Positions 1-64,000 of a stretch of 64,000 nt of DNA are shown here, piece by piece. This DNA is from Rhodamnia argentea (taxonomy: Eukaryota > Streptophyta > Magnoliopsida > Myrtales > Myrtaceae). The stretch lies in the NCBI RefSeq assembly GCF_020921035.1, contig NC_063157.1, forward strand, positions 22,089,015-22,153,014, read 5' to 3'. How positions within the stretch are numbered: position 1 is the first letter of the stretch; each line of letters starts with the position of its first letter. The notes below the pieces were generated by a model that did not search any database, was not told where the DNA came from, and was given only the letters and a program-made list of their open reading frames with translations. The translations under genes and the position numbers were made by a program.

Positions 1-991
1 ATGCAATTTTTTAATTTTTAACTAAAAAAATTGCCCATTGCCGGACCGGTGAAGAAGATAAACAGTTAAAAAAATGGGCAAAAAAGAAAATATAAGGAAT
101 TGATATGGTTAGTTTTGGAAGGAAAAAAATTTCTTAGCATTCGGCCAAATGCTTAAAGCTCAAGGCTAACATTTAGCCAAATGCCGACTTAAAATTGAAC
201 CAAACGCTTCAGCATTCTCTCAATCGGCTTTGAGGGCTGAAAGCCCCTTGAGAATCTTGAACCAAACCCACCCTTAGTACTTCACCCTTCTTCGAATGAA
301 AATTATTTCAAAAGATAATTTTGAAAACCTTCTCCACTTTCCTTCCCACATCAATTTGCATTCGGAGTTACTATTAAATCCACAAAAAAAAAAAAAAAAT
401 TATACCCTCAATCTTATCCGAAACCTAAACCATTCCCCCTTACCCCTCCGGGGCTCACATTCTTATGCCGTATTGCCACCAAACCCAACGGAGCACTTTG
501 TGCACCTACCCCCCGCTCTCTCTCTCTCTCTCCCTCCCTCTCTGTGCCAAGGTAGGGCATGATCTCAGATTTGGGCCGAACTCGACATCTCTAGTCTTGA
601 AGAGGGCAGAGCTTGACAAATCGACTCAGATCTAGGTTGAACTTGACAAATCTGAGTTGAGCTCGACACCAGCAGAGCTTGATAGATTTGAGTGGCGCTC
701 AATGCCGGCGGAGGTTGATGAGGCACAGCTCAACTGGGGCGACGGTGGACGACAGTTGGTGGAGGCAGTGAAAGCGTCATGGGCGTTTACAGCACCAAGT
801 GGAGAGGGGCTAAGCAGTGGTTGGATTAACATTTTGGGCAAGTAAGTTTTCATTGAGGGTGGATTTGGAACGGTGAGTGGCAAAATTGAAAAGAAAATGA
901 CAATTTGAACTGGTGAGGACCTAAGCAGTGGGTGGATATCTTTTGATATCTACTCTTATCCTATGAGGATAACAATGTGAGAACAATGAGT

Positions 992-1033
<42 letters not shown>

Positions 1034-1347
1034 ACTGCAATGATGGAAAAGTCCAAGAGAAATGCACAGGCAATCCCTTTTTAGGGGATTATCTATGTCA
1101 CGACACAAGAAAATAACGCTGCGCAGGGACAAGGTTCATCTGAAATTTCGTCGACTAAATCAACAAGTTCAATGGAAGAACATCGTAAGGCATAGCAGCA
1201 CGTGCTCACATCATACATCAATCAAGCCTAAGGGTGGCACTGACATTGGATCAGTCCTGAAAAGATGACATTATTCAGGCAGCAAATGAGCAGCCGCTTA
1301 ACATCACCTGTGGTAACACTTGCCTTGTTCTTTCTCGAAAAAATAGA
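1..1347. other. Intergenic, 3' flank of ATE; no gene seen
   Basis: No convincing coding sequence on either strand. A CT-rich run lies at about 515-541, and the stretch 598-720 holds three or four degenerate copies of a roughly 30-bp unit built on agcttgacaaatc. Short open frames here have no recognisable domain. Confidence 0.5.
996..1031. repeat. (GA)n microsatellite
   Basis: About 18 uninterrupted GA units, just beyond the 3' end of the ATE gene. A likely length-polymorphic marker. Confidence 0.95.
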
Positions 1348-4300
1348 TCACTCAAGTGAATAGACCATTCGCTCAGACAACTCTCGACCAACCACCCTCA
1401 TGTACCGACGCACTTGGGCTTCCAGGTTTCTAAGACCAAAGGTCCCTTGCAGATCCTTCACAGAGAAATAGACCAACGAGTCATTGGGTATATCAAGTGT
1501 ATATACAGGCCAATCACGAGACAGATCTCTATTCCAGACACCAAGTAGACCATGTAATTACGTGAGTTCCATTAATTAAAGAAAAAAACACGTATTTTTA
1601 TTGTGTGACGGGTAAAATCAACTAAATAATTGGTGGCCCGAATTAAAGAAAAGCAGGGCACTGTCTGAAGAACTGTCCAGACAAATAAATGATTGGCTTC
1701 TCCTCTCTATTATAGACACCAAAAAGCCAGTGCAAACTCAAAATGACATTCAACAGTGGAACGTCAAATAACGGACGCAAAGGGAGCTTGTCAACCAATA
1801 AGAAAAGAAAAGTTCGACCAAAAAAAAAAAAAAAATACAGTAAGAAAAGAGATTTAGAGCTGCCAATGACATATTCATACCTTGTATCTCAGGCGAGACC
1901 CCTGAAACCCTATTAGAGTATTTCCAATATTTTTATCCTCTGTTTCAGAGAGTTCCACATTAAAGCTTTCACTTTCTGATTCAACATCAGACTCTTCGTC
2001 ATCAAGGTCAAACATCCCTTCGTCTTCAACTAAAAGATCATTCAAGTCCTTATGCTCACTTTCGTCAGGCTGATGTTCACTGATACAATCAGAAACTGGA
2101 GGCAGCAACGGCTTTTCATCTTGGTCTTTATAATCTGACAGGACAACATACTTACTTCTATCAAGCAGAGGCTTTGCAACGTTGAAGGGAACCCACCTGA
2201 GATATGCATTAGCTTTGATAATATGCAGAGGAACTTATTGCACACGCAAAAAAGAATATCAGAGCTTACATAATGACTATTAAGTGTGACGTAGTAGAAC
2301 TAGGAGAAATGATGAATTTGAAAGTCAACTTCCTCACATTTGGAAGACCCTAAAAAATAAAGTTTCAAGAAAAGAAGAAAGAAAGTGCAAGAGTGACGTA
2401 CTGGTAACGGAGGGGACATAGAAGCTCAGATGGATGATACGCTGCTTTATATCTCATCTTGCTGCATGAATGAATGTAATAGCCAAGGTAATAATACTGA
2501 AGACTGGGGCAGTGAACTCGATTCTCCTTCACCCAAGATATTTCTTGCAAAGCCGAATATTTTCCCAAAGAAAGAAAGGCAAAGTCAGGGTCCCAAAATA
2601 AATATTTACTTGACAAGCATTTAGGAAGGATATCCACCACACCAACAGCAACTAATCGGCCATCAATAACATATGTCTGATGGAAAGACCCAAAACCGCA
2701 GGGAGGAACTAAACCATCACCAGAAGGGGGAACAAAAACCAATGGTGTGTCAACCAAAAATCTCCTGTACGCACTCTCTGTGACATGGTCTGGATTGTCA
2801 TTGTGCACTTTCAACTGATATCGTCTGTACAGCTCAAATTCTTCAGGCTCAAAAGTGGATCTTTTCAGAAGAATCTCAAGCTTCCGCCTTTTTCCTGCAC
2901 AACAGCTACAGCACCTCACCAAACATCTTCTCTTGTTTCCACTTCTTGCTGAAGATTCTTTAGAGAGACACTTTTCTTGGCCAGCCTTATCTGCTGAAGT
3001 GTGCTCTGCAATAGAATAAAAGTTAAGATGTCCGTCACATGCTTGGATCAAGAGGCCAGATATTTCACCCATCTCAGACAATGACTGCGCCAACTTTTCT
3101 CCAATAGTCTGAGGAAGCAACTCAGAAGGCAGCTGGTCTTTTGCCAAATTTCCAGAGAATTTTGACTGTTTTTCATCCTTTTCTTCTGATCGTGCACGCT
3201 TTATAGCGGCAGCCAATTGGAAAGCAATGTTACTGGTATACAAGAGATTTTCTAATCCTTTGACTAGCTTCTTCTTTTTGGTCGGGGAGACTCCTTTGAC
3301 AGAAGCTTTAGGTAATTGAAGATTGGCAGGAAACATCTCACTTTCAATGCATGTATGCACTGCCTTATCAATTGCATCAGACAAGTAATACATAAATTGT
3401 TCTGGCTCATTCTTGTCCCCCTCCTTGCCCACAGAAGGTTCAACTGTTGCCAAGCTTGACCTTCCATGACATTCACAATCACATGTCACTTTAGAAGTAC
3501 TTAAATCCTCCGAGAGTTCATACTTGGCTCCGGTGTTGAGTGTACCATCCAAAAACCTAGAAACTAATCACCATGGTGAGAATTTCTTGAACATTATATC
3601 CAGAGTGCAACTTTGCTAAATCCTCATCTCAGAGGTACAATTTGGTTGACATGCACAAGAAGCAGAACAATTCTACCAACCATTGAACTTGTTAAGTTTA
3701 GCTTCATGGAGTGAAAAAGTCAAGAGAAATTTCTCAAGGAGCAAAGAAAGCAAAGGTCTTTCACTTAGAAAAATCCCCTAGGTTGGAAATCTTAGTGACG
3801 TCAAACTAAAATTCCACTCATGGAGTTATCCATTGAGATACCATTCCGATGCCTACTAGCCTCATGGTGGGTAAATAGTATTTTCACGACCAATGCTTCT
3901 AATCAACTGACAAAGAATGGACTCCACAATTGAATGCTGTCTTGAAAACAGGGTGGTGGTCGATTTTGCAAAATGCAATGATGACAATACAATCAAGAGT
4001 CGCATGCGAAGATGCAACGATCCAATGAATAGAATCCACGATGAACAGACATTATTAAAGTAATACCTTTCCATCCGTCTGCATACTCGATTTTGCTCCT
4101 TGGAAGGAGAAAAGTCTGCTGCTTTTAGGCGGATAGTATAAGAAGGGCAACACGTGCTACTCATATCAGGCTTGTAAAGGAAAGAGCCAGATCTCCTCCA
4201 TCCTCGATCAAGGAGATCTACAGGATGAATATCAAAGTATTAATTGCCATTCAAAAGAAAAATGCACAATCATCGAATGTACTATAACATCTATCCAACC

Positions 4301-5122
4301 CATTATTGCCGCAGAGAGAAAACTAGCAGAGAAATCCATCAGGTACATTTGAAAGAAGAATGAAAGGAAAAAGGGAAGGCGTAGGAACAGAAACATCTCA
4401 AGTCGGAACTTCAGCATCGACCATAGCTCCCCAACGTTTTCTCTTAGCTCTTGCAGTTAAATACACACATAAGGAAGCATACCCGCATGTCTTAACAGTT
4501 GATAGAATGACTACAACATTCGAAAATTTCTATAGGTCAAAGCAGCTACATGCACATTACGAATCTACAGCGGTGGAGAGTTTATTAGCACAGCGCATTG
4601 ACAAGCTAGAGCTGCCCTACTCTCAAAAGAGGAAATTCTACCAACCTTGATAGTCATCCACGGTTAGGCTCTGCGCCCACAAGCCTGCAACCGAAGTCGA
4701 AGAGATATTAGAAAGAAACAATCCGAAAGGGGAAAAGTTGTCAGCGCAAGCTGATACACACATGAAGCAGCAGATTGGAACTAAAGACTAATATGCAATC
4801 AGTAATTCCAGCAATCGGGAACCTCAATAGATGACAAAGCTGAAAAGCAAACCGAAGCACCGCATTTCCAGTTCCAGCCAATCCAAATCCGAACGCCGTA
4901 GCACGGGCAAATCGCACTCACAACACAAGAAACAAGAAACCGTAAACGAATGCACGGACCGTGAGAAACGCTGGACCCAATGGGAGATCTGCAGTATCCG
5001 CAAGAGCTTCTCCGCCGGCCGTAATCCACGACGACCGTCTCTCCTCTGCCGCCGCCGCCGCCGCCGCCGTTTCCGCCTCCGCCGCCGCTGCTGCTCGCCT
5101 CGTTGCGATAATTGCCCGCCAT
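1348..5122 (-). CDS. ATE1: Arginyl-tRNA--protein transferase (ATE)
   Basis: Adds arginine from Arg-tRNA to N-terminal Asp, Glu or oxidised Cys, marking proteins for the N-degron pathway. Six exons, transcribed leftward: 4960-5122, 4646-4684, 4067-4217, 2402-3556, 1881-2196 and 1348-1455. All introns are GT-AG and phases agree, giving 643 aa; as I recall, plant ATE1 is about 630 aa. Exon 1 has a Gly-rich run (residues 13-27, from a GCC repeat) and then CGYC (41-44); exon 3 supplies CC (90-91). Together these match the four conserved Cys of the ATE N-terminal domain. The large exon 4 carries the C-terminal catalytic domain (FELYRRYQ, CGFGSFHQTY, YYLGYYIHSC, MRYKAAYHPSEL). Exon 5 is a very acidic insert typical of plant ATE. 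The start is the first ATG in good family alignment. Plants often have two ATE genes; which one this is cannot be settled here. Confidence 0.93.
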
Positions 5123-6315
5123 CTCCGATCGAGAAGCTCCTTCCCTTCAACTGCTCATCGCCAAACTGGGGAGAGAGAGAGAGAGGAAATTGCCGAAATC
5201 TCTATTTCTACAAGCATCGAATCTGTTGAAGATGACAGACTTAGGAAGAGACTGACGGAGATTGCCAGCTGCGGCTCGTTTCCAGAACGGATTAATCTGT
5301 GGGCTATCCAAGCCGATGACTCGGTGAGTTGATGTACCCGATCCCTTGTTTTTTTTACCCGATCCGGTTTTGCTTCATCATTTTTTGCTTTCTGGTCCCT
5401 ATATTCCGAGAATATGTGCGGCAATTTTCACTTTTTCACTGGAAGGCCCATTGAAAAGTGCGGCAATTTGCGTTTTTCACCCCCTGGACCCTCTTCCAAT
5501 TCCATTGACATGTGTCAATCGTGTCATTTAATCATAGCTCAAACTTCAATTACGACGCACAAGTCCATTTCTTCCCCATTAAGAATGAGTCAATTGGTGC
5601 CGGGTCTTGATAATCCACTAAGGCGACCAAAATCGAAAGAATTGTTCGTGCAGGTGAGCTGTGAATTGGAAGATGTATCGTACGTACTTCGTCGCATCCA
5701 CACCCTCCACCAATCAAGCACAGGTGACGCATTTCGTTCATATCCCTTACTCGGATTGCCACATTGAAAGTCTTATCTCCATCTCCCCAAATCCTGTTAA
5801 CCAGCAAAAAGCTTGACAACAGGCGGGGGCAGGGAATTTCAGTTGCTGCCTTTGATGGATGACAACGGAAAGTGACCCCACTCAACAGTAGAAAATAAAC
5901 AAATCTCCTTCAGAGCATTAGTAGTTAATAGTCAATCCTGACCTTTTTCATATTGACCCTGAGAATTATGCAGGGGCTAGAAGCCAGGAACAGACCAGAC
6001 AGCTTTCAACTTAATATGAATATCATCCATCGGGTTCACACAACCATGAATCTAGATGTGATGTGAAGAGATGACTAAGACCATCACCTTGAACTTCGGG
6101 ACATCAAGGATAGCATAGTATCACCATCTAGGAAGACCCTATTAGAATAACAAGTTGTACCTCGATGTATTACCGAGCTAATCCTGTGCGATCAGATACA
6201 CTTGATCCCATGTGTGTTCCAAAAGAGGAACTCCATGAGGCGGGACATTCCAGAGAATGTATGTTCACTTTTAAGCTCCCAAACAAGAACGACAAAACCA
6301 AAACTATAGTCCTAT
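5123..6315. other. ATE upstream region and clathrin light chain 3' flank
   Basis: Contains the ATE 5' leader and promoter (about 5123-5450, with a short GA run near 5170) and the 3' flank of the next gene. No TATA box stands out. Open frames here on the plus strand are antisense to ATE exon 1 or lack homology I recognise. A 27-bp imperfect direct repeat starting gtgcggcaattt lies near 5416 and 5458. Confidence 0.45.
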
Positions 6316-9300
6316 TCAAGCAGCGGCAACAGCTTCAGGGGTCACCACCGAAGCAGTTGCCACCTTTTCGGAAGCATCAGCCACCAAGGCACCACTGACT
6401 TTAGAGTCATCAGAGGTGGGTGGCAATGGTGGACAAAGCTTCAGGTGGGACGGAGCGCTGTGCTTCAACTTCAAGAGAATCTGTCGCATCCTTGAAAGTT
6501 CAGTTGGTTTTCCTGGTTTCGGGCCGCGGACAACAGCAACGGAGGGCTTCTTCTCTTGATCCTTCTTTCCTCTCTTAGTTTCTATGGAGGCAACTTCATT
6601 AGGGATAAGCTCTGCAGTCGCCTTCCAATAGTTCTTGTCAGCCTCAGTGTGGAACTTATCTAGGCTGGCCAAAAACAACTGGACCACCCAGGACATAAAA
6701 TCAGAAAAGGCCAATGACATTTATTGAATAAAAAGAACATGACTACCAAAGGTGACCGCATGAAAGCCCTGGTCCTATGCATCTATTAGTGCTATGATTG
6801 TTTGTGTTATTTCACCCAGTACTAGATTAAAAATAATATTAGATATCCTTGATGTATCATAATGAGAATAACTTATAACAATAATCAGATTTAGCTTCCA
6901 ACTAGTTGAATTCAACCACATTCAGTTTCTTCCCCATTCTACGCAACTCATAATGCTATGAATGACTCTTATTTCACCCAGTCACAATAGATCAAGACAT
7001 AGATGTATCGTGAGCAGTATATCATATGACATTAGTCAGATTTCTGACTAGTTGAGGTCAAAGACATTCTGATTTTACCCATCCTGCGTGAATAGCCAAA
7101 TTTCCAAGGGAATAACTTAGATCCTAATCACTTTCGAATCATATAAACACTCACTAGTAATTTACTTTGGTTTGGTCCTAAAATCTGCTTCCTATAATGG
7201 CCAGTATATTTATAGCACTAGGGACAAATCCCCAGACACGCCATGCCCTTCATCATTCTCCACCAATTACAGTGCATTCACTTACCTCATCATATACAAT
7301 AATGTCCGGATGGGGTGCAGTACCAAAAATAAAAAATAAAAAAATATGAAGCTCAAGTGCAGTTCAAACACATGATATGCCATTGGCGCACTCCTCCTCA
7401 TTATTTGATTGAGGTGGACATTTGATACTTAGAATTGATTCTAAAGGGTAGTTTAACTCGACTGACTCTAATTTGCAAGCATGGGAGCTACTAATGCATC
7501 TCATACCACAAGATGTTAAAAGAAAGCTGATGCATTGGAACTTTATTTTCAACTCTGAGTCAGCATTATTCAGTTCGTTAAATGATTGCAAAAGATCAAT
7601 TTTAAATTGATTTGATTAACTATTGCAAATTTAAAAATCAAATACTGTGGCTTGACTACTCCACTAACAGTCTTCAATACACTGATGTCATAGAACATCC
7701 GCCCAGCAAAATTGTTACAGAAACAATCACCATAAAAAAGAAGTTCAAATATTAGCCAAAGATAAATATCATGAATTAAGTTGCAATTATAGTTTGATAA
7801 GGCTCACCTTCTCCTTTTCCCTGTTGGCTGTCTTGTTGTTCTCACAGGTTATGGTCCTTTTCCTGTAGAACTCAATTATATAATCATCTGCTTCATCGAT
7901 TATTTGGTTCAGTAGCTCTTTCTCAATCTTCTCCTTCTCTTCCAATCGAACTGCATTCTGTCTTTGTATTGCAAAAAACGTAATAACGTAAACATATTTT
8001 AAATGACAATGTCAACGGAAGAAAAAGTACATAGTAGTCAACAAAAGAAGGAATTTTGCTTTGATCAAAAGAAAGGTCGACAGTAAAGTCCATGCACAGA
8101 ATTGAACCACGGGTAACAAAACACCCCTTCCTTATGTACTATTACATTGGAACTCTTGCATTTCTAATATCCACTATTATCCTTCAAAAACTTTGAAGCT
8201 ACACAAGCATCATACTTTTAGTACTATTAAAGCAATGCACCCGTTATTTCACGGTAGCATGGTTCTTCGATCAGTAAGTAGTCATTGGTATTGATTTCAA
8301 TGTTCCCCCTCCCCTCAATTGCCTATCCCTCTCTCAAGGCCTTCCTCAATCACCCAAGTTGGTAGATCAAACAAGATAAAATTCCACCCATTCACCATAA
8401 TATTTTTCAATTATTGTGTGTTCAGACTTTTTCTGTAGGAGTAACAACAAAATGCATGTGATCACCCAAAGAAAGACTAGTTTCATATTTGGGTAAGCAA
8501 TATCACTCTTGAAAATCTTGGTAAGATCTCATGGACTCAGTTGTGAAGGTCATGATAAGTCATAAGCAGATGGACATTTGAGGTTCTGTAAGCCGTGGGA
8601 CAAGCAGATGATGGAGAGTCTCTCTCTTCCTAATTGTTCCATGTCCCTTTTAGTCGCTGACTTGCGAATTCAATCTCTGAAGCATTGCAGAAGATCGTAA
8701 TTTTTCTCACAAAATTAGCTCCACTCCAAAGTCATCTAAGTTAATCCGACGTAATAACAGCACTAAGATGCTCCAAGAGGCAAAAATTTCCCTCAATTCA
8801 CTAAAAGATCGGCTTTCACTTATAGGGGTCTCTTTTCTCTGACTTGGCTCAGCGGTTAGAGCATCGCTTTCATAGCGCGAGAGTCATCGTATTGGCCTTT
8901 AACCTAACCATCGTAATACAATTCTCATCATGTAAATAACGGAGCACGAAGCTCTTCAAAACACCACACCGAATCACCGATGACCACAAGATATCAAAGC
9001 TCGGCTCACTAGACAGTACGAGCTGTAAAAAAACTTCAAAATCCTGCAACATCGCGAGACTCACCTCCTCCATTCTCTCAAAGCAAATCCTTCCTCAGGC
9101 TGCATCTCCATCGCGGGCGGCAAAACCGGGCCGTCCGCACCCCCAAACTGCCCGTCGAATCCCTCGCTTTCCGGCTCCGTCGAGAACTCCCCGACCGCGG
9201 CGTAGACCGGGGGAGCGGCCGGCGCCTGGTCCGAGAAAAAACCATCCCCGGAAGCGTAGGAGCCGTTATTATCCTCGGCGAAATGGTGCGCCGTGTAGGA

Positions 9301-9354
9301 TTCGAATCCCGGGGAGAGGACCGAGTCATCGTCGAGTTGAGAGAAGGAGGACAT
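6316..9354 (-). CDS. CLC2: Clathrin light chain
   Basis: Regulatory subunit of the clathrin coat, binding heavy-chain hubs in endocytosis and trans-Golgi trafficking. Three exons: 9065-9354, 7808-7961 and 6316-6678, all GT-AG, giving 268 aa (Arabidopsis CLC2 is about 258). Exon 1 is acidic and Ser/Gly-rich and ends with the family signature [10 protein letters not shown]. Exon 2 is the charged coiled-coil that binds heavy chain ([13 protein letters not shown] through [13 protein letters not shown]). Exon 3 opens with a Lys/Asp-rich helix containing [15 protein letters not shown] and then the plant signature [17 protein letters not shown], followed by an Ala/Val/Pro-rich tail. The introns are about 1.1 kb each. 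Assignment to CLC2 rather than CLC1 or CLC3 rests on remembered sequence and on the neighbouring HSPRO and eIF3f genes, so the family is firm and the paralogue number is not. Confidence 0.93.
8838..8890 (+). pseudogene. Fragment of organelle-type elongator tRNA-Met (CAU)
   Basis: The stretch from gacttggctcag through the anticodon arm (gctttcatagcg, CAU) to gagtcatcg closely matches the 5' two thirds of chloroplast or chloroplast-derived mitochondrial trnM. The T-arm and 3' acceptor strand are not recognisable, so no full cloverleaf can form. It lies in intron 1 of the clathrin light chain gene, antisense to it. Most likely a tiny plastid or mitochondrial DNA insertion. Confidence 0.7.
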
Positions 9355-9510
9355 GGTGATCGTGGCTGAGCGAGCGTGTCGCGACTCGTCACTCTCTTCT
9401 TCGGAGTTTCAGTTCCAAGAGCTTTGGATTTTTTCAGCGAGCGAAAATGTTTTGGCCAAAACAGAAGGGGGAACGAAAAGCGCGTGAGAGATCATCTTGT
9501 GGGAAGCAAA

Positions 9511-9563
9511 TGGGCCTTTTTATGGGCCTGAATCATCTAGCTGGGCTAAAATCATTTTGGGCC
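9511..9563. promoter_or_regulatory. Three TGGGCC site-II-type elements upstream of clathrin light chain
   Basis: TGGGCC occurs at 9511-9516, 9523-9528 and 9558-9563, about 160-210 bp upstream of the start codon at 9354. Clustered site II elements are known from TCP-factor-regulated, growth-associated plant promoters. The function here is inferred. Confidence 0.5.
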
Positions 9564-9565
9564 CA

Positions 9566-10784
9566 TCCGATATCGGATTTCCAAAGACACCACTCCTTGA
9601 ATTTGAATTAAGATAAATGTTAGTCAAAATCCATCTCCCCTAAATCAAAAAAATCTACGATCCCATTTAAAGTGATGGACAAAGACCGATCGCAATTTAA
9701 GGGATCTAAATTTCGCAAATTTAGGGGGAAAGAGGATTAGCGAAGTAGTTCTTTGTCGCTTACCGCGTCGTGTACCACATCGTTGAGCGATGTCACAAGG
9801 TGACAAGCACGCTACACGTCCTATCTTACATTTTTATGGCAATGATAATAAATTATGGAGAAGATGGGTGTTCTCTGAATTTGATCAAACTGATCCGTTT
9901 TTTTATTTGTTATTCGGTTTAATGTATACTTCTATGGAAAATATCGCCCACCGCTTGACTTTATAATTTATATGCTTTTTATATACATGTAGTCTCCATT
10001 CACATTAGTTTAAATTCCTGGGCTGGACTTTGTAACACGGTCGCATGGCCAAGAGAGCTGCCTACTTCGTGTGTACGTCCATCCCTATTAATCGAATTCC
10101 ACGTGCCGTGGACGAGGAGAGTGGTGTTCTTCACCAATTAGCTTGCTTCAATGCTGAGCAGAGAAAAGCAACACTTAGTAGCTCAAGTAAGGGTATACTC
10201 TATCCTCCCCTCTTAGACAGAAGTTTCTCCATTAGGAATTGCTTTTAAAATAATCGTGATTAGGCCACTCTAATAAGAATTTAGGTTTTTCGTACGTTCT
10301 CTTTGTTTATCACAAGTGAGAACACGTTGACATTAACTTGGTCTTTGCTGTCTCCCCGAGTTTACTAAGGTGGTTTAGTGACAGAAAACCCATCATCCAT
10401 TGTTGTTTGCCCCTTTATCTCTCCATGCATCCTGTGGAACTTGAAGGAAGTCCTCTTAATGAGAATGATGCTCCCAAAATCATAAGCTCGAGTTCACATG
10501 CTGAAGATTGATCCTTTGCCGAGTCACGAACATGCTTTTCTTGACACGGATCATAGAGGCGACGAAAGCAACTAATCGACGCGAGGCAAGCTTAGCAACT
10601 GCGGCTTCAAAGGTGGCAGAGAAATTTGTCCTTTGTGCAATATTTCTTGGAAAGAAAATACGTGTTTGTTTTCATTTGGGTTTTAGGAAGTTAGCCTCTT
10701 GGAACCAGGTAACGAGATCCGATTCTATTTGGGTTGCATGAGCGAATCCGTGTTTGTTTGACAGAATTTCCGTTTGGTCTGCAT
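9566..10784. other. Intergenic; no gene seen
   Basis: AT-rich sequence between the clathrin light chain promoter and a LINE remnant. A CACGTG core lies near 10099. Short frames (for example 10045-10248) have no recognisable domain. Confidence 0.45.
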
Positions 10785-11298
10785 CCTAAAGCGGGCAACA
10801 CCTCTGTCTGGAGAAAGTTGCTTAAAGCTGTAAGTCTTCTTAAGCCTTGCATCAATGGGACTGGTCAGCATGCAGTCCTATGGTGTGATCCATGGCGTCC
10901 TCGTCGTATTTTCATTGATCCTTATCTTCCAAGAGCATTAAATGGTGCTGCAATTTACCATCTATGGAAGGAGAGAAATGAGTTGTGGCATACGCATGTT
11001 GTTCCCCAGGTGGCTCAAGTTATGAAGCCGGTGCTTCTCTGCTGAAGTTCGTGCACAGGCTGCTCTGCAGGAGCAGAATGCTTGCTCGAGCGATGCTGAT
11101 AAGGCCTCGGGAGATCGTTGGCCTAATGGGTTTTAAAAGGAGCGGTGGGTTTTGCCTGGATTAAGGTCATTTGGTGATTGGATTTTGAGTCACTAATGAA
11201 GTTTTGTGGTTTCTTTGGCATATTGGCTTGCATGTGGGTCACATTCGACATTTTCAGTCGAGGAATGATGTATAACTTACTTACCAAAACAAATAATG
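10785..11298 (+). mobile_element. LINE (L1-type) 3' remnant
   Basis: Frame 10734-11045 shows pieces of the C-terminal zf-RVT region of plant non-LTR retrotransposons: SVWRKLLKAVSLLKPCINGTG then HAVLWCDPW, and after an abrupt jump YHLWKERNELWH. In intact relatives these two parts are separated by more than 100 residues, so an internal deletion is likely. The 3' end (near 11270-11298) has the gtataacttacttacc motif typical of plant L1 tails but only a weak A-rich end. A 5'-truncated, dead copy. Confidence 0.7.
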
Positions 11299-12628
11299 AC
11301 TGAGTGATCTTCCATGCTGATACAATACATATATTATTGGTTATTCATTCTCAATGATGTCAATGCCGATGCTTGAAACCTACAGGAAAAGACACAGCCA
11401 ACAAACAATTGGTCATTATGGCCTGATTCAATGTGGAGGGGGAATTTCTAAAGGAAATTAAGAAAACAGAACACATTAGAAAACACTTGACAAAACAAAT
11501 TAAATCTGGTTGAGGATCATCTGTTGCTAACTTGCTTTGGCAGAAAAAAAGTCATCAATGTTGTGCAATCTAAAATCTTGTCCTATGTCATGTTTACAAC
11601 TTGTCCACAAGAGCCACTTCTAGGAAATATGACCCAAAACGCTCCGCATTATATTGCCCTTGACAAGAGAACTCACTGTCTAGAGCTTCCGCTTGGAGCT
11701 TGCTTTAGTTTGAATTTGGTTTGCTTTGATCAGAAACTAGTTCCAGGCATCAAGTTTATGGATGCCTGGCCAGATTCTCAACACTTATCCACATAGTAAA
11801 ATGCATGCAGAATCTCATTTTTGGGTAAGTTCCCATATCTCTCTGAATAGTAAAATTGCTCAGTTGCTAAGTCATGTCATGAGAGAAAAATTGTGACGTA
11901 TTAGCAGCTTTTGGCTTCTTGAAGAATCTAATTTATGAGCCCTTTCTTTGTTCTGATTTGCTTCTTCATAGCTGTCTTTATCCATGTACAGCAAGCACCT
12001 TGCTCACACTTGAGCGATGTTCTGTGTTCTGTTGTACACTCAATACCTTTTATATGTCCCTACATTCATCCAACAGACTAGAATAATCTGACCTCCCTCA
12101 ACAGGGAGTGGCTCGTCGGACATTAAAATTTGTATTGCCTGCTTCTCAAGCGTTTTCACTTCATTAAATAAGTTGACAGGAAAGGATTTGTTCATAATTC
12201 TTGATGTAGTTTGCAGGAGAGTATCTATCTCGTGGATAAAATCTGATCATACATGTTAAGTGCATTTTACCAAGAGGCCATGATTGATGGTATCAAAGAT
12301 TAATATCAAGCAAGCTTACTCCAGGTGTCGTAGGTTGATAAGGATCTGGAGTCTATACAGCAGTTACCATGCAAGGCCAATCCAAGACAAAATTCCTCTT
12401 TCAAGCAACAGACAAGTTCATCAAACAATGAAGTTACCTTATCAAAAATGTGGCATCCGCGATTGCTCATTATTGACTTTGACTACAGATATCCATTTCC
12501 TTTTCAAAAGTGATAACATGAAGAATAGACTAAATGACGGCGCATCTCCCTTATTTTGCTACCTCCTGGCGCCTACTGATTATACTCTCACATTCTACAT
12601 AAGACCAACGTATACAAAGCGTTTATAA
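11299..12628. other. Intergenic, 3' flank of EGY2; no gene seen
   Basis: AT-rich with no frame I recognise. The leftmost part adjoins the LINE tail and the rightmost part must hold the EGY2 3' untranslated region. Confidence 0.45.
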
Positions 12629-15600
12629 CTAGAAACTGCTAATGACTTGATCTGTAAAAGGAAATGGGTAGGGCAAACACACCAGCAAACCTAAGAACAA
12701 CACTAAAACTCCAAGGGCAACGTCCTTCTGGTCGGGATCAGTGATTTCCTCTGAGAGAGGTGCAATCGGGCCCCGTTGCAGGAAGAATATCAAAGCTAAC
12801 CAGTAAAACGCAACATCGTTGAACAGAGAGGACAGTCCAAGAAGCACAATTGAGGCAGCTGTAAATCGAGCAGAAGCCTGCACGATTGAGAGCCATTTTA
12901 ATGTACAGAACAGTTTCCCAGTTACTCTTTTTTCTACCCAAACTCCTGATCTTTTGATAGGGAAAAAAATGGAGCAGATATAGTCGAAGTCCAGGATCAT
13001 ATGTTAGGCAAGTGAAAGAGCTTCTCACTAAAAGATGCCCTTTCTGGTTTAATTTGAGAACTACCAACACACCCATACATGCACCAAACACCCATCACTA
13101 AATCTTTAAAGGCATACCTTTCTTCCCCAGATGGCAAATGATATTCGCCCTCCATCAAGCTCCCCCGCAGGGATACTGTTGATCGCATTTATAAGAAGTC
13201 CAGCCCATGCCCATATAACAAGAGGATTGACAGATATGGGAGTGCCTTCTTTCAAAACATTCCCAAGAAGAAGCTTTGCTGTAAAGAAAGAATTATTTTT
13301 AATGCCATTATAGTGTAGTCAGAAGCTTTTTGGAAGATCTTGCAGCTAGTGAATGGTGATGTACAAACAATAACACACACGAATATATTATCCTAAATAT
13401 GATCCAGCCATTTAAATTCTCTCCTTCATAAACACACCAATTACCATAGTTTTCCTATGGCTGCATACTTAAAAAAAAAACAAAACAAAACTATTAGCTT
13501 TAATTTTCACTTTTTAAGAGAGCTTCACCTATTCCTCCGGCAAGAAATGACTCATGGAACACAGAAGCATCAACCACAACGCCAAGCCCATCTGTGGGAG
13601 GTAAAAAGAATCCTAAAAGCAAAAGCACGAGACCCACGGAAAATCCAGCCAAAGGTCCTGCCACTGCAACCTTCAGAAGATCTTCACGCTTGGGCACAAT
13701 ATTGACAATTCTCGTTATAGCACCAAAAGAGCCTATCTGCCACCAACGGAATTCATTAGACAATGCAAATGATTTACATAGACACTCAAGAACATCGCCT
13801 TTGTGCTTGCAAACAAAGACCTTTGCAGCACAAGGAGATGCTTGCTGTTGCATCACTGAGATTGCACTAGCTAAACGAAAAACAGTTCATAAATGCCAGC
13901 CAAAAGAGATAAAAGAAGTGCTTGGAGGTAATACCAATAGATGGCATAGAAACAAACAAGCCATCACCTAGAACCTTGACTGTTTATAAGGGCATCATCT
14001 ATCATGTAGCCTAGCTGTTTTATCTTTTTAGAAAATAAAAATATTACTAGCACTTCAGCAACACTATAATTCTTTTTGCTCCTGATGGTGGCAGTGCAGG
14101 CTGATGCTTTGAAGCAAAATCCCTAGTGCTCATAGTGACAAAAAGTGATCTGCTTTAGTCTGAATGTGCAGCATCATCGGTGTATGATTTCCACAGATCC
14201 TGAAAGCACATTTCATACGGTTCAAGTGGCAAGATCATGTGATTAGTCTGCAAATCTCAAAGGACTCAAATCTCTAAGATGTCTCAATGATGCCCGAGGT
14301 CACAATAAATCTTCCAGAATGTTGCAGCTGGAGAAGGAAGGACTTCCAAAAGAAATTGTATCTTCAGGTGATTAGAATTCAAATTGGGATCAGAACTCAT
14401 TCCCACAAGACAAATTTAGAGTATCCATGAAAGGGAAAAGAAAGAAGGGGGGGAATATTTTCAGCCAGATGACAAGGAACTGAAACTTCTACATTTCAGA
14501 ACTAGCTCTTCTTATGGATATGAGTATACGACCATTCACAGATCACTGAAGGCTTTAGTTTCAACCTCAAGCAAGCAGTATTCCATGATTAGGACCTTTC
14601 ATCTAGAAAAAGCAATTAATTACCGTGAATGGGAGCCTTTTACCATGCCAATACTACCACTTTGTTTGTGGACATTGTTTGTGGACAAGTGTAAAGTGTA
14701 ATAGCCTTATAGTGTACATTGGAGGATTGTCTACTCTTCTCTTGCAAAAGTTTGTGTGAGATGGAAAATCCATAGATCTCACCTGCCAACTGGGAACAAA
14801 GTATGGCACTCCAAGCTTAACTCCACTGTTCTTTGCCACTAGAATATGGCTGAGCTCGTGGACCCCCAGAATTAGTGAAGTTACAAGGGCTCCAGGTAGA
14901 CCATCCCTCAACAAGTCGAGGTTGTCAAATGTCGACCTGAAGCAGTAGCAAATATATCGAAATATATATCTTTCTATGAAGAAGAAGAAAATGCCATTGC
15001 GAACTAGACAATGTCAATGTTTCAAGAAGGAAAGAGAAGATAACTGTCCTTCTCTGGCTAAATCATATGCCACATGTCCCGGGAAAAAAATGCTTTTGCT
15101 CTGAGTAAGTAATGAATCAGCAAAGATTAAATTACATACAATAAGTTGGACTGTAGCACAGGCACATTCCGCAGAAGTAAAGTGAACACTGTGACCAATC
15201 CAAAAGCCCCTGCAGCAAACCACTCAGGGACAGCTGCAAAAAGGAAAAAAAACGATGTTGACATCATCATTGATTAGTAAGTTGTTCAATGACCACAAAC
15301 TGTCCCACACTATTGATGACTAATCTGAAGATATTATCAATGAGAAATGCAGGGAAAGTTCCAAAATTACCAGTTGTCTCTGGTTGCAGAGTCATCCTTG
15401 GAACAACAACTGCCACAGGTTTATTATCTTCTTGATTGACCAAAAGGAAAAGCTTATATTGATCCCCGAATTTATTCTGTACATGGGAAAGTGCATGGAA
15501 TGTGAGGTCACAAATAAGAAACTTAAAGAAGTCATTGAACAATGTGAAAGGAGGAGGATGATACCTGCATCCTCGTTGATATCTTTTCATAACTGTTGGC

Positions 15601-17568
15601 AGGCTGCCCCCTGAGGTTACCCTTAAACAACACTCCACCCTGGCAAAGGCAAAAGAGAAGCCTGAAACACTTGGCAAATACTTATATAAAACACAAGTTA
15701 TAGCTAGATGGCATTAAAAAGATAAGAGGCATAAATTAACCTGGTTGCAGAAATCTCGATGCTAGATTATTATGTTATTTTAGAAATTTGCCATACTCAA
15801 TCAGATCTCCGAAGTCGAATTTTTGTTGCATTATACCCATTCACTTCTTTCAGAATCAGAATCTTCTCTAAATAGTATGCAATAAACACAGAAGAAACCT
15901 CCTATGTGTGCATACCTCATATGGCTCCTGACTGGTCACAAAAAATGTGTCAAAGCCAAATACTTGATCCTTAAGAACTTCAATTGTCTCCTTCGAGATC
16001 CTCATAGACTCATCTAGTTGTTGTGGCTAGATCAAAAACAAGTTTTGGAACAAAGTTAAATATAGGAACATGAACATGTGCATGCAGGAAGAGGGAGACT
16101 GTCAGAGAGTGTAGAGAGATCTAAAGTCCATAGCAGATGAATATTGCAATATAGTTGTCATGACTACCTTCACACCTGGCAGAGGCGAGCCACTAGCAAT
16201 TTGTATATCATCAACACCCTGTTCAAGTACCACCCAACCAATTAGGATGAACCAAACCAATTTCCAGTGTCTGCTTAGTGTTAGAAGATAGCCTAAAGAA
16301 CAACTTGTAAGCAGATTGTACATATCAGAATGTATCGAAAAAATTAAAACGCATCCATGTACAACAAAAGTACCACTTTAGATATTGACTCATGACAATT
16401 TACATGATACCGACAAAAGAAAATTGGAGCTCCACTTATATTGGCCGATCAAAATCAATAGGCACCTGGATTCCATCTTGTGACTTATTTTCTGATCCAC
16501 TATTGATGCTTTCATCTGTGCCTGAAGACTGAGGACCAAGCTGCCCTTCCTTAAAGGAATTTGCAGAAGATGCTTTTTCTCTGTCCTCGTGTACTTCTTT
16601 CTCCTAAAAGAGAAAATGCAATTAAACTAGATGATTAGTATGTAGGATGCTTATTAAATACAAAGATGAGAGAGAGAGCAGATGGCATGATTCACTCAAT
16701 GCCCAAATTTATTGTGCAAACACCACATAGAGTAAATGGAAGGGAAGAAGTCCAGCGCAAAGCCATGCTCGTCCCAATGGTTTTAGCTTTTTCCCACGGC
16801 AGGAATTCGGTAAAATAGTTCCAAGCTATCTACTTGAAAGCGAGAACAAATTTTCCTACTGCAAAATGAGAATTAGTTCTCCGTCTACCTAAATCCTCAA
16901 AGCTGAGTTTTTCTAGAACTGACACTGCATCTCCCCGATCATGTTCATGGAAAATTAAACTACTGAAGGTCACGATACGCAAGATTTCACGGATTCGAGC
17001 AGATTAGATGAAAGCAAAAACTGAATTTCACAGGAAACGGACAAGAAACCAAAAATTCAAAGCCGAACTAGCAGATAAAAGCTCAAGCCCAACCTCATTA
17101 GAGAGCCTTCCATTAAAATTTTTCAAACATAGTAAAGCAAAACGGAGGCATGTCTAAACAATCAAGCGTCCTGCTTTCAAACTTCAAAATCACAACATCC
17201 GTCCGCGTGTTCCTGATGCTAAAATTAACTGAAAAACATAAAGTACCCTATCGTCATTGCTCTCCGGTTCAGTTTCCGTTTCCGTCACTCTACATAGAAA
17301 CCTCCTCGCGCTGCATGATCTTAACTTCGAACTGCAACGCCGACATCAAAACTATTCAATCGTCGTATCCAAATGCTCAAGCTACAGAACCACGAACAAC
17401 ACAGCAAACCTGCTACCTCGAGACGTTCAGCTTCAAGCCGCTCCGACCGAAACGTTCATGCCGGGAGATTACAGAAGAATCGAACCAGGGTCGGAGACGA
17501 AGGTCGCAGCACGAGCCGCACTGCGATAACGATGCTAAATTCCCGCGAAAAGTGGCAGAAACACTCAT
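12629..17568 (-). CDS. EGY2: Chloroplast membrane site-2 metalloprotease EGY2
   Basis: Intramembrane zinc protease of the chloroplast, of the EGY (S2P) family. Twelve exons, leftward: 17417-17568, 17247-17310, 16466-16603, 16168-16218, 15916-16026, 15565-15639, 15371-15476, 15140-15233, 14783-14936, 13529-13736, 13118-13278 and 12629-12877. All are GT-AG and in phase; 520 aa. The N-terminus (MSVSATFRGNLASLSQCGSCC) is Ser/Cys-rich and transit-peptide-like, followed by an acidic linker. The zinc motif is HELSH at 290-294 (many relatives have HELGH), and the second metal-site motif NSIPAGELDGG is at 418-428. Hydrophobic segments surround both and fill the last exon, which holds FFLQRGPIAPL. The conserved block SGSPLPGVKP and FGFDTFFVTSQEPYEGG mark EGY2 rather than EGY1. 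Exons 1 and 2 lie outside long open frames and were found by comparison with the Arabidopsis protein from memory; exon 2 is the least certain. Confidence 0.93.
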
Positions 17569-19025
17569 TCTCAAAAGTAATGGTGACGATTGGCGATCTC
17601 CAGAAAATTCGAGACAAATGTCGAGCCTTACGTGAACGTGGAAGAAGCCATCTTTGGTGTGGCTTCGACCATGAAGATTTCTAAGAGTCTGAAGAAGATC
17701 TTATCTTTTCGAGGCAAAGGAATTATCCGTTTTTGTTTTTTTTTTTTTTTTTTTGGCCTTTTCGTTGCTCAAATACCCGCCCGCAGATTTTTCTTTTTCT
17801 CGCTTTCGACGTGGCAGTGCGAACCTAGGTGCACGATTCATGAACAGACACGTGTCGGAATATTTGCCTCTAAACTGATTTCCTTTTTGTCGCAAAGAAA
17901 ACAAAGACCGCGCTTATTACTGATTTATTTTATGTGAAAATAACGTTCCATTTACTTTCTCGAAATACGAAAAAAAAAAAAAGAATATCTTACTTTAACA
18001 GCAAATTAAGAGAAATCCTCGACAATTTCACAACAAAATAAGCTCCAATCACATGCTCAACGAGCATAAACACCAAAATCGATAGTCAATCACCGAATTC
18101 GTCTTCGATAATGAGCACGCATCGAGATCTCCATCTGTTGCCACGGTTTTGCCTTTCAACGGTGCACGTCTAGATTTGGTGTTCCCAACACCATCATCGA
18201 GTGAAATGAAAAAGCTGAATGAGCACAGATTTGACACATGTGAGAGAGAAACATTCACGAAGACCCTTTGATCTCTTTTGAAACTGGACTTGTTCACCAA
18301 CTAAACCCCGAAAATATATGCGCAAAAAAAATCCTAAGTTTAAATTAGATCGGGATAGAAATCTCCTCGAAAATGGGAGAGAGAAACTTGCATATCTAGA
18401 TTAAATCGGAAGAGAAAAGTTTCCAAAGAGTGAAAAAAGCAAGAAAAGAAAATAGAGTATCAAAACATTCGAAAAAAAAAAATGGAGAGGAATGATAGAT
18501 CTAGCTGAACCCTCCCATCCATAGAGGTTGAAGAAGAAAGTGCGTGAAAATAAAAGAGAGAGGAAAATTAAAAAAAAAAAAAAAAACTAGGGCGGACGGT
18601 GGTTTTTTTATTGGTTTGCAAATTGATTTTGGTATAAATATGACCAAAGAAAATTTGATTTTGGTACATAATATACAATACCATTTTTTAAATGCAATTT
18701 TTCTCAAAATTTAAGATATAACCCTATTTTTTTGGCAATTAACTAGCTCAGATTAATTCTTATGGGAAGAAAAACATAATATGTAATTTGTATAAAACTC
18801 ATCATCGTTATTATCATTGTCTATTGGTGTTTTCATTCTAGTTCTGGCCCAATTGGGCAAGCATAGGCCCAAAAGAATAAAGTTTCTTTGATCGAGCTTA
18901 AAAGAAACTTCCGCAGCAAAGCCTAGGCGCTCTTCGGCCCATCGGGTTAAGTGAGACGCCGTTTAAGGTGTGACCCGGTTCAATTAAACACATGGCACTT
19001 AAAACATAGCGGGATGATAGACACA
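17569..19025. other. EGY2 upstream region and intergenic DNA
   Basis: Holds the presumed EGY2 promoter (no clear TATA box), long T and A runs (near 17738, 17970, 18470, 18570) and no recognisable gene. Confidence 0.45.
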
Positions 19026-19360
19026 AATAATCTCCGAACTTCGACTCAAATGTGTGATACGGTTCGTGAACTTTAAATTTATTCAACGTGGTCTCCGAAT
19101 TTTAGCCCAATGTGTAAAATCGTCCCCGAACTTTAAATTTGATCAATGTGATCCCTAAACTTTTATTACATGTTCGATCCAGTCTTCGGATTGTATAAAA
19201 ATGTCCGGTGTTGTACTTACGTTGAACATTTTCATACAGCTCAATGTCTAAATTGAACATATACCCAAAGTACCGAGACGGCACTACACACTGGACTAAA
19301 ATTCGGGAAGCGCATTGAATAAAATTTAAAATTCATGGACCACATTGCACATGAAGTCAA
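19026..19360. mobile_element. Foldback/TIR MITE, 'CCGAACTTTAAATTTG' family, degenerate copy
   Basis: The left arm repeats the unit ccgaactttaaattt-gatcaatgtgatcc, and the right arm carries its inverse (aattcgggaagcgcattgaataaaattt). It shares arms with the copies at 30186-30446 and about 33049-33200. No coding capacity. Confidence 0.55.
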
Positions 19361-20231
19361 TGATCATTGACCATTCGTGTCATTTACCCAAACATAGCAC
19401 ATGCTATTTGTATTGCCTCGTCGTTTAGCGTGTTGCCATATCGGTAATATATCAATACGCGCAGCTTTGCTCTCATGCTAAAATCTTCACGGGGTAGGAA
19501 ATCGCCGAGGCGTATCACATGCCGCTTCTCGCTCGACTCCGATCCAAGAAATTAGAAGCAATCGCGGTCGCTATTCGGTTTGGGCTATTGGTCGCGGGAG
19601 GGGAAAACGAATGGACCTTAGACCATAAAGGTTTTAGGATCCGAAAACGGTTTCGTCGAAATCTCGAAAACATCGAATTACTTCGACCTCATCTCTATCC
19701 GGTTCGGATGACTTTCCCACTCCTACTCTTTCCATTCTTTACCCGGCCGCTCATCGACGGAGGAAGTGGACCGGCGTCTCTCGCCGGTGCAAAGAAGCCC
19801 TAATACAGAATTTGTTTTGACTCTGGTCCCCACGACATGGCAGAAGGGTCAACGGAAACGAAGGTTTATCCGACATCGATCGGAACATCGTATTAAGAAA
19901 GGGACACAAGTATGAACACGATCAATTTCCGCGTTAACGCTAAGCATCGCAATCTTTGTCGCCGATGGCTGCACAGCCGTTCTTTATCGTCCTCTCGGGA
20001 CTCGGTCCGAGGCTTATCTTATCTCAGAGAGGTCAAACATCGGCAGAACAGTGCACAACGGTCGCAATTTTTCACTTGCATCTCCATACCTTTTTTACTC
20101 TTTTTTTTTTGTCTAAGAATGGTTTCGAAATGACGCGACCAAATCAAAATCACATATGGTGGCCCCCGAACGAGGATTGCATTTTCCCGGAGTATGATCT
20201 CAACTATTAGAATGAATATAAGCTGCAAGTC
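19361..20231. other. Intergenic; no gene recognised
   Basis: A plus-strand frame at 19519-19803 (Arg-rich, 94 aa) starts with ATG but has no domain I recognise and no supporting context. Otherwise nothing stands out. Confidence 0.35.
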
Positions 20232-20981
20232 GAAATAATTACGGTAAAATTACCAAAAAAATTCTAAACATATTTCAGTTATACCAATTCAGGTTATAAA
20301 TCCTTTTTTTTTCCCATTCAATCCTAAACCTTTGATATTTATACTAATTCAATCCTACCAGCCAATTTTGGCCGGTTGGCCTTGACTTAGAGCTTTTTTT
20401 AATAATATTCTTATATTTTTTTAATTTTCTCTTTTCTTGTCTTTTCTTTAGTTTTTTTTTTTCGGGACTTAGCCCAGCAAAGATCGCCAGCCCTAAGTCC
20501 GAGGGAAGAAAAAAAAATATAACAAATAACTTATTATAATATATTTTTTTAAAGTCCACGTCAACGAATTTCAACCAAAACCGATCGAATGGATCGAATC
20601 AGCATAGATGCAAAAAGTTTGGAACCGAATTGGTAAAAAAATGTTTAGAAAATAATTAACACAATTACAATAGATTTATGACTTATTTTGTAATTCTATT
20701 AAATAATTACCAAATCAGTCTTAAACGAATGCACAAATGTCAATTTAATCACAAACTTTCCAATGTTGCCAGTATAATCCTACACTTTTCGGTTGCTATC
20801 ACAAAATTACTGATTTGACGTGGCCATCCTACGTGGCATTCTAAAATAGACAACTTCACTTGAAACAACATCTTAAGTGGCACTCTAAAGTAGACGGCTT
20901 CACTCGAAACAATGTCGCACAAATGTTTAGGATTACATTGACAAAATTGAAAAATGTAGGACTAAATTAGTAATTTTCTCA
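20232..20981. mobile_element. MITE, interrupted by a second MITE
   Basis: Outer element made of 20232-20242 plus 20711-20981. The left end gaaataattaccaaatcagt pairs with the inverse of the right end ctaaattagtaattttctc. The flanks ctgcaagtc (20223-20231) and ctgtatgtc (20982-20990) look like a diverged 9-bp target duplication. Inside, a unit of about 40 bp is tandemly doubled (20834-20914). Confidence 0.6.
20243..20700. mobile_element. Mutator-like MITE (common family), copy 1
   Basis: 458 bp with imperfect terminal inverted repeats (ggtaaaattacc-aaaaaaattc at the left, inverse of gacttattttgtaattctatt at the right). It is flanked by a perfect 10-bp direct repeat aaataattac (20233-20242 and 20701-20710). 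The 9-10-bp target duplication suggests a Mutator-type transposase. It sits inside another MITE. Confidence 0.75.
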
Positions 20982-20990
20982 CTGTATGTC

Positions 20991-21698
20991 TTTGTGGGAG
21001 CGCTTTCCGCTTTTATGATTCAAATGATCTACATATATAAATGAGAATCAACAAGAGTGAAAAGGTTTTTTAAACCATATTGTATTGATAGAGAAGATGA
21101 TTAACTGCACATAATATCTATTCTACTTATTAAAGGGATTATGAAAAAAAAAAATACTAGAATACAATATATGCTTATTTGCTCTTATAACCATCATATC
21201 ATTCAATTAATTAAAGCGTGACATTCTTTTTTTTATAGTTAAGTCTAGCATAATTATCAGGGTCTGATTTTGTGTATATGTATATATATTAGTATGTTCA
21301 CATGTTAATTTCTTTAATTTTTGAACGTCATTGACAAAATCTAGTCATGAAAGCAGGTCACCAACCGTCTCCCGTGTAATACTATTAATCTAACTTGAGA
21401 CAACAAAATGGGCACTATGCTTCTAGATGCACTTCCCAACTTATCTCTCCCCGGTCAAGATGCTGCCGCCTTTGATATCTACATGCTTAACGTCATCTCA
21501 ACTTCGGATTAGTTTAGAAATATGATTTTTTTAACACTGACATAACTATTACATTGGTTTCCCACAAGCAACCCTAATCCAAAATAACACGTGGAAACAT
21601 CTATGGGATAAGGTAATCATTGCTAATATTGTATATACCCGGGTTGATTGCCATTGCTCGCTAAAACTATGCCTTCTCCGCGACATTTTATGTGCGAT
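20991..21698. other. Intergenic; no gene seen
   Basis: AT-rich with a short TATA-rich dinucleotide run near 21275. No gene or repeat family recognised. Confidence 0.4.
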
Positions 21699-22145
21699 AA
21701 TTAGACTTGTCAAAATGAATCATAAATTTATTTCTTAACACATATATGATGGGCTAAGTTTTTATACGGGTTTGTTATGTTATATTCAATAAATGATTCA
21801 TAAATAGGTTTAAACATCATATGGGTGTTAAATGGACCATAAATGAGTTTATAATTTACTCAGACCTAAGCCAACTCCATAAGTCTCTCTTCATTCTTAC
21901 ACTCACTCACTCTGCACTCTTATCTCGGTTTATATACGAGTCATTCCTAAATTTGATTAAACATGGAAGTATTTTATGAACATGAGTCGGGGTATGTGTT
22001 GTGTATGAATCGGATCGGGCATCGGCCACTAGATACATTGCATGAAAATATGTAAAACAAACGGATTAAATTGGTCTATTTAGATCGGACCATTTTCAAC
22101 CTGGCCCAAACTCGACTAGACCCGACCCACTCGTTTAACCAGTGT
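21699..22145. mobile_element. TIR repeat, 'agacctgtcaaaatg' family, copy 1
   Basis: Begins tagacttgtcaaaatgaatc and ends cgacccactcgtttaacc; it shares its length and internal order with 32202-32617. Terminal bases are inverted relative to each other. Non-coding, and probably a non-autonomous DNA transposon. Confidence 0.55.
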
Positions 22146-23912
22146 AGCGGAAATTAAAGGATTTTCATACGGCAAGAGGATTTAATGCTGCTCTCTGTAC
22201 ACGCGAAAATGTTTCTTTTCACGATCGACTTGCAAATTTCTCCCCATGAAACCTTTCTTAAATGGGGAAAAAAAAAAAACCTTCGACCGATGTGAGCTAG
22301 CACCTCTATCAGAAGTCTTGAATACTAAACTGATCGGACCGGTCAATCCGGTGCGGTTTTCGAAACCCCGATCACAAGGAGATGGGAGTTTGGATCAAGG
22401 TGGAAATAAGGAACCGTGAAGCAAAGCAAAGGGCACTCGTGTCACGGACAATGGGGAACCTTTCACGATGTCGGCACATGGTGCCAAAACCATGTGGTTG
22501 AGCAAAACATGAAATCATACGTTTGTAGATTACAAGTTTACAACTCCTAGAATCAATCCTGGACGCATGTATAAAAGTTTTTTCATCCGTCGCCACCACT
22601 TCCCGGAAAAAAAAAAGGCAAAAGGTGAAGGAACTTCGTTTGTCGTGTTCGTACAATGCAATCCTTAATTGATTTTTTTTCTTTTTGTTTCGAAGATCCT
22701 TAAGTGATCTACTTGTAATAAATATTCGAGTTATTATTGCGTATGTCGACATTAGTGGCCATGTTAGATCACCTTTTTCAGTTGGTAGGTGCGGAATTTT
22801 CTTGGAACCGACAATTCATGCTGCCATCCTTTAGATTTTTGTTAAGGAAAAGTAAGAAGAGGTGACCCCTAAGAAAAGATTGAGAGAGAGATGAAGAAGT
22901 GCGAATCGTTAACTCCTCCCTAAATGGGATCGGCCACGCAATGTGATTCGTTTGGTTTTCGAAATTCAAACTCATTTTTTCGGAAGAATTTTCAGCCCAC
23001 GCTCGAGACTTTGACTTAATTCCAAAAGTCACAATCTCCATCCAAAATAGTGCTAGCACGTTAACGTTGACTCGTTTCCTAGAGTCCCTAGTCACAAAAA
23101 CATCGCTCGATAAAGATACGGGTGTACTCCAAGCATTAAAAAAGTCCAGATTTCCATTAAGAATCCCCGACGCGACTTAGAATGACCAAGTTTTACATCA
23201 TTCGAACTCCGATCGATCAACCATCCGTGCGCGGGCTCTCTGTCTAATTTCCCAATTCTGTCATTCCGCACACAAGGCAATTTATCTCTTGAACTACGTT
23301 AAGTTCGATTTTGTTGGCACCAGAAATCGGCCTAGACTTCAGATAGTCAGAAGGCCCATAAGAGTGGCATGCACATAAAGGGCCTGGAATATATAACATA
23401 GGTCGGCGGCTAATAAAGTGTCATGGTCGACACTTGACCAAATGAAACGTTGATGACATCGCAAGATCAGTACGTGATACCAAGGGATAAGCAGAATAGA
23501 TAAGTCTGAATGTTCAACCGTCCGATGGATAAGAGAGCAATTACCGAAGCCAACCCGAGAACTTAGGGATATAATGTATAAAAGTAACCTCTATCGATGG
23601 TTGCAACTTGTACCTCACTATAAATAGTCGAAGACAAAGGCCACAATCAATATCACTTATCAGTTTTACTCCACAATTCACTTTATCTGCTTTACTTTCA
23701 TTGCATTTGTTAGATTTATCTTAGTTAGCTTAGTTAATTCATGTTTGGAGTAGCCGCAAGAACCTGATAAATCACCAAATCCAAATGCTCCACGCATTTG
23801 TTGAAAAATCTTTCGTCATAGAAATTTCCGGCAAAACAAATCTACATATCACTTGCAAGACCATTCTTAGATTATTCTGAGAATGTCGAAATTCGCACCG
23901 CTTGTGTATCAA
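22146..23912. other. Intergenic; possible LTR-like promoter segment
   Basis: No gene recognised. The stretch 23312-23700 begins tgttggcacc and has a good TATA box (ctataaatag near 23620) followed by a pyrimidine-rich leader, as in an LTR. No matching end or target duplication was found. Confidence 0.35.
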
Positions 23913-24345
23913 GAAAACTATCCAAAACGTCATAAATCTATTATAGGTTCGCTAATTCAGTCATAAACCTTTTGATTTTATCAATTGAGTCCTAAACCTT
24001 TTTCTTTTTTGCCAATTGAGTCCATCCAATTAATTTAGTTGAAAATTGCCGACGTATCGTCGGCTACTGAGATAAGAAATAAAAAGGAAAAAGAAGGAAA
24101 AAAATGAACAAAACTAATTAAAAATTCGATAAAATATTAAAATTTTATTAAAAATTATCCACGTCACCACCGACCGTGTCACATAGGATGACCGGTGTCT
24201 ACGTTCGCGATTTCCGAACAAAATTGATCGGATGGAATTAATTAACAAAATATGAAAATGTTCAAGATTAAATTGCCAAAATTAAAAAGGTTTATGGCTC
24301 GACGGGTAAAAACGTAACATGTTTAGGACTTTTTTGACAATTTTC
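23913..24345. mobile_element. Mutator-like MITE (common family), copy 2
   Basis: Left end gaaaactatccaaaacgtca and right end ggacttttttgacaattttc are inverted repeats of the common family. The middle carries the shared block around ccacgtcaccaccgaccgtg and its inverted partner. The flanking duplication is unclear. Confidence 0.65.
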
Positions 24346-25114
24346 TTTTTCATATCAGTTTTCTATAGGCCAGCTCACCTAAGTTATGTCAAAATTCGTG
24401 TTAGCTATGAAGGCATTGTACTAGGTGGATATACAATATGGTTTTGCGATTTCTCATTACTCAGATGCGGTTGATAAAAAAAGTACATCTGACATATATT
24501 TAAAAAGTACATATTTTCAAGCATGATAGATTTATCAATTACACGCGATCAATCCGTGCTCTCATCATAAAGTTACACCCGCAGCCCGTTTGCCACTTAA
24601 TAAATTCGGGACGGGATCATGTGGGAAGGAGCGTGGGGGGCATATGCACTAAAACGCATGTCGGATCAGGGGCATGTCACGTGCTCAGCCGCGTGACCAG
24701 CTGGGAGTTGGACTTCATGGGGAAGAAAAGGCAGCCGCCGATTTGGATGCCACCGAGCCGACTCTGGCCCCCACCCCCCCATCAGCGTGCCGACACGTGT
24801 CCCACACGATGGCGGTGTGATTGGCTTGGCGCAACATCGGAAGCGGTAAACGCGGTGATTGAGTCCAACTCGGAGAAGCTTCTTATCTTCCGCGGCCGAG
24901 TCCATCCTCCTCTCCACAGAATGCACAAGAAACGCTTACTCCGTATGAGTCTGACCGAATTACACATTTATAGTTATTTGCGAATTGTTTATCTATAAAT
25001 ATATTGTAAAAATTCAACACCTTGACATCCGACGTCTATGTTTTTGAAAATCACAGTAGACTTCTCAAACTTTGAACTGTTTGTCAAGTACCTTACAAAA
25101 CCCGCTACACCCGC
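24346..25114. other. Intergenic with a short GC-rich stretch
   Basis: 24600-24930 is much richer in GC than its surroundings and contains gacacgtgtcc, a G-box or ABRE-like core. Open frames exist on both strands but none shows a domain. It could be a promoter or a leftover exon. Confidence 0.35.
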
Positions 25115-25524
25115 GAGAAACATTATCCAAAAAGTTATAAATTTATTACGTTTTAGCAAACACTTTGGCCGGTTTAGTCCTCCGACTAATTTTGATAGGA
25201 AATTATTCGCGTGGACATCGCTTCGTGATTGGCGAGGGTCGTGACCCTTACCCACAGCCAACAAGGGCTTTGCAGTCCTCACCCGCCCTCGCTTGTAGCC
25301 AAGCCTCGTTCGGTGGCCGACGCCCTTGCATACCCTCAATATTAATAAAATAATAAAAAAATAAAATTTATTTTCATGTCGGTATCGATTGTGCCACTTG
25401 GGACGGCCGACATCCACGTCAATAACTTCCTACTAAAATCGATCGGAATGACTGAATTGTCAAAAGGTTTAGGAATAAATTAATCAAATTGTAATAATTT
25501 TATGATTTTTTGGATAATTTTCTC
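25115..25524. mobile_element. Mutator-like MITE (common family), copy 3
   Basis: 410 bp. The termini gagaaacattatccaaaaag and (inverse) gagaaaattatccaaaaaat agree at nearly every base. The flanks tacacccgc (25106-25114) and aatacccgc (25525-25533) form a 7-of-9 target duplication. The centre has the GC-rich cggcgaggg-type core of the family. Confidence 0.75.
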
Positions 25525-25533
25525 AATACCCGC

Positions 25534-28090
25534 ACTAATAGCCGATGCTGATAGGAAAGGCTGCATGAAACACTCACATGAATCAATTTACAAAATTGAC
25601 GCATCAAGTGACGTGATATTGGAGTATTGGTAATAACCCACTTCTTTAAGGAGCCAATTACGGTATGCTAGATCGTTTTGATACGCTCTTTGACGACTTG
25701 TCGGATTAGGACAAAGGTCCAAACATTATCGGAACCCGACTGACGGTAAAGAAGAAATCGTGTTAATCAATTGATGGTTTGAATTCGGATGACCAGAAAA
25801 GAAGAGAGGAATATTCAACTCGGAGACCCGGAAAGTAAAACGTTGTTTGGTTTGAGGAACGAGGTAGGCACTAGCCACGCCACTTGGACCCGTTCAAGGT
25901 GAACGAGCGAATCCCATTAGCACTAGCACGTGGTGCGGACTCCCCCCTCCGAGATTTCCCCGCCGACTAATGTTTTTGTTTTTTTTTATTTTTGTGGAGG
26001 ATAAACCACACCAAGATAGGGTCGGACCCACCGCCGGGTTGATCCACGGTTTTTTGATTCGTGGGATTAGACAGGAGGAGGAGATGGGAAAACAGCTCTC
26101 GCCATTTTCGAGTGGGCCAATTATTCTCGTGCATGGTGAGCGGAACAGATGATTTTGGTTGGTTTGGGCTAGGCTAGGCCAGGCTAGGCTACGACTACGG
26201 TAGGAGTGCGAGTTGACAAGAAAGACACCACGTTGCTATAACCTAATCCAAATCCTGTGAAATATCCGCAAAACATCCTGATAACAAGAGAAAAATACTG
26301 GAACGTTATGTATCAAATCAACCGATCAGCTATTTGTTTAAGTTTTTAGAACGGTTAGTAACGATCCCACGATATTTTTTGCATTATATCAAAACAAGAG
26401 TCTATCAAGCCTCTCTCTCTTTTTTTTTTTTTTTAAATTCATCTTACACACGAAGTGGAGTGTAAGAATGTTTTAAGCTACACTTTCAATCAAGCTTTAG
26501 TGGGATAAATTCGAATCTTGGGAACCATTGGCGTAGCGCAGCCGGAGAAAAGTCTGAACAAGAGAGGGAGACAATTAACGACCACCCAAGTGCTTTTGTA
26601 GTTGATTGTGGGCGTAATCATCATCTTTATCCCAAAGAAACAAAGAAGAGCCAATATAAACAGTTCTAAAAACTTGTCGGGTCCCTTTTCCCTGTTTCCA
26701 TTTTTCTCTTTGGTGCTCTGGGGCTGAACTCTGGAAAGGGAAAGGTGAACAGATTACAGGGGCTCGCCCTCAAAATCCTCCAGCCATCATGCCGCGATTC
26801 CAAACTTGCAGATTTTTCACGCCCCACGAGACGGCCAAGGAATCGCATTCAATTTTCCATGGTAGGCTGGTCGGGAAGCAGGGACGCGATTCCGAGTCCC
26901 ATAATTTGCGCAATCCGACAGCGACAGGAGCAGCAATTGTGGACCTTCAATGCAATTAATCCATAATCGCCACGTTGCTCATTGCATTAGGCACGCCTCA
27001 TATTTCGACTCCCGCGAAGAAACCTAGAAGAAGTACATTACCACATCTTTTTCGTGGATTCCGATTGCAAAATTTCGAGGCACCAATTCTCGCCAATTCA
27101 TGACACGGGTTTTTCGAAATTGGAAATATGCTTATCGTATTAAGTAATTAGAAGAGGTGAGAAGAGATTTCCTTTTCATTTTCGTGTTTCGTGTGGTCTT
27201 ATATGGTATATGAAGGTACAAATAATCGATAACACTCAAAAGATTAGACTCGGATCGAGTTTTTCCCTACAAAATCTACCCAACTTTAATGTCGCAAGAC
27301 CGATCGATTCACAAATTTCGCTCCTTAATATCAGTAATAGACGATCCGCTCCTATCATCCATGATAATCCACGTCTATATGCCATAAAGGCATAAACGAA
27401 CAAAAAGAACCAAACGTAAACTAGGCACATGGAAGGCAAAGAAGGTAGGTAAATTGGCAAATGAATACCTCCAACCTAACAAAATTTGTCTTGAAACGAT
27501 CTGAATTTGTGGGTAAGATGCCATCCTCTCGTTTGTCCTAACAATACTTTCCCAGTACTTTGCCGAAGTCCCAACTACATAAGTCGGCATCTCCCACTAG
27601 GATATCCACTGGCCCCATCAAATTATATAAGTTTTCTGACCAACAAAAAAAAGAAAAAAAAGAAAAAAAAAAGAGAGAGATTACAATGACTCCACGTGGC
27701 ACGGTAACACTGGGCTGTCACGCAGAAAGACACCACAGGGGAGTCGCACCCCATCGACACTACCCCTTTTACTCGAACAAAGACCTAAAAAAAAAGAAAA
27801 AGAAAAAAGAAAAAAGAAAACGAAAGGTCCAACTTCAACGGTTCCATGTTCCAACCCCCTGAAATTTCCCAGCTCTATCCCCTTCCAGATACAGACACTC
27901 TCCTCCTCGTTAGGTTTTGTGGATAGCTGTTTCGATTCAAATTCTTAAAAGAAAAAAAATGGTCGGATTAAAAATAAATAAATTAAAAACGACGACTTTT
28001 TGAGAAATTGGTCGTTCCCGATGCCACCACCAATTTTCCCATTCCACACGCCTTTCTCTCTCTACCACATCATCATCTATCCGCTTTCCC
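25534..28090. other. Intergenic, HSPRO upstream region
   Basis: No gene recognised in 2.5 kb. Visible are a (ggcta)n cluster at 26167-26191, a T run near 26415, and A/G-rich low-complexity stretches at 27643-27685 and 27785-27825. The final 300 bp should contain the HSPRO promoter. Confidence 0.45.
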
Positions 28091-28093
28091 TCT

Positions 28094-28102
28094 CTATATA
28101 TA
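28094..28102 (+). promoter_or_regulatory. TATA box of HSPRO
   Basis: ctatatata in a CT-rich context, about 105 bp before the HSPRO start codon and followed by a CTC-rich leader. Confidence 0.65.
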
Positions 28103-28203
28103 CCCTTCTCTATCTCCTCCTCCTCCTCGAGTTTCAAACAACAAAGCCAAGCCAAAACCCACCAGAAGCCTCTGTTTCTCTTTCATCGTTTCACGCTGCG
28201 AAA

Positions 28204-29631
28204 ATGGTCGATTTAGATTGGACAGCAAAGAGAGCCACGACAAGTACCTCCGACATGTCCAGGAAGTCGCCCAGGCTCTCCAACAAGCTCCACCTGCTGA
28301 TCCCCACGCCGTTCCGCGCCGGCTCCGACGTTCCCGCGGCCTCCGACTCCGCTTCCTCCGCTTACGAGTATTACCTGCGGCTCCCCGAGCTGAGGAGGCT
28401 ATGGGCCCGCAGAGAGTTCCCCGACTGGAAGTCCGAGCCTCTGCTCACGCCGGCCCTGCAGGCGCTCGAGATCACCTTCCGGTTCGTCTCGACCGTCTTG
28501 TCCGACCCCAGGCCGTACGCGAACCGGCCCGAGTGGAAGCGCCGGCTCGAGTCGTTGGCCGCGACCCAGATCGGGCTCATAGCGGCCATCATCGAGAACG
28601 AGGAGGACGAGGCGGAGACACGCGGCGGCGCCCCGATCGCGGACTTGAGTTCGGGTCTCGGCGTACTGGCCCGCGACGGCAGCTCGGCCGAAGTCTGGCG
28701 GCTTCCCGGAGGAGAGGCCGCGGCCACGGTGGTGAGCCGCTCGAGCGAAACCAGCCTGCTGCCCAGGCTGCTGACGTGGCAGACGTCGGAGGACGCGGCG
28801 CAGAAGATCCTGTACACCATCGAGTGCGAGATGAGGCGGTGTCCGTACACGCTAGGCCTGGGAGAGCCGAACCTGACGGGCAAGCCGAGCCTGGAATACG
28901 ACGCCGTTTGCAAGCCGAGCGAGCTTCACTCGCTCAAGAAGAATCCGTACGATCACCAGATCCAGAATCGCGAGAATCAGAACCTCTACACGTCGCACCA
29001 AATCCTAGAGTCGTGGATCCAAACATCGAACGAGCTCTTGAATCGCATCGAGGAACGAATCGAGAGCAAGAGCTTCGAGATGGCTGCGACCCACTGTTAC
29101 TTGCTCGAGAGGACGTGGAAGCTAATGACGGAGATCCAAGACCTTCACCTGTTGATGGATCCGGAGGATTTCCTCCGGCTAAAGAACCAGCTAGACCTCC
29201 GGAGCGAGACGGCCGCGTTCTGCTTCCGTTCGAGAGGGCTCGTCGCGATGTCGAGAAAGTGCAGAGACCTGAAGCACAAGGTGCCGTACATCCTCGGCGT
29301 CGAGGTGGATCCGACGGGAGGGCCGAGAGTGCAGGAGGCGGCGATGAGGTTATTCAGCGGCGAGAAGATGGCCCAGTACGCGAAGGTCCATCTCCTGCAA
29401 GCGTTGCAGGCGATCGAGTCGGCGATGAAGAGGTTCTACTTCGCGTACAGGCAGGTGCTCGTGGTCGCGGTGGGGAGCTTGGAGGCGACGGCGAACCGAG
29501 CGGCGATGAGCCTCGAGAGGGACGACTCGCTGAGTCAGATGTTCCTGGAGCCGACGTACTTCCCGAGTTTGGACGCCGCGAAGACGTTCCTGAGTGACTC
29601 GTTGAGTCGGGAGCGTAATCCGACGTCGTGA
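28204..29631 (+). CDS. HSPRO2: Nematode resistance HSPRO-like protein (Hs1pro-1 family)
   Basis: Intronless, 475 aa. The chosen ATG gives the family start MVDLDW; an open frame extends 68 codons upstream but lies in leader sequence after the TATA box. Conserved blocks are AYEYYLRLPELRRLW, LEITFRFVSTVLSDPRPYAN and EWKRRLESLAATQIGLI in the N-terminal Hs1pro-1 domain. ILYTIECEMRRCPYTLGLGE, KPSLEYDAVCKPSELH, LHLLMDPEDFLRLK, KVPYILGVEVDPTGGPR and FLEPTYFPSLDAAKTFL follow in the C-terminal part. In Arabidopsis, HSPRO1 and HSPRO2 bind the SnRK1 beta-gamma subunit and act in basal defence; the beet Hs1pro-1 was linked to cyst-nematode resistance. The coding region is much richer in GC than its surroundings. 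HSPRO2 versus HSPRO1 is inferred from synteny only. Confidence 0.93.
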   Translation: MVDLDWTAKRATTSTSDMSRKSPRLSNKLHLLIPTPFRAGSDVPAASDSASSAYEYYLRLPELRRLWARREFPDWKSEPLLTPALQALEITFRFVSTVLSDPRPYANRPEWKRRLESLAATQIGLIAAIIENEEDEAETRGGAPIADLSSGLGVLARDGSSAEVWRLPGGEAAATVVSRSSETSLLPRLLTWQTSEDAAQKILYTIECEMRRCPYTLGLGEPNLTGKPSLEYDAVCKPSELHSLKKNPYDHQIQNRENQNLYTSHQILESWIQTSNELLNRIEERIESKSFEMAATHCYLLERTWKLMTEIQDLHLLMDPEDFLRLKNQLDLRSETAAFCFRSRGLVAMSRKCRDLKHKVPYILGVEVDPTGGPRVQEAAMRLFSGEKMAQYAKVHLLQALQAIESAMKRFYFAYRQVLVVAVGSLEATANRAAMSLERDDSLSQMFLEPTYFPSLDAAKTFLSDSLSRERNPTS

Positions 29632-30185
29632 CCGATGAGCGAGGGAAGAAAGGTGGAAGGGTTCGCGAGTTTGACTTGGAACGAGACGGTCAACTCGTTC
29701 AAACACGTTGTTGCGTCGTCAAAATTTGATTGACTTTTTGTTCCCATAAAAAAAAAAACATTGGTAGAATTCTCTTTTTTTTCTTTTTTGGCATTTGAAA
29801 TGGGATAGAGATCGATTATTCATTCGTTGTATAATGTTTTTGATAGTAGATTGATTATCGTGCGACTTTTGTTTGTGACAATTGACGAGGTGAGATGTGT
29901 AAGAGCTCAGGCTCCTGAAACAATATGTTGTAATACAGCCAATGTAATTTACTCAGTTCCAGCCTTGAAATCTACGTAACGATCGGGTGCCCCTCCAGTA
30001 TCCGGTCAAGGTGGTTTCTGTTTACCGGCCCGTAAGTCATCTAAGTTCCTGTGACCGAGTCTTTTTGGCACAAAGAAACTGAGCTAAGAGCTGCTCATCT
30101 GAGCCCGAGGATTCGGATTTTGCTGTGCTTGGTCGAAATGTGAGCGGAACGAAAGTCCTTACATTAGAAATGGAATATGATACAA
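29632..30185. other. HSPRO 3' flank
   Basis: Presumed 3' untranslated region and spacer. No other feature recognised. Confidence 0.45.
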
Positions 30186-30446
30186 ATAGTCTTTGAATTT
30201 TGGCCCATTTAATGCGCAGTGTCGTCCCCGAACCTTTAATTTGTTCAATGTGATATTTGAACTTTTGATACATGATCAATTTAGTTTTCGGGCTGTTGTC
30301 TCCAAACTTGAATCAATGAAAGGATAATACTAAATTTTTCATATAGTATAGAGACTAGATTTAACATTTACAAAAAGTTCGGGGATTGCGTTGAACAAAT
30401 TAAAAATTCGGGTATGGCATTACATATTTGCCTAAAGTTCATGATC
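30186..30446. mobile_element. Foldback MITE, 'CCGAACTTTAAATTTG' family
   Basis: About 260 bp with long imperfect inverted arms of roughly 90 bp. The left arm runs tttgaattttggccc to cctttaatttgttcaatgtg; the right arm, read in reverse, runs gatcatgaactttaggc to tttttaatttgttcaacgc. The right tip overlaps the last four codons and stop of the DUF4408-like gene. Confidence 0.65.
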
Positions 30447-30959
30447 ACATTGGTTCTTGTCAACAGAAGCCGCCGCTGCCACCATTGGCTTGACCACTTC
30501 TTCTTCTTCTTCTTGATTTTGAGTAAAGGCGACATTTTTCCATTCTTGATCTTGAAGACGAGACTCTTTGGCGGCTTCTCCTTGCGCAACAGTGACCTCA
30601 AAGACTGCTGCTTCATCTTCTCCACTTTTGAAACCAAAGTTCAGATTCAGAGGAGAGCCTTTTTTCACAGGTTTGATGATCTGGCTCGGGTGGTGGAAGG
30701 TGGAAGAAGCGAAAATGGCGGCGATAATGAAATTGAGGAGGATGTACATGTAAGGTGGGGACAGGAAGGCCTTGATGGAGCTCCAGAAGCTGGGGACAGT
30801 GGAGATGAGGAAGGTCGATGTGTATGGGATCACTGCAATCTTGAACAGGATTAGGCAGGACCCAATCCCTACACAGATTAGTGCTATCTTGATAGCCCAG
30901 ATCGTGGTCTCAAATATCGTAGCCCTTTCCTGCGATCATTTCCTATGTGGATCAACCAT
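30432..30959 (-). pseudogene. DUF4408-like small membrane protein gene with in-frame TGA
   Basis: From ATG at 30957-30959 the frame reads MVDPHRK, then TGA (30936-30938), and then stays open for 167 codons to TAG (30432-30434). The open part has two hydrophobic helices (TTIWAIKIALICVGIGSCL and PYMYILLNFIIAAIFASS). The second, preceded by FWSSIKAFLSPP, matches the plant DUF4408 module as I remember it. A polar tail follows with a Glu run from a TTC repeat. Either the gene is broken by one nonsense change, or the true start lies in an upstream exon joined at the AG before 30932 (gatcgcag). That acceptor has a poor pyrimidine tract, so I favour a disrupted gene. The function of DUF4408 proteins is unknown. 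The C-terminus overlaps a MITE tip. Confidence 0.65.
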
Positions 30960-32201
30960 TCTTTTAGTCTTAATAACAATAGATGTCGATGCTATTGAAA
31001 CAGTGGTTTTCTCGAAAAATTCAAAACCAAAGTGAAGCAAAGGGTATTGGGAATCTTCAAGATTCTTGATGTAAGAAAAAGATAAGAGGGAGGGAGGTTC
31101 AAGAGATTCCGATGAAAAAGCATTTGGAAATCTGCTCGCCACCACCGTCTGGTTTTAGCAACGAGAAAGCATTTAAATGCCCTAAGACAGCTTTAAAAGC
31201 CGCCATTTTCCCCGGAAAATTCATCAACTCCAAACACTACGGGTCGACTTACCAAACAAGGGTAGGAAGACAAAAGAGAATTCCTCACAGACCAAACACA
31301 GACAGAGTGTCTTTAACTGATGAAACGGACATATTCCAGCCAATCCAGATAGAGAGAGAGAAAGAGAGGTCGTAAACCTTAACGACAACCTCTGCCGTGT
31401 CTGCACTGCAAGCAAGTTCAAAATTCTTGGGCAGGGAGGGACAAAGGACAAGAATCCTCCAAAAACAATATAAGGAGGAGATTCCTCGCAAAGGCAAAGG
31501 AAAACAAAAAGAAGCGAATGGAGATTCAGGAGAAGAAAGAAGATGAACTAATGCAACATGCAGAGGCAAAGCAAGAACATATCAGCAGCAACTTTATACG
31601 CCCTATGTTCTTGTCCTCTCCAAAATCAACCAGTCCTGCAGAACCCGTACGACACCAAACACCTCAAGACACACACTGAGATGAGGCGGTGTCCGTACAC
31701 ATTGAAAAATTTTAAAAAAATTAGAAACAAACATTGCATACTAAGTCAAAGTTCAAGGTTCATTTATCTAAATTATCTCCCTCGCCAAAAATGTTTTCTC
31801 ACATGTTTAGTGCCAAGAGATAAAGCCTTATTTTTTCCTTGGAAATTGTCATGCGAGGCACACGCACCTTCTCCAAGGACAATGAATTCGCACGAGGGGT
31901 CGGCTAATTTTCGACTCATCGAGTTGGAATGAGCGATCACCGTACTGGAAAATTATGTGTTGCATGGCTTAACCATGCTTCTACTCTATAGCGATTTAGA
32001 AAGACATAAAGCGAACATGAGGAGCTAATCTTTGCATGAATAACAAGAAAAGCGTAACTATCGAGTCTATCATGGACTAAATTAGGATGCACCATGCGGA
32101 AGCTACTTCGCCTGTGTAATCTGGGCTGGTCTTAAACTCTCAATGGCGGACCTAAGGCCGGGCTAGCTCTCATAGTAGAGATGATCATCAATGATGAGTA
32201 G
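30960..32201. other. Intergenic, upstream of the DUF4408-like gene
   Basis: Probable leader and promoter of the minus-strand gene (30960-31300, with CT-rich tracts on that strand), then AT-rich DNA without genes. It contains a 23-bp exact copy of an HSPRO coding segment (31678-31700). Confidence 0.4.
31678..31700 (+). repeat. 23-bp exact duplicate of an HSPRO coding segment
   Basis: Identical to 28828-28850 (codons for EMRRCPYT, residues 209-216), same orientation, with differing bases on both sides. The surrounding sequence is not HSPRO-like. Confidence 0.85.
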
Positions 32202-32617
32202 ACCTATCAAAATGGGTTGTAAACTCATTACTTAACTTATATACGATGTATTGAGTTGTTATATAGGTTAATTATATTTAATAAATGAGTCACAAATGGG
32301 TTTAAATATAATATAAGTGTTAAACGTGTTGTAAATGAGTTTACAAATTATTTAGACCCAACCCACCTCTATGACCCTCTATCCAATATGCATTATCTTT
32401 GGTCCTCACTCAATCTCGCACGCATTCACTCCCATACTCTAACCTCAATTTAGGTACGAGCTTTCCTAAATTTAATTAAAAATGAAATTAATTTAGAGAT
32501 ATGAGTTTGGTCGAGTATGCGTCGTTAGATTTGCGTTCCAATAAATGGGTCTATTTGGGTCGGACCATTTATAACCCAACTCACAATTCAACTCGACCCA
32601 TCCACATGACAGGTCTG
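32202..32617. mobile_element. TIR repeat, 'agacctgtcaaaatg' family, copy 2
   Basis: Starts agacctatcaaaatgggttg and ends catgacaggtct, giving an inverted 10-bp tip with one mismatch. It shares internal order with 21699-22145 (tandem 'aataaatgagtcacaaatgggttt' region and the cactcactc stretch). Non-coding. Confidence 0.65.
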
Positions 32618-33449
32618 ATCACGGGCAACAAATTTGGGCCGATCTAGGAAGGATCTTCGGCCCCGCCTGCTGATCACCACTTCTTCGAAGGCATTTTCCG
32701 AATAGGCTTGCCTAAGCAAGTTAGAAGTTCTGCACCTACTTTGGTGGACTGGCACTGAACAAAATATGGGCTTGAAGTTACGGCCCGTTTCTTCAACGTC
32801 TCTCCAAAAGCACCCACGTTTTTCTATTCGCTCGTCCGCGGAATCGCCAACCCAAATGCTTATACAACATTCGTGAGCCATCGCTCTACATGTGGCCATC
32901 TTTTGATGCCTCGGCTTCGATTTTGCAATTTCGACTTTCCATATTGGGTCGGGTCTTATTTTTGTAGTTGGCCCACACGAACTAGGGATTACGAACTATT
33001 ACATTTTGGGCATTTCGTTCTCTTTAAATACGGAGAAATGATGCAAATGATCTCCGAACTTTGGCTCAATGCGCAATGTAAGCCATAGAATATTAATTTG
33101 TTCGATGTGATCCCTGAACTACAGGTACATGCTTTGTATAGTCATTCCGTCATATGCTCAAACTTCAAATCATACGTCACTTGATGACGTGGATTACTAT
33201 ATGCTGAGTTGAAACTTTTAAAATGATAAGGTAACATATCCATCTTTTTATCCATAAGCAAAAATTAAAACCATGGCGTTAACATGTCCATCGGAATTTA
33301 ATGGCGTGAATCATCGTATAGGGATTTGAGATTGAATATCTTACAAGGAGAAGATACCTCTACAGCCCAGGCCCATACAGATGGCGTACTCTCCTCAATC
33401 TTTGGTACATCTCCTGTTTCTAAAATCTCCAACTGCTTGTCGTAAGTTT
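32618..33449. other. Intergenic with a half copy of the foldback MITE
   Basis: 33049-33200 matches the left arm of the foldback MITE family (tgatctccgaactttggctc, then aatttgttcgatgtgatccc); the right arm is not found. No gene seen. Confidence 0.45.
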
Positions 33450-34123
33450 GGGATAATTACCTAAAAAGTTTATAAGTCTATGATTTAAATGCAATTAAGT
33501 CATAATCCTTTTCATTTGATCGATTTAGTGAACCTTTTGAGAATCTGCCAACATAGTCTTTACGGCCAATTTTGGTCAAGAGTCGCTATTATGGACGCCG
33601 GCTGTACTATGTGGCAAGGCCGATACCGGTGTGGATAATTTTCGTAAAATTTTAAATAATATTTCTAATTTTTTTCATTTTTTTATTTTTCTGATTGTGG
33701 CTGTCGAGGGCCGGCAATACTCACCGGCATTGGGCGAGGGCATCACGACCTTTACGGCTCCGGGCAAGGCTCTCGGCCCCTCGTTGTGGCCGGTGAGGGC
33801 TCCCGACCCTCGCTTGTGCCCAAGGACCTCAGCCAGCCACCAACGAGGCGGTGGACGGGCAGAGGGAAATAAGGAAAAAAGATAAAAAGAAAAAGGAAAG
33901 GGAAAAAATAAAATAAAATAAGCACAAAAAATTATTAAAAACTTATAAAAATTGTCTACGTTAACGTTGGTAGTGCCACATAGAACGGCCGATATCCGCG
34001 TCAGTATTTTTCAGCTAAAAAAACTAAAATAGGCAAATCGTTAAAATATTTATGATTAAATTGATCAAATTCAAAGGTCTATAATCAAATTGACATGGAC
34101 CTTTTTTTTTAGTAATTCTCCCT
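33450..34123. mobile_element. Mutator-like MITE (common family), copy 4, longest
   Basis: About 674 bp with a GC-rich core (33710-33860) full of cgaggg-type short repeats. The ends ggataattacctaaaaag and (inverse) agaattactaaaaaaaaagg are inverted repeats. It is flanked by cgtaagttt at 33441-33449 and 34124-34132, a perfect 9-bp target duplication. Confidence 0.8.
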
Positions 34124-35103
34124 CGTAAGTTTTGTCGGTAGACTTCAAATTGGGCTAAATTTCACTTCTCTCTCGAATCCGCACGTAGTCCAAGACTCCG
34201 AGCACACTCATCTCGAGTATTGGCTATTGGAACGAGGGAAATTAGGTCTTTTAAAAGTTGAGATCGCAAAAATTAGTAGTATGTGCACGTCAAGAGGGTC
34301 TCTTTCGTGATCATTCATTTTTTCCTACCGTTCCATTTCGGGAAGAATCATCCCGAATGGCATCCCTAGACAATCGACCAAAAGTTGCTTACCCGACAAG
34401 TCAATTTGTGAAAAACAACATAGCGAGAAATTACTCGACAAGTCATCGATCGATATGACAAAGTGAGGGCACCTTCCGAGCGACATTTGCATCTTCAATG
34501 TTACGCTCGAAAATCGACATTTGCTTAACATCGAATACTTGCAATCATTAATATGTACATATACATATAATTTATTTTCCTGAATTTTCGAAACTATAAT
34601 GATATAATTTGGGAAAGCAAAAAATATATATATATTATCTCGAGCTCTCCCAGGGACAGCTTTCATGGCCGCAAGGAATCATAGGGTTTAACCACTACTT
34701 GCGTAAGCAAATTTATATTAATACAGTTTCTCTTTTTTATTAAATACTTAAAAAAAAAATATTGCCGCGGTTCATTTCACCAACCTACTTCCACTATAGT
34801 CTACAGCAAAAAACACAGAACGATTTCCCCTTTTAACTTATAGCTTACGTCCATATTCTCATTCCCTCGCCAAGCATGTGATCCACCCCGTACTTGGAAA
34901 ACTCTCTCTCTCTCTCTCTCTCTCTATTTGAATTTGAATTTGAATTTGAATTTGAATTTGAATTTCATCTGCATTTAATACTTTTCTGTTTGCCAGGCGG
35001 AATTTTCAATCACGGTCACAATTCGTGGGCTACGGAAATGTGGCATGCGTTGGGTGTCAAATGTGGTGTACTTATGAATCATGGGGTTTATTAATTTTCC
35101 GTA
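34124..35103. other. Intergenic; no gene seen
   Basis: AT-rich, holding only a compound microsatellite (listed separately). Confidence 0.4.
34902..34965. repeat. Compound microsatellite (TC)n(TTTGAA)n
   Basis: About 12 TC units followed by six TTTGAA units. Confidence 0.95.
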
Positions 35104-35494
35104 AACATTAGGGCAAAAAACAAACCCAAAAAACCTATCAAACTATGTTCACCATGTCACTTTACCCTAAACTTTATTCTTCGATACTAAAAATCCCAAA
35201 TTTGTACATACGTGACGGTTTTACTCTCTGTCAAAGTTCGATTAATGAGGAATGTTAAAAATCTACTTACAAGGACGCTGGAAAGCAAATGTCGTCGACA
35301 TGGCGCGCACGTGGCTTAAGTGAAATAAAAACGATGTTATTTTGGCTGAAAATTCATCCGACAAAATCTTGACAGATGGTAAATGTATCACATAAGTCAA
35401 GTTTGGGGTTTTTTATGTCACAAAAAAAAGTCTATGGTAAATGTGTTGCAATGGCCATAATTTGAGATTTCTGTGTGGCTTTTTTCCTTAATGT
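35104..35494. mobile_element. Probable MITE with acattagggcaaaaaa termini
   Basis: Left end acattagggcaaaaaacaaa and the inverse of the right end (acattaaggaaaaaagccac) form imperfect inverted repeats around about 390 bp of non-coding DNA. Single copy here. Confidence 0.5.
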
Positions 35495-36625
35495 TGGGGA
35501 GCTATAGCAAATTAAAGTGCAAAGATTTGCTAACATGGGTTACGAACTAATTTGGATCATCCTTATCGCTGCTAATATATAATGAGAATTAGGTGAGCAA
35601 AAAAGTAGTATTATTTGCAAAAGTCTACAGCCAAAGGCAGTCCTTATCTCGAGAAACTGCTACATGTCGTTTTGCTCCCTTCGAACATGTGGACAGTATT
35701 ACTCGTGGCTCTTGACAATCATAGAGCATATTATATAGTTCAAAAGGACACAATGAAAATGAAAAAAGAAAGGGAAAAGATAAGGTGTGGTTGTCAGCCG
35801 TGGCCGCCATCGATTAGTATTTGATTAAGCGTTTCGATTATGATGATCAAGCGCAAATGCGGTGTCCACATACCCATTAATTATTTCCGACCAATTTGTT
35901 TGGCAATTGTTTGTTTTCTTGGTTTTCTAATCCACGGGACAATTATAGCGTTCCTCTCCAGGCCTTTGTTCTCCGCTTTACTACCTCAAATTGAGTTGCA
36001 ACAACAGTTTCGACGTGATTAACAGTTGATTGGAAATAAGTCTACAACATAAGTGTCGTTTGTGACTCGATAATTTTGATTCGATTAAAGCTTCGCTAGG
36101 TATAAAAATTGGTGTGAGTTTGAGATTTAAGCAATATTGATAATCGGGTTTACTTTATTAGCCTGATTAAAAAGTTTATGCGGAGTAATAATTGAATATG
36201 AGATCTCACGCTTCCTCGATTACAATGTCCCTATCGTCCTTACCTTTTCCCCCACCAATTCTTCAAAGGGGTGTCTTTTCCCATCGCAAAGGTCTAATTT
36301 CAATGCTCCTTTTTTTCTATGCGCTCGATTGGAAAAGGTCGGTGACCGGACATGCGTCACGGAAATTGATTTGTTACAACCCTTGTGGACATCTTTTTGC
36401 CAACGGAGTTCGAGTCGTACGACATGTCGCATTCGCGATCATATTCTAAGCCGTATTTAGATTTTAAAACCACGCATCCGAGAAAAAAAAAATCGAATGA
36501 ATTGCTACCCATAACAATGATTGGTCGGTCGTCTTGTATTATGACGCGATTATACAATTCATCTTCTCTAATCTCCCACTCGGGTCCCACCACCTTCTCT
36601 CCAGCTGAACACTCTCCACTACCCT
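35495..36625. other. PIP1 upstream region
   Basis: No gene recognised. The last few hundred bases should be the aquaporin promoter. Confidence 0.45.
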
Positions 36626-36634
36626 CTATATAAC
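36626..36634 (+). promoter_or_regulatory. TATA box of PIP1
   Basis: ctatataac preceded by a CT-rich run, about 120 bp before the aquaporin start codon. Confidence 0.65.
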
Positions 36635-36751
36635 CTAATCGCACCCACTCCTCCAATCACTCATCGGAGCTCGACACCAGACGGCCAGTTAAAGTGAGTC
36701 GCGAACCGGACCGGAGACTTCGAACCGTTAGAGGCCAGCAAGAGAGGAGGC

Positions 36752-37971
36752 ATGGAGGGGAAGGAAGAGGACGTTAGGGAGGGAGCCAACAAGTTCCCGG
36801 AGAGGCAGCCGATCGGGACGGCGGCCCAGGTCCCGGACGAGCGGGACTACGCCGAGCCCCCGCCGGCGCCGCTCTTCGAGCCGTCGGAGCTGAGCTCGTG
36901 GTCCTTCTACCGGGCGGGGATCGCCGAGTTCATGGCCACGTTCCTGTTCCTGTACATCACCATCCTGACCGTGATGGGCGTGTTGAAATCCGACACCAAG
37001 TGCAAGTCGGTCGGAATTCAGGGTATCGCGTGGGCATTCGGAGGCATGATCTTCGCTCTCGTCTACTGTACCGCCGGTATCTCAGGTAATGCGTTTAGGC
37101 TCCTGTAATCTCGTTTTCCTTTTCTCTGTCTTTTGTCCTGCACAAATATTCACTTTCTATGATCGAGCAAGTACCATGTACGTTCGTATGTTGTTAGTGA
37201 TGATATTTGGTTATCTATGGACATCTAGGTGGTCACATAAACCCGGCGGTGACGTTCGGGTTGTTTCTGGCGAGGAAGCTGTCCCTGACGAGGGCGATCT
37301 TCTACATGGTGATGCAGTGTCTGGGCGCGATATGCGGCGCCGGCGTGGTGAAAGGGTTCGAAAACGCCAGCACCTTCGAGAGACTCAACGGCGGCGCCAA
37401 CTTCGTAAACCCCGGCTACACCAAAGGCGACGGCCTCGGGGCTGAGATCATCGGCACCTTCCTGCTCGTGTACACCGTCTTCTCCGCCACCGACGCTAAG
37501 CGCAGTGCCAGAGACTCTCACGTCCCTGTAAGCTTCCCCTCTCTCCCGCTCCTAAGAGTTTAAGCGCCCCTTTCAGTTTATCACCAAGCGGCGGAAATAT
37601 GATGTCGGATTTATCGCTTCGGGCGTGCGCTTGTGCAGATACTGGCCCCGCTGCCGATCGGGTTCGCGGTGTTCCTGGTGCACCTGGCCACGATCCCCAT
37701 CACCGGGACCGGCATCAACCCGGCCAGGAGCCTCGGCGCGGCCATCATCTTCAACAAAGACCGAGGCTGGGACGATCACGTGAGTGTCACGTGCTTGAGC
37801 TACAACGCACGCTAGGTCCCCCTCCTCTTTCCTTAAGAGCGCTGACAGTGGTTTTGGTGTCCTTTTGTTTGGGTGCAGTGGATTTTCTGGGTGGGGCCGT
37901 TCATCGGTGCGGCACTGGCCGCCCTCTACCATCAAGTGGTGATCAGGGCCATCCCTTTCAAGGCCAGGTGA
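36752..37971 (+). CDS. PIP1: Plasma membrane aquaporin, PIP1 type
   Basis: Water channel of the plasma membrane; PIP1 proteins often need PIP2 partners to reach it. Four exons (36752-37085, 37229-37527, 37639-37779, 37879-37971), GT-AG, 288 aa, which is the usual PIP1 length and exon layout. The start MEGKEEDVR and the short C-terminus ending AIPFKAR are typical of PIP1. Six hydrophobic helices are visible. The two NPA motifs are at 116-118 ([11 protein letters not shown]) and 238-240 ([11 protein letters not shown]). The selectivity-filter residues H226, T235 and R241 are the water-selective PIP set. No defect was seen. Its 3' flank recurs at 51380-52260, so the tandem duplication to the right began just inside this gene's 3' untranslated region. 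Confidence 0.96.
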
Positions 37972-38948
37972 TTGCGCTGAATCGTGGCCGTTGATTCCGG
38001 CGTCAAGGTGGGGGGAACCTCTTAAGATGATGATAAAAAGTTTGGGCGGGTCCTACTTCTTTTGTGGGTTTTGCCTGTGTGTGTCTGCCATGTGTTTGTG
38101 TAATGTTCAGAATGGCTTGTTTGTTTTTTTTTATTTATTCAAAAGGCTTCTTCTTTTGCTTTCGACTTTAGCCAGAGGAGTGGGCCCCGATGACCTGTGG
38201 AAAGGGTGGGGGCCAATCTGACGTTGGTGTCTGTATTATATTTGTGTTGTTGTTATCGTGAAGGTGATCTGTCGAATCAAAAATAAATCCAGAAAAAAAA
38301 AATGAGAAAAAAAAAATTGGAAGAAGAAGATATTCGCTCATCTCCACCAAGTCCGTCTTCAAGCACCTTTGATTGATTCCATCTTTCGGTTTGATTTTGT
38401 TGGCTTCTGTGATGTTGATTGCAAAATAATGGCGCGGATGAAATGACGGGCATGCTTATCTGCTTTCCACTTTGCCTTTTTTTTTTTAAAGCATCTTCGC
38501 TTTGTATATTCTCGTATTGAGAGGTCATTTCACGGTATTAATTATATGAGTTTCGCTGCCCCAAATTTAAAGTTGCTCACCGCTCTCAGAAGCAGTAAAC
38601 ATGCCACGTCTTCGCTAATGATGATCGTCGCATTGAAATTAGAGTTGGATGTACGAGCGGGAACAAACGCTTGGTGTTCATCCATAATTTAACAAAACGC
38701 GAACCAATGCTTGGTGTTCGAACAAACCCTAACTAGTTGGTTCCGGGCCGAAAGAGTGAATCAGATGACTCTTTCCTCTCCGTTTGTTTGCACTATGGGC
38801 TCAATGGGCCCTCGACCGTGGTCTGTCAGGCCTACGACAGACGAACCGAACGCCTTGCAACGACAGTGGCAGCAACCCCCGATCGAACCCTCCAGCACCC
38901 ACCCCCCACCCCCTTTCTTGTACACTATAATTAGTAAGGAAATATACT
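37972..38948 (+). other. PIP1 3' untranslated region and flank (parent of the duplicated copy)
   Basis: From about 38006 onwards nearly every base recurs at 51380 onwards. Polyadenylation probably falls in the AT-rich stretch near 38230-38320. No other gene seen. Confidence 0.5.
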
Positions 38949-39125
38949 GAAAGTCTTAAAATTTATTAAAAAAAAGTGCAATTGAGTTCTAAAATTATCA
39001 AAAAGTACAATCGAGCCCTAAAATTTTTAGGACTCGTTACACTTTCTGATAAGTTTTAAGATTTAATTGTATTTTTTAAAGTTTTAATACACAATTGCAC
39101 TTCCCTAATAAATTTTAGGACTTTC
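38949..39125. mobile_element. Small palindromic foldback element
   Basis: gaaagtcttaaaatttatta at the left is the inverse of the right end taataaattttaggactttc; both arms also carry gtgcaattg / caattgcac. About 177 bp. A partial copy lies at about 52262-52345 in block 2. Confidence 0.65.
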
Positions 39126-39404
39126 AACGCACTTATCTAAAAATATAACGAATCTCTCCTTGTTTCTCCTTGTTGGGCTCTTTCCTTATCGTAATGCTTA
39201 AAATAGTCTTTATTACTTATTAAGTCCTGAGTAATTTCATCAAATGGGTGGGTCACGTCGGGTTTGAATCGAGTAGCAAAAGATCTGGCCTACATAAATT
39301 TATTGGGCCTATTTTGATCTATTTACATCAATGCATATCTAGTTAACAACTTGGAATGGGATCCTTTTAAATAACACTTGGAAAGCTTCCACACGACGTC
39401 ATCA

Positions 39405-41564
39405 CTAGAGCCATGGGACATGCTTTTTGAGCACAACAATTGTGCTGACTCCCATCCTCCTTTCATTGGCCATATCGTCGCCTAGGATAACGGGAAGCTT
39501 CTCGCCATAGAGCTTGTCCATGACCTCCTCGCCGAGATGGTGCGAGATGATGGAACCGGTGTAGGATCTAGCATGTTTGGCCATCTTCCTTCCTCTGCTA
39601 CGAGGATCCTCGCCCGGCGTGGTTTCTCCGGCGTCGACCTCGATCATCTCCATGTGTTCGATCCGGAAGGACCCTTCTTCATCGACTATGCCTTGAACTT
39701 CCTCTGAAGATGCGGTGTAGTATGGCACGTTTAATGTGTCTAGTTTCTCTTCCTCGATGAACCCCTGAAACAAAGGTTCGGACGACGGAAAGATTGAAAT
39801 GCGAGAGTGAAAATCGTTTCCCCATGAGGTGCACCTTGAACTACGATGAGTCTAATGTACCTATCGAATGAGCATTTTTTTTTTTTAACTCTAGCACAAT
39901 TAATCTTATATCTGATTAATAACTGAAAAGCCAAACAAAGATTACTTACCTCTAAAACCAAATCGGCAATTGCTTCTCCAAGTTTCACCCAAATGTCAAG
40001 GCTGTCTAGGCTCGAAAAGTTCTCATCTTTCCTCCCGTGAAGTACTAACATGAGGCGACCGTCATCGACCATCTCTTCGCTGCGGGACTTAAAAAATGCC
40101 GATAGATCTGCTCGGAACTGAGCCAAGTATGCCTCCTTCACCATGCTGGGCTGGTCTTTGAGATGAAGATCTGTCCCTTGTTCAACGGGAGGCCTTCTTC
40201 GCTCGTGAGACTCGGTGCCTTTCATTTGCTTAACTTCCAAGTTAATGCAAGGATTAAGATTGGCATCCATCGTGATTATGCTGTGCTTTACAGCTCTATT
40301 TTGAGTATGTATACATTGGCGAGATTCGAACCCAAGTCCTGTTCTACTAAATTACAGAGAAACTAACTTTTCCAATTCCCTAATCACGAAAAAAAAACTC
40401 GGTGGAAAATCGAGAAAGAACGTGGAAACAGGAAGAAAAACGAACATACCAACGTCCATTGATGAATATGACGAATTCGGATGCGTAGCATAGAATGATC
40501 GGCTAAAACGGGATGCTATTAGCCAGTCCCCTCTACAAGGGATAGTGTGTATTCTCACTGTTAATGTACTTTCCTAAGGTACATCTAAAACTAACAAGAA
40601 AACTGACGTAGTGCATTCTAAGCTGTGTACTAAAACTGACGAGAAAACTGACATAATACATTCTAAAACTATATACTAAAATTGACGACAAGACGATTAT
40701 TATACGACTCATTTAAAAATTGCCGTTTGTCCCTTTCGGATAATTGTCTCCCATCAAGACGATTATTGGGTGAGACGGTTATCACGTAAAATTAATATGC
40801 GTTATATTACACTAATGAAATTAAATTTTAACTGAAGGTGGGATCTTGTTATTAACATTATAATAAGTCCATCAACTTAAAAACTGTTGAAAACTTATAA
40901 CAAAATCGATCGAATACAATATGATGCATCTCTCGCAGTGATGATCATATATGTGCAATCGGACTTACCCGAGACAGCCAATGGACGCTGTAGGAGGAAT
41001 AAGCGAGGTGCAAGCGGTTTCTAGGGAAGAGTCTTCCATGGAAAGAACCCGGAGCTCCCATTATGAATCACGACAAGCTTTCGTAGCTTCGCGCGAAGTT
41101 GGACAAGCTTTTGAACAGTGTGTTGAAATCGTTTCCTGGAAGATCGTTAAGATAAAATTGGAATTCGGGCGTCGGGCTGTTCGAGCGCGCGCACTTCTTC
41201 TGTACACTCTCTACAACGGCCGACATGAAAGTTGCCACGCTAGGACCCGAAGCGCAGCCCAAGTCGGCCACATTTAGAAGGTGGCACGGGAGGAAACCTT
41301 CCTCCAGCAGAGAATCAACCGCGCTCGTTGTCGCGGGCTTCGTTACTGACGTAACCTTTTGCCGTAGTGCAAGAAACGAATTCATTCTCATAAACCAACC
41401 CGATCCCGTAGTTTTAGACCGATCACGCGATTGGCGACCGGTCATGCCGATTCATCTAAGAAAGGGGGTATAAGTTGAATGAAACGAACCGTGTAGGTGG
41501 AGGTCCGAGCGTAGCTATCTTCGCCGTCTCCTCTTCTCATGAAGAGAACTTCTTTCACGTCCAT
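39405..41564 (-). pseudogene. SABATH carboxyl methyltransferase pseudogene, copy A
   Basis: SABATH enzymes transfer a methyl group from S-adenosylmethionine to small acids such as salicylate, benzoate or jasmonate, or to purine alkaloids. Four exons can be traced: 41490-41564 (MDVKEVLFMRRGDGEDSYA), 40969-41361 (with [12 protein letters not shown], the SAM-binding motif, and [12 protein letters not shown]), 39950-40218 and 39405-39764 ([16 protein letters not shown]). Three faults are seen. The acceptor before exon 2 reads cgg where its sisters have cag. A TGA at 41068-41070 replaces the Cys codon of ESLSCF. One G is missing near 40151 (gctgggctgg against gctggggctgg). It would be 365 aa if whole. 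The upstream flank holds LTR elements. Confidence 0.87.
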
Positions 41565-41859
41565 GGCGATTCCACGGGAAGTAAGCGTTGTGACGGTAAG
41601 CCCACCCTCTTCCCGCTGATCCCGCACCGTCGTTGCTTGAGAATATGCACCGGCACTTCCATTTCAGAAGGGAGAAGAAGAGGGGGGCTATCAAGAACAC
41701 TCGGGATTTCCTTCTTCCACCAACCGCCCAAGATTCTTTTTCCAAAGAACAAGAGCCACAAGTTATTATCATTTTTCTTTTTGGAAGATGTTGGCTTTGA
41801 CCGGATATAACATAGAAAATTGAAAGACCCCAAATCCAAATTCCATTCGCGTCACTAAT

Positions 41860-42050
41860 TATTGGAGTTATCCCACATCGATTGTGGAATGAGTTGGTGG
41901 TCGGTTTATAAATATGAGAAAAAATCTTATCATTTGAATTAGCTTTTGAGATGAGAGAGGCCCAATGCCACCCAATGCTGGCATCAGAGCCCGGGTTATG
42001 AACTAGCTTTTGAGATGAGGGAGAGATACCCAATGTCATCCAACACTGGT
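41860..42050 (+). mobile_element. TRIM-type LTR element remnant, block 1
   Basis: Begins ttattggagttatcccacat right after ctaat, and has a tRNA-Met primer site (ggcatcagagcccgggtta). Its partner at 57757-58038 is better preserved. This one is incomplete and was further split by the Ty1/copia element. Confidence 0.6.
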
Positions 42051-42055
42051 ATCGG

Positions 42056-42360
42056 TGTTGAGTCACGTGGACCATGTTTATTTATCTTATTATTTTATTT
42101 TAGTAGAATGATCGGTTGTTTAGTGTCCTAGTTATTAGGAGTTTGTTTTAGTGGTGCTGAACATGGCTTTGTGTTTTACCAAGTCAATAGGAGGTTTCTG
42201 CACAGTTCTTGTTTTTGAGGAGTTAGTGGATGCACTTTCTTTATTAACCGTTGGGTATGAGCTCTTTAAATGGAGCATCTGTTGTAAGTTTTTTTTGAGT
42301 AGTAAGGAATAAACGTACTCCATTGCATATTGTTAGTATCCTTTTTCTAATACCGTAACA
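42056..42360 (+). repeat. 5' LTR of the Ty1/copia element
   Basis: Begins TGTTGAGTCACGTGG and ends TAACA; contains tctttaaatgg as a possible TATA-like start signal. 305 bp. Confidence 0.93.
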
Positions 42361-42407
42361 GTGGTATCAGAGCCGGGTTGTGAGAAGAGAGCAGCAGCAA
42401 CTTTTCA

Positions 42408-45400
42408 ATGGCCACAGATAATTTCGTTCAGCCGGCTATCCCTCGCTTTGATGGTTACTATGATCATTGGAGCATGCTGATGGAGAATTTCCTGCGGTCC
42501 AAAGAGTAGCGGCATGTCGTTGATTCTGGAGTAGCGGAACCGGCGGCTGGAGTAGTGTTGACGGATACACAAAGAGCCGACTTAGATGCATTGAAGCTAA
42601 AGGATCTCAAAGCCAAAAACTACCTTTTTCAAGCTATCGATCGATCAACCTTGGAGACAATTCTTTGCAAAGACACCTCCAAGCATATTTGGGATGCAAT
42701 GAAGAAAAAGTATCAAGGGAACGCGAAGGCGAAGCGCGTGCAACTTCAAGGTCTTCGGACGGAATTTGAGAATTTACGCATGAAGACCGGTGAATCCGTT
42801 GCTGATTACTTATCAAGAACAATGACGATCACTAACAAAATGCGGATCCATGGCGAGAAGATGGGGGACGTCACCATCATCGAGAAGATTCTTCGATCAA
42901 TGACACCGAAATTTAATTTCGTTGTTTGTTCTATAGAAGAATCTAAAGATATTGATGAACTTTCAATTGATGAGTTGCAGAGTTCTTTCTTTGGTTCATG
43001 AGCAAAAAATTGTCCAGCAAGATAAAGAGGAACAAGCATTAAAGGCAGTATCCAATCCAAAGGGTCCCGATCGTGGGAAAGGGAGATGGAAGGATAAAGA
43101 TTTGCACCAGAAATCAAATGAGGATCATGCTACTGATTCCAAATGGAAAGCGAAAGGCCGTGACAACAACTATTCAAATGGCAACAAATCGAAGTCCGTA
43201 GACAAGTCAAATGTTGAATGTTATAGATGTCACGGGTATGGCCATTACAAGTTTGAATGTAGAACCAATCTCAACAAAAATCGTGGTGCAAAATCAAATT
43301 TTGCAGAGAAAGTAGAAGAAGTTTCGCTTTTGATGGCCTGTCATGCAAAAGAAGATGTTCATCACAATTTGTGGTATTTAGATACCGGCTGCAGAAATCA
43401 CATGTGTGGGGATAAGTCCGTATTTTCAGACTTGGATGAATCATTCCGTAACACTGTGACGTTTGGCGACAAATCTGTAGTTTCTGTCATGGGCAAAGGC
43501 AACGTTAAGATCCACACCAAGGAGAACTCTACTCAGATTATTTCTAACGTTTACTTTGTTCCAGATTTGAAAACCAACTTGCTTAGCATTGGTCGGTTAA
43601 AAGAGAAGGGATATGAGATCTCTATCAAGGATGGAGTTTGTCGCATTCAAGATGAAAAGTTGGGCTTAATTGCTCAAGTCAACATGACAACAAACCGGAT
43701 GTTTCCACTATATCTCGATAACACCACCCAATGGTGTTTCTCTGCGAGATTGAAGGACGAAGCCTGGTTGTGGCATTTTCGCTATGGACATCTGAATTTT
43801 GGTGGTCTAAAAACGCTGCAACAAAAGAATATGGTGACTGGTCTTCCGCAAATTCAAAGCCCTTCTCAAGTTTGTGAAGAGTGTGTTGTTGGCAAACAAC
43901 ATCGAGACCCGTTTCCGAAAGAAAAAACATGTAGAGCAAAGAAGGTGTTGGAACCGATTCATTCGGACTTATGCGGACCCATTAATCCAACATCAAACGG
44001 TGGTAAACGTTATTTTATAACGTTCATTGATGATTACATCCGGAAAACTTGGGTTTATTTTTTGCGGGAGAAGTCTGGAGCCTTTTTAGCTTTCAAAAAC
44101 TTCAAGGTATTAGTCGAAAAAGAAACAGGCATACTTATAAAGACTCTTCGCAGCGATCGTGGTGGAGAATATAACTCACAAGAATTCATAAATTTTTGTG
44201 AGACTCATGGAATTCAAAAACAGCTCACAACGGCCTATACGCCGCAGCAGAATGGCGTTGCAGAGAGGAAGAATCGCATGATCGTGAACATGGTACGAAC
44301 CATTTTGGCAAGAAGCGGTGTCCCAAGAAGTTTTTGGCCCGAAGCTGTCAATTGGAGCATTTATGTATTGAACAGAAGCCCTACACTTGCTGTTCAAAAC
44401 ATGACGCCTGAAGAAGCTTGGAGTGGACGCAAACCAAGTGTCGAGCATTTCAGAATCTTCGGTTGCATAGCATTTGCCCACATTCCAGATCAGAAGAGGA
44501 GCAAGCTTGATGACAAAGGTGAAAAATGTATTTTTCTTGGTGTTAGTGAGCAGTCAAAAGCATACAAATTGTACAATCCTATCACCAAGAAAATTGTCAT
44601 CGGTCGTGACGTGATTTTTGATGAAGAGTGGTTCTGGATTTGGGATGAAAAGAATGTTGAACAACAAATACAAGCTGATTTTGATGGAGAAAATGGAGAA
44701 AAAATGCAGCAGCCTTTGGAGAATGCACAACCTGTAGAAAATGAGCATCAACCAGCTATCAATGAACGTATTTCAGCCTCTGAAAAAGAAGATGAGCAAC
44801 GACTCCGACGAGTTAGAAAAAGGCCTGCATGGATGACTGATTATGAGGTAACCGGGATTGACCAAACCGAAGACCCCTTTACTCATTTTGCTTTATTTTC
44901 AGATTGCGATCCAATGGCTTTCAAAGATGCCGTTAAAGAACCAAAATGGCGGAAGGCGATGGATGTTGAAATTGCAGCCATTGAAAGAAATAATACTTGG
45001 GAGTTGACAGAACTTCCAAAAGGGCAAAAGACCATTGGCGTGAAGTGGGTGTACAAGACGAAGCTGAAGGAGAATGGTGAAGTTGATAAGTATAAAGCTC
45101 GATTAGTTGCAAAAGGCTACAAGCAAGAGTTCGGCATTGACTACAAAGAAGTTTTCGCTCCAGTTGCCCGACATGACACAATCAGATTGGTGATTGCATT
45201 GGCGGCGCAAAACTCATGGCCTATCTTCCATTTGGACGTGAAATTGGCATTTTTACATGGCGACTTGGAAGAGCAGGTATTTATTGATCAACCTCCTGGT
45301 TATGTGAAGTTTGGAAGTGAGCACAAGGTGTATAAACTAAACAAGGCTTTATATGGACTAAAACAAGCTCCAAGGGCTTGGTATAATCGTATAGAGGCCT

Positions 45401-46440
45401 ATTTTCTGAAGGAAGGTCTTCACAAGTGTCCATATGAGCATACACTTTTTGTCAAAATTGGAGATGGAGGGAAGATGCTTATTGTTTGCTTATATGTGGA
45501 TGATTTGATCTATACTGGAAATGATAGAGCCATGTTTGAAAAATTTAAGCAGTCTATGATGCTTGAATTTGATATGTCTGATCTTGGAAAGATGCACTAT
45601 TTTCTTGGGATAGAAGTTGTTCAATTTGCTGGTGGAATTTTTATTTCACAAAGAAAATATGTGCAAGACATTTTAGACAGGTTCCAAATGAAGGATTGTA
45701 ATCCTTCTAGCACACCAACCGAGGTGGGTTTGAAGTTAGTGAAAGATTCTGAAGGAAAGAAGGTTGACAGCACTATGTACAAGCAAATTGTGGGAAGCTT
45801 GATGTATTTAACTGCAACAAGGCCAAATATAATGTACTCTGTGAGTCTTATAAGTAGGTACATGGAGAATCCTACTGAGATGCATCTCTTTGCTGCCAAG
45901 AGAATTTTTCGATACTTGCAAGGTACGACCGGCTTTGGACTGCTCTACAAGAAGGGAGAAAACTCAAGCTTGATGGGCTTCACTAACAGTGATTATGCTG
46001 GAGATCAAGATGATAGAAGGAGCACTTCCGGATATGTATTTATGTTGGGTTCGGGAGCTATCTCATGGTCATCAAAGAAGCAGCCGATTGTCACTTTATC
46101 AACCACTGAAGCTGAATTTGTTGCTGCAACCTCATGTGCTTGTCAAGCTATTTGGTTGGGGAAAATTCTTGAAGAACTTCATTTCAAGAGTCAAGGACCT
46201 ACTGCAATTTATTGTGACAATAGTTCAGCAATAAAGCTCTCCAAAAATCCTGTTTTACATGGAAGAAGCAAACATATAGATGTGAAGTTTCACTTCTTAA
46301 GGGATCTCACGAAGGAAGGAGTCATAGATCTCATCTACTATAGAAGTGAAGATCAGGTTGCTGATATCTTTACTAAATCCCTCAAGTTGGCTGCATTTCA
46401 AAAGTTGAGAAACCCGCTTGGTATTGACAAGTTGTATTAA
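42408..46440 (+). other. gag-pol region of the Ty1/copia element (fossil)
   Basis: Order of parts: UBN2-type gag, zinc knuckle CYRCHGYGHYKFEC, aspartic protease (LDTGCRNHMCG), integrase with H-H-C-C zinc site and GPINPTSNGG core, reverse transcriptase with YVDDLIYTG, and RNase H ending at NPLGIDKLY. The integrase-before-RT order defines copia. About one or two breaks in the gag part; the pol part reads open. Confidence 0.9.
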
Positions 46441-46477
46441 ACTGAATGTTGGCAAACTTTCGGTTTAAGGGGGGGAA

Positions 46478-46783
46478 TGTTGAGTCACGTGGACCATGTT
46501 TATTTATCTTATTATTTTGTTTTAGTAGAATGATCGGTTGTTTAGTGTCCTAGTTATTAGGAGTTTGTTTTAGTGGTGCTGAACATGGCTTTGTGTTTTA
46601 CCAAGTCAATAGGAGGTTTCTGCACGGTTGCTGTTTTTTAGGAGTTAGTGGATGCACTTTCTTTATTAACCGTTGGGTATGAGCTCTTTAAATGGAGAAT
46701 CTGTTGTAAGTTTTTTTTGAGTAGTAAGGAATAAACGTGCTCCATTGCATATTGTTAGTATCCTTTTTCTAATACTTGTAACA
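46478..46783 (+). repeat. 3' LTR of the Ty1/copia element
   Basis: About 97% identical to 42056-42360. 306 bp. Confidence 0.93.
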
Positions 46784-47235
46784 ATCGAACCCAGGTTATT
46801 AACAAGTCTTGACCCAATAGTCACACGGGAAAGATATGGGATCTTTCTACTCATCACCATTCATAAGGCGGCAAACTTTTTGGATTACCCAATCCACTAA
46901 AGTATCTTACCTAAATAAGATCGGTAAACTCTTGTTATTTTCTTAATTGCACGACGTTACCCTAAAGTATCGACGGGGAGAGATGGAGGCCGCTGTCGAT
47001 CCAAATGTTATTATTATGCTTCGAGAGGAAGTTTTCAAATTTTTACCCACCGATTGCTTTTAAATACTATCGAAGAATGGGAACTTACTTTCTTACAAAA
47101 AAAAAAAAAAGGCTGCGTAATTAATTGGCGAGTGAAAGAAGAAAAATGAAAAAAGGGTGTGGAGATGGGCAGCTGAATAAAAAAGGTGAAGGGTATGGGG
47201 CAGAGAATATTAGCAGGGCATGGGCGGGTTCGGTA

Positions 47236-47395
47236 TCGTGGTAAGGACCGACCAGGAGCGCTGCCCAAATCAGCCACCGATGGAGAAGCTTAGCACGGGG
47301 AAGAAACATTTCACGAGCAGAGACGCAATCTTTTGTTGTGATCGCGAGAAATGAATTCGCCCTGCTAAACCGACCCGATCTCATAGCTTCGATAA
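47236..47395 (-). pseudogene. SABATH exon-2 relic, block 1 (first)
   Basis: On the minus strand, gatcgggtcggttt, aattcatttctcgcgat, caaaagattgcgtct, gtttcttccc and gctgatttgggcagcgct align in order with the start of SABATH exon 2 in copies A-D, with internal losses and several indels. Nothing beyond the glycine-rich SAM motif remains. Confidence 0.65.
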
Positions 47396-47469
47396 ACATA
47401 TCGAACCAAAGTTTCAAATATAATCGAAAAAAACATTCGTATTACTTGAATTACCGTTGGCTATTGATC

Positions 47470-47680
47470 GATGCCGCCGGTCACTCTAGGGCCTAGCGCA
47501 CCGCTCAAAGCAGCCACACATAGATGCTTGCATGGGAACCGACCGTACTCCTATCATGAGCTTGGCTACGGATGCAATTCTTTGAAGCAACGAGGGAAAT
47601 CATGTCTAATTTATCTAGAAAATTCAACCACTATTAAACAAAGAAGCTGCAGTTAATTTCCTAGATTCGTATCCATAAAC
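47470..47680 (-). pseudogene. SABATH exon-2 relic, block 1 (second)
   Basis: A second, separate match to the intron 1/exon 2 start of copies B and D: ctaggaaattaactgcagcttctttg, agaattgcatccgtagccaagctc and gtgtggctgctttgagcgg. Heavily decayed. It shows that the array once had more genes. Confidence 0.55.
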
Positions 47681-47998
47681 CAACTTGATTTCGTACTTGA
47701 GAGAGAACATTGGACCACGTCATTTAATTTTCTTAGTAATGACCTAATCAGCAATTACTAGGCCGAATAATAAAAAAACTTGTCCAAATCCAATGTGCAC
47801 TTTGGGCTGAAGAGGCTCAAGGCCGTTTATGTCCGAACGCCTCGCATCCGCGGTGGCCACAGCCCCAGTAAAGCCCACGACCACCCCTCCCCTGCTTCTG
47901 TGATTGTGCCCATGGCCTTGTTAACAATAATTGATAAGGAAAATAAAATGGCTCTATTGATATTTCTCCTCGTTACAATCGAGATCACCTCACCCTTG

Positions 47999-48583
47999 AG
48001 ACAACCGTTCAAAAAGCACTCTTGTCAATTCAATTCTAAATCTTTTAATTATATTAGTTGAGTCTATCTGGCCAACTTTAGCCTGAAAATTACCGATGTG
48101 GATGACGGCCGTCTTACGTGACACGGTCAGTACTGACGTGAATAATTTTTAATAATAATTTTTTGATTTTTTTTATTAACTTTCATAATCTGTTCTTTTC
48201 TTTGTGTTTTTTTTCCCCTTACTACTGGGCAAGACCATCATGGTCGTAGGCGAGGTAGCCTTACTTAGATTTGGACAAGGGTCGCCAAGCCCATGCCTGT
48301 AGCCACACTAGTAAAAAAAAAAAGGTAAAAAAGAAAAGAAAAAAGAAAACATATATAAAAAACATTAAAACATTAAATACAATTAATAACTATTCACGTC
48401 AACGTCGATCGTGCCACGTAGGACAACCGACATCCATATCGGCGATTTTCGACTAAAATTGGCCGAATAGATTGAATTGTCAAAACGTAAAAATGCTTAA
48501 GACTTTATTAGCAAAATTTAAAAAAAGTTTAGTACTGAATTGACAAAAACATCAGCATGTTTACGATTTTTTGGACAATTTGC
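47999..48583. mobile_element. Mutator-like MITE (common family), copy 5
   Basis: Family block cacgtcaacgtcgatcgtgc with partner gatgacggccgtcttacgtg and T-rich and A-rich arms; right tip acgattttttggacaattt. It lies between the relics and SABATH B. The same insertion occurs in block 2 (59263-59843), so it predates the duplication. Confidence 0.65.
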
Positions 48584-48646
48584 CCCTCTCTCTCGCAAAC
48601 AAGGAATCACTTCAAATGACACTTGGTAATGGAGACCGACACTGAG

Positions 48647-51057
48647 TCATGGGACGTGCTTTTTGAGCACAACAACTATGCTCACTCCCATCCTCCTTTC
48701 CTTAGCCAAATCATCACCTATGAGAATGGGAAGCTTCTCGCCATAGAGCTTGTCCATGATCCCCTCGCCGAGATGGTGCGAGATTATGGAACCGGTGACC
48801 GATCTGGCATGAGAAGCCGCCTTCCTTCCTCTGCTATGAGGATCCTCGCCCGGCCAAGCTCTGTCGATCTTCATTATCTCCATGTGTTCGATCCGGAAGG
48901 ACCCTTCTTCATCGACTATGCTTCGAACTTCCTCGGAAGCTGCCGTGTAGTACGGCACGTTTAAGGTGTCTAGCTTCTCTTCCTCGACGAAACCCTATAA
49001 CAAGGCTCAGACGAAGATGAGATGGAAACATTGAAAGTAAGAATCGTTTCACCATGGGACACACCCTGACGTAGAATGAGTCTAACATATATCGAATTTG
49101 ATTTTTCTTTTCCTATTAAAGCGCCATTAATCTCATAATATATGAAAGTTGAAAAGCCGATTTAAGATGACTTACCTCTGAAACCAAATCCGCGATTGCC
49201 TCTCCAAGTTTTTCCCAAAGGAAGTAGCTGTCTATGCTTGCAAAGTCCTTATCTTCCCTCCCGTTGAGTATCAGCACGAGGCGACCGTCATTGACCATCT
49301 CTTCGCCATGGGACTTCAAAAATGTCGAGAAATCTGCTCGGAACTGAGCCAAGTAGGCCTCCTTCACCACGCCGGGGCTGGTCTTCGAAATGTAGATCCT
49401 TCCCTTGTTCAACGGGGAGCCTTCTTCGCTCGTGAGGTTCGGGACCTTTCATTTGCTTGAGCTTCAAGTTAGTGCAGGATTAACATGGACTTCTATTGTG
49501 ATTACACTGCTTGCATTACCAGCTCTATGCATAGTCGAACGAGAAGTGGCGAAATTCGTTAACATGATCGGTCAAATAATTGGACAACTATTTATCTGTC
49601 ATGACACAGTCCTTCCCATGTTATGTCGACCATGAATTAATTAGTTAGATGTCGAGATGCATAAGTTCAATTTGAATTAGATGATGGAGGCATTTGGGCC
49701 TAAGTCACTTTGTACTCGAAACCGGAGAATTACCAAAAAAAAAAATCATAAATCTATTATAATTATGCTAATTGAGCTATAAATCTTTTGTATTTATGCT
49801 AATTCAGTCCATCATCCAGTTTGAAATGATCAACGCTAACGTGGACTTTTCTAATTAATATCTTGAATTTTTTGTAACTTTTTTCCTTTCACGTAGATTT
49901 TTTCCATGAACCCTAGGGTCTGGACGCCCTCGTTGGCTTTGGGCGAACGAGGCCGTTGCGACCCTAGTGTTCAAGAAAAAAATAAATAAAGAAAATAAAA
50001 GAAAAGAAAAAAGGAAAAATTTATAAAAACCTTAAAATATTATGAGAATATTATTTAAAAAGTTCACGTCGCTTGCAATTTGTCTACGTCAGTAATTTTC
50101 AGTAGAAATTGATTGGTACAAACATAAAAAATTTAGAATTGAATTGACAAACAAAAGATTTAGAGCTGAATTGTCACAATTATAATGGGTTTATGATTTT
50201 TTTTTTCCTTAGTAATTTTCCAACACAAGATCTGTAATATGTTGCAACCTTTATTGGGAAAGGTATGTTTCCCAATAATAGCATCGTAGTAAGTATTTGC
50301 ACTACACAGATATATTTGATCAAATTTACCTGAGATAGCCAATTGACGCTATAGGAGGCATGAGCGAGGTGCAAGCAGTTTCTAGGGAAGAGCCTTCCAT
50401 GGAAAGATCCCGGAGCCCCCATTACGAAGCACGACAGGCTTTCATAGTCTCGGGCGAAGTTGGCCAAGCTTTTGAACAGTGTGTTGAAATCGTTCCCGGG
50501 AAGATCGTTCAGATAAAATTGGAATTCGGGCATCGGGCGGTTCGAGCGCGCGCACTTCTTCCGCACACTGTCTATGACGGCCGACATGAAAGTCGCCACG
50601 GTAGGACCCGAAGCGCAGCCTAAATCGGCCACATTCAGGAGCTGGCACGGGAAGAAACCTTCCTCGAGCAGAGAATCAACCGCGCTCGCTATCGTGGGCT
50701 TTGCCAAAGTCGCAATCTTTTGCTGTTAACGCAAGAAACGGGGGTCTAAATGTATCCTGTGAATTCAACCATTTCCTAATTGACTAGATAGCAAAGAAAC
50801 TTTACTTAATTTCCTAGATGCAATTTGATAGATTCGTTCTTACGAACCAACCCGATCCCGCAGTTCAGATAAAAAAAGCCGAACCATGGCGATTCGTCCT
50901 CCCTATTACTCTGGAAATTACAAAGACGATGAAGAAGAAGAAGAAAGAACCTGAAGGGAGAGTTTAATCGATGGAAACGAACCGTATGGGTGGAGGTACG
51001 AGCGTAGCTATGTTCTCCGTCTCCTTTGCTCATGCAGAGAACTTGCTTCACGTCCAT
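48647..51057 (-). CDS. SABATH carboxyl methyltransferase, copy B (intact)
   Basis: Four exons: 50983-51057, 50330-50722, 49176-49445 and 48647-48994, GT-AG and all phase 0, giving 361 aa. The start [19 protein letters not shown] has the Ser-Tyr-Ala that helps hold SAM and substrate in this family. [10 protein letters not shown] (56-65) is the SAM-binding loop; [12 protein letters not shown] and [12 protein letters not shown] follow. [11 protein letters not shown] at the exon 2/3 junction lines the acid-substrate pocket; residue 152 is Asn where copy D has His. Exon 4 carries the [16 protein letters not shown] cap segment. Intron 2 (0.88 kb) holds a MITE. The substrate cannot be told; benzoate, salicylate, jasmonate and related acids are possible. 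No faults found; expression unknown. Confidence 0.9.
49724..50221. mobile_element. Mutator-like MITE (common family), copy 6, in intron 2 of SABATH B
   Basis: Left end ggagaattaccaaaaaaaa and right end (inverse) ggaaaattactaaggaaaaa are inverted repeats; then tcataaatctattataatta on both arms. In copy D only the last 30 or so bases of this element remain (about 60860-60892). Confidence 0.75.
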
Positions 51058-51379
51058 GGCGAAGAGATTTGATCACTGAGCTCTTGATAGCCGTAAGTTT
51101 TAATAAAATGGTCAGCAACTTCCAATCCGGAGAGGAGAAGAAGAGTGGGCTATCTTATCATGTTGATTCCATCAAGTTCTTTTATTAATTCTGTCAACTT
51201 TTTTTTTTTTTTGGGGCCAAAACTCCATCAACTTGATAAATGAAAAATATTGACAAGTTTTAAAACTTCATTACACCAACTTCACAAGTTTTAGAACTAA
51301 CTCGCACGCCTCGTCACACGAATAATATCGACTTTAGCCAGAGGAGTGGCGTGTGGGGGCCAATCTGACGTTGGTTTGT

Positions 51380-52260
51380 GGTTCGGGGGAACCGCTTAAG
51401 GTGATGATAAAAAGTTTGGGCGGGTCCTACTTCTTTTGTGGGTTTTGCCTGTGTGTGTCTGCCATGTGTTTGTGTAAAGTTCAGAATGGCTTTTTTTTTT
51501 TTTAATTCAAAAGGCTTCTTCTTTTGCTTTGGACTTTAGCCAGAGGAGTGGCCTGTGGGGGCCAATCTGACGTTGGTGTCTGTATTATATTTGTGTTGTT
51601 GTTATCGTGAAGGTGATCTGTCGAATCAAAAATAAACCCAGAAAAAAAAATGAGAAAAAAAATTGGAAGAAGAAGATATTCGCTCATCTCCACCAAGTCC
51701 GTCTTCAAGCACCTTTGATTGATTCCATCTTTCGGTTGATTTTGTTGGCTTCTGTGATGTTGATTGCAAAATAATGGCGCAGATGAAATGCTGGGCATGC
51801 TTATATGCTTTTCACTTTGCCTTTTTTTAAGAGCATCTTCGCTTGGTATATTCTAGTATTGAGAGGTCATTTCACGGTATTAATTATATGAATTTCGCTG
51901 CCACTAAAATTTAAAGTTGCTCACTGCTCTCAGAAGCAGTGAACATGCCACGTTTTCGCTAATGATGATCATCGCATTTAAATTAGAGTTGGATGTATGA
52001 GCGGGAACAAGTGCTTGCTGTTCGAACAAACCTAATTTGTTGGTTCGGGCCGAAAGAGTAAATCAGATTGACTCTTTCCTCTCCATTTATTTGCAATATG
52101 CGCTCGGTAGGCCCTCGGCCATGGTTGTCAGCCTATGACGGACGAACCGAACGTCTTGCAACAGCGGTGGTAGCAACCCCGATCAAACCCTCGAGCACCC
52201 ACCCCCCACCCCGTTTTCTTGTACACTATAATTAGTAAGGAAATCAAAAGAGATAAATAT
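51380..52260. repeat. Duplicated PIP1 3' flank
   Basis: Matches 38006-38940 with scattered substitutions and small indels (gatgataaaaagtttgggcg, gggttttgcctgtgtgtgtc and so on). A second, shorter copy of the 38160-38225 part precedes it at 51331-51376. No aquaporin coding exon is included. Confidence 0.88.
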
Positions 52261-54101
52261 ATCGAAAGTATTAACATTTATTAAAAAAAGTGCAATTGAG
52301 TCTTAAAATTATCAGAAAATGCAACGAGTCTTAAAAATGTTAAGACTTACAAATGATCTGTCCTAAATAAATTTATTTGACCTATTTTGATCTATTTACA
52401 TCAATGCAAATCTAGTTACCAACTTGGAATGGAATCCTTTTAAAAAACACTTGGAAAGCTTCCACATGGCGTCATCACTAGAGCAATGGGACGTGCTTTT
52501 TGAGCACAACAATTATGGTGACTCCCATCCTCCTTTCCTTAGCCATATCATCGCCTAGGATGGTGGGAAGCTTCTCGCCATAGAGCTTGTCCATGACCTC
52601 GCCGAGATGGTGCGAGATTATGGAACTGGTGTAGGATCTGGCATGCTTGGCCATCTTCCTTCCTGTGCTACAAGGATCCTCGCCCGGCGTGGTTTCTCCG
52701 GCATCGACCTCGATCATCTCCATGTGTTCGATCCGGAAGGACCCTTCTTCATCGACTATGCCTCGAACTTCCTCTGAAGATGCCGTGTAGTACGGCACGT
52801 TTAATGTGTCTAGTTTCTCTTCCTCGAGGAACCCCTGAAACAAGGTTCGGACGACGAAAAGATTGAAATGCGAAAGTGAAAATCGTTTCCCCATGAGGTG
52901 CACCTTGAACTAGGATGAGTCTAATGTACCTATCGAATGAGCATTTTTTTTTTTTAAAACTCAAGGACAATTAATCTTATATCTGATTAATAACTGAAAA
53001 GCCAAACAAAGATAACTTACCTCTGAAACAAAATCGGCAATTGCTTCTCCAAGTTTCTCCCAAATGTCGAGGCTGTCTAGGCTCGCAAAGTCCTTATCTT
53101 TCCTCCCGTGAAGTACTAACATGAGGCGTCCGTCATCGACCATCTCTTCGCTGCGGGACTTAAAAAATGCCGATAGATCTGCTCGGAACTGAGCCAAGTA
53201 GGCCTCCTTCACCACGCTGGGGCTGGTCTTTGAAATGAAGATCCGTCCCTTGTTCAACGGGAGGCCTTCTTTGCTCGTGAGACTCGGTGCCTTTCATTTG
53301 CTTAACTTCCAAGTTAATGCAAGGATTAAGATTGGCATCCACCGTGATTATGTTGTGCTTTATGTTGACACCTAAATTTTAATTTTTTTAGTAAATCATT
53401 TATTTAAGCACAAAATGAGAATTAACATTAGTTCTCGTCAAAAATTAATTTCTCATGCATCGTATTTTTATTTTTATTTTTGTCAGTCATACTTGCATAT
53501 AGACCAGAGGTGAGTCAATTGAGCTTAATTTGACGAGCGATTGCACCAGACTTAATCTGAGAATTTCGACTAAGATAGGTAGGGGGTGCCGATATTAATT
53601 AGGCTATATTGGACCTATTTTGAGCTGAAATCAGTTCATTTAAAAATTAAGGCTTTTAACTACATGTTAGAAAGTCTTAATTCAATCCCGGAAATTCGCG
53701 AATGAGCCCACGAGAACACAAATTCGACCAAGCCCATTGCACATATTAAATAGCCGAAAATTGCAATAAATAAATGCCAAATTGGAAAATGTTAGATAAT
53801 TGAGCAATCTTGATTTGAATATATCTTTTAGGCTCTAGATTAGGAAAATAACATATTTTGCTCTTAAAGAAAACCCTAAATCTAAGCCTATATAAGCATA
53901 ACTTTGCTCACAATATGGGGGAGGCCACTTCATTGTAATACATGGCCATAGGGGGTGACTCAATTCAATAGGCGACATTGAGGCCACAATTCTGAATACA
54001 TGACCAAAACAATTCTCACGACAGAATACTCAGAAAATAAGAGAGGAAGAGTGGAAGGCTCGGCTAGAAGGAGAGGAAGGGTTTCTTGGCTTTTTACGAA
54101 A

Positions 54102-54130
54102 AGAAGAAGAAGAAGAAGAAGAAGAAGAAG
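54102..54130. repeat. (GAA)n microsatellite in the solo LTR
   Basis: About nine GAA units. Confidence 0.9.
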
Positions 54131-55487
54131 GGTCAAGAACCTTGAAGAACCGTCCACAAAGATCCAGGCCTCTGGGTAATTTCCAGACTTGGATAAGATT
54201 CCACCTGGAGGTATTCTTTTGGAGAGACAATCACTTGCATAAGTTGAGGTATTCACGTGTTGAATGACTCAATTCTCAGACGTCAAAAGGGAAGTTTTTC
54301 TCTAACAATGTGTTTGACTCCATTAGATTCTTATTGTTATTAAGTTATATCAATTCCAAAATCAGAAAGCTTCCCAATTCCTTTTTGTCGCAGGCTCTCA
54401 TTCGATCTCACCCAGTCGTGGACGAGTCGTCCTCAAGTAAAACCATCAGAGACATTCTAGTCCTTGTCGCATCAAAGTTTACTTGCGTTCATTGGGAGCG
54501 ACGATGACACCTTCATCATGCCCAAGCATTTGTCATCTACTTAATTGTTTATTTAATCCTCGGTGGAGTCCTCTGACTTGCGACCACATTCGAGGAGTCC
54601 ACTAACTCAATTATTGGCTTTGGCTTAAGTTTGGTTTAAGTTATTAAATCTGCAAGCATTGTTGTACTTGCCAAAGTGTCCCATCGAAAGTCCTTCCACC
54701 ATGATCATCCGTATGCATGTGAGCTCCGCCGGTCCAATCCATAAGCGATCTCAAGCAATTCGATCTAATTCGAATTAAGAAGGGTATCCGCAAGATAGGT
54801 AAAATTCCGATTTTAAATATTTTTATTGCCTATCTTGGATATATTTGCATATCTTACGTTTGCATATTTGAGCATATCTTGCATAGCATCAAAGTGGATA
54901 TTTTTTCAAAATATAGGCTGATTAGAAAAATTTCTTTTCCTAATCCGTAACTTGCCATACAATCGAGAACGTCCATCTTTAAGATTATTGATGGAATATT
55001 CGATTAGGCAAGGACTTGAGTTCAATCGTTAATCGTATGATTACGAATTAAAGATTGACTCAAATATTTGCGAAATATTTCAAAACTTGATTGATATATC
55101 CACTTTCTTAATTGACATTGGTTGGTATATTCACTTTCCTCATTTGATTTGAATTGTTTGATTGTCATATCTTTTAGAATATATCCGTCGTAATCTCGAA
55201 AATTCTAAAAGATTTGCATTTATTCACTTTGCATATCTAAAAATTGCATATTTTAAAAAAATAACATCATGTAGATATTGCATATCTAAATTTTTATTTA
55301 GGTTAGATTGCATACTAGAATAGAAATTGCATGTTTAAATAGAATCTTATGTTTAAAATAATATATCTTCAATATATTAGGTTTAGGTCAATGTAAACTC
55401 TAAAATATACAAGATAAAAATTGTTTTGACATAGTTCTATTTTAGGAAATTAATTCATCCGAAAATATAAAAAAAATCATTCATCCT

Positions 55488-55541
55488 TGCCACGTCATAC
55501 ATGCCACGTCATCTATGCCACGTCATCTTTGCCATGTCATA
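55488..55541. repeat. 15-bp tandem repeat, about 3.5 copies, in the solo LTR
   Basis: Unit tgccacgtcatctat with small changes; each unit has a CACGTCAT core resembling an ACGT (bZIP) element. Confidence 0.8.
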
Positions 55542-57756
55542 CTAGGTTGCATTTTAGCTTAAATTGTATATTAGAATTGCATGTCTTCGTTTTAATTAAT
55601 ACACGTGTCACGGAGTTAATTTAATCATGGTCCTACTTGTGCATTCATTTAGTTTGCATGTAATCTAGTTTAGTCTTGCATTTAATCCATGCCATTGCAT
55701 ATAGTGTAGTCTCTCATGCATTCATATAAAAATCGAAAATTTAAAAAAAGAACTATCTTGGGTGGCGCATGCTCCCTTGATTATATTGACTTTTGGATAT
55801 TCATTAATTGATTGTGCACCCGTATGATAACCTTTGTTAGTGGCTTAGGTTAAAATCAATTAATGTTGCCTTTTCTAATGATTTTTCATGAAATAAAATG
55901 GTACCGAAAGGGCGTTAGAGTAATCTGGCGTAATCAAGTCCCCGAACTTTTAATCTCTGGTTCGTAGGAATAAAATAGTTCTTCCGCTATTTTATTTAGG
56001 TTTCTAATCAACCTACCATAAATGATTAGTGGCGGCTCCAAAATTAAAATACATTATATGTTAATCAATTGAACCTCAAGTTGCGATTTGGTATGGACTT
56101 GGGAGAGTCCGAGTTAGGTTGGTTAAATAGTTAACCCGATAATCCATTAGCCTGATATTTTTTTGAATTTTTAGGTCGCGACACTTTACAGCTCTATTTT
56201 GAGTATGTATACATTGGCGAGATTCGAACCCAAGTCCCGTTATACTAAATTACAAAGAAACTAACTATCCTGATTCCCTAATCATGAAAAAAAAAACTCC
56301 ATGTAAAATTGAGAAAGAATGTGGAAACGGGAAGAAAACGAACATACCTACGTCCATTGATGAATATGATGAATACGGATGCGTAGCATAGAATGATCGA
56401 CGAAAACGGGGTGCTATTAGCCAGCCCCCTCCACGAGGGATAGTACGTATTCTCACTGTTAACGTACTTTCTTAAGGTACATCTAAAACCGACAAGAAAA
56501 CCGACGTAGTACATTCTAAAACCGTGTACTAAAACCGACGAGAAAATTGACGTAGTACATTGTAAAACTATATACTAAAACCGACGACGGGACCATTATT
56601 AAACAACCCGTTTAAAAATTGCTATTCGCCCCTTTTAGATAATCGTCTCCCATAAAAACGATTATTGGGCGAGGCAATTATCATGTAAAATTAATACGCG
56701 TTATATTACACTAATGAAATTAAATTTTAACTGAATGTGGGATCCTATTTTTAACATTATAATAAGTCCATTTACTTAAAAACTGCTGAAAACTTATAAC
56801 AAGATCGATGGAATACAGTATGCATCTCTCACAGTGATGATCATATATGTGCAATCGGATTTACCTAAGATAGCCAATGGACGTTTGTAGGAGGAATAAG
56901 CGAGGTGCAAGCAGTTTCTAGGGAAGAGTCTTCCATGAAAAGAACTCGGAGCTCCCATTATGAAGCACAACAAGCTTTCATAGCTTCGCGCGAAGTTGGA
57001 CAAGCTTTTGAACAGCGTGTTGAAATCGTTTCCTGGAAGATCGTTAAGATACAATTGGAATTCGGGCGTCGGGCTGTTCGAGCGCGCGTTACTTCTTCTA
57101 TACACTCTCTACGACGGCCGACATGAAAGCCACCACGCTAGGACCCGAAGCGCAGCCTAAGTCGGCCACATTTAGAAGGTGGCACGGGAGGAAACCTTCC
57201 TCCAACAGAGAATCAACCGCGCTCGCTATCGCGGGCTTCGTTATAGACGCAACCTTTTGCTGTAGCGCAAGGAACGAATTCATACTCATAAACCAACCCG
57301 ATCCCGTAGTTTTAGACCGATCACGCAATTGGCGACCGATCATGCTGATTCATCTAAGAAAAGGGGTATAAGTTGAATGAAACGAACCGTGTAGGTGGAG
57401 ATCTGAGCGTAGCTATCTTCGCCGTCTCCTCTTCTCATGAAGAAAACTTCTTTCACGTCCATGGCGATTCCAGAGGAAGTAAACGTTGTGACGGTAAGCC
57501 CGCCCTCTCCCCGTTGATCCCGCACTGTTGCTGCTTGAGAATATGCACCGCGCTTCCATTTTAGAAGGGAGAAGAAGAGGGGGTCTATCAAGAACACTCG
57601 GGATTTCCTTCTTCCACCAACCGCCCAAGATTCTTTTTCCGAAGAACAAGAGCCACAAGTTATTATCATTTTTCTTTCGGGAAGATGTTGGCTTTGACCG
57701 GATATAACTTAGAAAATTGAAAGACCCCAAATCCAAACTGCATTCGCGTCACTAAT

Positions 57757-58038
57757 TGTTGGAGCTATCCTATATGGATTATGAAATGGGTTAGTGGTCG
57801 GTTTATAAGTATGATGAAAAGTCTCATCCTTTGAACCGGCTTTTGAGATGAGAGAGACCCAATGCCATCTAACACATGTATTAGAGCCCAGTCCAAGTTA
57901 TCGGTAAGTCTGGACCCAACGGTCATACGGGAGAAGTCATACAGTAGAGATATGACCCAATGCTCGATGTGTGAGGGGGAGATTGTCGGAGTTGTCCCAT
58001 ATCGCCCGATGTATAAAAGAGGCTAATATCACCCAACA
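57757..58038 (+). mobile_element. TRIM (miniature LTR element), block 2
   Basis: 282 bp. Left LTR 57757-57874 (tgttggagctatcc...taaca), primer site tgtattagagccca, purine tract gtgtgagggggaga (57971-57984), right LTR 57984-58038 (tgtcggagttgtcc...caaca), shorter than the left. Perfect 5-bp duplication ctaat at 57752-57756 and 58039-58043. Non-coding. Also present in block 1, hence older than the duplication. Confidence 0.8.
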
Positions 58039-58499
58039 CTAATGATTGTATGATGGGGGAGTAACAAGATTCTTGAGGTCATTAGTATCTCTCGAGACTA
58101 ATCTTTCTACTCATCACCATTCATAAGGTGGCTAACTTTTCGGGGCTACCCAATCCACTAAGGTGCCGTACCGAAATAAGATCGGTAAACTCTTTTATTG
58201 TTTTCTTAATTGCACGACCTTACCGTAAAGTATGCACAGTAGAGATAGAGGCCGCTGTCGATCCAAATATGATTATTATGCTTCGAGAGGAAGTTTTTAA
58301 ATTTTTACCCACCGATTGCTTTTAAATACTTTCGAAGAACGGGAACTTACTTTCTTACAAAAAAAAAAAAAAAAAGGCTGCGTAATTAATTGGCTAGTGA
58401 AAGAAGAAAAATGAAAAAATGGTGTGGAGATGGGCAGCTGAATAAAAAAGGTGACGGGTATGGGGCAGAGGACATTAGCAGGGCATGGGCGGGTTCGGT

Positions 58500-58660
58500 A
58501 TCGTGGTAAGGACCGACCAGGAGCGCTGCCGAAATCAGCCACCGATGGAGAAGCTTAGCACGGGGAAGAAACATTCCACCAGCAGAGACGCAATCTTTTG
58601 TTGTGATTGCGAGAAATGAATTCACCTTGCTAAACCAACCCGATCTCATAGCTTCGAGAA
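58500..58660 (-). pseudogene. SABATH exon-2 relic, block 2 (first)
   Basis: Near-identical partner of 47236-47395. The same internal losses show that decay began before the block duplicated. Confidence 0.65.
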
Positions 58661-58734
58661 AAATATCGAACCACAGTTTCAAATATAATCAAAAAAACAT
58701 TCATATTACTTGAATTACCGTTCGCTATTGATCG

Positions 58735-58950
58735 ATGCCGCCGGTTACTCTAGGGCCCAGAGCATAGCTCAAATCAGCCACACGTAGATGCTTGCATGGG
58801 AATCGACCATACTCCTATCATGGGCTTGGCTATGGACGCAATTCTTTGATGCAACGAGGGAAATCATGTCTAATTTACCTAGAAAATTCAACTACTATTA
58901 AACAAAGAAACTGCAGTTAATTTCCTAGATTCGTATCCATAAACCAACTT
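58735..58950 (-). pseudogene. SABATH exon-2 relic, block 2 (second)
   Basis: Near-identical partner of 47470-47680. Confidence 0.55.
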
Positions 58951-59262
58951 GATTTCGTACTTGAGAGAGAACATTGGACCACATCATTTAATTTTCTTAG
59001 TAATGACCTAATTAGTAATTACGAGGCCGAATAATAAAAGAACTTGTCCAAATCGATTTTGCACGTTGGGCTGAATTGGCTCAAGGCCGTTTATGTCCGA
59101 ATGCCTCGCAGCCGCAGCGGCCACAGCCCCAGTAAAGGCCATGACGACCCCTCCCCTGCTTGTATGATTGTTACCCATGGCCTTGTTAACAATAATTGAT
59201 AGGAAAATAAAAGGGCTCTCTTGATATTTCTCCTCGTTACAATCAAGGTCACCTCACCTTGG

Positions 59263-59843
59263 GACAACCGTTCAAAAAACACTTTTATCAATTCAATTCT
59301 AAATCTTTTAATTATGCTAATTGGGTCCATCCGGCCAACTTTGACCTGAAAATTACTGGTGTGAATGACGGTCGTCTTATTTGGTATGACCAGCGCCGAC
59401 GTGAATAATTTTTAATAATAACTTTTTGATTTTTTATTAACTTTTATAATTTGTTCTTTTCTTTGTGTGTTTTTTTTTTCCTTATTACTAGGCGAGACCA
59501 TCATGGTCGCTGGCGAGGTAGCCTTACTTAGATTTGGACGAGGTTCGCCAAGCCCATGCCCATAGCCACACTAGTAAAAAAAAGGTAAAAAGGGAAAAGC
59601 AAAGAGAAAACATATATGAAGAACATTAAAACATTAAATACAATTAATAACTATTCACGTCAACGTCGATCGTGCCACGTAGGACAACCAACATCCATAT
59701 CAGCGATTTTCAACTAAAATTGACCGAATAGATTGAATTGTCAAAACGTTAAAATGCTTAAGACTTTATTAGCAAAATTAAAAAAAAGTTTAGTATTGAA
59801 TAGACAAAAGCATCAACATGTTTACGATTTTTTGGACAATTTG
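59263..59843. mobile_element. Mutator-like MITE (common family), copy 7
   Basis: Block-2 partner of the copy at 47999-48583, with the same arms and same neighbours. Confidence 0.65.
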
Positions 59844-59907
59844 CGCCTCTCTCTCGCAAACAAGGAATCACTTCAAATGACACTTGGTAACGGAGACCAA
59901 CACTGAG

Positions 59908-61716
59908 TCATGGGACGTGCTTTTTGAGCACAACAACTATGCTCACTCCCATCCTCCTTTCCTTAGCCAAATCATCACCTATGAGAATGGGAAGCTTCTC
60001 GCCATAGAGCTTGTCCATGATCCCCTCGCCAAGATGGTGCGAGATTATGGAACCGGTGAAGGATCTGGCATGAGAAGCCGCCTTCCTTCCTCTGCTATGA
60101 GGATCCTCGCCCGGCGAGGCTCTGTCGATCTTCATTATCTCTATGTGTTCGATCCGGAAGGACCCTTCTTCATCGACTATGCCTCGAACTTCCTCTGAAG
60201 ATGCCGTGTAGTACGGCACGTTTAAGGTGTCCAGCTTCTCTTCCTCGACGAAACCCTAAAACAAGGTTCAAACGAAGATGAGATGGAAAAGTTGAAAGCA
60301 AGAAGCGTTTCACCATGGGACACACCTTGACGTAGTATGAGTCTTAACATACATCGAATTTGATTTTTCTTTTCCTATTAAAGCGCCATTAATCTCGTAA
60401 TATATGAAAGTTGAAAAGCCGATTTATGATAACTTACCTCTGAAACCAAATCCGCGATTGCCTCTCCAAGTTTTTCCCAAATGAAGTAGCCGTCTAGGCT
60501 CGCAAAGTCCTTATCTTCCCTCCCGTTGAGTATTAGCACGAGGCGACCATTATCGACCATCTCTTTGCCGCGGGACTTCAGAAATGTCGAGAAATCTGCT
60601 CGGAACTGAGCCAAGTAGGCCTCCTTCACCACGCGGGGGCTGGTCTCCGAGATGTAGATCCTTCCCTTGTTCAACGGGGAGCCTTCTTCGCTCGTGAGAT
60701 TCGGGACCTTTCATTTGCTTGAGCTTCAAATTAGTGCAGGATTAACATGGACTTCCATTGTGATTACGCTGTGCTTGCATTACCAGCTCTATGCATAGTC
60801 GAATGAGAAGTGGCGAAATTCGTTAACATGATCGGTCAAATAATTGGACTTCTATTGTGATTTTTTTTTATAGTAATTTTCCAACACAAGATCTGTAATA
60901 TATTGCAAACTTTATTGGGAAAGGTATGTTTCCCAATAATAGCATCGCAGTAAGTATTTGCACTACAGATATATGCGATCAAATTTACCTGAGATAGCCA
61001 ATGGACGCTATAGGAGGAATGAGCGAGGTGCAAGCAGTTGCTAGGGAAGAGCCTTCCATGGAAAGATCCCGGAGCCCCCATTACGAAGCACGACAAGCTT
61101 TCGTAGTCTTGCGAGAAGTTGGACAAGCTTTTGAACAGCGTGTTGAAATCGTTCCCGGGAAGATCGTTCAGATAAAATTGGAATTCGGGCGTCGGGCGGT
61201 TCGAGCGTGCGCACTTCTCCCGCACACTCTCGATGACGGCCGACATGAAGGTCACCACGCTAGGACCCGAAGCGCAGCCTAAATCGACCACATTCAGGTG
61301 CTGGCACGGGAAGAAACCTTCCTCGAGCAGAGAATCAACTGCGCTCGCTATCGTGGGCTTTGCCAAAGACGCAATCTTTTGCTGTTAACGCAAGAAACAG
61401 GGATCTAATGTATCCTGTGAATTCAACCATTTCCTAATTGACTAGATAGCAAAGAAACTTTACTTAATTTCCTAGATGCAATTTGATAGATTCGTTCTTA
61501 CGAACCAACCCGAGCCCGCAGTTCAGATAAAAAATGCCGAACCATGGCGATTCGTCCTGCCTATTACTCTGGAAATTACAAAAGACAGCGAAGAAGAAGA
61601 AGAAAGAACGTGAAGGGAGAGTTTAATCGAAGGAAACAAACCGTATGGGTGGAGGTACGAGCGTAGCTATGTTCTCCGTCTCCTTTGCTCATGCAGAGAA
61701 CTTGCTTCACGTCCAT
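59908..61716 (-). CDS. SABATH carboxyl methyltransferase, copy D (intact)
   Basis: Block-2 partner of copy B. Four exons: 61642-61716, 60989-61381, 60438-60707 and 59908-60255, GT-AG, phase 0, 361 aa. Exon 1 encodes the same 25 residues as copy B. The SAM loop is [10 protein letters not shown], with a Val where A-C have Ala. The substrate-pocket segment reads [11 protein letters not shown], with His at residue 152. Exons 3 and 4 keep [12 protein letters not shown] and [16 protein letters not shown]. Intron 2 is short (281 bp) because most of the MITE seen in copy B has been lost. No faults seen. The substrate is unknown; the differences from B at the pocket suggest the two may not be equivalent. 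Confidence 0.9.
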
Positions 61717-61822
61717 GGCGAAGAGATTTGATCACTGAGCTCTTGATAGCCGCAAGTTTTAATAAAATGGTCAGCAACTTCCAATCCGGAGAGGAGAAGA
61801 AGAGTAGGCTATCTTTCGTAAT

Positions 61823-62110
61823 CGAGAATGCTTTATTACTCCTTTTCTCCCACTAAATTCCGGATTTCGTTTGTTTGTTTTGTGTCCAATCGTTGTCGTT
61901 CCACAGGTTGTCGTACCATAATTCAGGTTGGTGGGTATCACATGGTTTCTTTTTACATCAAAGACGTCCTTCTTTGACGGGTAGGCTTTGAATCCCAAAA
62001 ATACTTCAAGAAGCTCGCGCATCGGATTAGTTACTTCAAAAGGATAAGTGTATTAAAAATGCTAAAACTTGTCAAGAAAATACAGTTGAATCATAAAACT
62101 TTTGAAAAAT
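61823..62110. other. Segment upstream of copy D with no counterpart upstream of copy B
   Basis: Flanking sequence on both sides matches block 1 (left side ends gaagagta/tgggctatctt, right side resumes near gttgattccatcaag). About 290 bp is either gained here or lost in block 1. No gene recognised. Confidence 0.55.
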
Positions 62111-62415
62111 TGTAATCGAGTCGTAAAACTTATCACGTTGATTCCATCAAGCTCTTCTATTAATTCCGTCAAAAATTTATTTTTTTAGGTCAAAACTCCG
62201 CCAACTTGATAAACGGAAAATGTTGACAAGTTTTAGAACTTGATTACACCAACTTGACAAGTTTTAGAACTAACTTGCATGCCTCGACACACGAAGTCGG
62301 CTCCACGTGTCTACGGCTCGCGCGTCTAGCCGGTCCGCGGTCGGCCGTCCAAGCTTTCGAAAAATCAGAGGCCATAAAAAGGCCGAGAAAGTGCGGAGAA
62401 TCCCAAAAGCAATCT

Positions 62416-62547
62416 GGCCCAGATTACGTTTGGGCTTTGGCCCATGAAGTAGAGCTCTGGGCTTACCTTGTGGACGATAAACCGAAACAAAGCCGAACCA
62501 GGATTCTCTTCCTCTGCCTTTGCTCGCTCGTCAAGGAAGAAACCCTA
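62416..62547 (+). promoter_or_regulatory. Site II and telo-box elements of eIF3f
   Basis: GGCCCA at 62416-62421 and 62439-62444 and AAACCCTA (telo-box) at 62540-62547, 60-190 bp before the start codon. This pairing is typical of plant promoters for ribosomal and translation genes. Confidence 0.65.
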
Positions 62548-62608
62548 CACCGCCCGCCTGCGTTTTCTTCTGCTCTCTCGCCGCAACACATCGGGAAGAT
62601 TGACATCA

Positions 62609-63657
62609 ATGGCGGCGAGCGAGAACACGGTGTTGCAGTTCTCGTCCCCTTCGACGAGCCTGTCGGCGAAGGTCCACCCCCTGGTGATATTCAACGTCTG
62701 CGATTGCTACGTCAGGCGGCCGGACCAGGCCGTGCGGGTCATCGGCACTCTCCTCGGCTCGATCTTGCCAGACGGGACCGTCGATATACGCAACTCCTAC
62801 GCCGTCCCTCACAACGAGTTCTCCGGCCAGGTCCGCTTCTCTAGTCCCCGACTTCGCTTGTGTTTTTCTCAGCTCATTGTTTACATGTTCATAGCGTTCG
62901 TTTAGAAAGTGCAGTTCTCGTCGTTCCGTCGTGCTCGTGTGGTTATTTTTTACATTTCCAGCCGTAGAATATAAGCTCTAGTTATAACAAGTGTAAGCGA
63001 ATATGGCGAGAAATTGAGCTAGTGCTAGGGGCATTGGTGCTATGTCGAGTTCGAGTTGCTCTCAACATTTCTTCTTGTAATTGCGCCGCTATGGGTTGTC
63101 TGGCCGTTGTTGTACGAAGTGGCTTGAATTGATGTCAAACTTGGTCCCTGTGTTTCTTTCTTTTGGGGATTATGTTTGGTCGGTTTGACTGATTGGAGCG
63201 AGCTAAGAATTGATGCCGCGTTGTCATTCGATAGAATGCCAGTGGACCCCCGATATGTCCTTTTACTGCAAGCTTGCGAGAGATGAGACCATGATTCAGC
63301 AACTGGATTCTGGACATGGTTGTTCAAATGTTGGTCGTAGTGATAGGCTGGTGATTCTCCAACCTCATTTAGTTTGCATCTTATTCTCCCGATCTACTAA
63401 AAAAGCTCGTTATCTTATTATAGTTCGCAAGTTTCAAGCTTTGATCTATGAATTTTTTACCATGACGGTCTTACATTTCCCTGAATTTTTATGAGCTGGA
63501 TTTTTGGTCCATTCATAGGAATCATGGATATTGCTGTTCCTATCAAAGCTAAGTATTATGATATGAGCTGATTGCAGGTTGCGCTGGATATCGATTATCA
63601 TCATAACATGCTGATATCTCACCAAAAGGTGAATCCAAAAGAAGTCATTGTTGGATG
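62609..63657 (+). CDS. TIF3F1: Translation initiation factor eIF3 subunit f (5' part)
   Basis: Non-catalytic MPN-domain subunit of the eIF3 complex, which recruits the 40S subunit in the cytoplasm. Two exons lie in the window: 62609-62830 and 63578-63657, GT-AG; the gene then runs beyond the right edge. Exon 1 gives MAASENTVLQFSSPST, then KVHPLVIFNVCDCYVRRP and VIGTLLGSILPDGTVDIRNS, the start of the MPN domain; exon 2 gives LDIDYHHNMLISHQKVNPKE. All match plant eIF3f closely. The ATG chosen gives the family N-terminus. Promoter elements agree with a translation-factor gene. The exon 2 donor splits the Trp codon, as expected for the following WYSTG-type exon. Confidence 0.94.
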
Positions 63658-64000
63658 GTAATTCTCATCAATATGTTGTTTTTGTTTCAGAACTTTACTA
63701 TCGGGATTTGTTTGGTGCTGATGCTTGCGACAATTCAGAGTCTTTAATTTAATTACACTAGAGCATCGTACTTCTGACAGGGAAGCGAGTACTACCATTT
63801 TAGTTGAAGTCTCATCTCCAATCCTCTCTTGTGTATGTGTTGTGTTGTACAAACCTGCCTGAAGCTGCTGTGCTAGATAACCTAACTGGCTACTTAAGGA
63901 TGTCTTTGGAAGCAATGGATAAGTTTTCTAGATTTGTTAGGTGGATATGGCTAAGAAGAGCATGCTGCTTTACTAGTTTGGAGTTGGGATGTCATCAATT
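63658..64000 (+). other. eIF3f intron 2, to window end
   Basis: Begins with the GT donor at 63658. No further eIF3f exon recognised before the edge. Confidence 0.7.

What the first reader, a model, noticed from the sequence alone, without database searches (positions are those of the whole stretch)
38006..62295. Tandem block duplication that carries a whole SABATH mini-cluster
Two adjacent blocks share one order of parts: PIP1 3' flank, SABATH (A or C), TRIM, two relics, MITE, SABATH (B or D). A pairs with C and B pairs with D, so a multi-gene block duplicated as a unit rather than gene by gene. Each block then gained its own LTR insertion.
Basis: seen in the sequence. Interest (0 to 1): 0.7.

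Follow-up and report, generated by a model that had tools for sequence, protein, structure and literature searches.

The report
Duplicated block of caffeine-synthase-type methyltransferase genes
A stretch of plant chromosome holding two related small-molecule methyltransferase genes was copied as one unit next to itself; in both copies one gene has decayed and the other still looks usable, which is an ordinary kind of gene-family growth with a readable scar at the join.

Summary
Between an aquaporin gene and an eIF3f-like gene lie two collinear blocks (38011-51322, 51385-62295), each with two SABATH genes. A pairs with C and B with D; other pairings are rejected (AU p<0.001). Transversions are evenly spread over the blocks (p=0.19), as one event predicts; transitions are not.

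Additions. (1) Of 32 own-genome SABATH genes in a tree, only A-D group with the caffeine-synthase (CS)-type enzymes of yerba mate and Camellia (100/100). (2) B and D are intact four-exon genes of 361 aa; A and C carry different lesions, so the A-type gene was lost twice. (3) The 62-bp junction holds a 46-bp copy (45/46) of sequence just inside the unit: this points to template switching or end joining, and away from crossing-over between repeats or an assembly mis-join. (4) Block 1 gained a Copia element, block 2 a solo LTR. (5) B/D have Asn at specificity site 221, B also at substrate-binding site 155. (6) A second SABATH block duplication lies on C6.

A known kind. No reads or related plant genomes could be examined.

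The parts
36752..37971 (+). PIP1-type aquaporin gene (left neighbour; coding part not duplicated)
Evidence: PF00230 MIP matches on two exons; stop codon read at 37969-37971. Block homology begins at 38011.
38011..51322 (.). Block 1 of the tandem duplication (genes A and B)
   Evidence: Collinear BLAST and global alignment with block 2.
51323..51384 (.). Junction filler; 51330-51375 is a 46-bp templated copy of 51532-51577 (45 of 46 identical), in direct orientation
   Evidence: Local alignment score 87 against a maximum of 29 in 1000 shuffles of the filler. A search of the genome with 51200-51400 gave 21 matches; only the window itself covers the whole query, the rest cover parts.
51385..62295 (.). 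Block 2 of the tandem duplication (genes C and D)
   Evidence: As block 1.
39405..41564 (-). SABATH gene A, pseudogene
   Evidence: PF03492 matches. In-frame TGA in exon 2 and a 1-nt deletion in exon 3; changed splice acceptor before exon 2, read by eye.
48647..51057 (-). SABATH gene B, intact: exons 51057-50983, 50722-50330, 49445-49176, 48994-48647; 361 aa
   Evidence: Gene model with GT-AG introns; PF03492 343.5 bits.
52478..57462 (-). SABATH gene C, pseudogene, split by a 2.8-kb insertion in intron 2
   Evidence: Two 1-nt insertions and stop codons in exon 2, none shared with A.
59908..61716 (-). SABATH gene D, intact: exons 61716-61642, 61381-60989, 60707-60438, 60255-59908; 361 aa
   Evidence: Gene model; PF03492 352.6 bits.
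42056..46783 (+). Copia-type LTR retrotransposon private to block 1; LTRs 42056-42360 and 46478-46783
   Evidence: LTRs differ at 8 of 305 sites, K=0.027; Retrotran_gag_2, rve and RVT_2 domains; flanks ATCGG / ATCGA, an imperfect 5-bp target-site duplication.
53363..56183 (.). Insertion private to block 2, in intron 2 of C; most simply a solo LTR, ends TG...CA, duplicated CTTTA at 53358-53362 and 56184-56188
   Evidence: dispersed family (58 matches listed; 40 of 3662 candidates scored), several copies in pairs about 9 kb apart.
49593..50190 (.). 598-bp stretch in intron 2 of B, absent from D; holds short inverted repeats and pieces dispersed in the genome
61816..62128 (.). 313-bp stretch between D and the eIF3f-like gene, absent from block 1
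62609..62905 (+). Start of the right neighbour, an MPN/JAB-domain gene (eIF3f-like); coding part not duplicated
   Evidence: PF01398 JAB 49.7 bits. The ATG position is counted from the ORF; the name eIF3f is recalled, not tested. Block homology ends about 314 bp before that ATG.

Best explanation
An ancestral CS-type SABATH gene between the aquaporin and the eIF3f-like gene first duplicated into a pair (proto-A and proto-B). Later the whole stretch, from the aquaporin 3' flank to about 0.3 kb before the eIF3f-like start codon, was copied once in direct tandem with both genes and the repeats already there. The join was made without long homology, most likely by replication-template switching or polymerase-theta-type end joining, leaving a 62-bp filler with a 46-bp copy of nearby sequence. 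Afterwards both A-type copies (A, C) decayed separately while both B-type copies (B, D) kept their reading frames; a Copia element entered block 1 and a solo LTR remains in C. Shown: block structure, pairing, gene states, filler. Inferred: the repair pathway, that B and D are working enzymes. The stated confidence is for the block duplication with separate decay; the repair pathway alone is less certain, about 0.65.
For: Collinearity. Pairing 98.4/100 for A+C and 98.6/100 for B+D; rival pairings rejected at AU p=0.00026 and 0.00025. Even transversions over 30 bins (p=0.19; 76 and 81 per 3750 sites in the two halves) against uneven transitions (p=6e-20). Filler 45 of 46 identical to nearby sequence, and no match of the filler to either outer flank above the shuffle maximum of 29 (scores 14 and 19). 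dS A-B 0.34, C-D 0.25, A-C 0.16, B-D 0.09. No disabling lesion shared by A and C, none in B or D. A and C share 6 extra bases in exon 4 that B and D lack. Copia LTR K=0.027 against block K=0.072.
Against: dS of A-C (0.158, bootstrap 0.108-0.224) exceeds that of B-D (0.088, 0.050-0.126); I put this down to extra transitions in decayed, perhaps methylated copies, but methylation was not measured. dN/dS of B-D is 0.39 (0.22-0.76), yet that of the pseudogene pair A-C is 0.47 (0.31-0.69), not clearly different, so the ratio alone does not prove that B and D are still under selection; their open frames are the better argument. The left end (38011-38500, K=0.027) and the stretch upstream of B exon 2 (K=0.030) are closer than the rest, so a later local gene conversion is not excluded. 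The filler shares two short indels with block 2 but two bases at its 5' end with block 1; without an outgroup this cannot be polarised. No reads across the join.
Confidence: 0.85

Rival explanations
1. Assembly artefact: two haplotypes of one locus were placed one after the other, so block 2 is the allele of block 1.
For: The pattern aquaporin-A-B then C-D-eIF3f is what a haplotype mis-join would look like, and both blocks end in sequence flanking the same two genes. No reads were available.
Against: Divergence of 6.9% over 7530 sites and dS 0.09-0.16 would be very high for alleles (general knowledge; heterozygosity of this plant was not measured). The join carries a 62-bp filler with a templated copy, which a mis-join would not create. 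Searches of the assembly found long matches to three stretches of the blocks only in this window; the other matches were short dispersed repeats, and one search scored 40 of 590 candidates, 40 of 2203.
Confidence: 0.06
2. Unequal crossing-over between repeats at both ends of the unit (non-allelic homologous recombination) made the block duplication.
For: This is the usual textbook route to tandem duplications; dispersed repeats occur in the interval.
Against: The filler matches neither outer flank beyond the shuffle maximum (scores 19 and 14 against 29; the shuffles were aligned to block 2, a target of similar length), and it contains templated sequence. Repeats since lost cannot be excluded.
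Confidence: 0.12
3. Two separate gene-by-gene duplications, A to C and B to D, later made alike by gene conversion.
For: Identity varies from 78% to 99% in windows of up to 150 sites.
Against: Noncoding sequence between and around the genes is collinear in one order and transversions are homogeneous.
Confidence: 0.02
4. A variant of the best explanation: the exchange joined two diverged homologous chromosomes, so the blocks differed from the start.
For: The filler and block 2 share the short form of two indels that block 1 has in the long form.
Against: Block 1 could have changed afterwards; no outgroup. Even transversion density does not separate the two.
Confidence: 0.2

Closest known systems
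CS-type SABATH enzymes: yerba mate IpCS3 (8uzd), Camellia CkTcS and CkTbS (6lyh, 6lyi)
   Same: D matches them over its length at 371-377 bits against 268 for Clarkia SAMT and 220 for coffee XMT; one clade with A-D at 100/100. Site 25 is Thr in A-D as in CkTcS and CkTbS, though also in one SAMT-like gene of this genome (C1_32924).
   Different: Sites 10-11 are Ser-Lys in B/D and Arg-Arg in A/C where IpCS3 and CkTbS have Asn-Gly; site 353 is Gly in A-D; substrate unknown.
Tandem CS cluster IpCS1-3 of yerba mate (PMC11709435)
   Same: Recent tandem CS-type duplicates; IpCS1-3 are 86-91% identical in protein by that paper (section 14), B and D 92.2%. One of the sites studied there, 221, also differs between A/C and B/D here.
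   Different: There three active enzymes; here a two-gene block copied as a unit with two of four genes decayed and no assay.
Two-gene SABATH block duplication at G000:C6 27.807-27.841 Mb, same genome
   Same: Two SABATH genes in one collinear copy: 9.8 kb at 96.1%, start to start 24 kb.
   Different: Another SABATH subfamily, more alike, with other sequence between the copies. In the protein tree 27814 and 27838 pair (100/82), but 27808 and 27832 do not form a clade.

Membership tests
SABATH methyltransferase family | PF03492 (Methyltransf_7) over its cut-off | tested here: met
   B 343.5 and D 352.6 bits, cut-off 29.8; A and C match exon by exon.
SABATH methyltransferase family | Methyl transfer from SAM to a carboxyl or ring nitrogen | not testable with these tools
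   No enzyme assay.
CS-type (caffeine synthase) clade | Groups with known CS-type enzymes apart from SAMT and XMT | tested here: met
   100/100 with IpCS3, CkTcS and CkTbS in a tree of 37 sequences; only five outside enzymes were included, none from Theobroma or Paullinia.
CS-type (caffeine synthase) clade | Xanthine N-methylation | not testable with these tools
   Sites mapped only: 221 Asn in B/D and His in A/C; 155 Asn in B and His in A and D.
Tandem segmental duplication | Two adjacent, same-strand, collinear copies including noncoding sequence | tested here: met
Tandem segmental duplication | Gene relationships follow block order (A with C, B with D) | tested here: met
Tandem segmental duplication | Physical continuity across the junction in the plant | not testable with these tools
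   No reads available.
Non-allelic homologous recombination product | Shared repeat at the join and both outer ends | tested here: not met
   Scores 14 and 19, shuffle maximum 29.
Template-switch / theta-type end-joining product | Templated insertion at the join | tested here: met
   46 bp, 45 identical. Which pathway: not testable here.

The most novel reading that the evidence does not exclude
The B/D lineage is an independent step along the route by which caffeine-making plants recruited CS-type genes: after the A-B split it acquired Asn at site 221, as yerba mate IpCS3 did, and after the block duplication B alone changed the substrate-binding His155 to Asn, so that B and D now methylate different small molecules, possibly xanthine-like.
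Probability: 0.12. Interest if true: 0.6.

Novelty: new member of a known kind. Interest (0 to 1): 0.33.

Why it matters
CS-type genes have been recruited for caffeine in several plants, each with recent duplications of its own (PMC11709435, section 14). This locus shows a CS-type pair copied as a block, one member lost twice and the other kept twice, with changes at sites known to matter for substrate choice, so retention and divergence after one dated event could be tested directly. The join keeps a scar that tells how the duplication was made.

Tried and rejected
Identity alone as a clock: rejected, because windows range from 78% to 99%; transversions gave an even picture. Of 358 transitions 138 lie at a CpG in one copy, but no expected number was computed, so methylation stays an inference. 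Reading Thr at site 25 as loss of a ligand-binding Gln (recalled from SAMT): dropped when CkTcS and CkTbS proved to have Thr there. The species was not identified: 11 large contigs, 346.7 Mb; a Myrtaceae guess is recalled knowledge, and one search (listing only) did not settle it. The solo-LTR reading rests on ends, duplicated site and missing second LTR, not on a curated family. The C1 cluster was not examined for block order at DNA level.

Papers: PMC11709435, passages and section 14; PMC10853004, outline with abstract; all others only as search listings. No paper that by its title treats CS-type SABATH genes of Myrtaceae was among the 20 of 29 papers listed or the 12 of 18; PMC13376665 (on IAMT) holds all three terms and was not read. 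That is not proof of absence.

Tree: 33 own-genome loci and 5 PDB enzymes went in; C8_4408 was dropped for fewer than 150 aligned residues, leaving 37 (32 own-genome, A-D included). Places that I did not put in: C1 32.946, C1 33.025, C1 33.013, C3 23.217, C5 8.687, C5 8.722, C7 23.684.
Full report
What was checked. The window lies at G000:C8:22089015-22153014 of a 346.7-Mb genome in 74 contigs. Self-BLAST shows two collinear blocks, 38011-51322 and 51385-62295. Global alignment of the shared segments gives 7530 aligned sites with 516 differences, 6.9%. Within-block matches (A~B, C~D) are lower, 81-87%.

Borders. The left neighbour is a MIP-family aquaporin gene ending at 37971; block homology starts at 38011, in its 3' flank. 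The right neighbour is a JAB/MPN-domain gene whose start codon I place at 62609; homology ends at 62295. Neither neighbour's coding sequence was duplicated; the unit is the interval between them. A search with 37860-38420 gave three matches in the genome: the window itself, the copy in block 2, and a short match on C9 to the aquaporin's last exon.

The join. Between the blocks lie 62 bp (51323-51384). Of these, 51330-51375 are a direct copy of 51532-51577, 45 of 46 identical; the score is 87 against at most 29 in 1000 shuffles of the filler. The filler matches the outer flanks with scores of only 14 and 19. The donor lies about 150 bp inside the left end of the unit. Copying a nearby stretch into a join is what template switching or polymerase-theta-type end joining leaves (established knowledge; several titles in the listing concern such events, none was read). 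The filler and block 2 share the short form of two indels that block 1 shows in the long form, while two bases at the filler's 5' end match block 1, so the copied template may have been another allele, or one block changed later.

One event. If the blocks arose at once, neutral change should be even. Over 30 bins of 250 sites transversions are even (chi-square p=0.19; variance/mean 1.2), with 76 in the first 15 bins (nearly all A/C half) and 81 in the other 15 (B/D half), summed from the listing; transitions are very uneven (p=6e-20; variance/mean 5.2). Region-specific deamination of methylated cytosine would give this; it was not measured. Against a simple clock, dS is 0.158 for A-C and 0.088 for B-D, and the first 0.5 kb of the blocks has K=0.027 against 0.072 overall.

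Genes. B and D each have four exons with GT-AG introns and encode 361 aa; both match PF03492 at profile positions 13-335 of 335. They are 92.2% identical in protein, with no indel between their coding sequences, and dN/dS 0.39, bootstrap range 0.22-0.76. The pseudogene pair A-C gives 0.47, 0.31-0.69, so this ratio by itself does not set B-D apart; part of the A-C divergence may date from when those genes still worked. A has an in-frame TGA in exon 2 and a 1-nt deletion in exon 3 and a changed acceptor before exon 2, with another AG six bases on (read by eye). C has two 1-nt insertions and stop codons in exon 2 and a 2.8-kb insertion in intron 2. None of these is shared. A and C each have 6 extra bases in exon 4 that B and D lack, with different gap placement in the two alignments. 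So the A-type gene was probably still intact at the block duplication and was lost twice.

Tree. In a tree of 37 sequences A+C has 98.4/100 and B+D 98.6/100 (SH-aLRT/UFBoot), and A-D join IpCS3, CkTcS and CkTbS at 100/100; none of the other 28 own-genome genes in the tree falls there. The pairings A+B/C+D and A+D/B+C are rejected (AU p=0.00026 and 0.00025). The alignment was anchored on D; own-genome rows kept cover 161 to 361 of its 361 positions.

Specificity sites. In the yerba mate study five changes made together, among them T25S and H221N, raised activity of an ancestral CS enzyme with theobromine, and His155 and Trp156 bind the substrate in IpCS3 (PMC11709435, passages). In SAMT, H150M at the equivalent place was reported to switch preference from benzoic to salicylic acid, though it was probably not the historical change (PMC10853004, abstract). 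Mapped here, site 221 is Asn in B and D and His in A and C; site 155 is Asn in B and His in A and D; Trp156 is kept in A, B and D; in C this stretch is out of frame, where the translation reads His-Trp. Sites 25 and 265 are Thr and Tyr in all four, as in the ancestor before IpCS3; site 22 is Ser and 23 Thr. These are pointers to substrate change, not evidence for xanthine alkaloids: of the five IpCS3 changes only the one at 221 is matched.

Later insertions. The Copia element in block 1 has LTRs differing at 8 of 305 sites (K=0.027), against K=0.072 for the blocks, so it entered at roughly a third of the blocks' age if rates were equal; eight differences make this rough. The 2821-bp insertion in intron 2 of C has TG...CA ends and a duplicated CTTTA, and no LTR pair of its own; relatives occur in pairs about 9 kb apart, some about 15 kb, so it is most simply a solo LTR. 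Two smaller stretches, 49593-50190 and 61816-62128, are each in one block only.

Elsewhere in the genome. At C6 27.807-27.841 Mb two SABATH genes of another subfamily lie in a 9.8-kb unit found twice at 96.1%. In the protein tree 27814 pairs with 27838 (100/82) but 27808 and 27832 do not form a clade, so there the DNA diagonal is the evidence. Block-wise growth is thus not confined to this locus.

Verdict. A real tandem block duplication, correctly read by the first stage, of a known kind. Its value lies in the readable join, in the repeated loss of one gene type and retention of the other, and in the CS-type identity.

Noticed in passing
G000:C6:27806800-27816507 and 27830810-27840579 (L039-L043): A second SABATH two-gene unit present twice as a block, 96.1% identical over 9.8 kb.
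   Followed up: partly
G000:C1:32.77-33.03 Mb (L020, L021, L023-L025, L027-L029): A SAMT-like SABATH cluster of about ten genes, all matches on the minus strand; nearest relatives among the eight in the tree appear in mirrored order (32771 with 32969, 32797 with 32924).
   Followed up: no
window 38162-38228 and 51532-51577: Block 1 has a longer form of the aquaporin 3' flank by two short indels; block 2 and the junction filler share the short form.
   Followed up: partly
window 42555-46440: Copia element with a gag-like ORF and a pol-like ORF in different frames that overlap near 42952-43001.
   Followed up: no
window 28072-29631: Hs1pro-1-type gene in one open frame, both Pfam parts present.
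   Followed up: no
window 2365-3552: Arginine-tRNA-protein transferase C-terminal domain on the minus strand.
   Followed up: no
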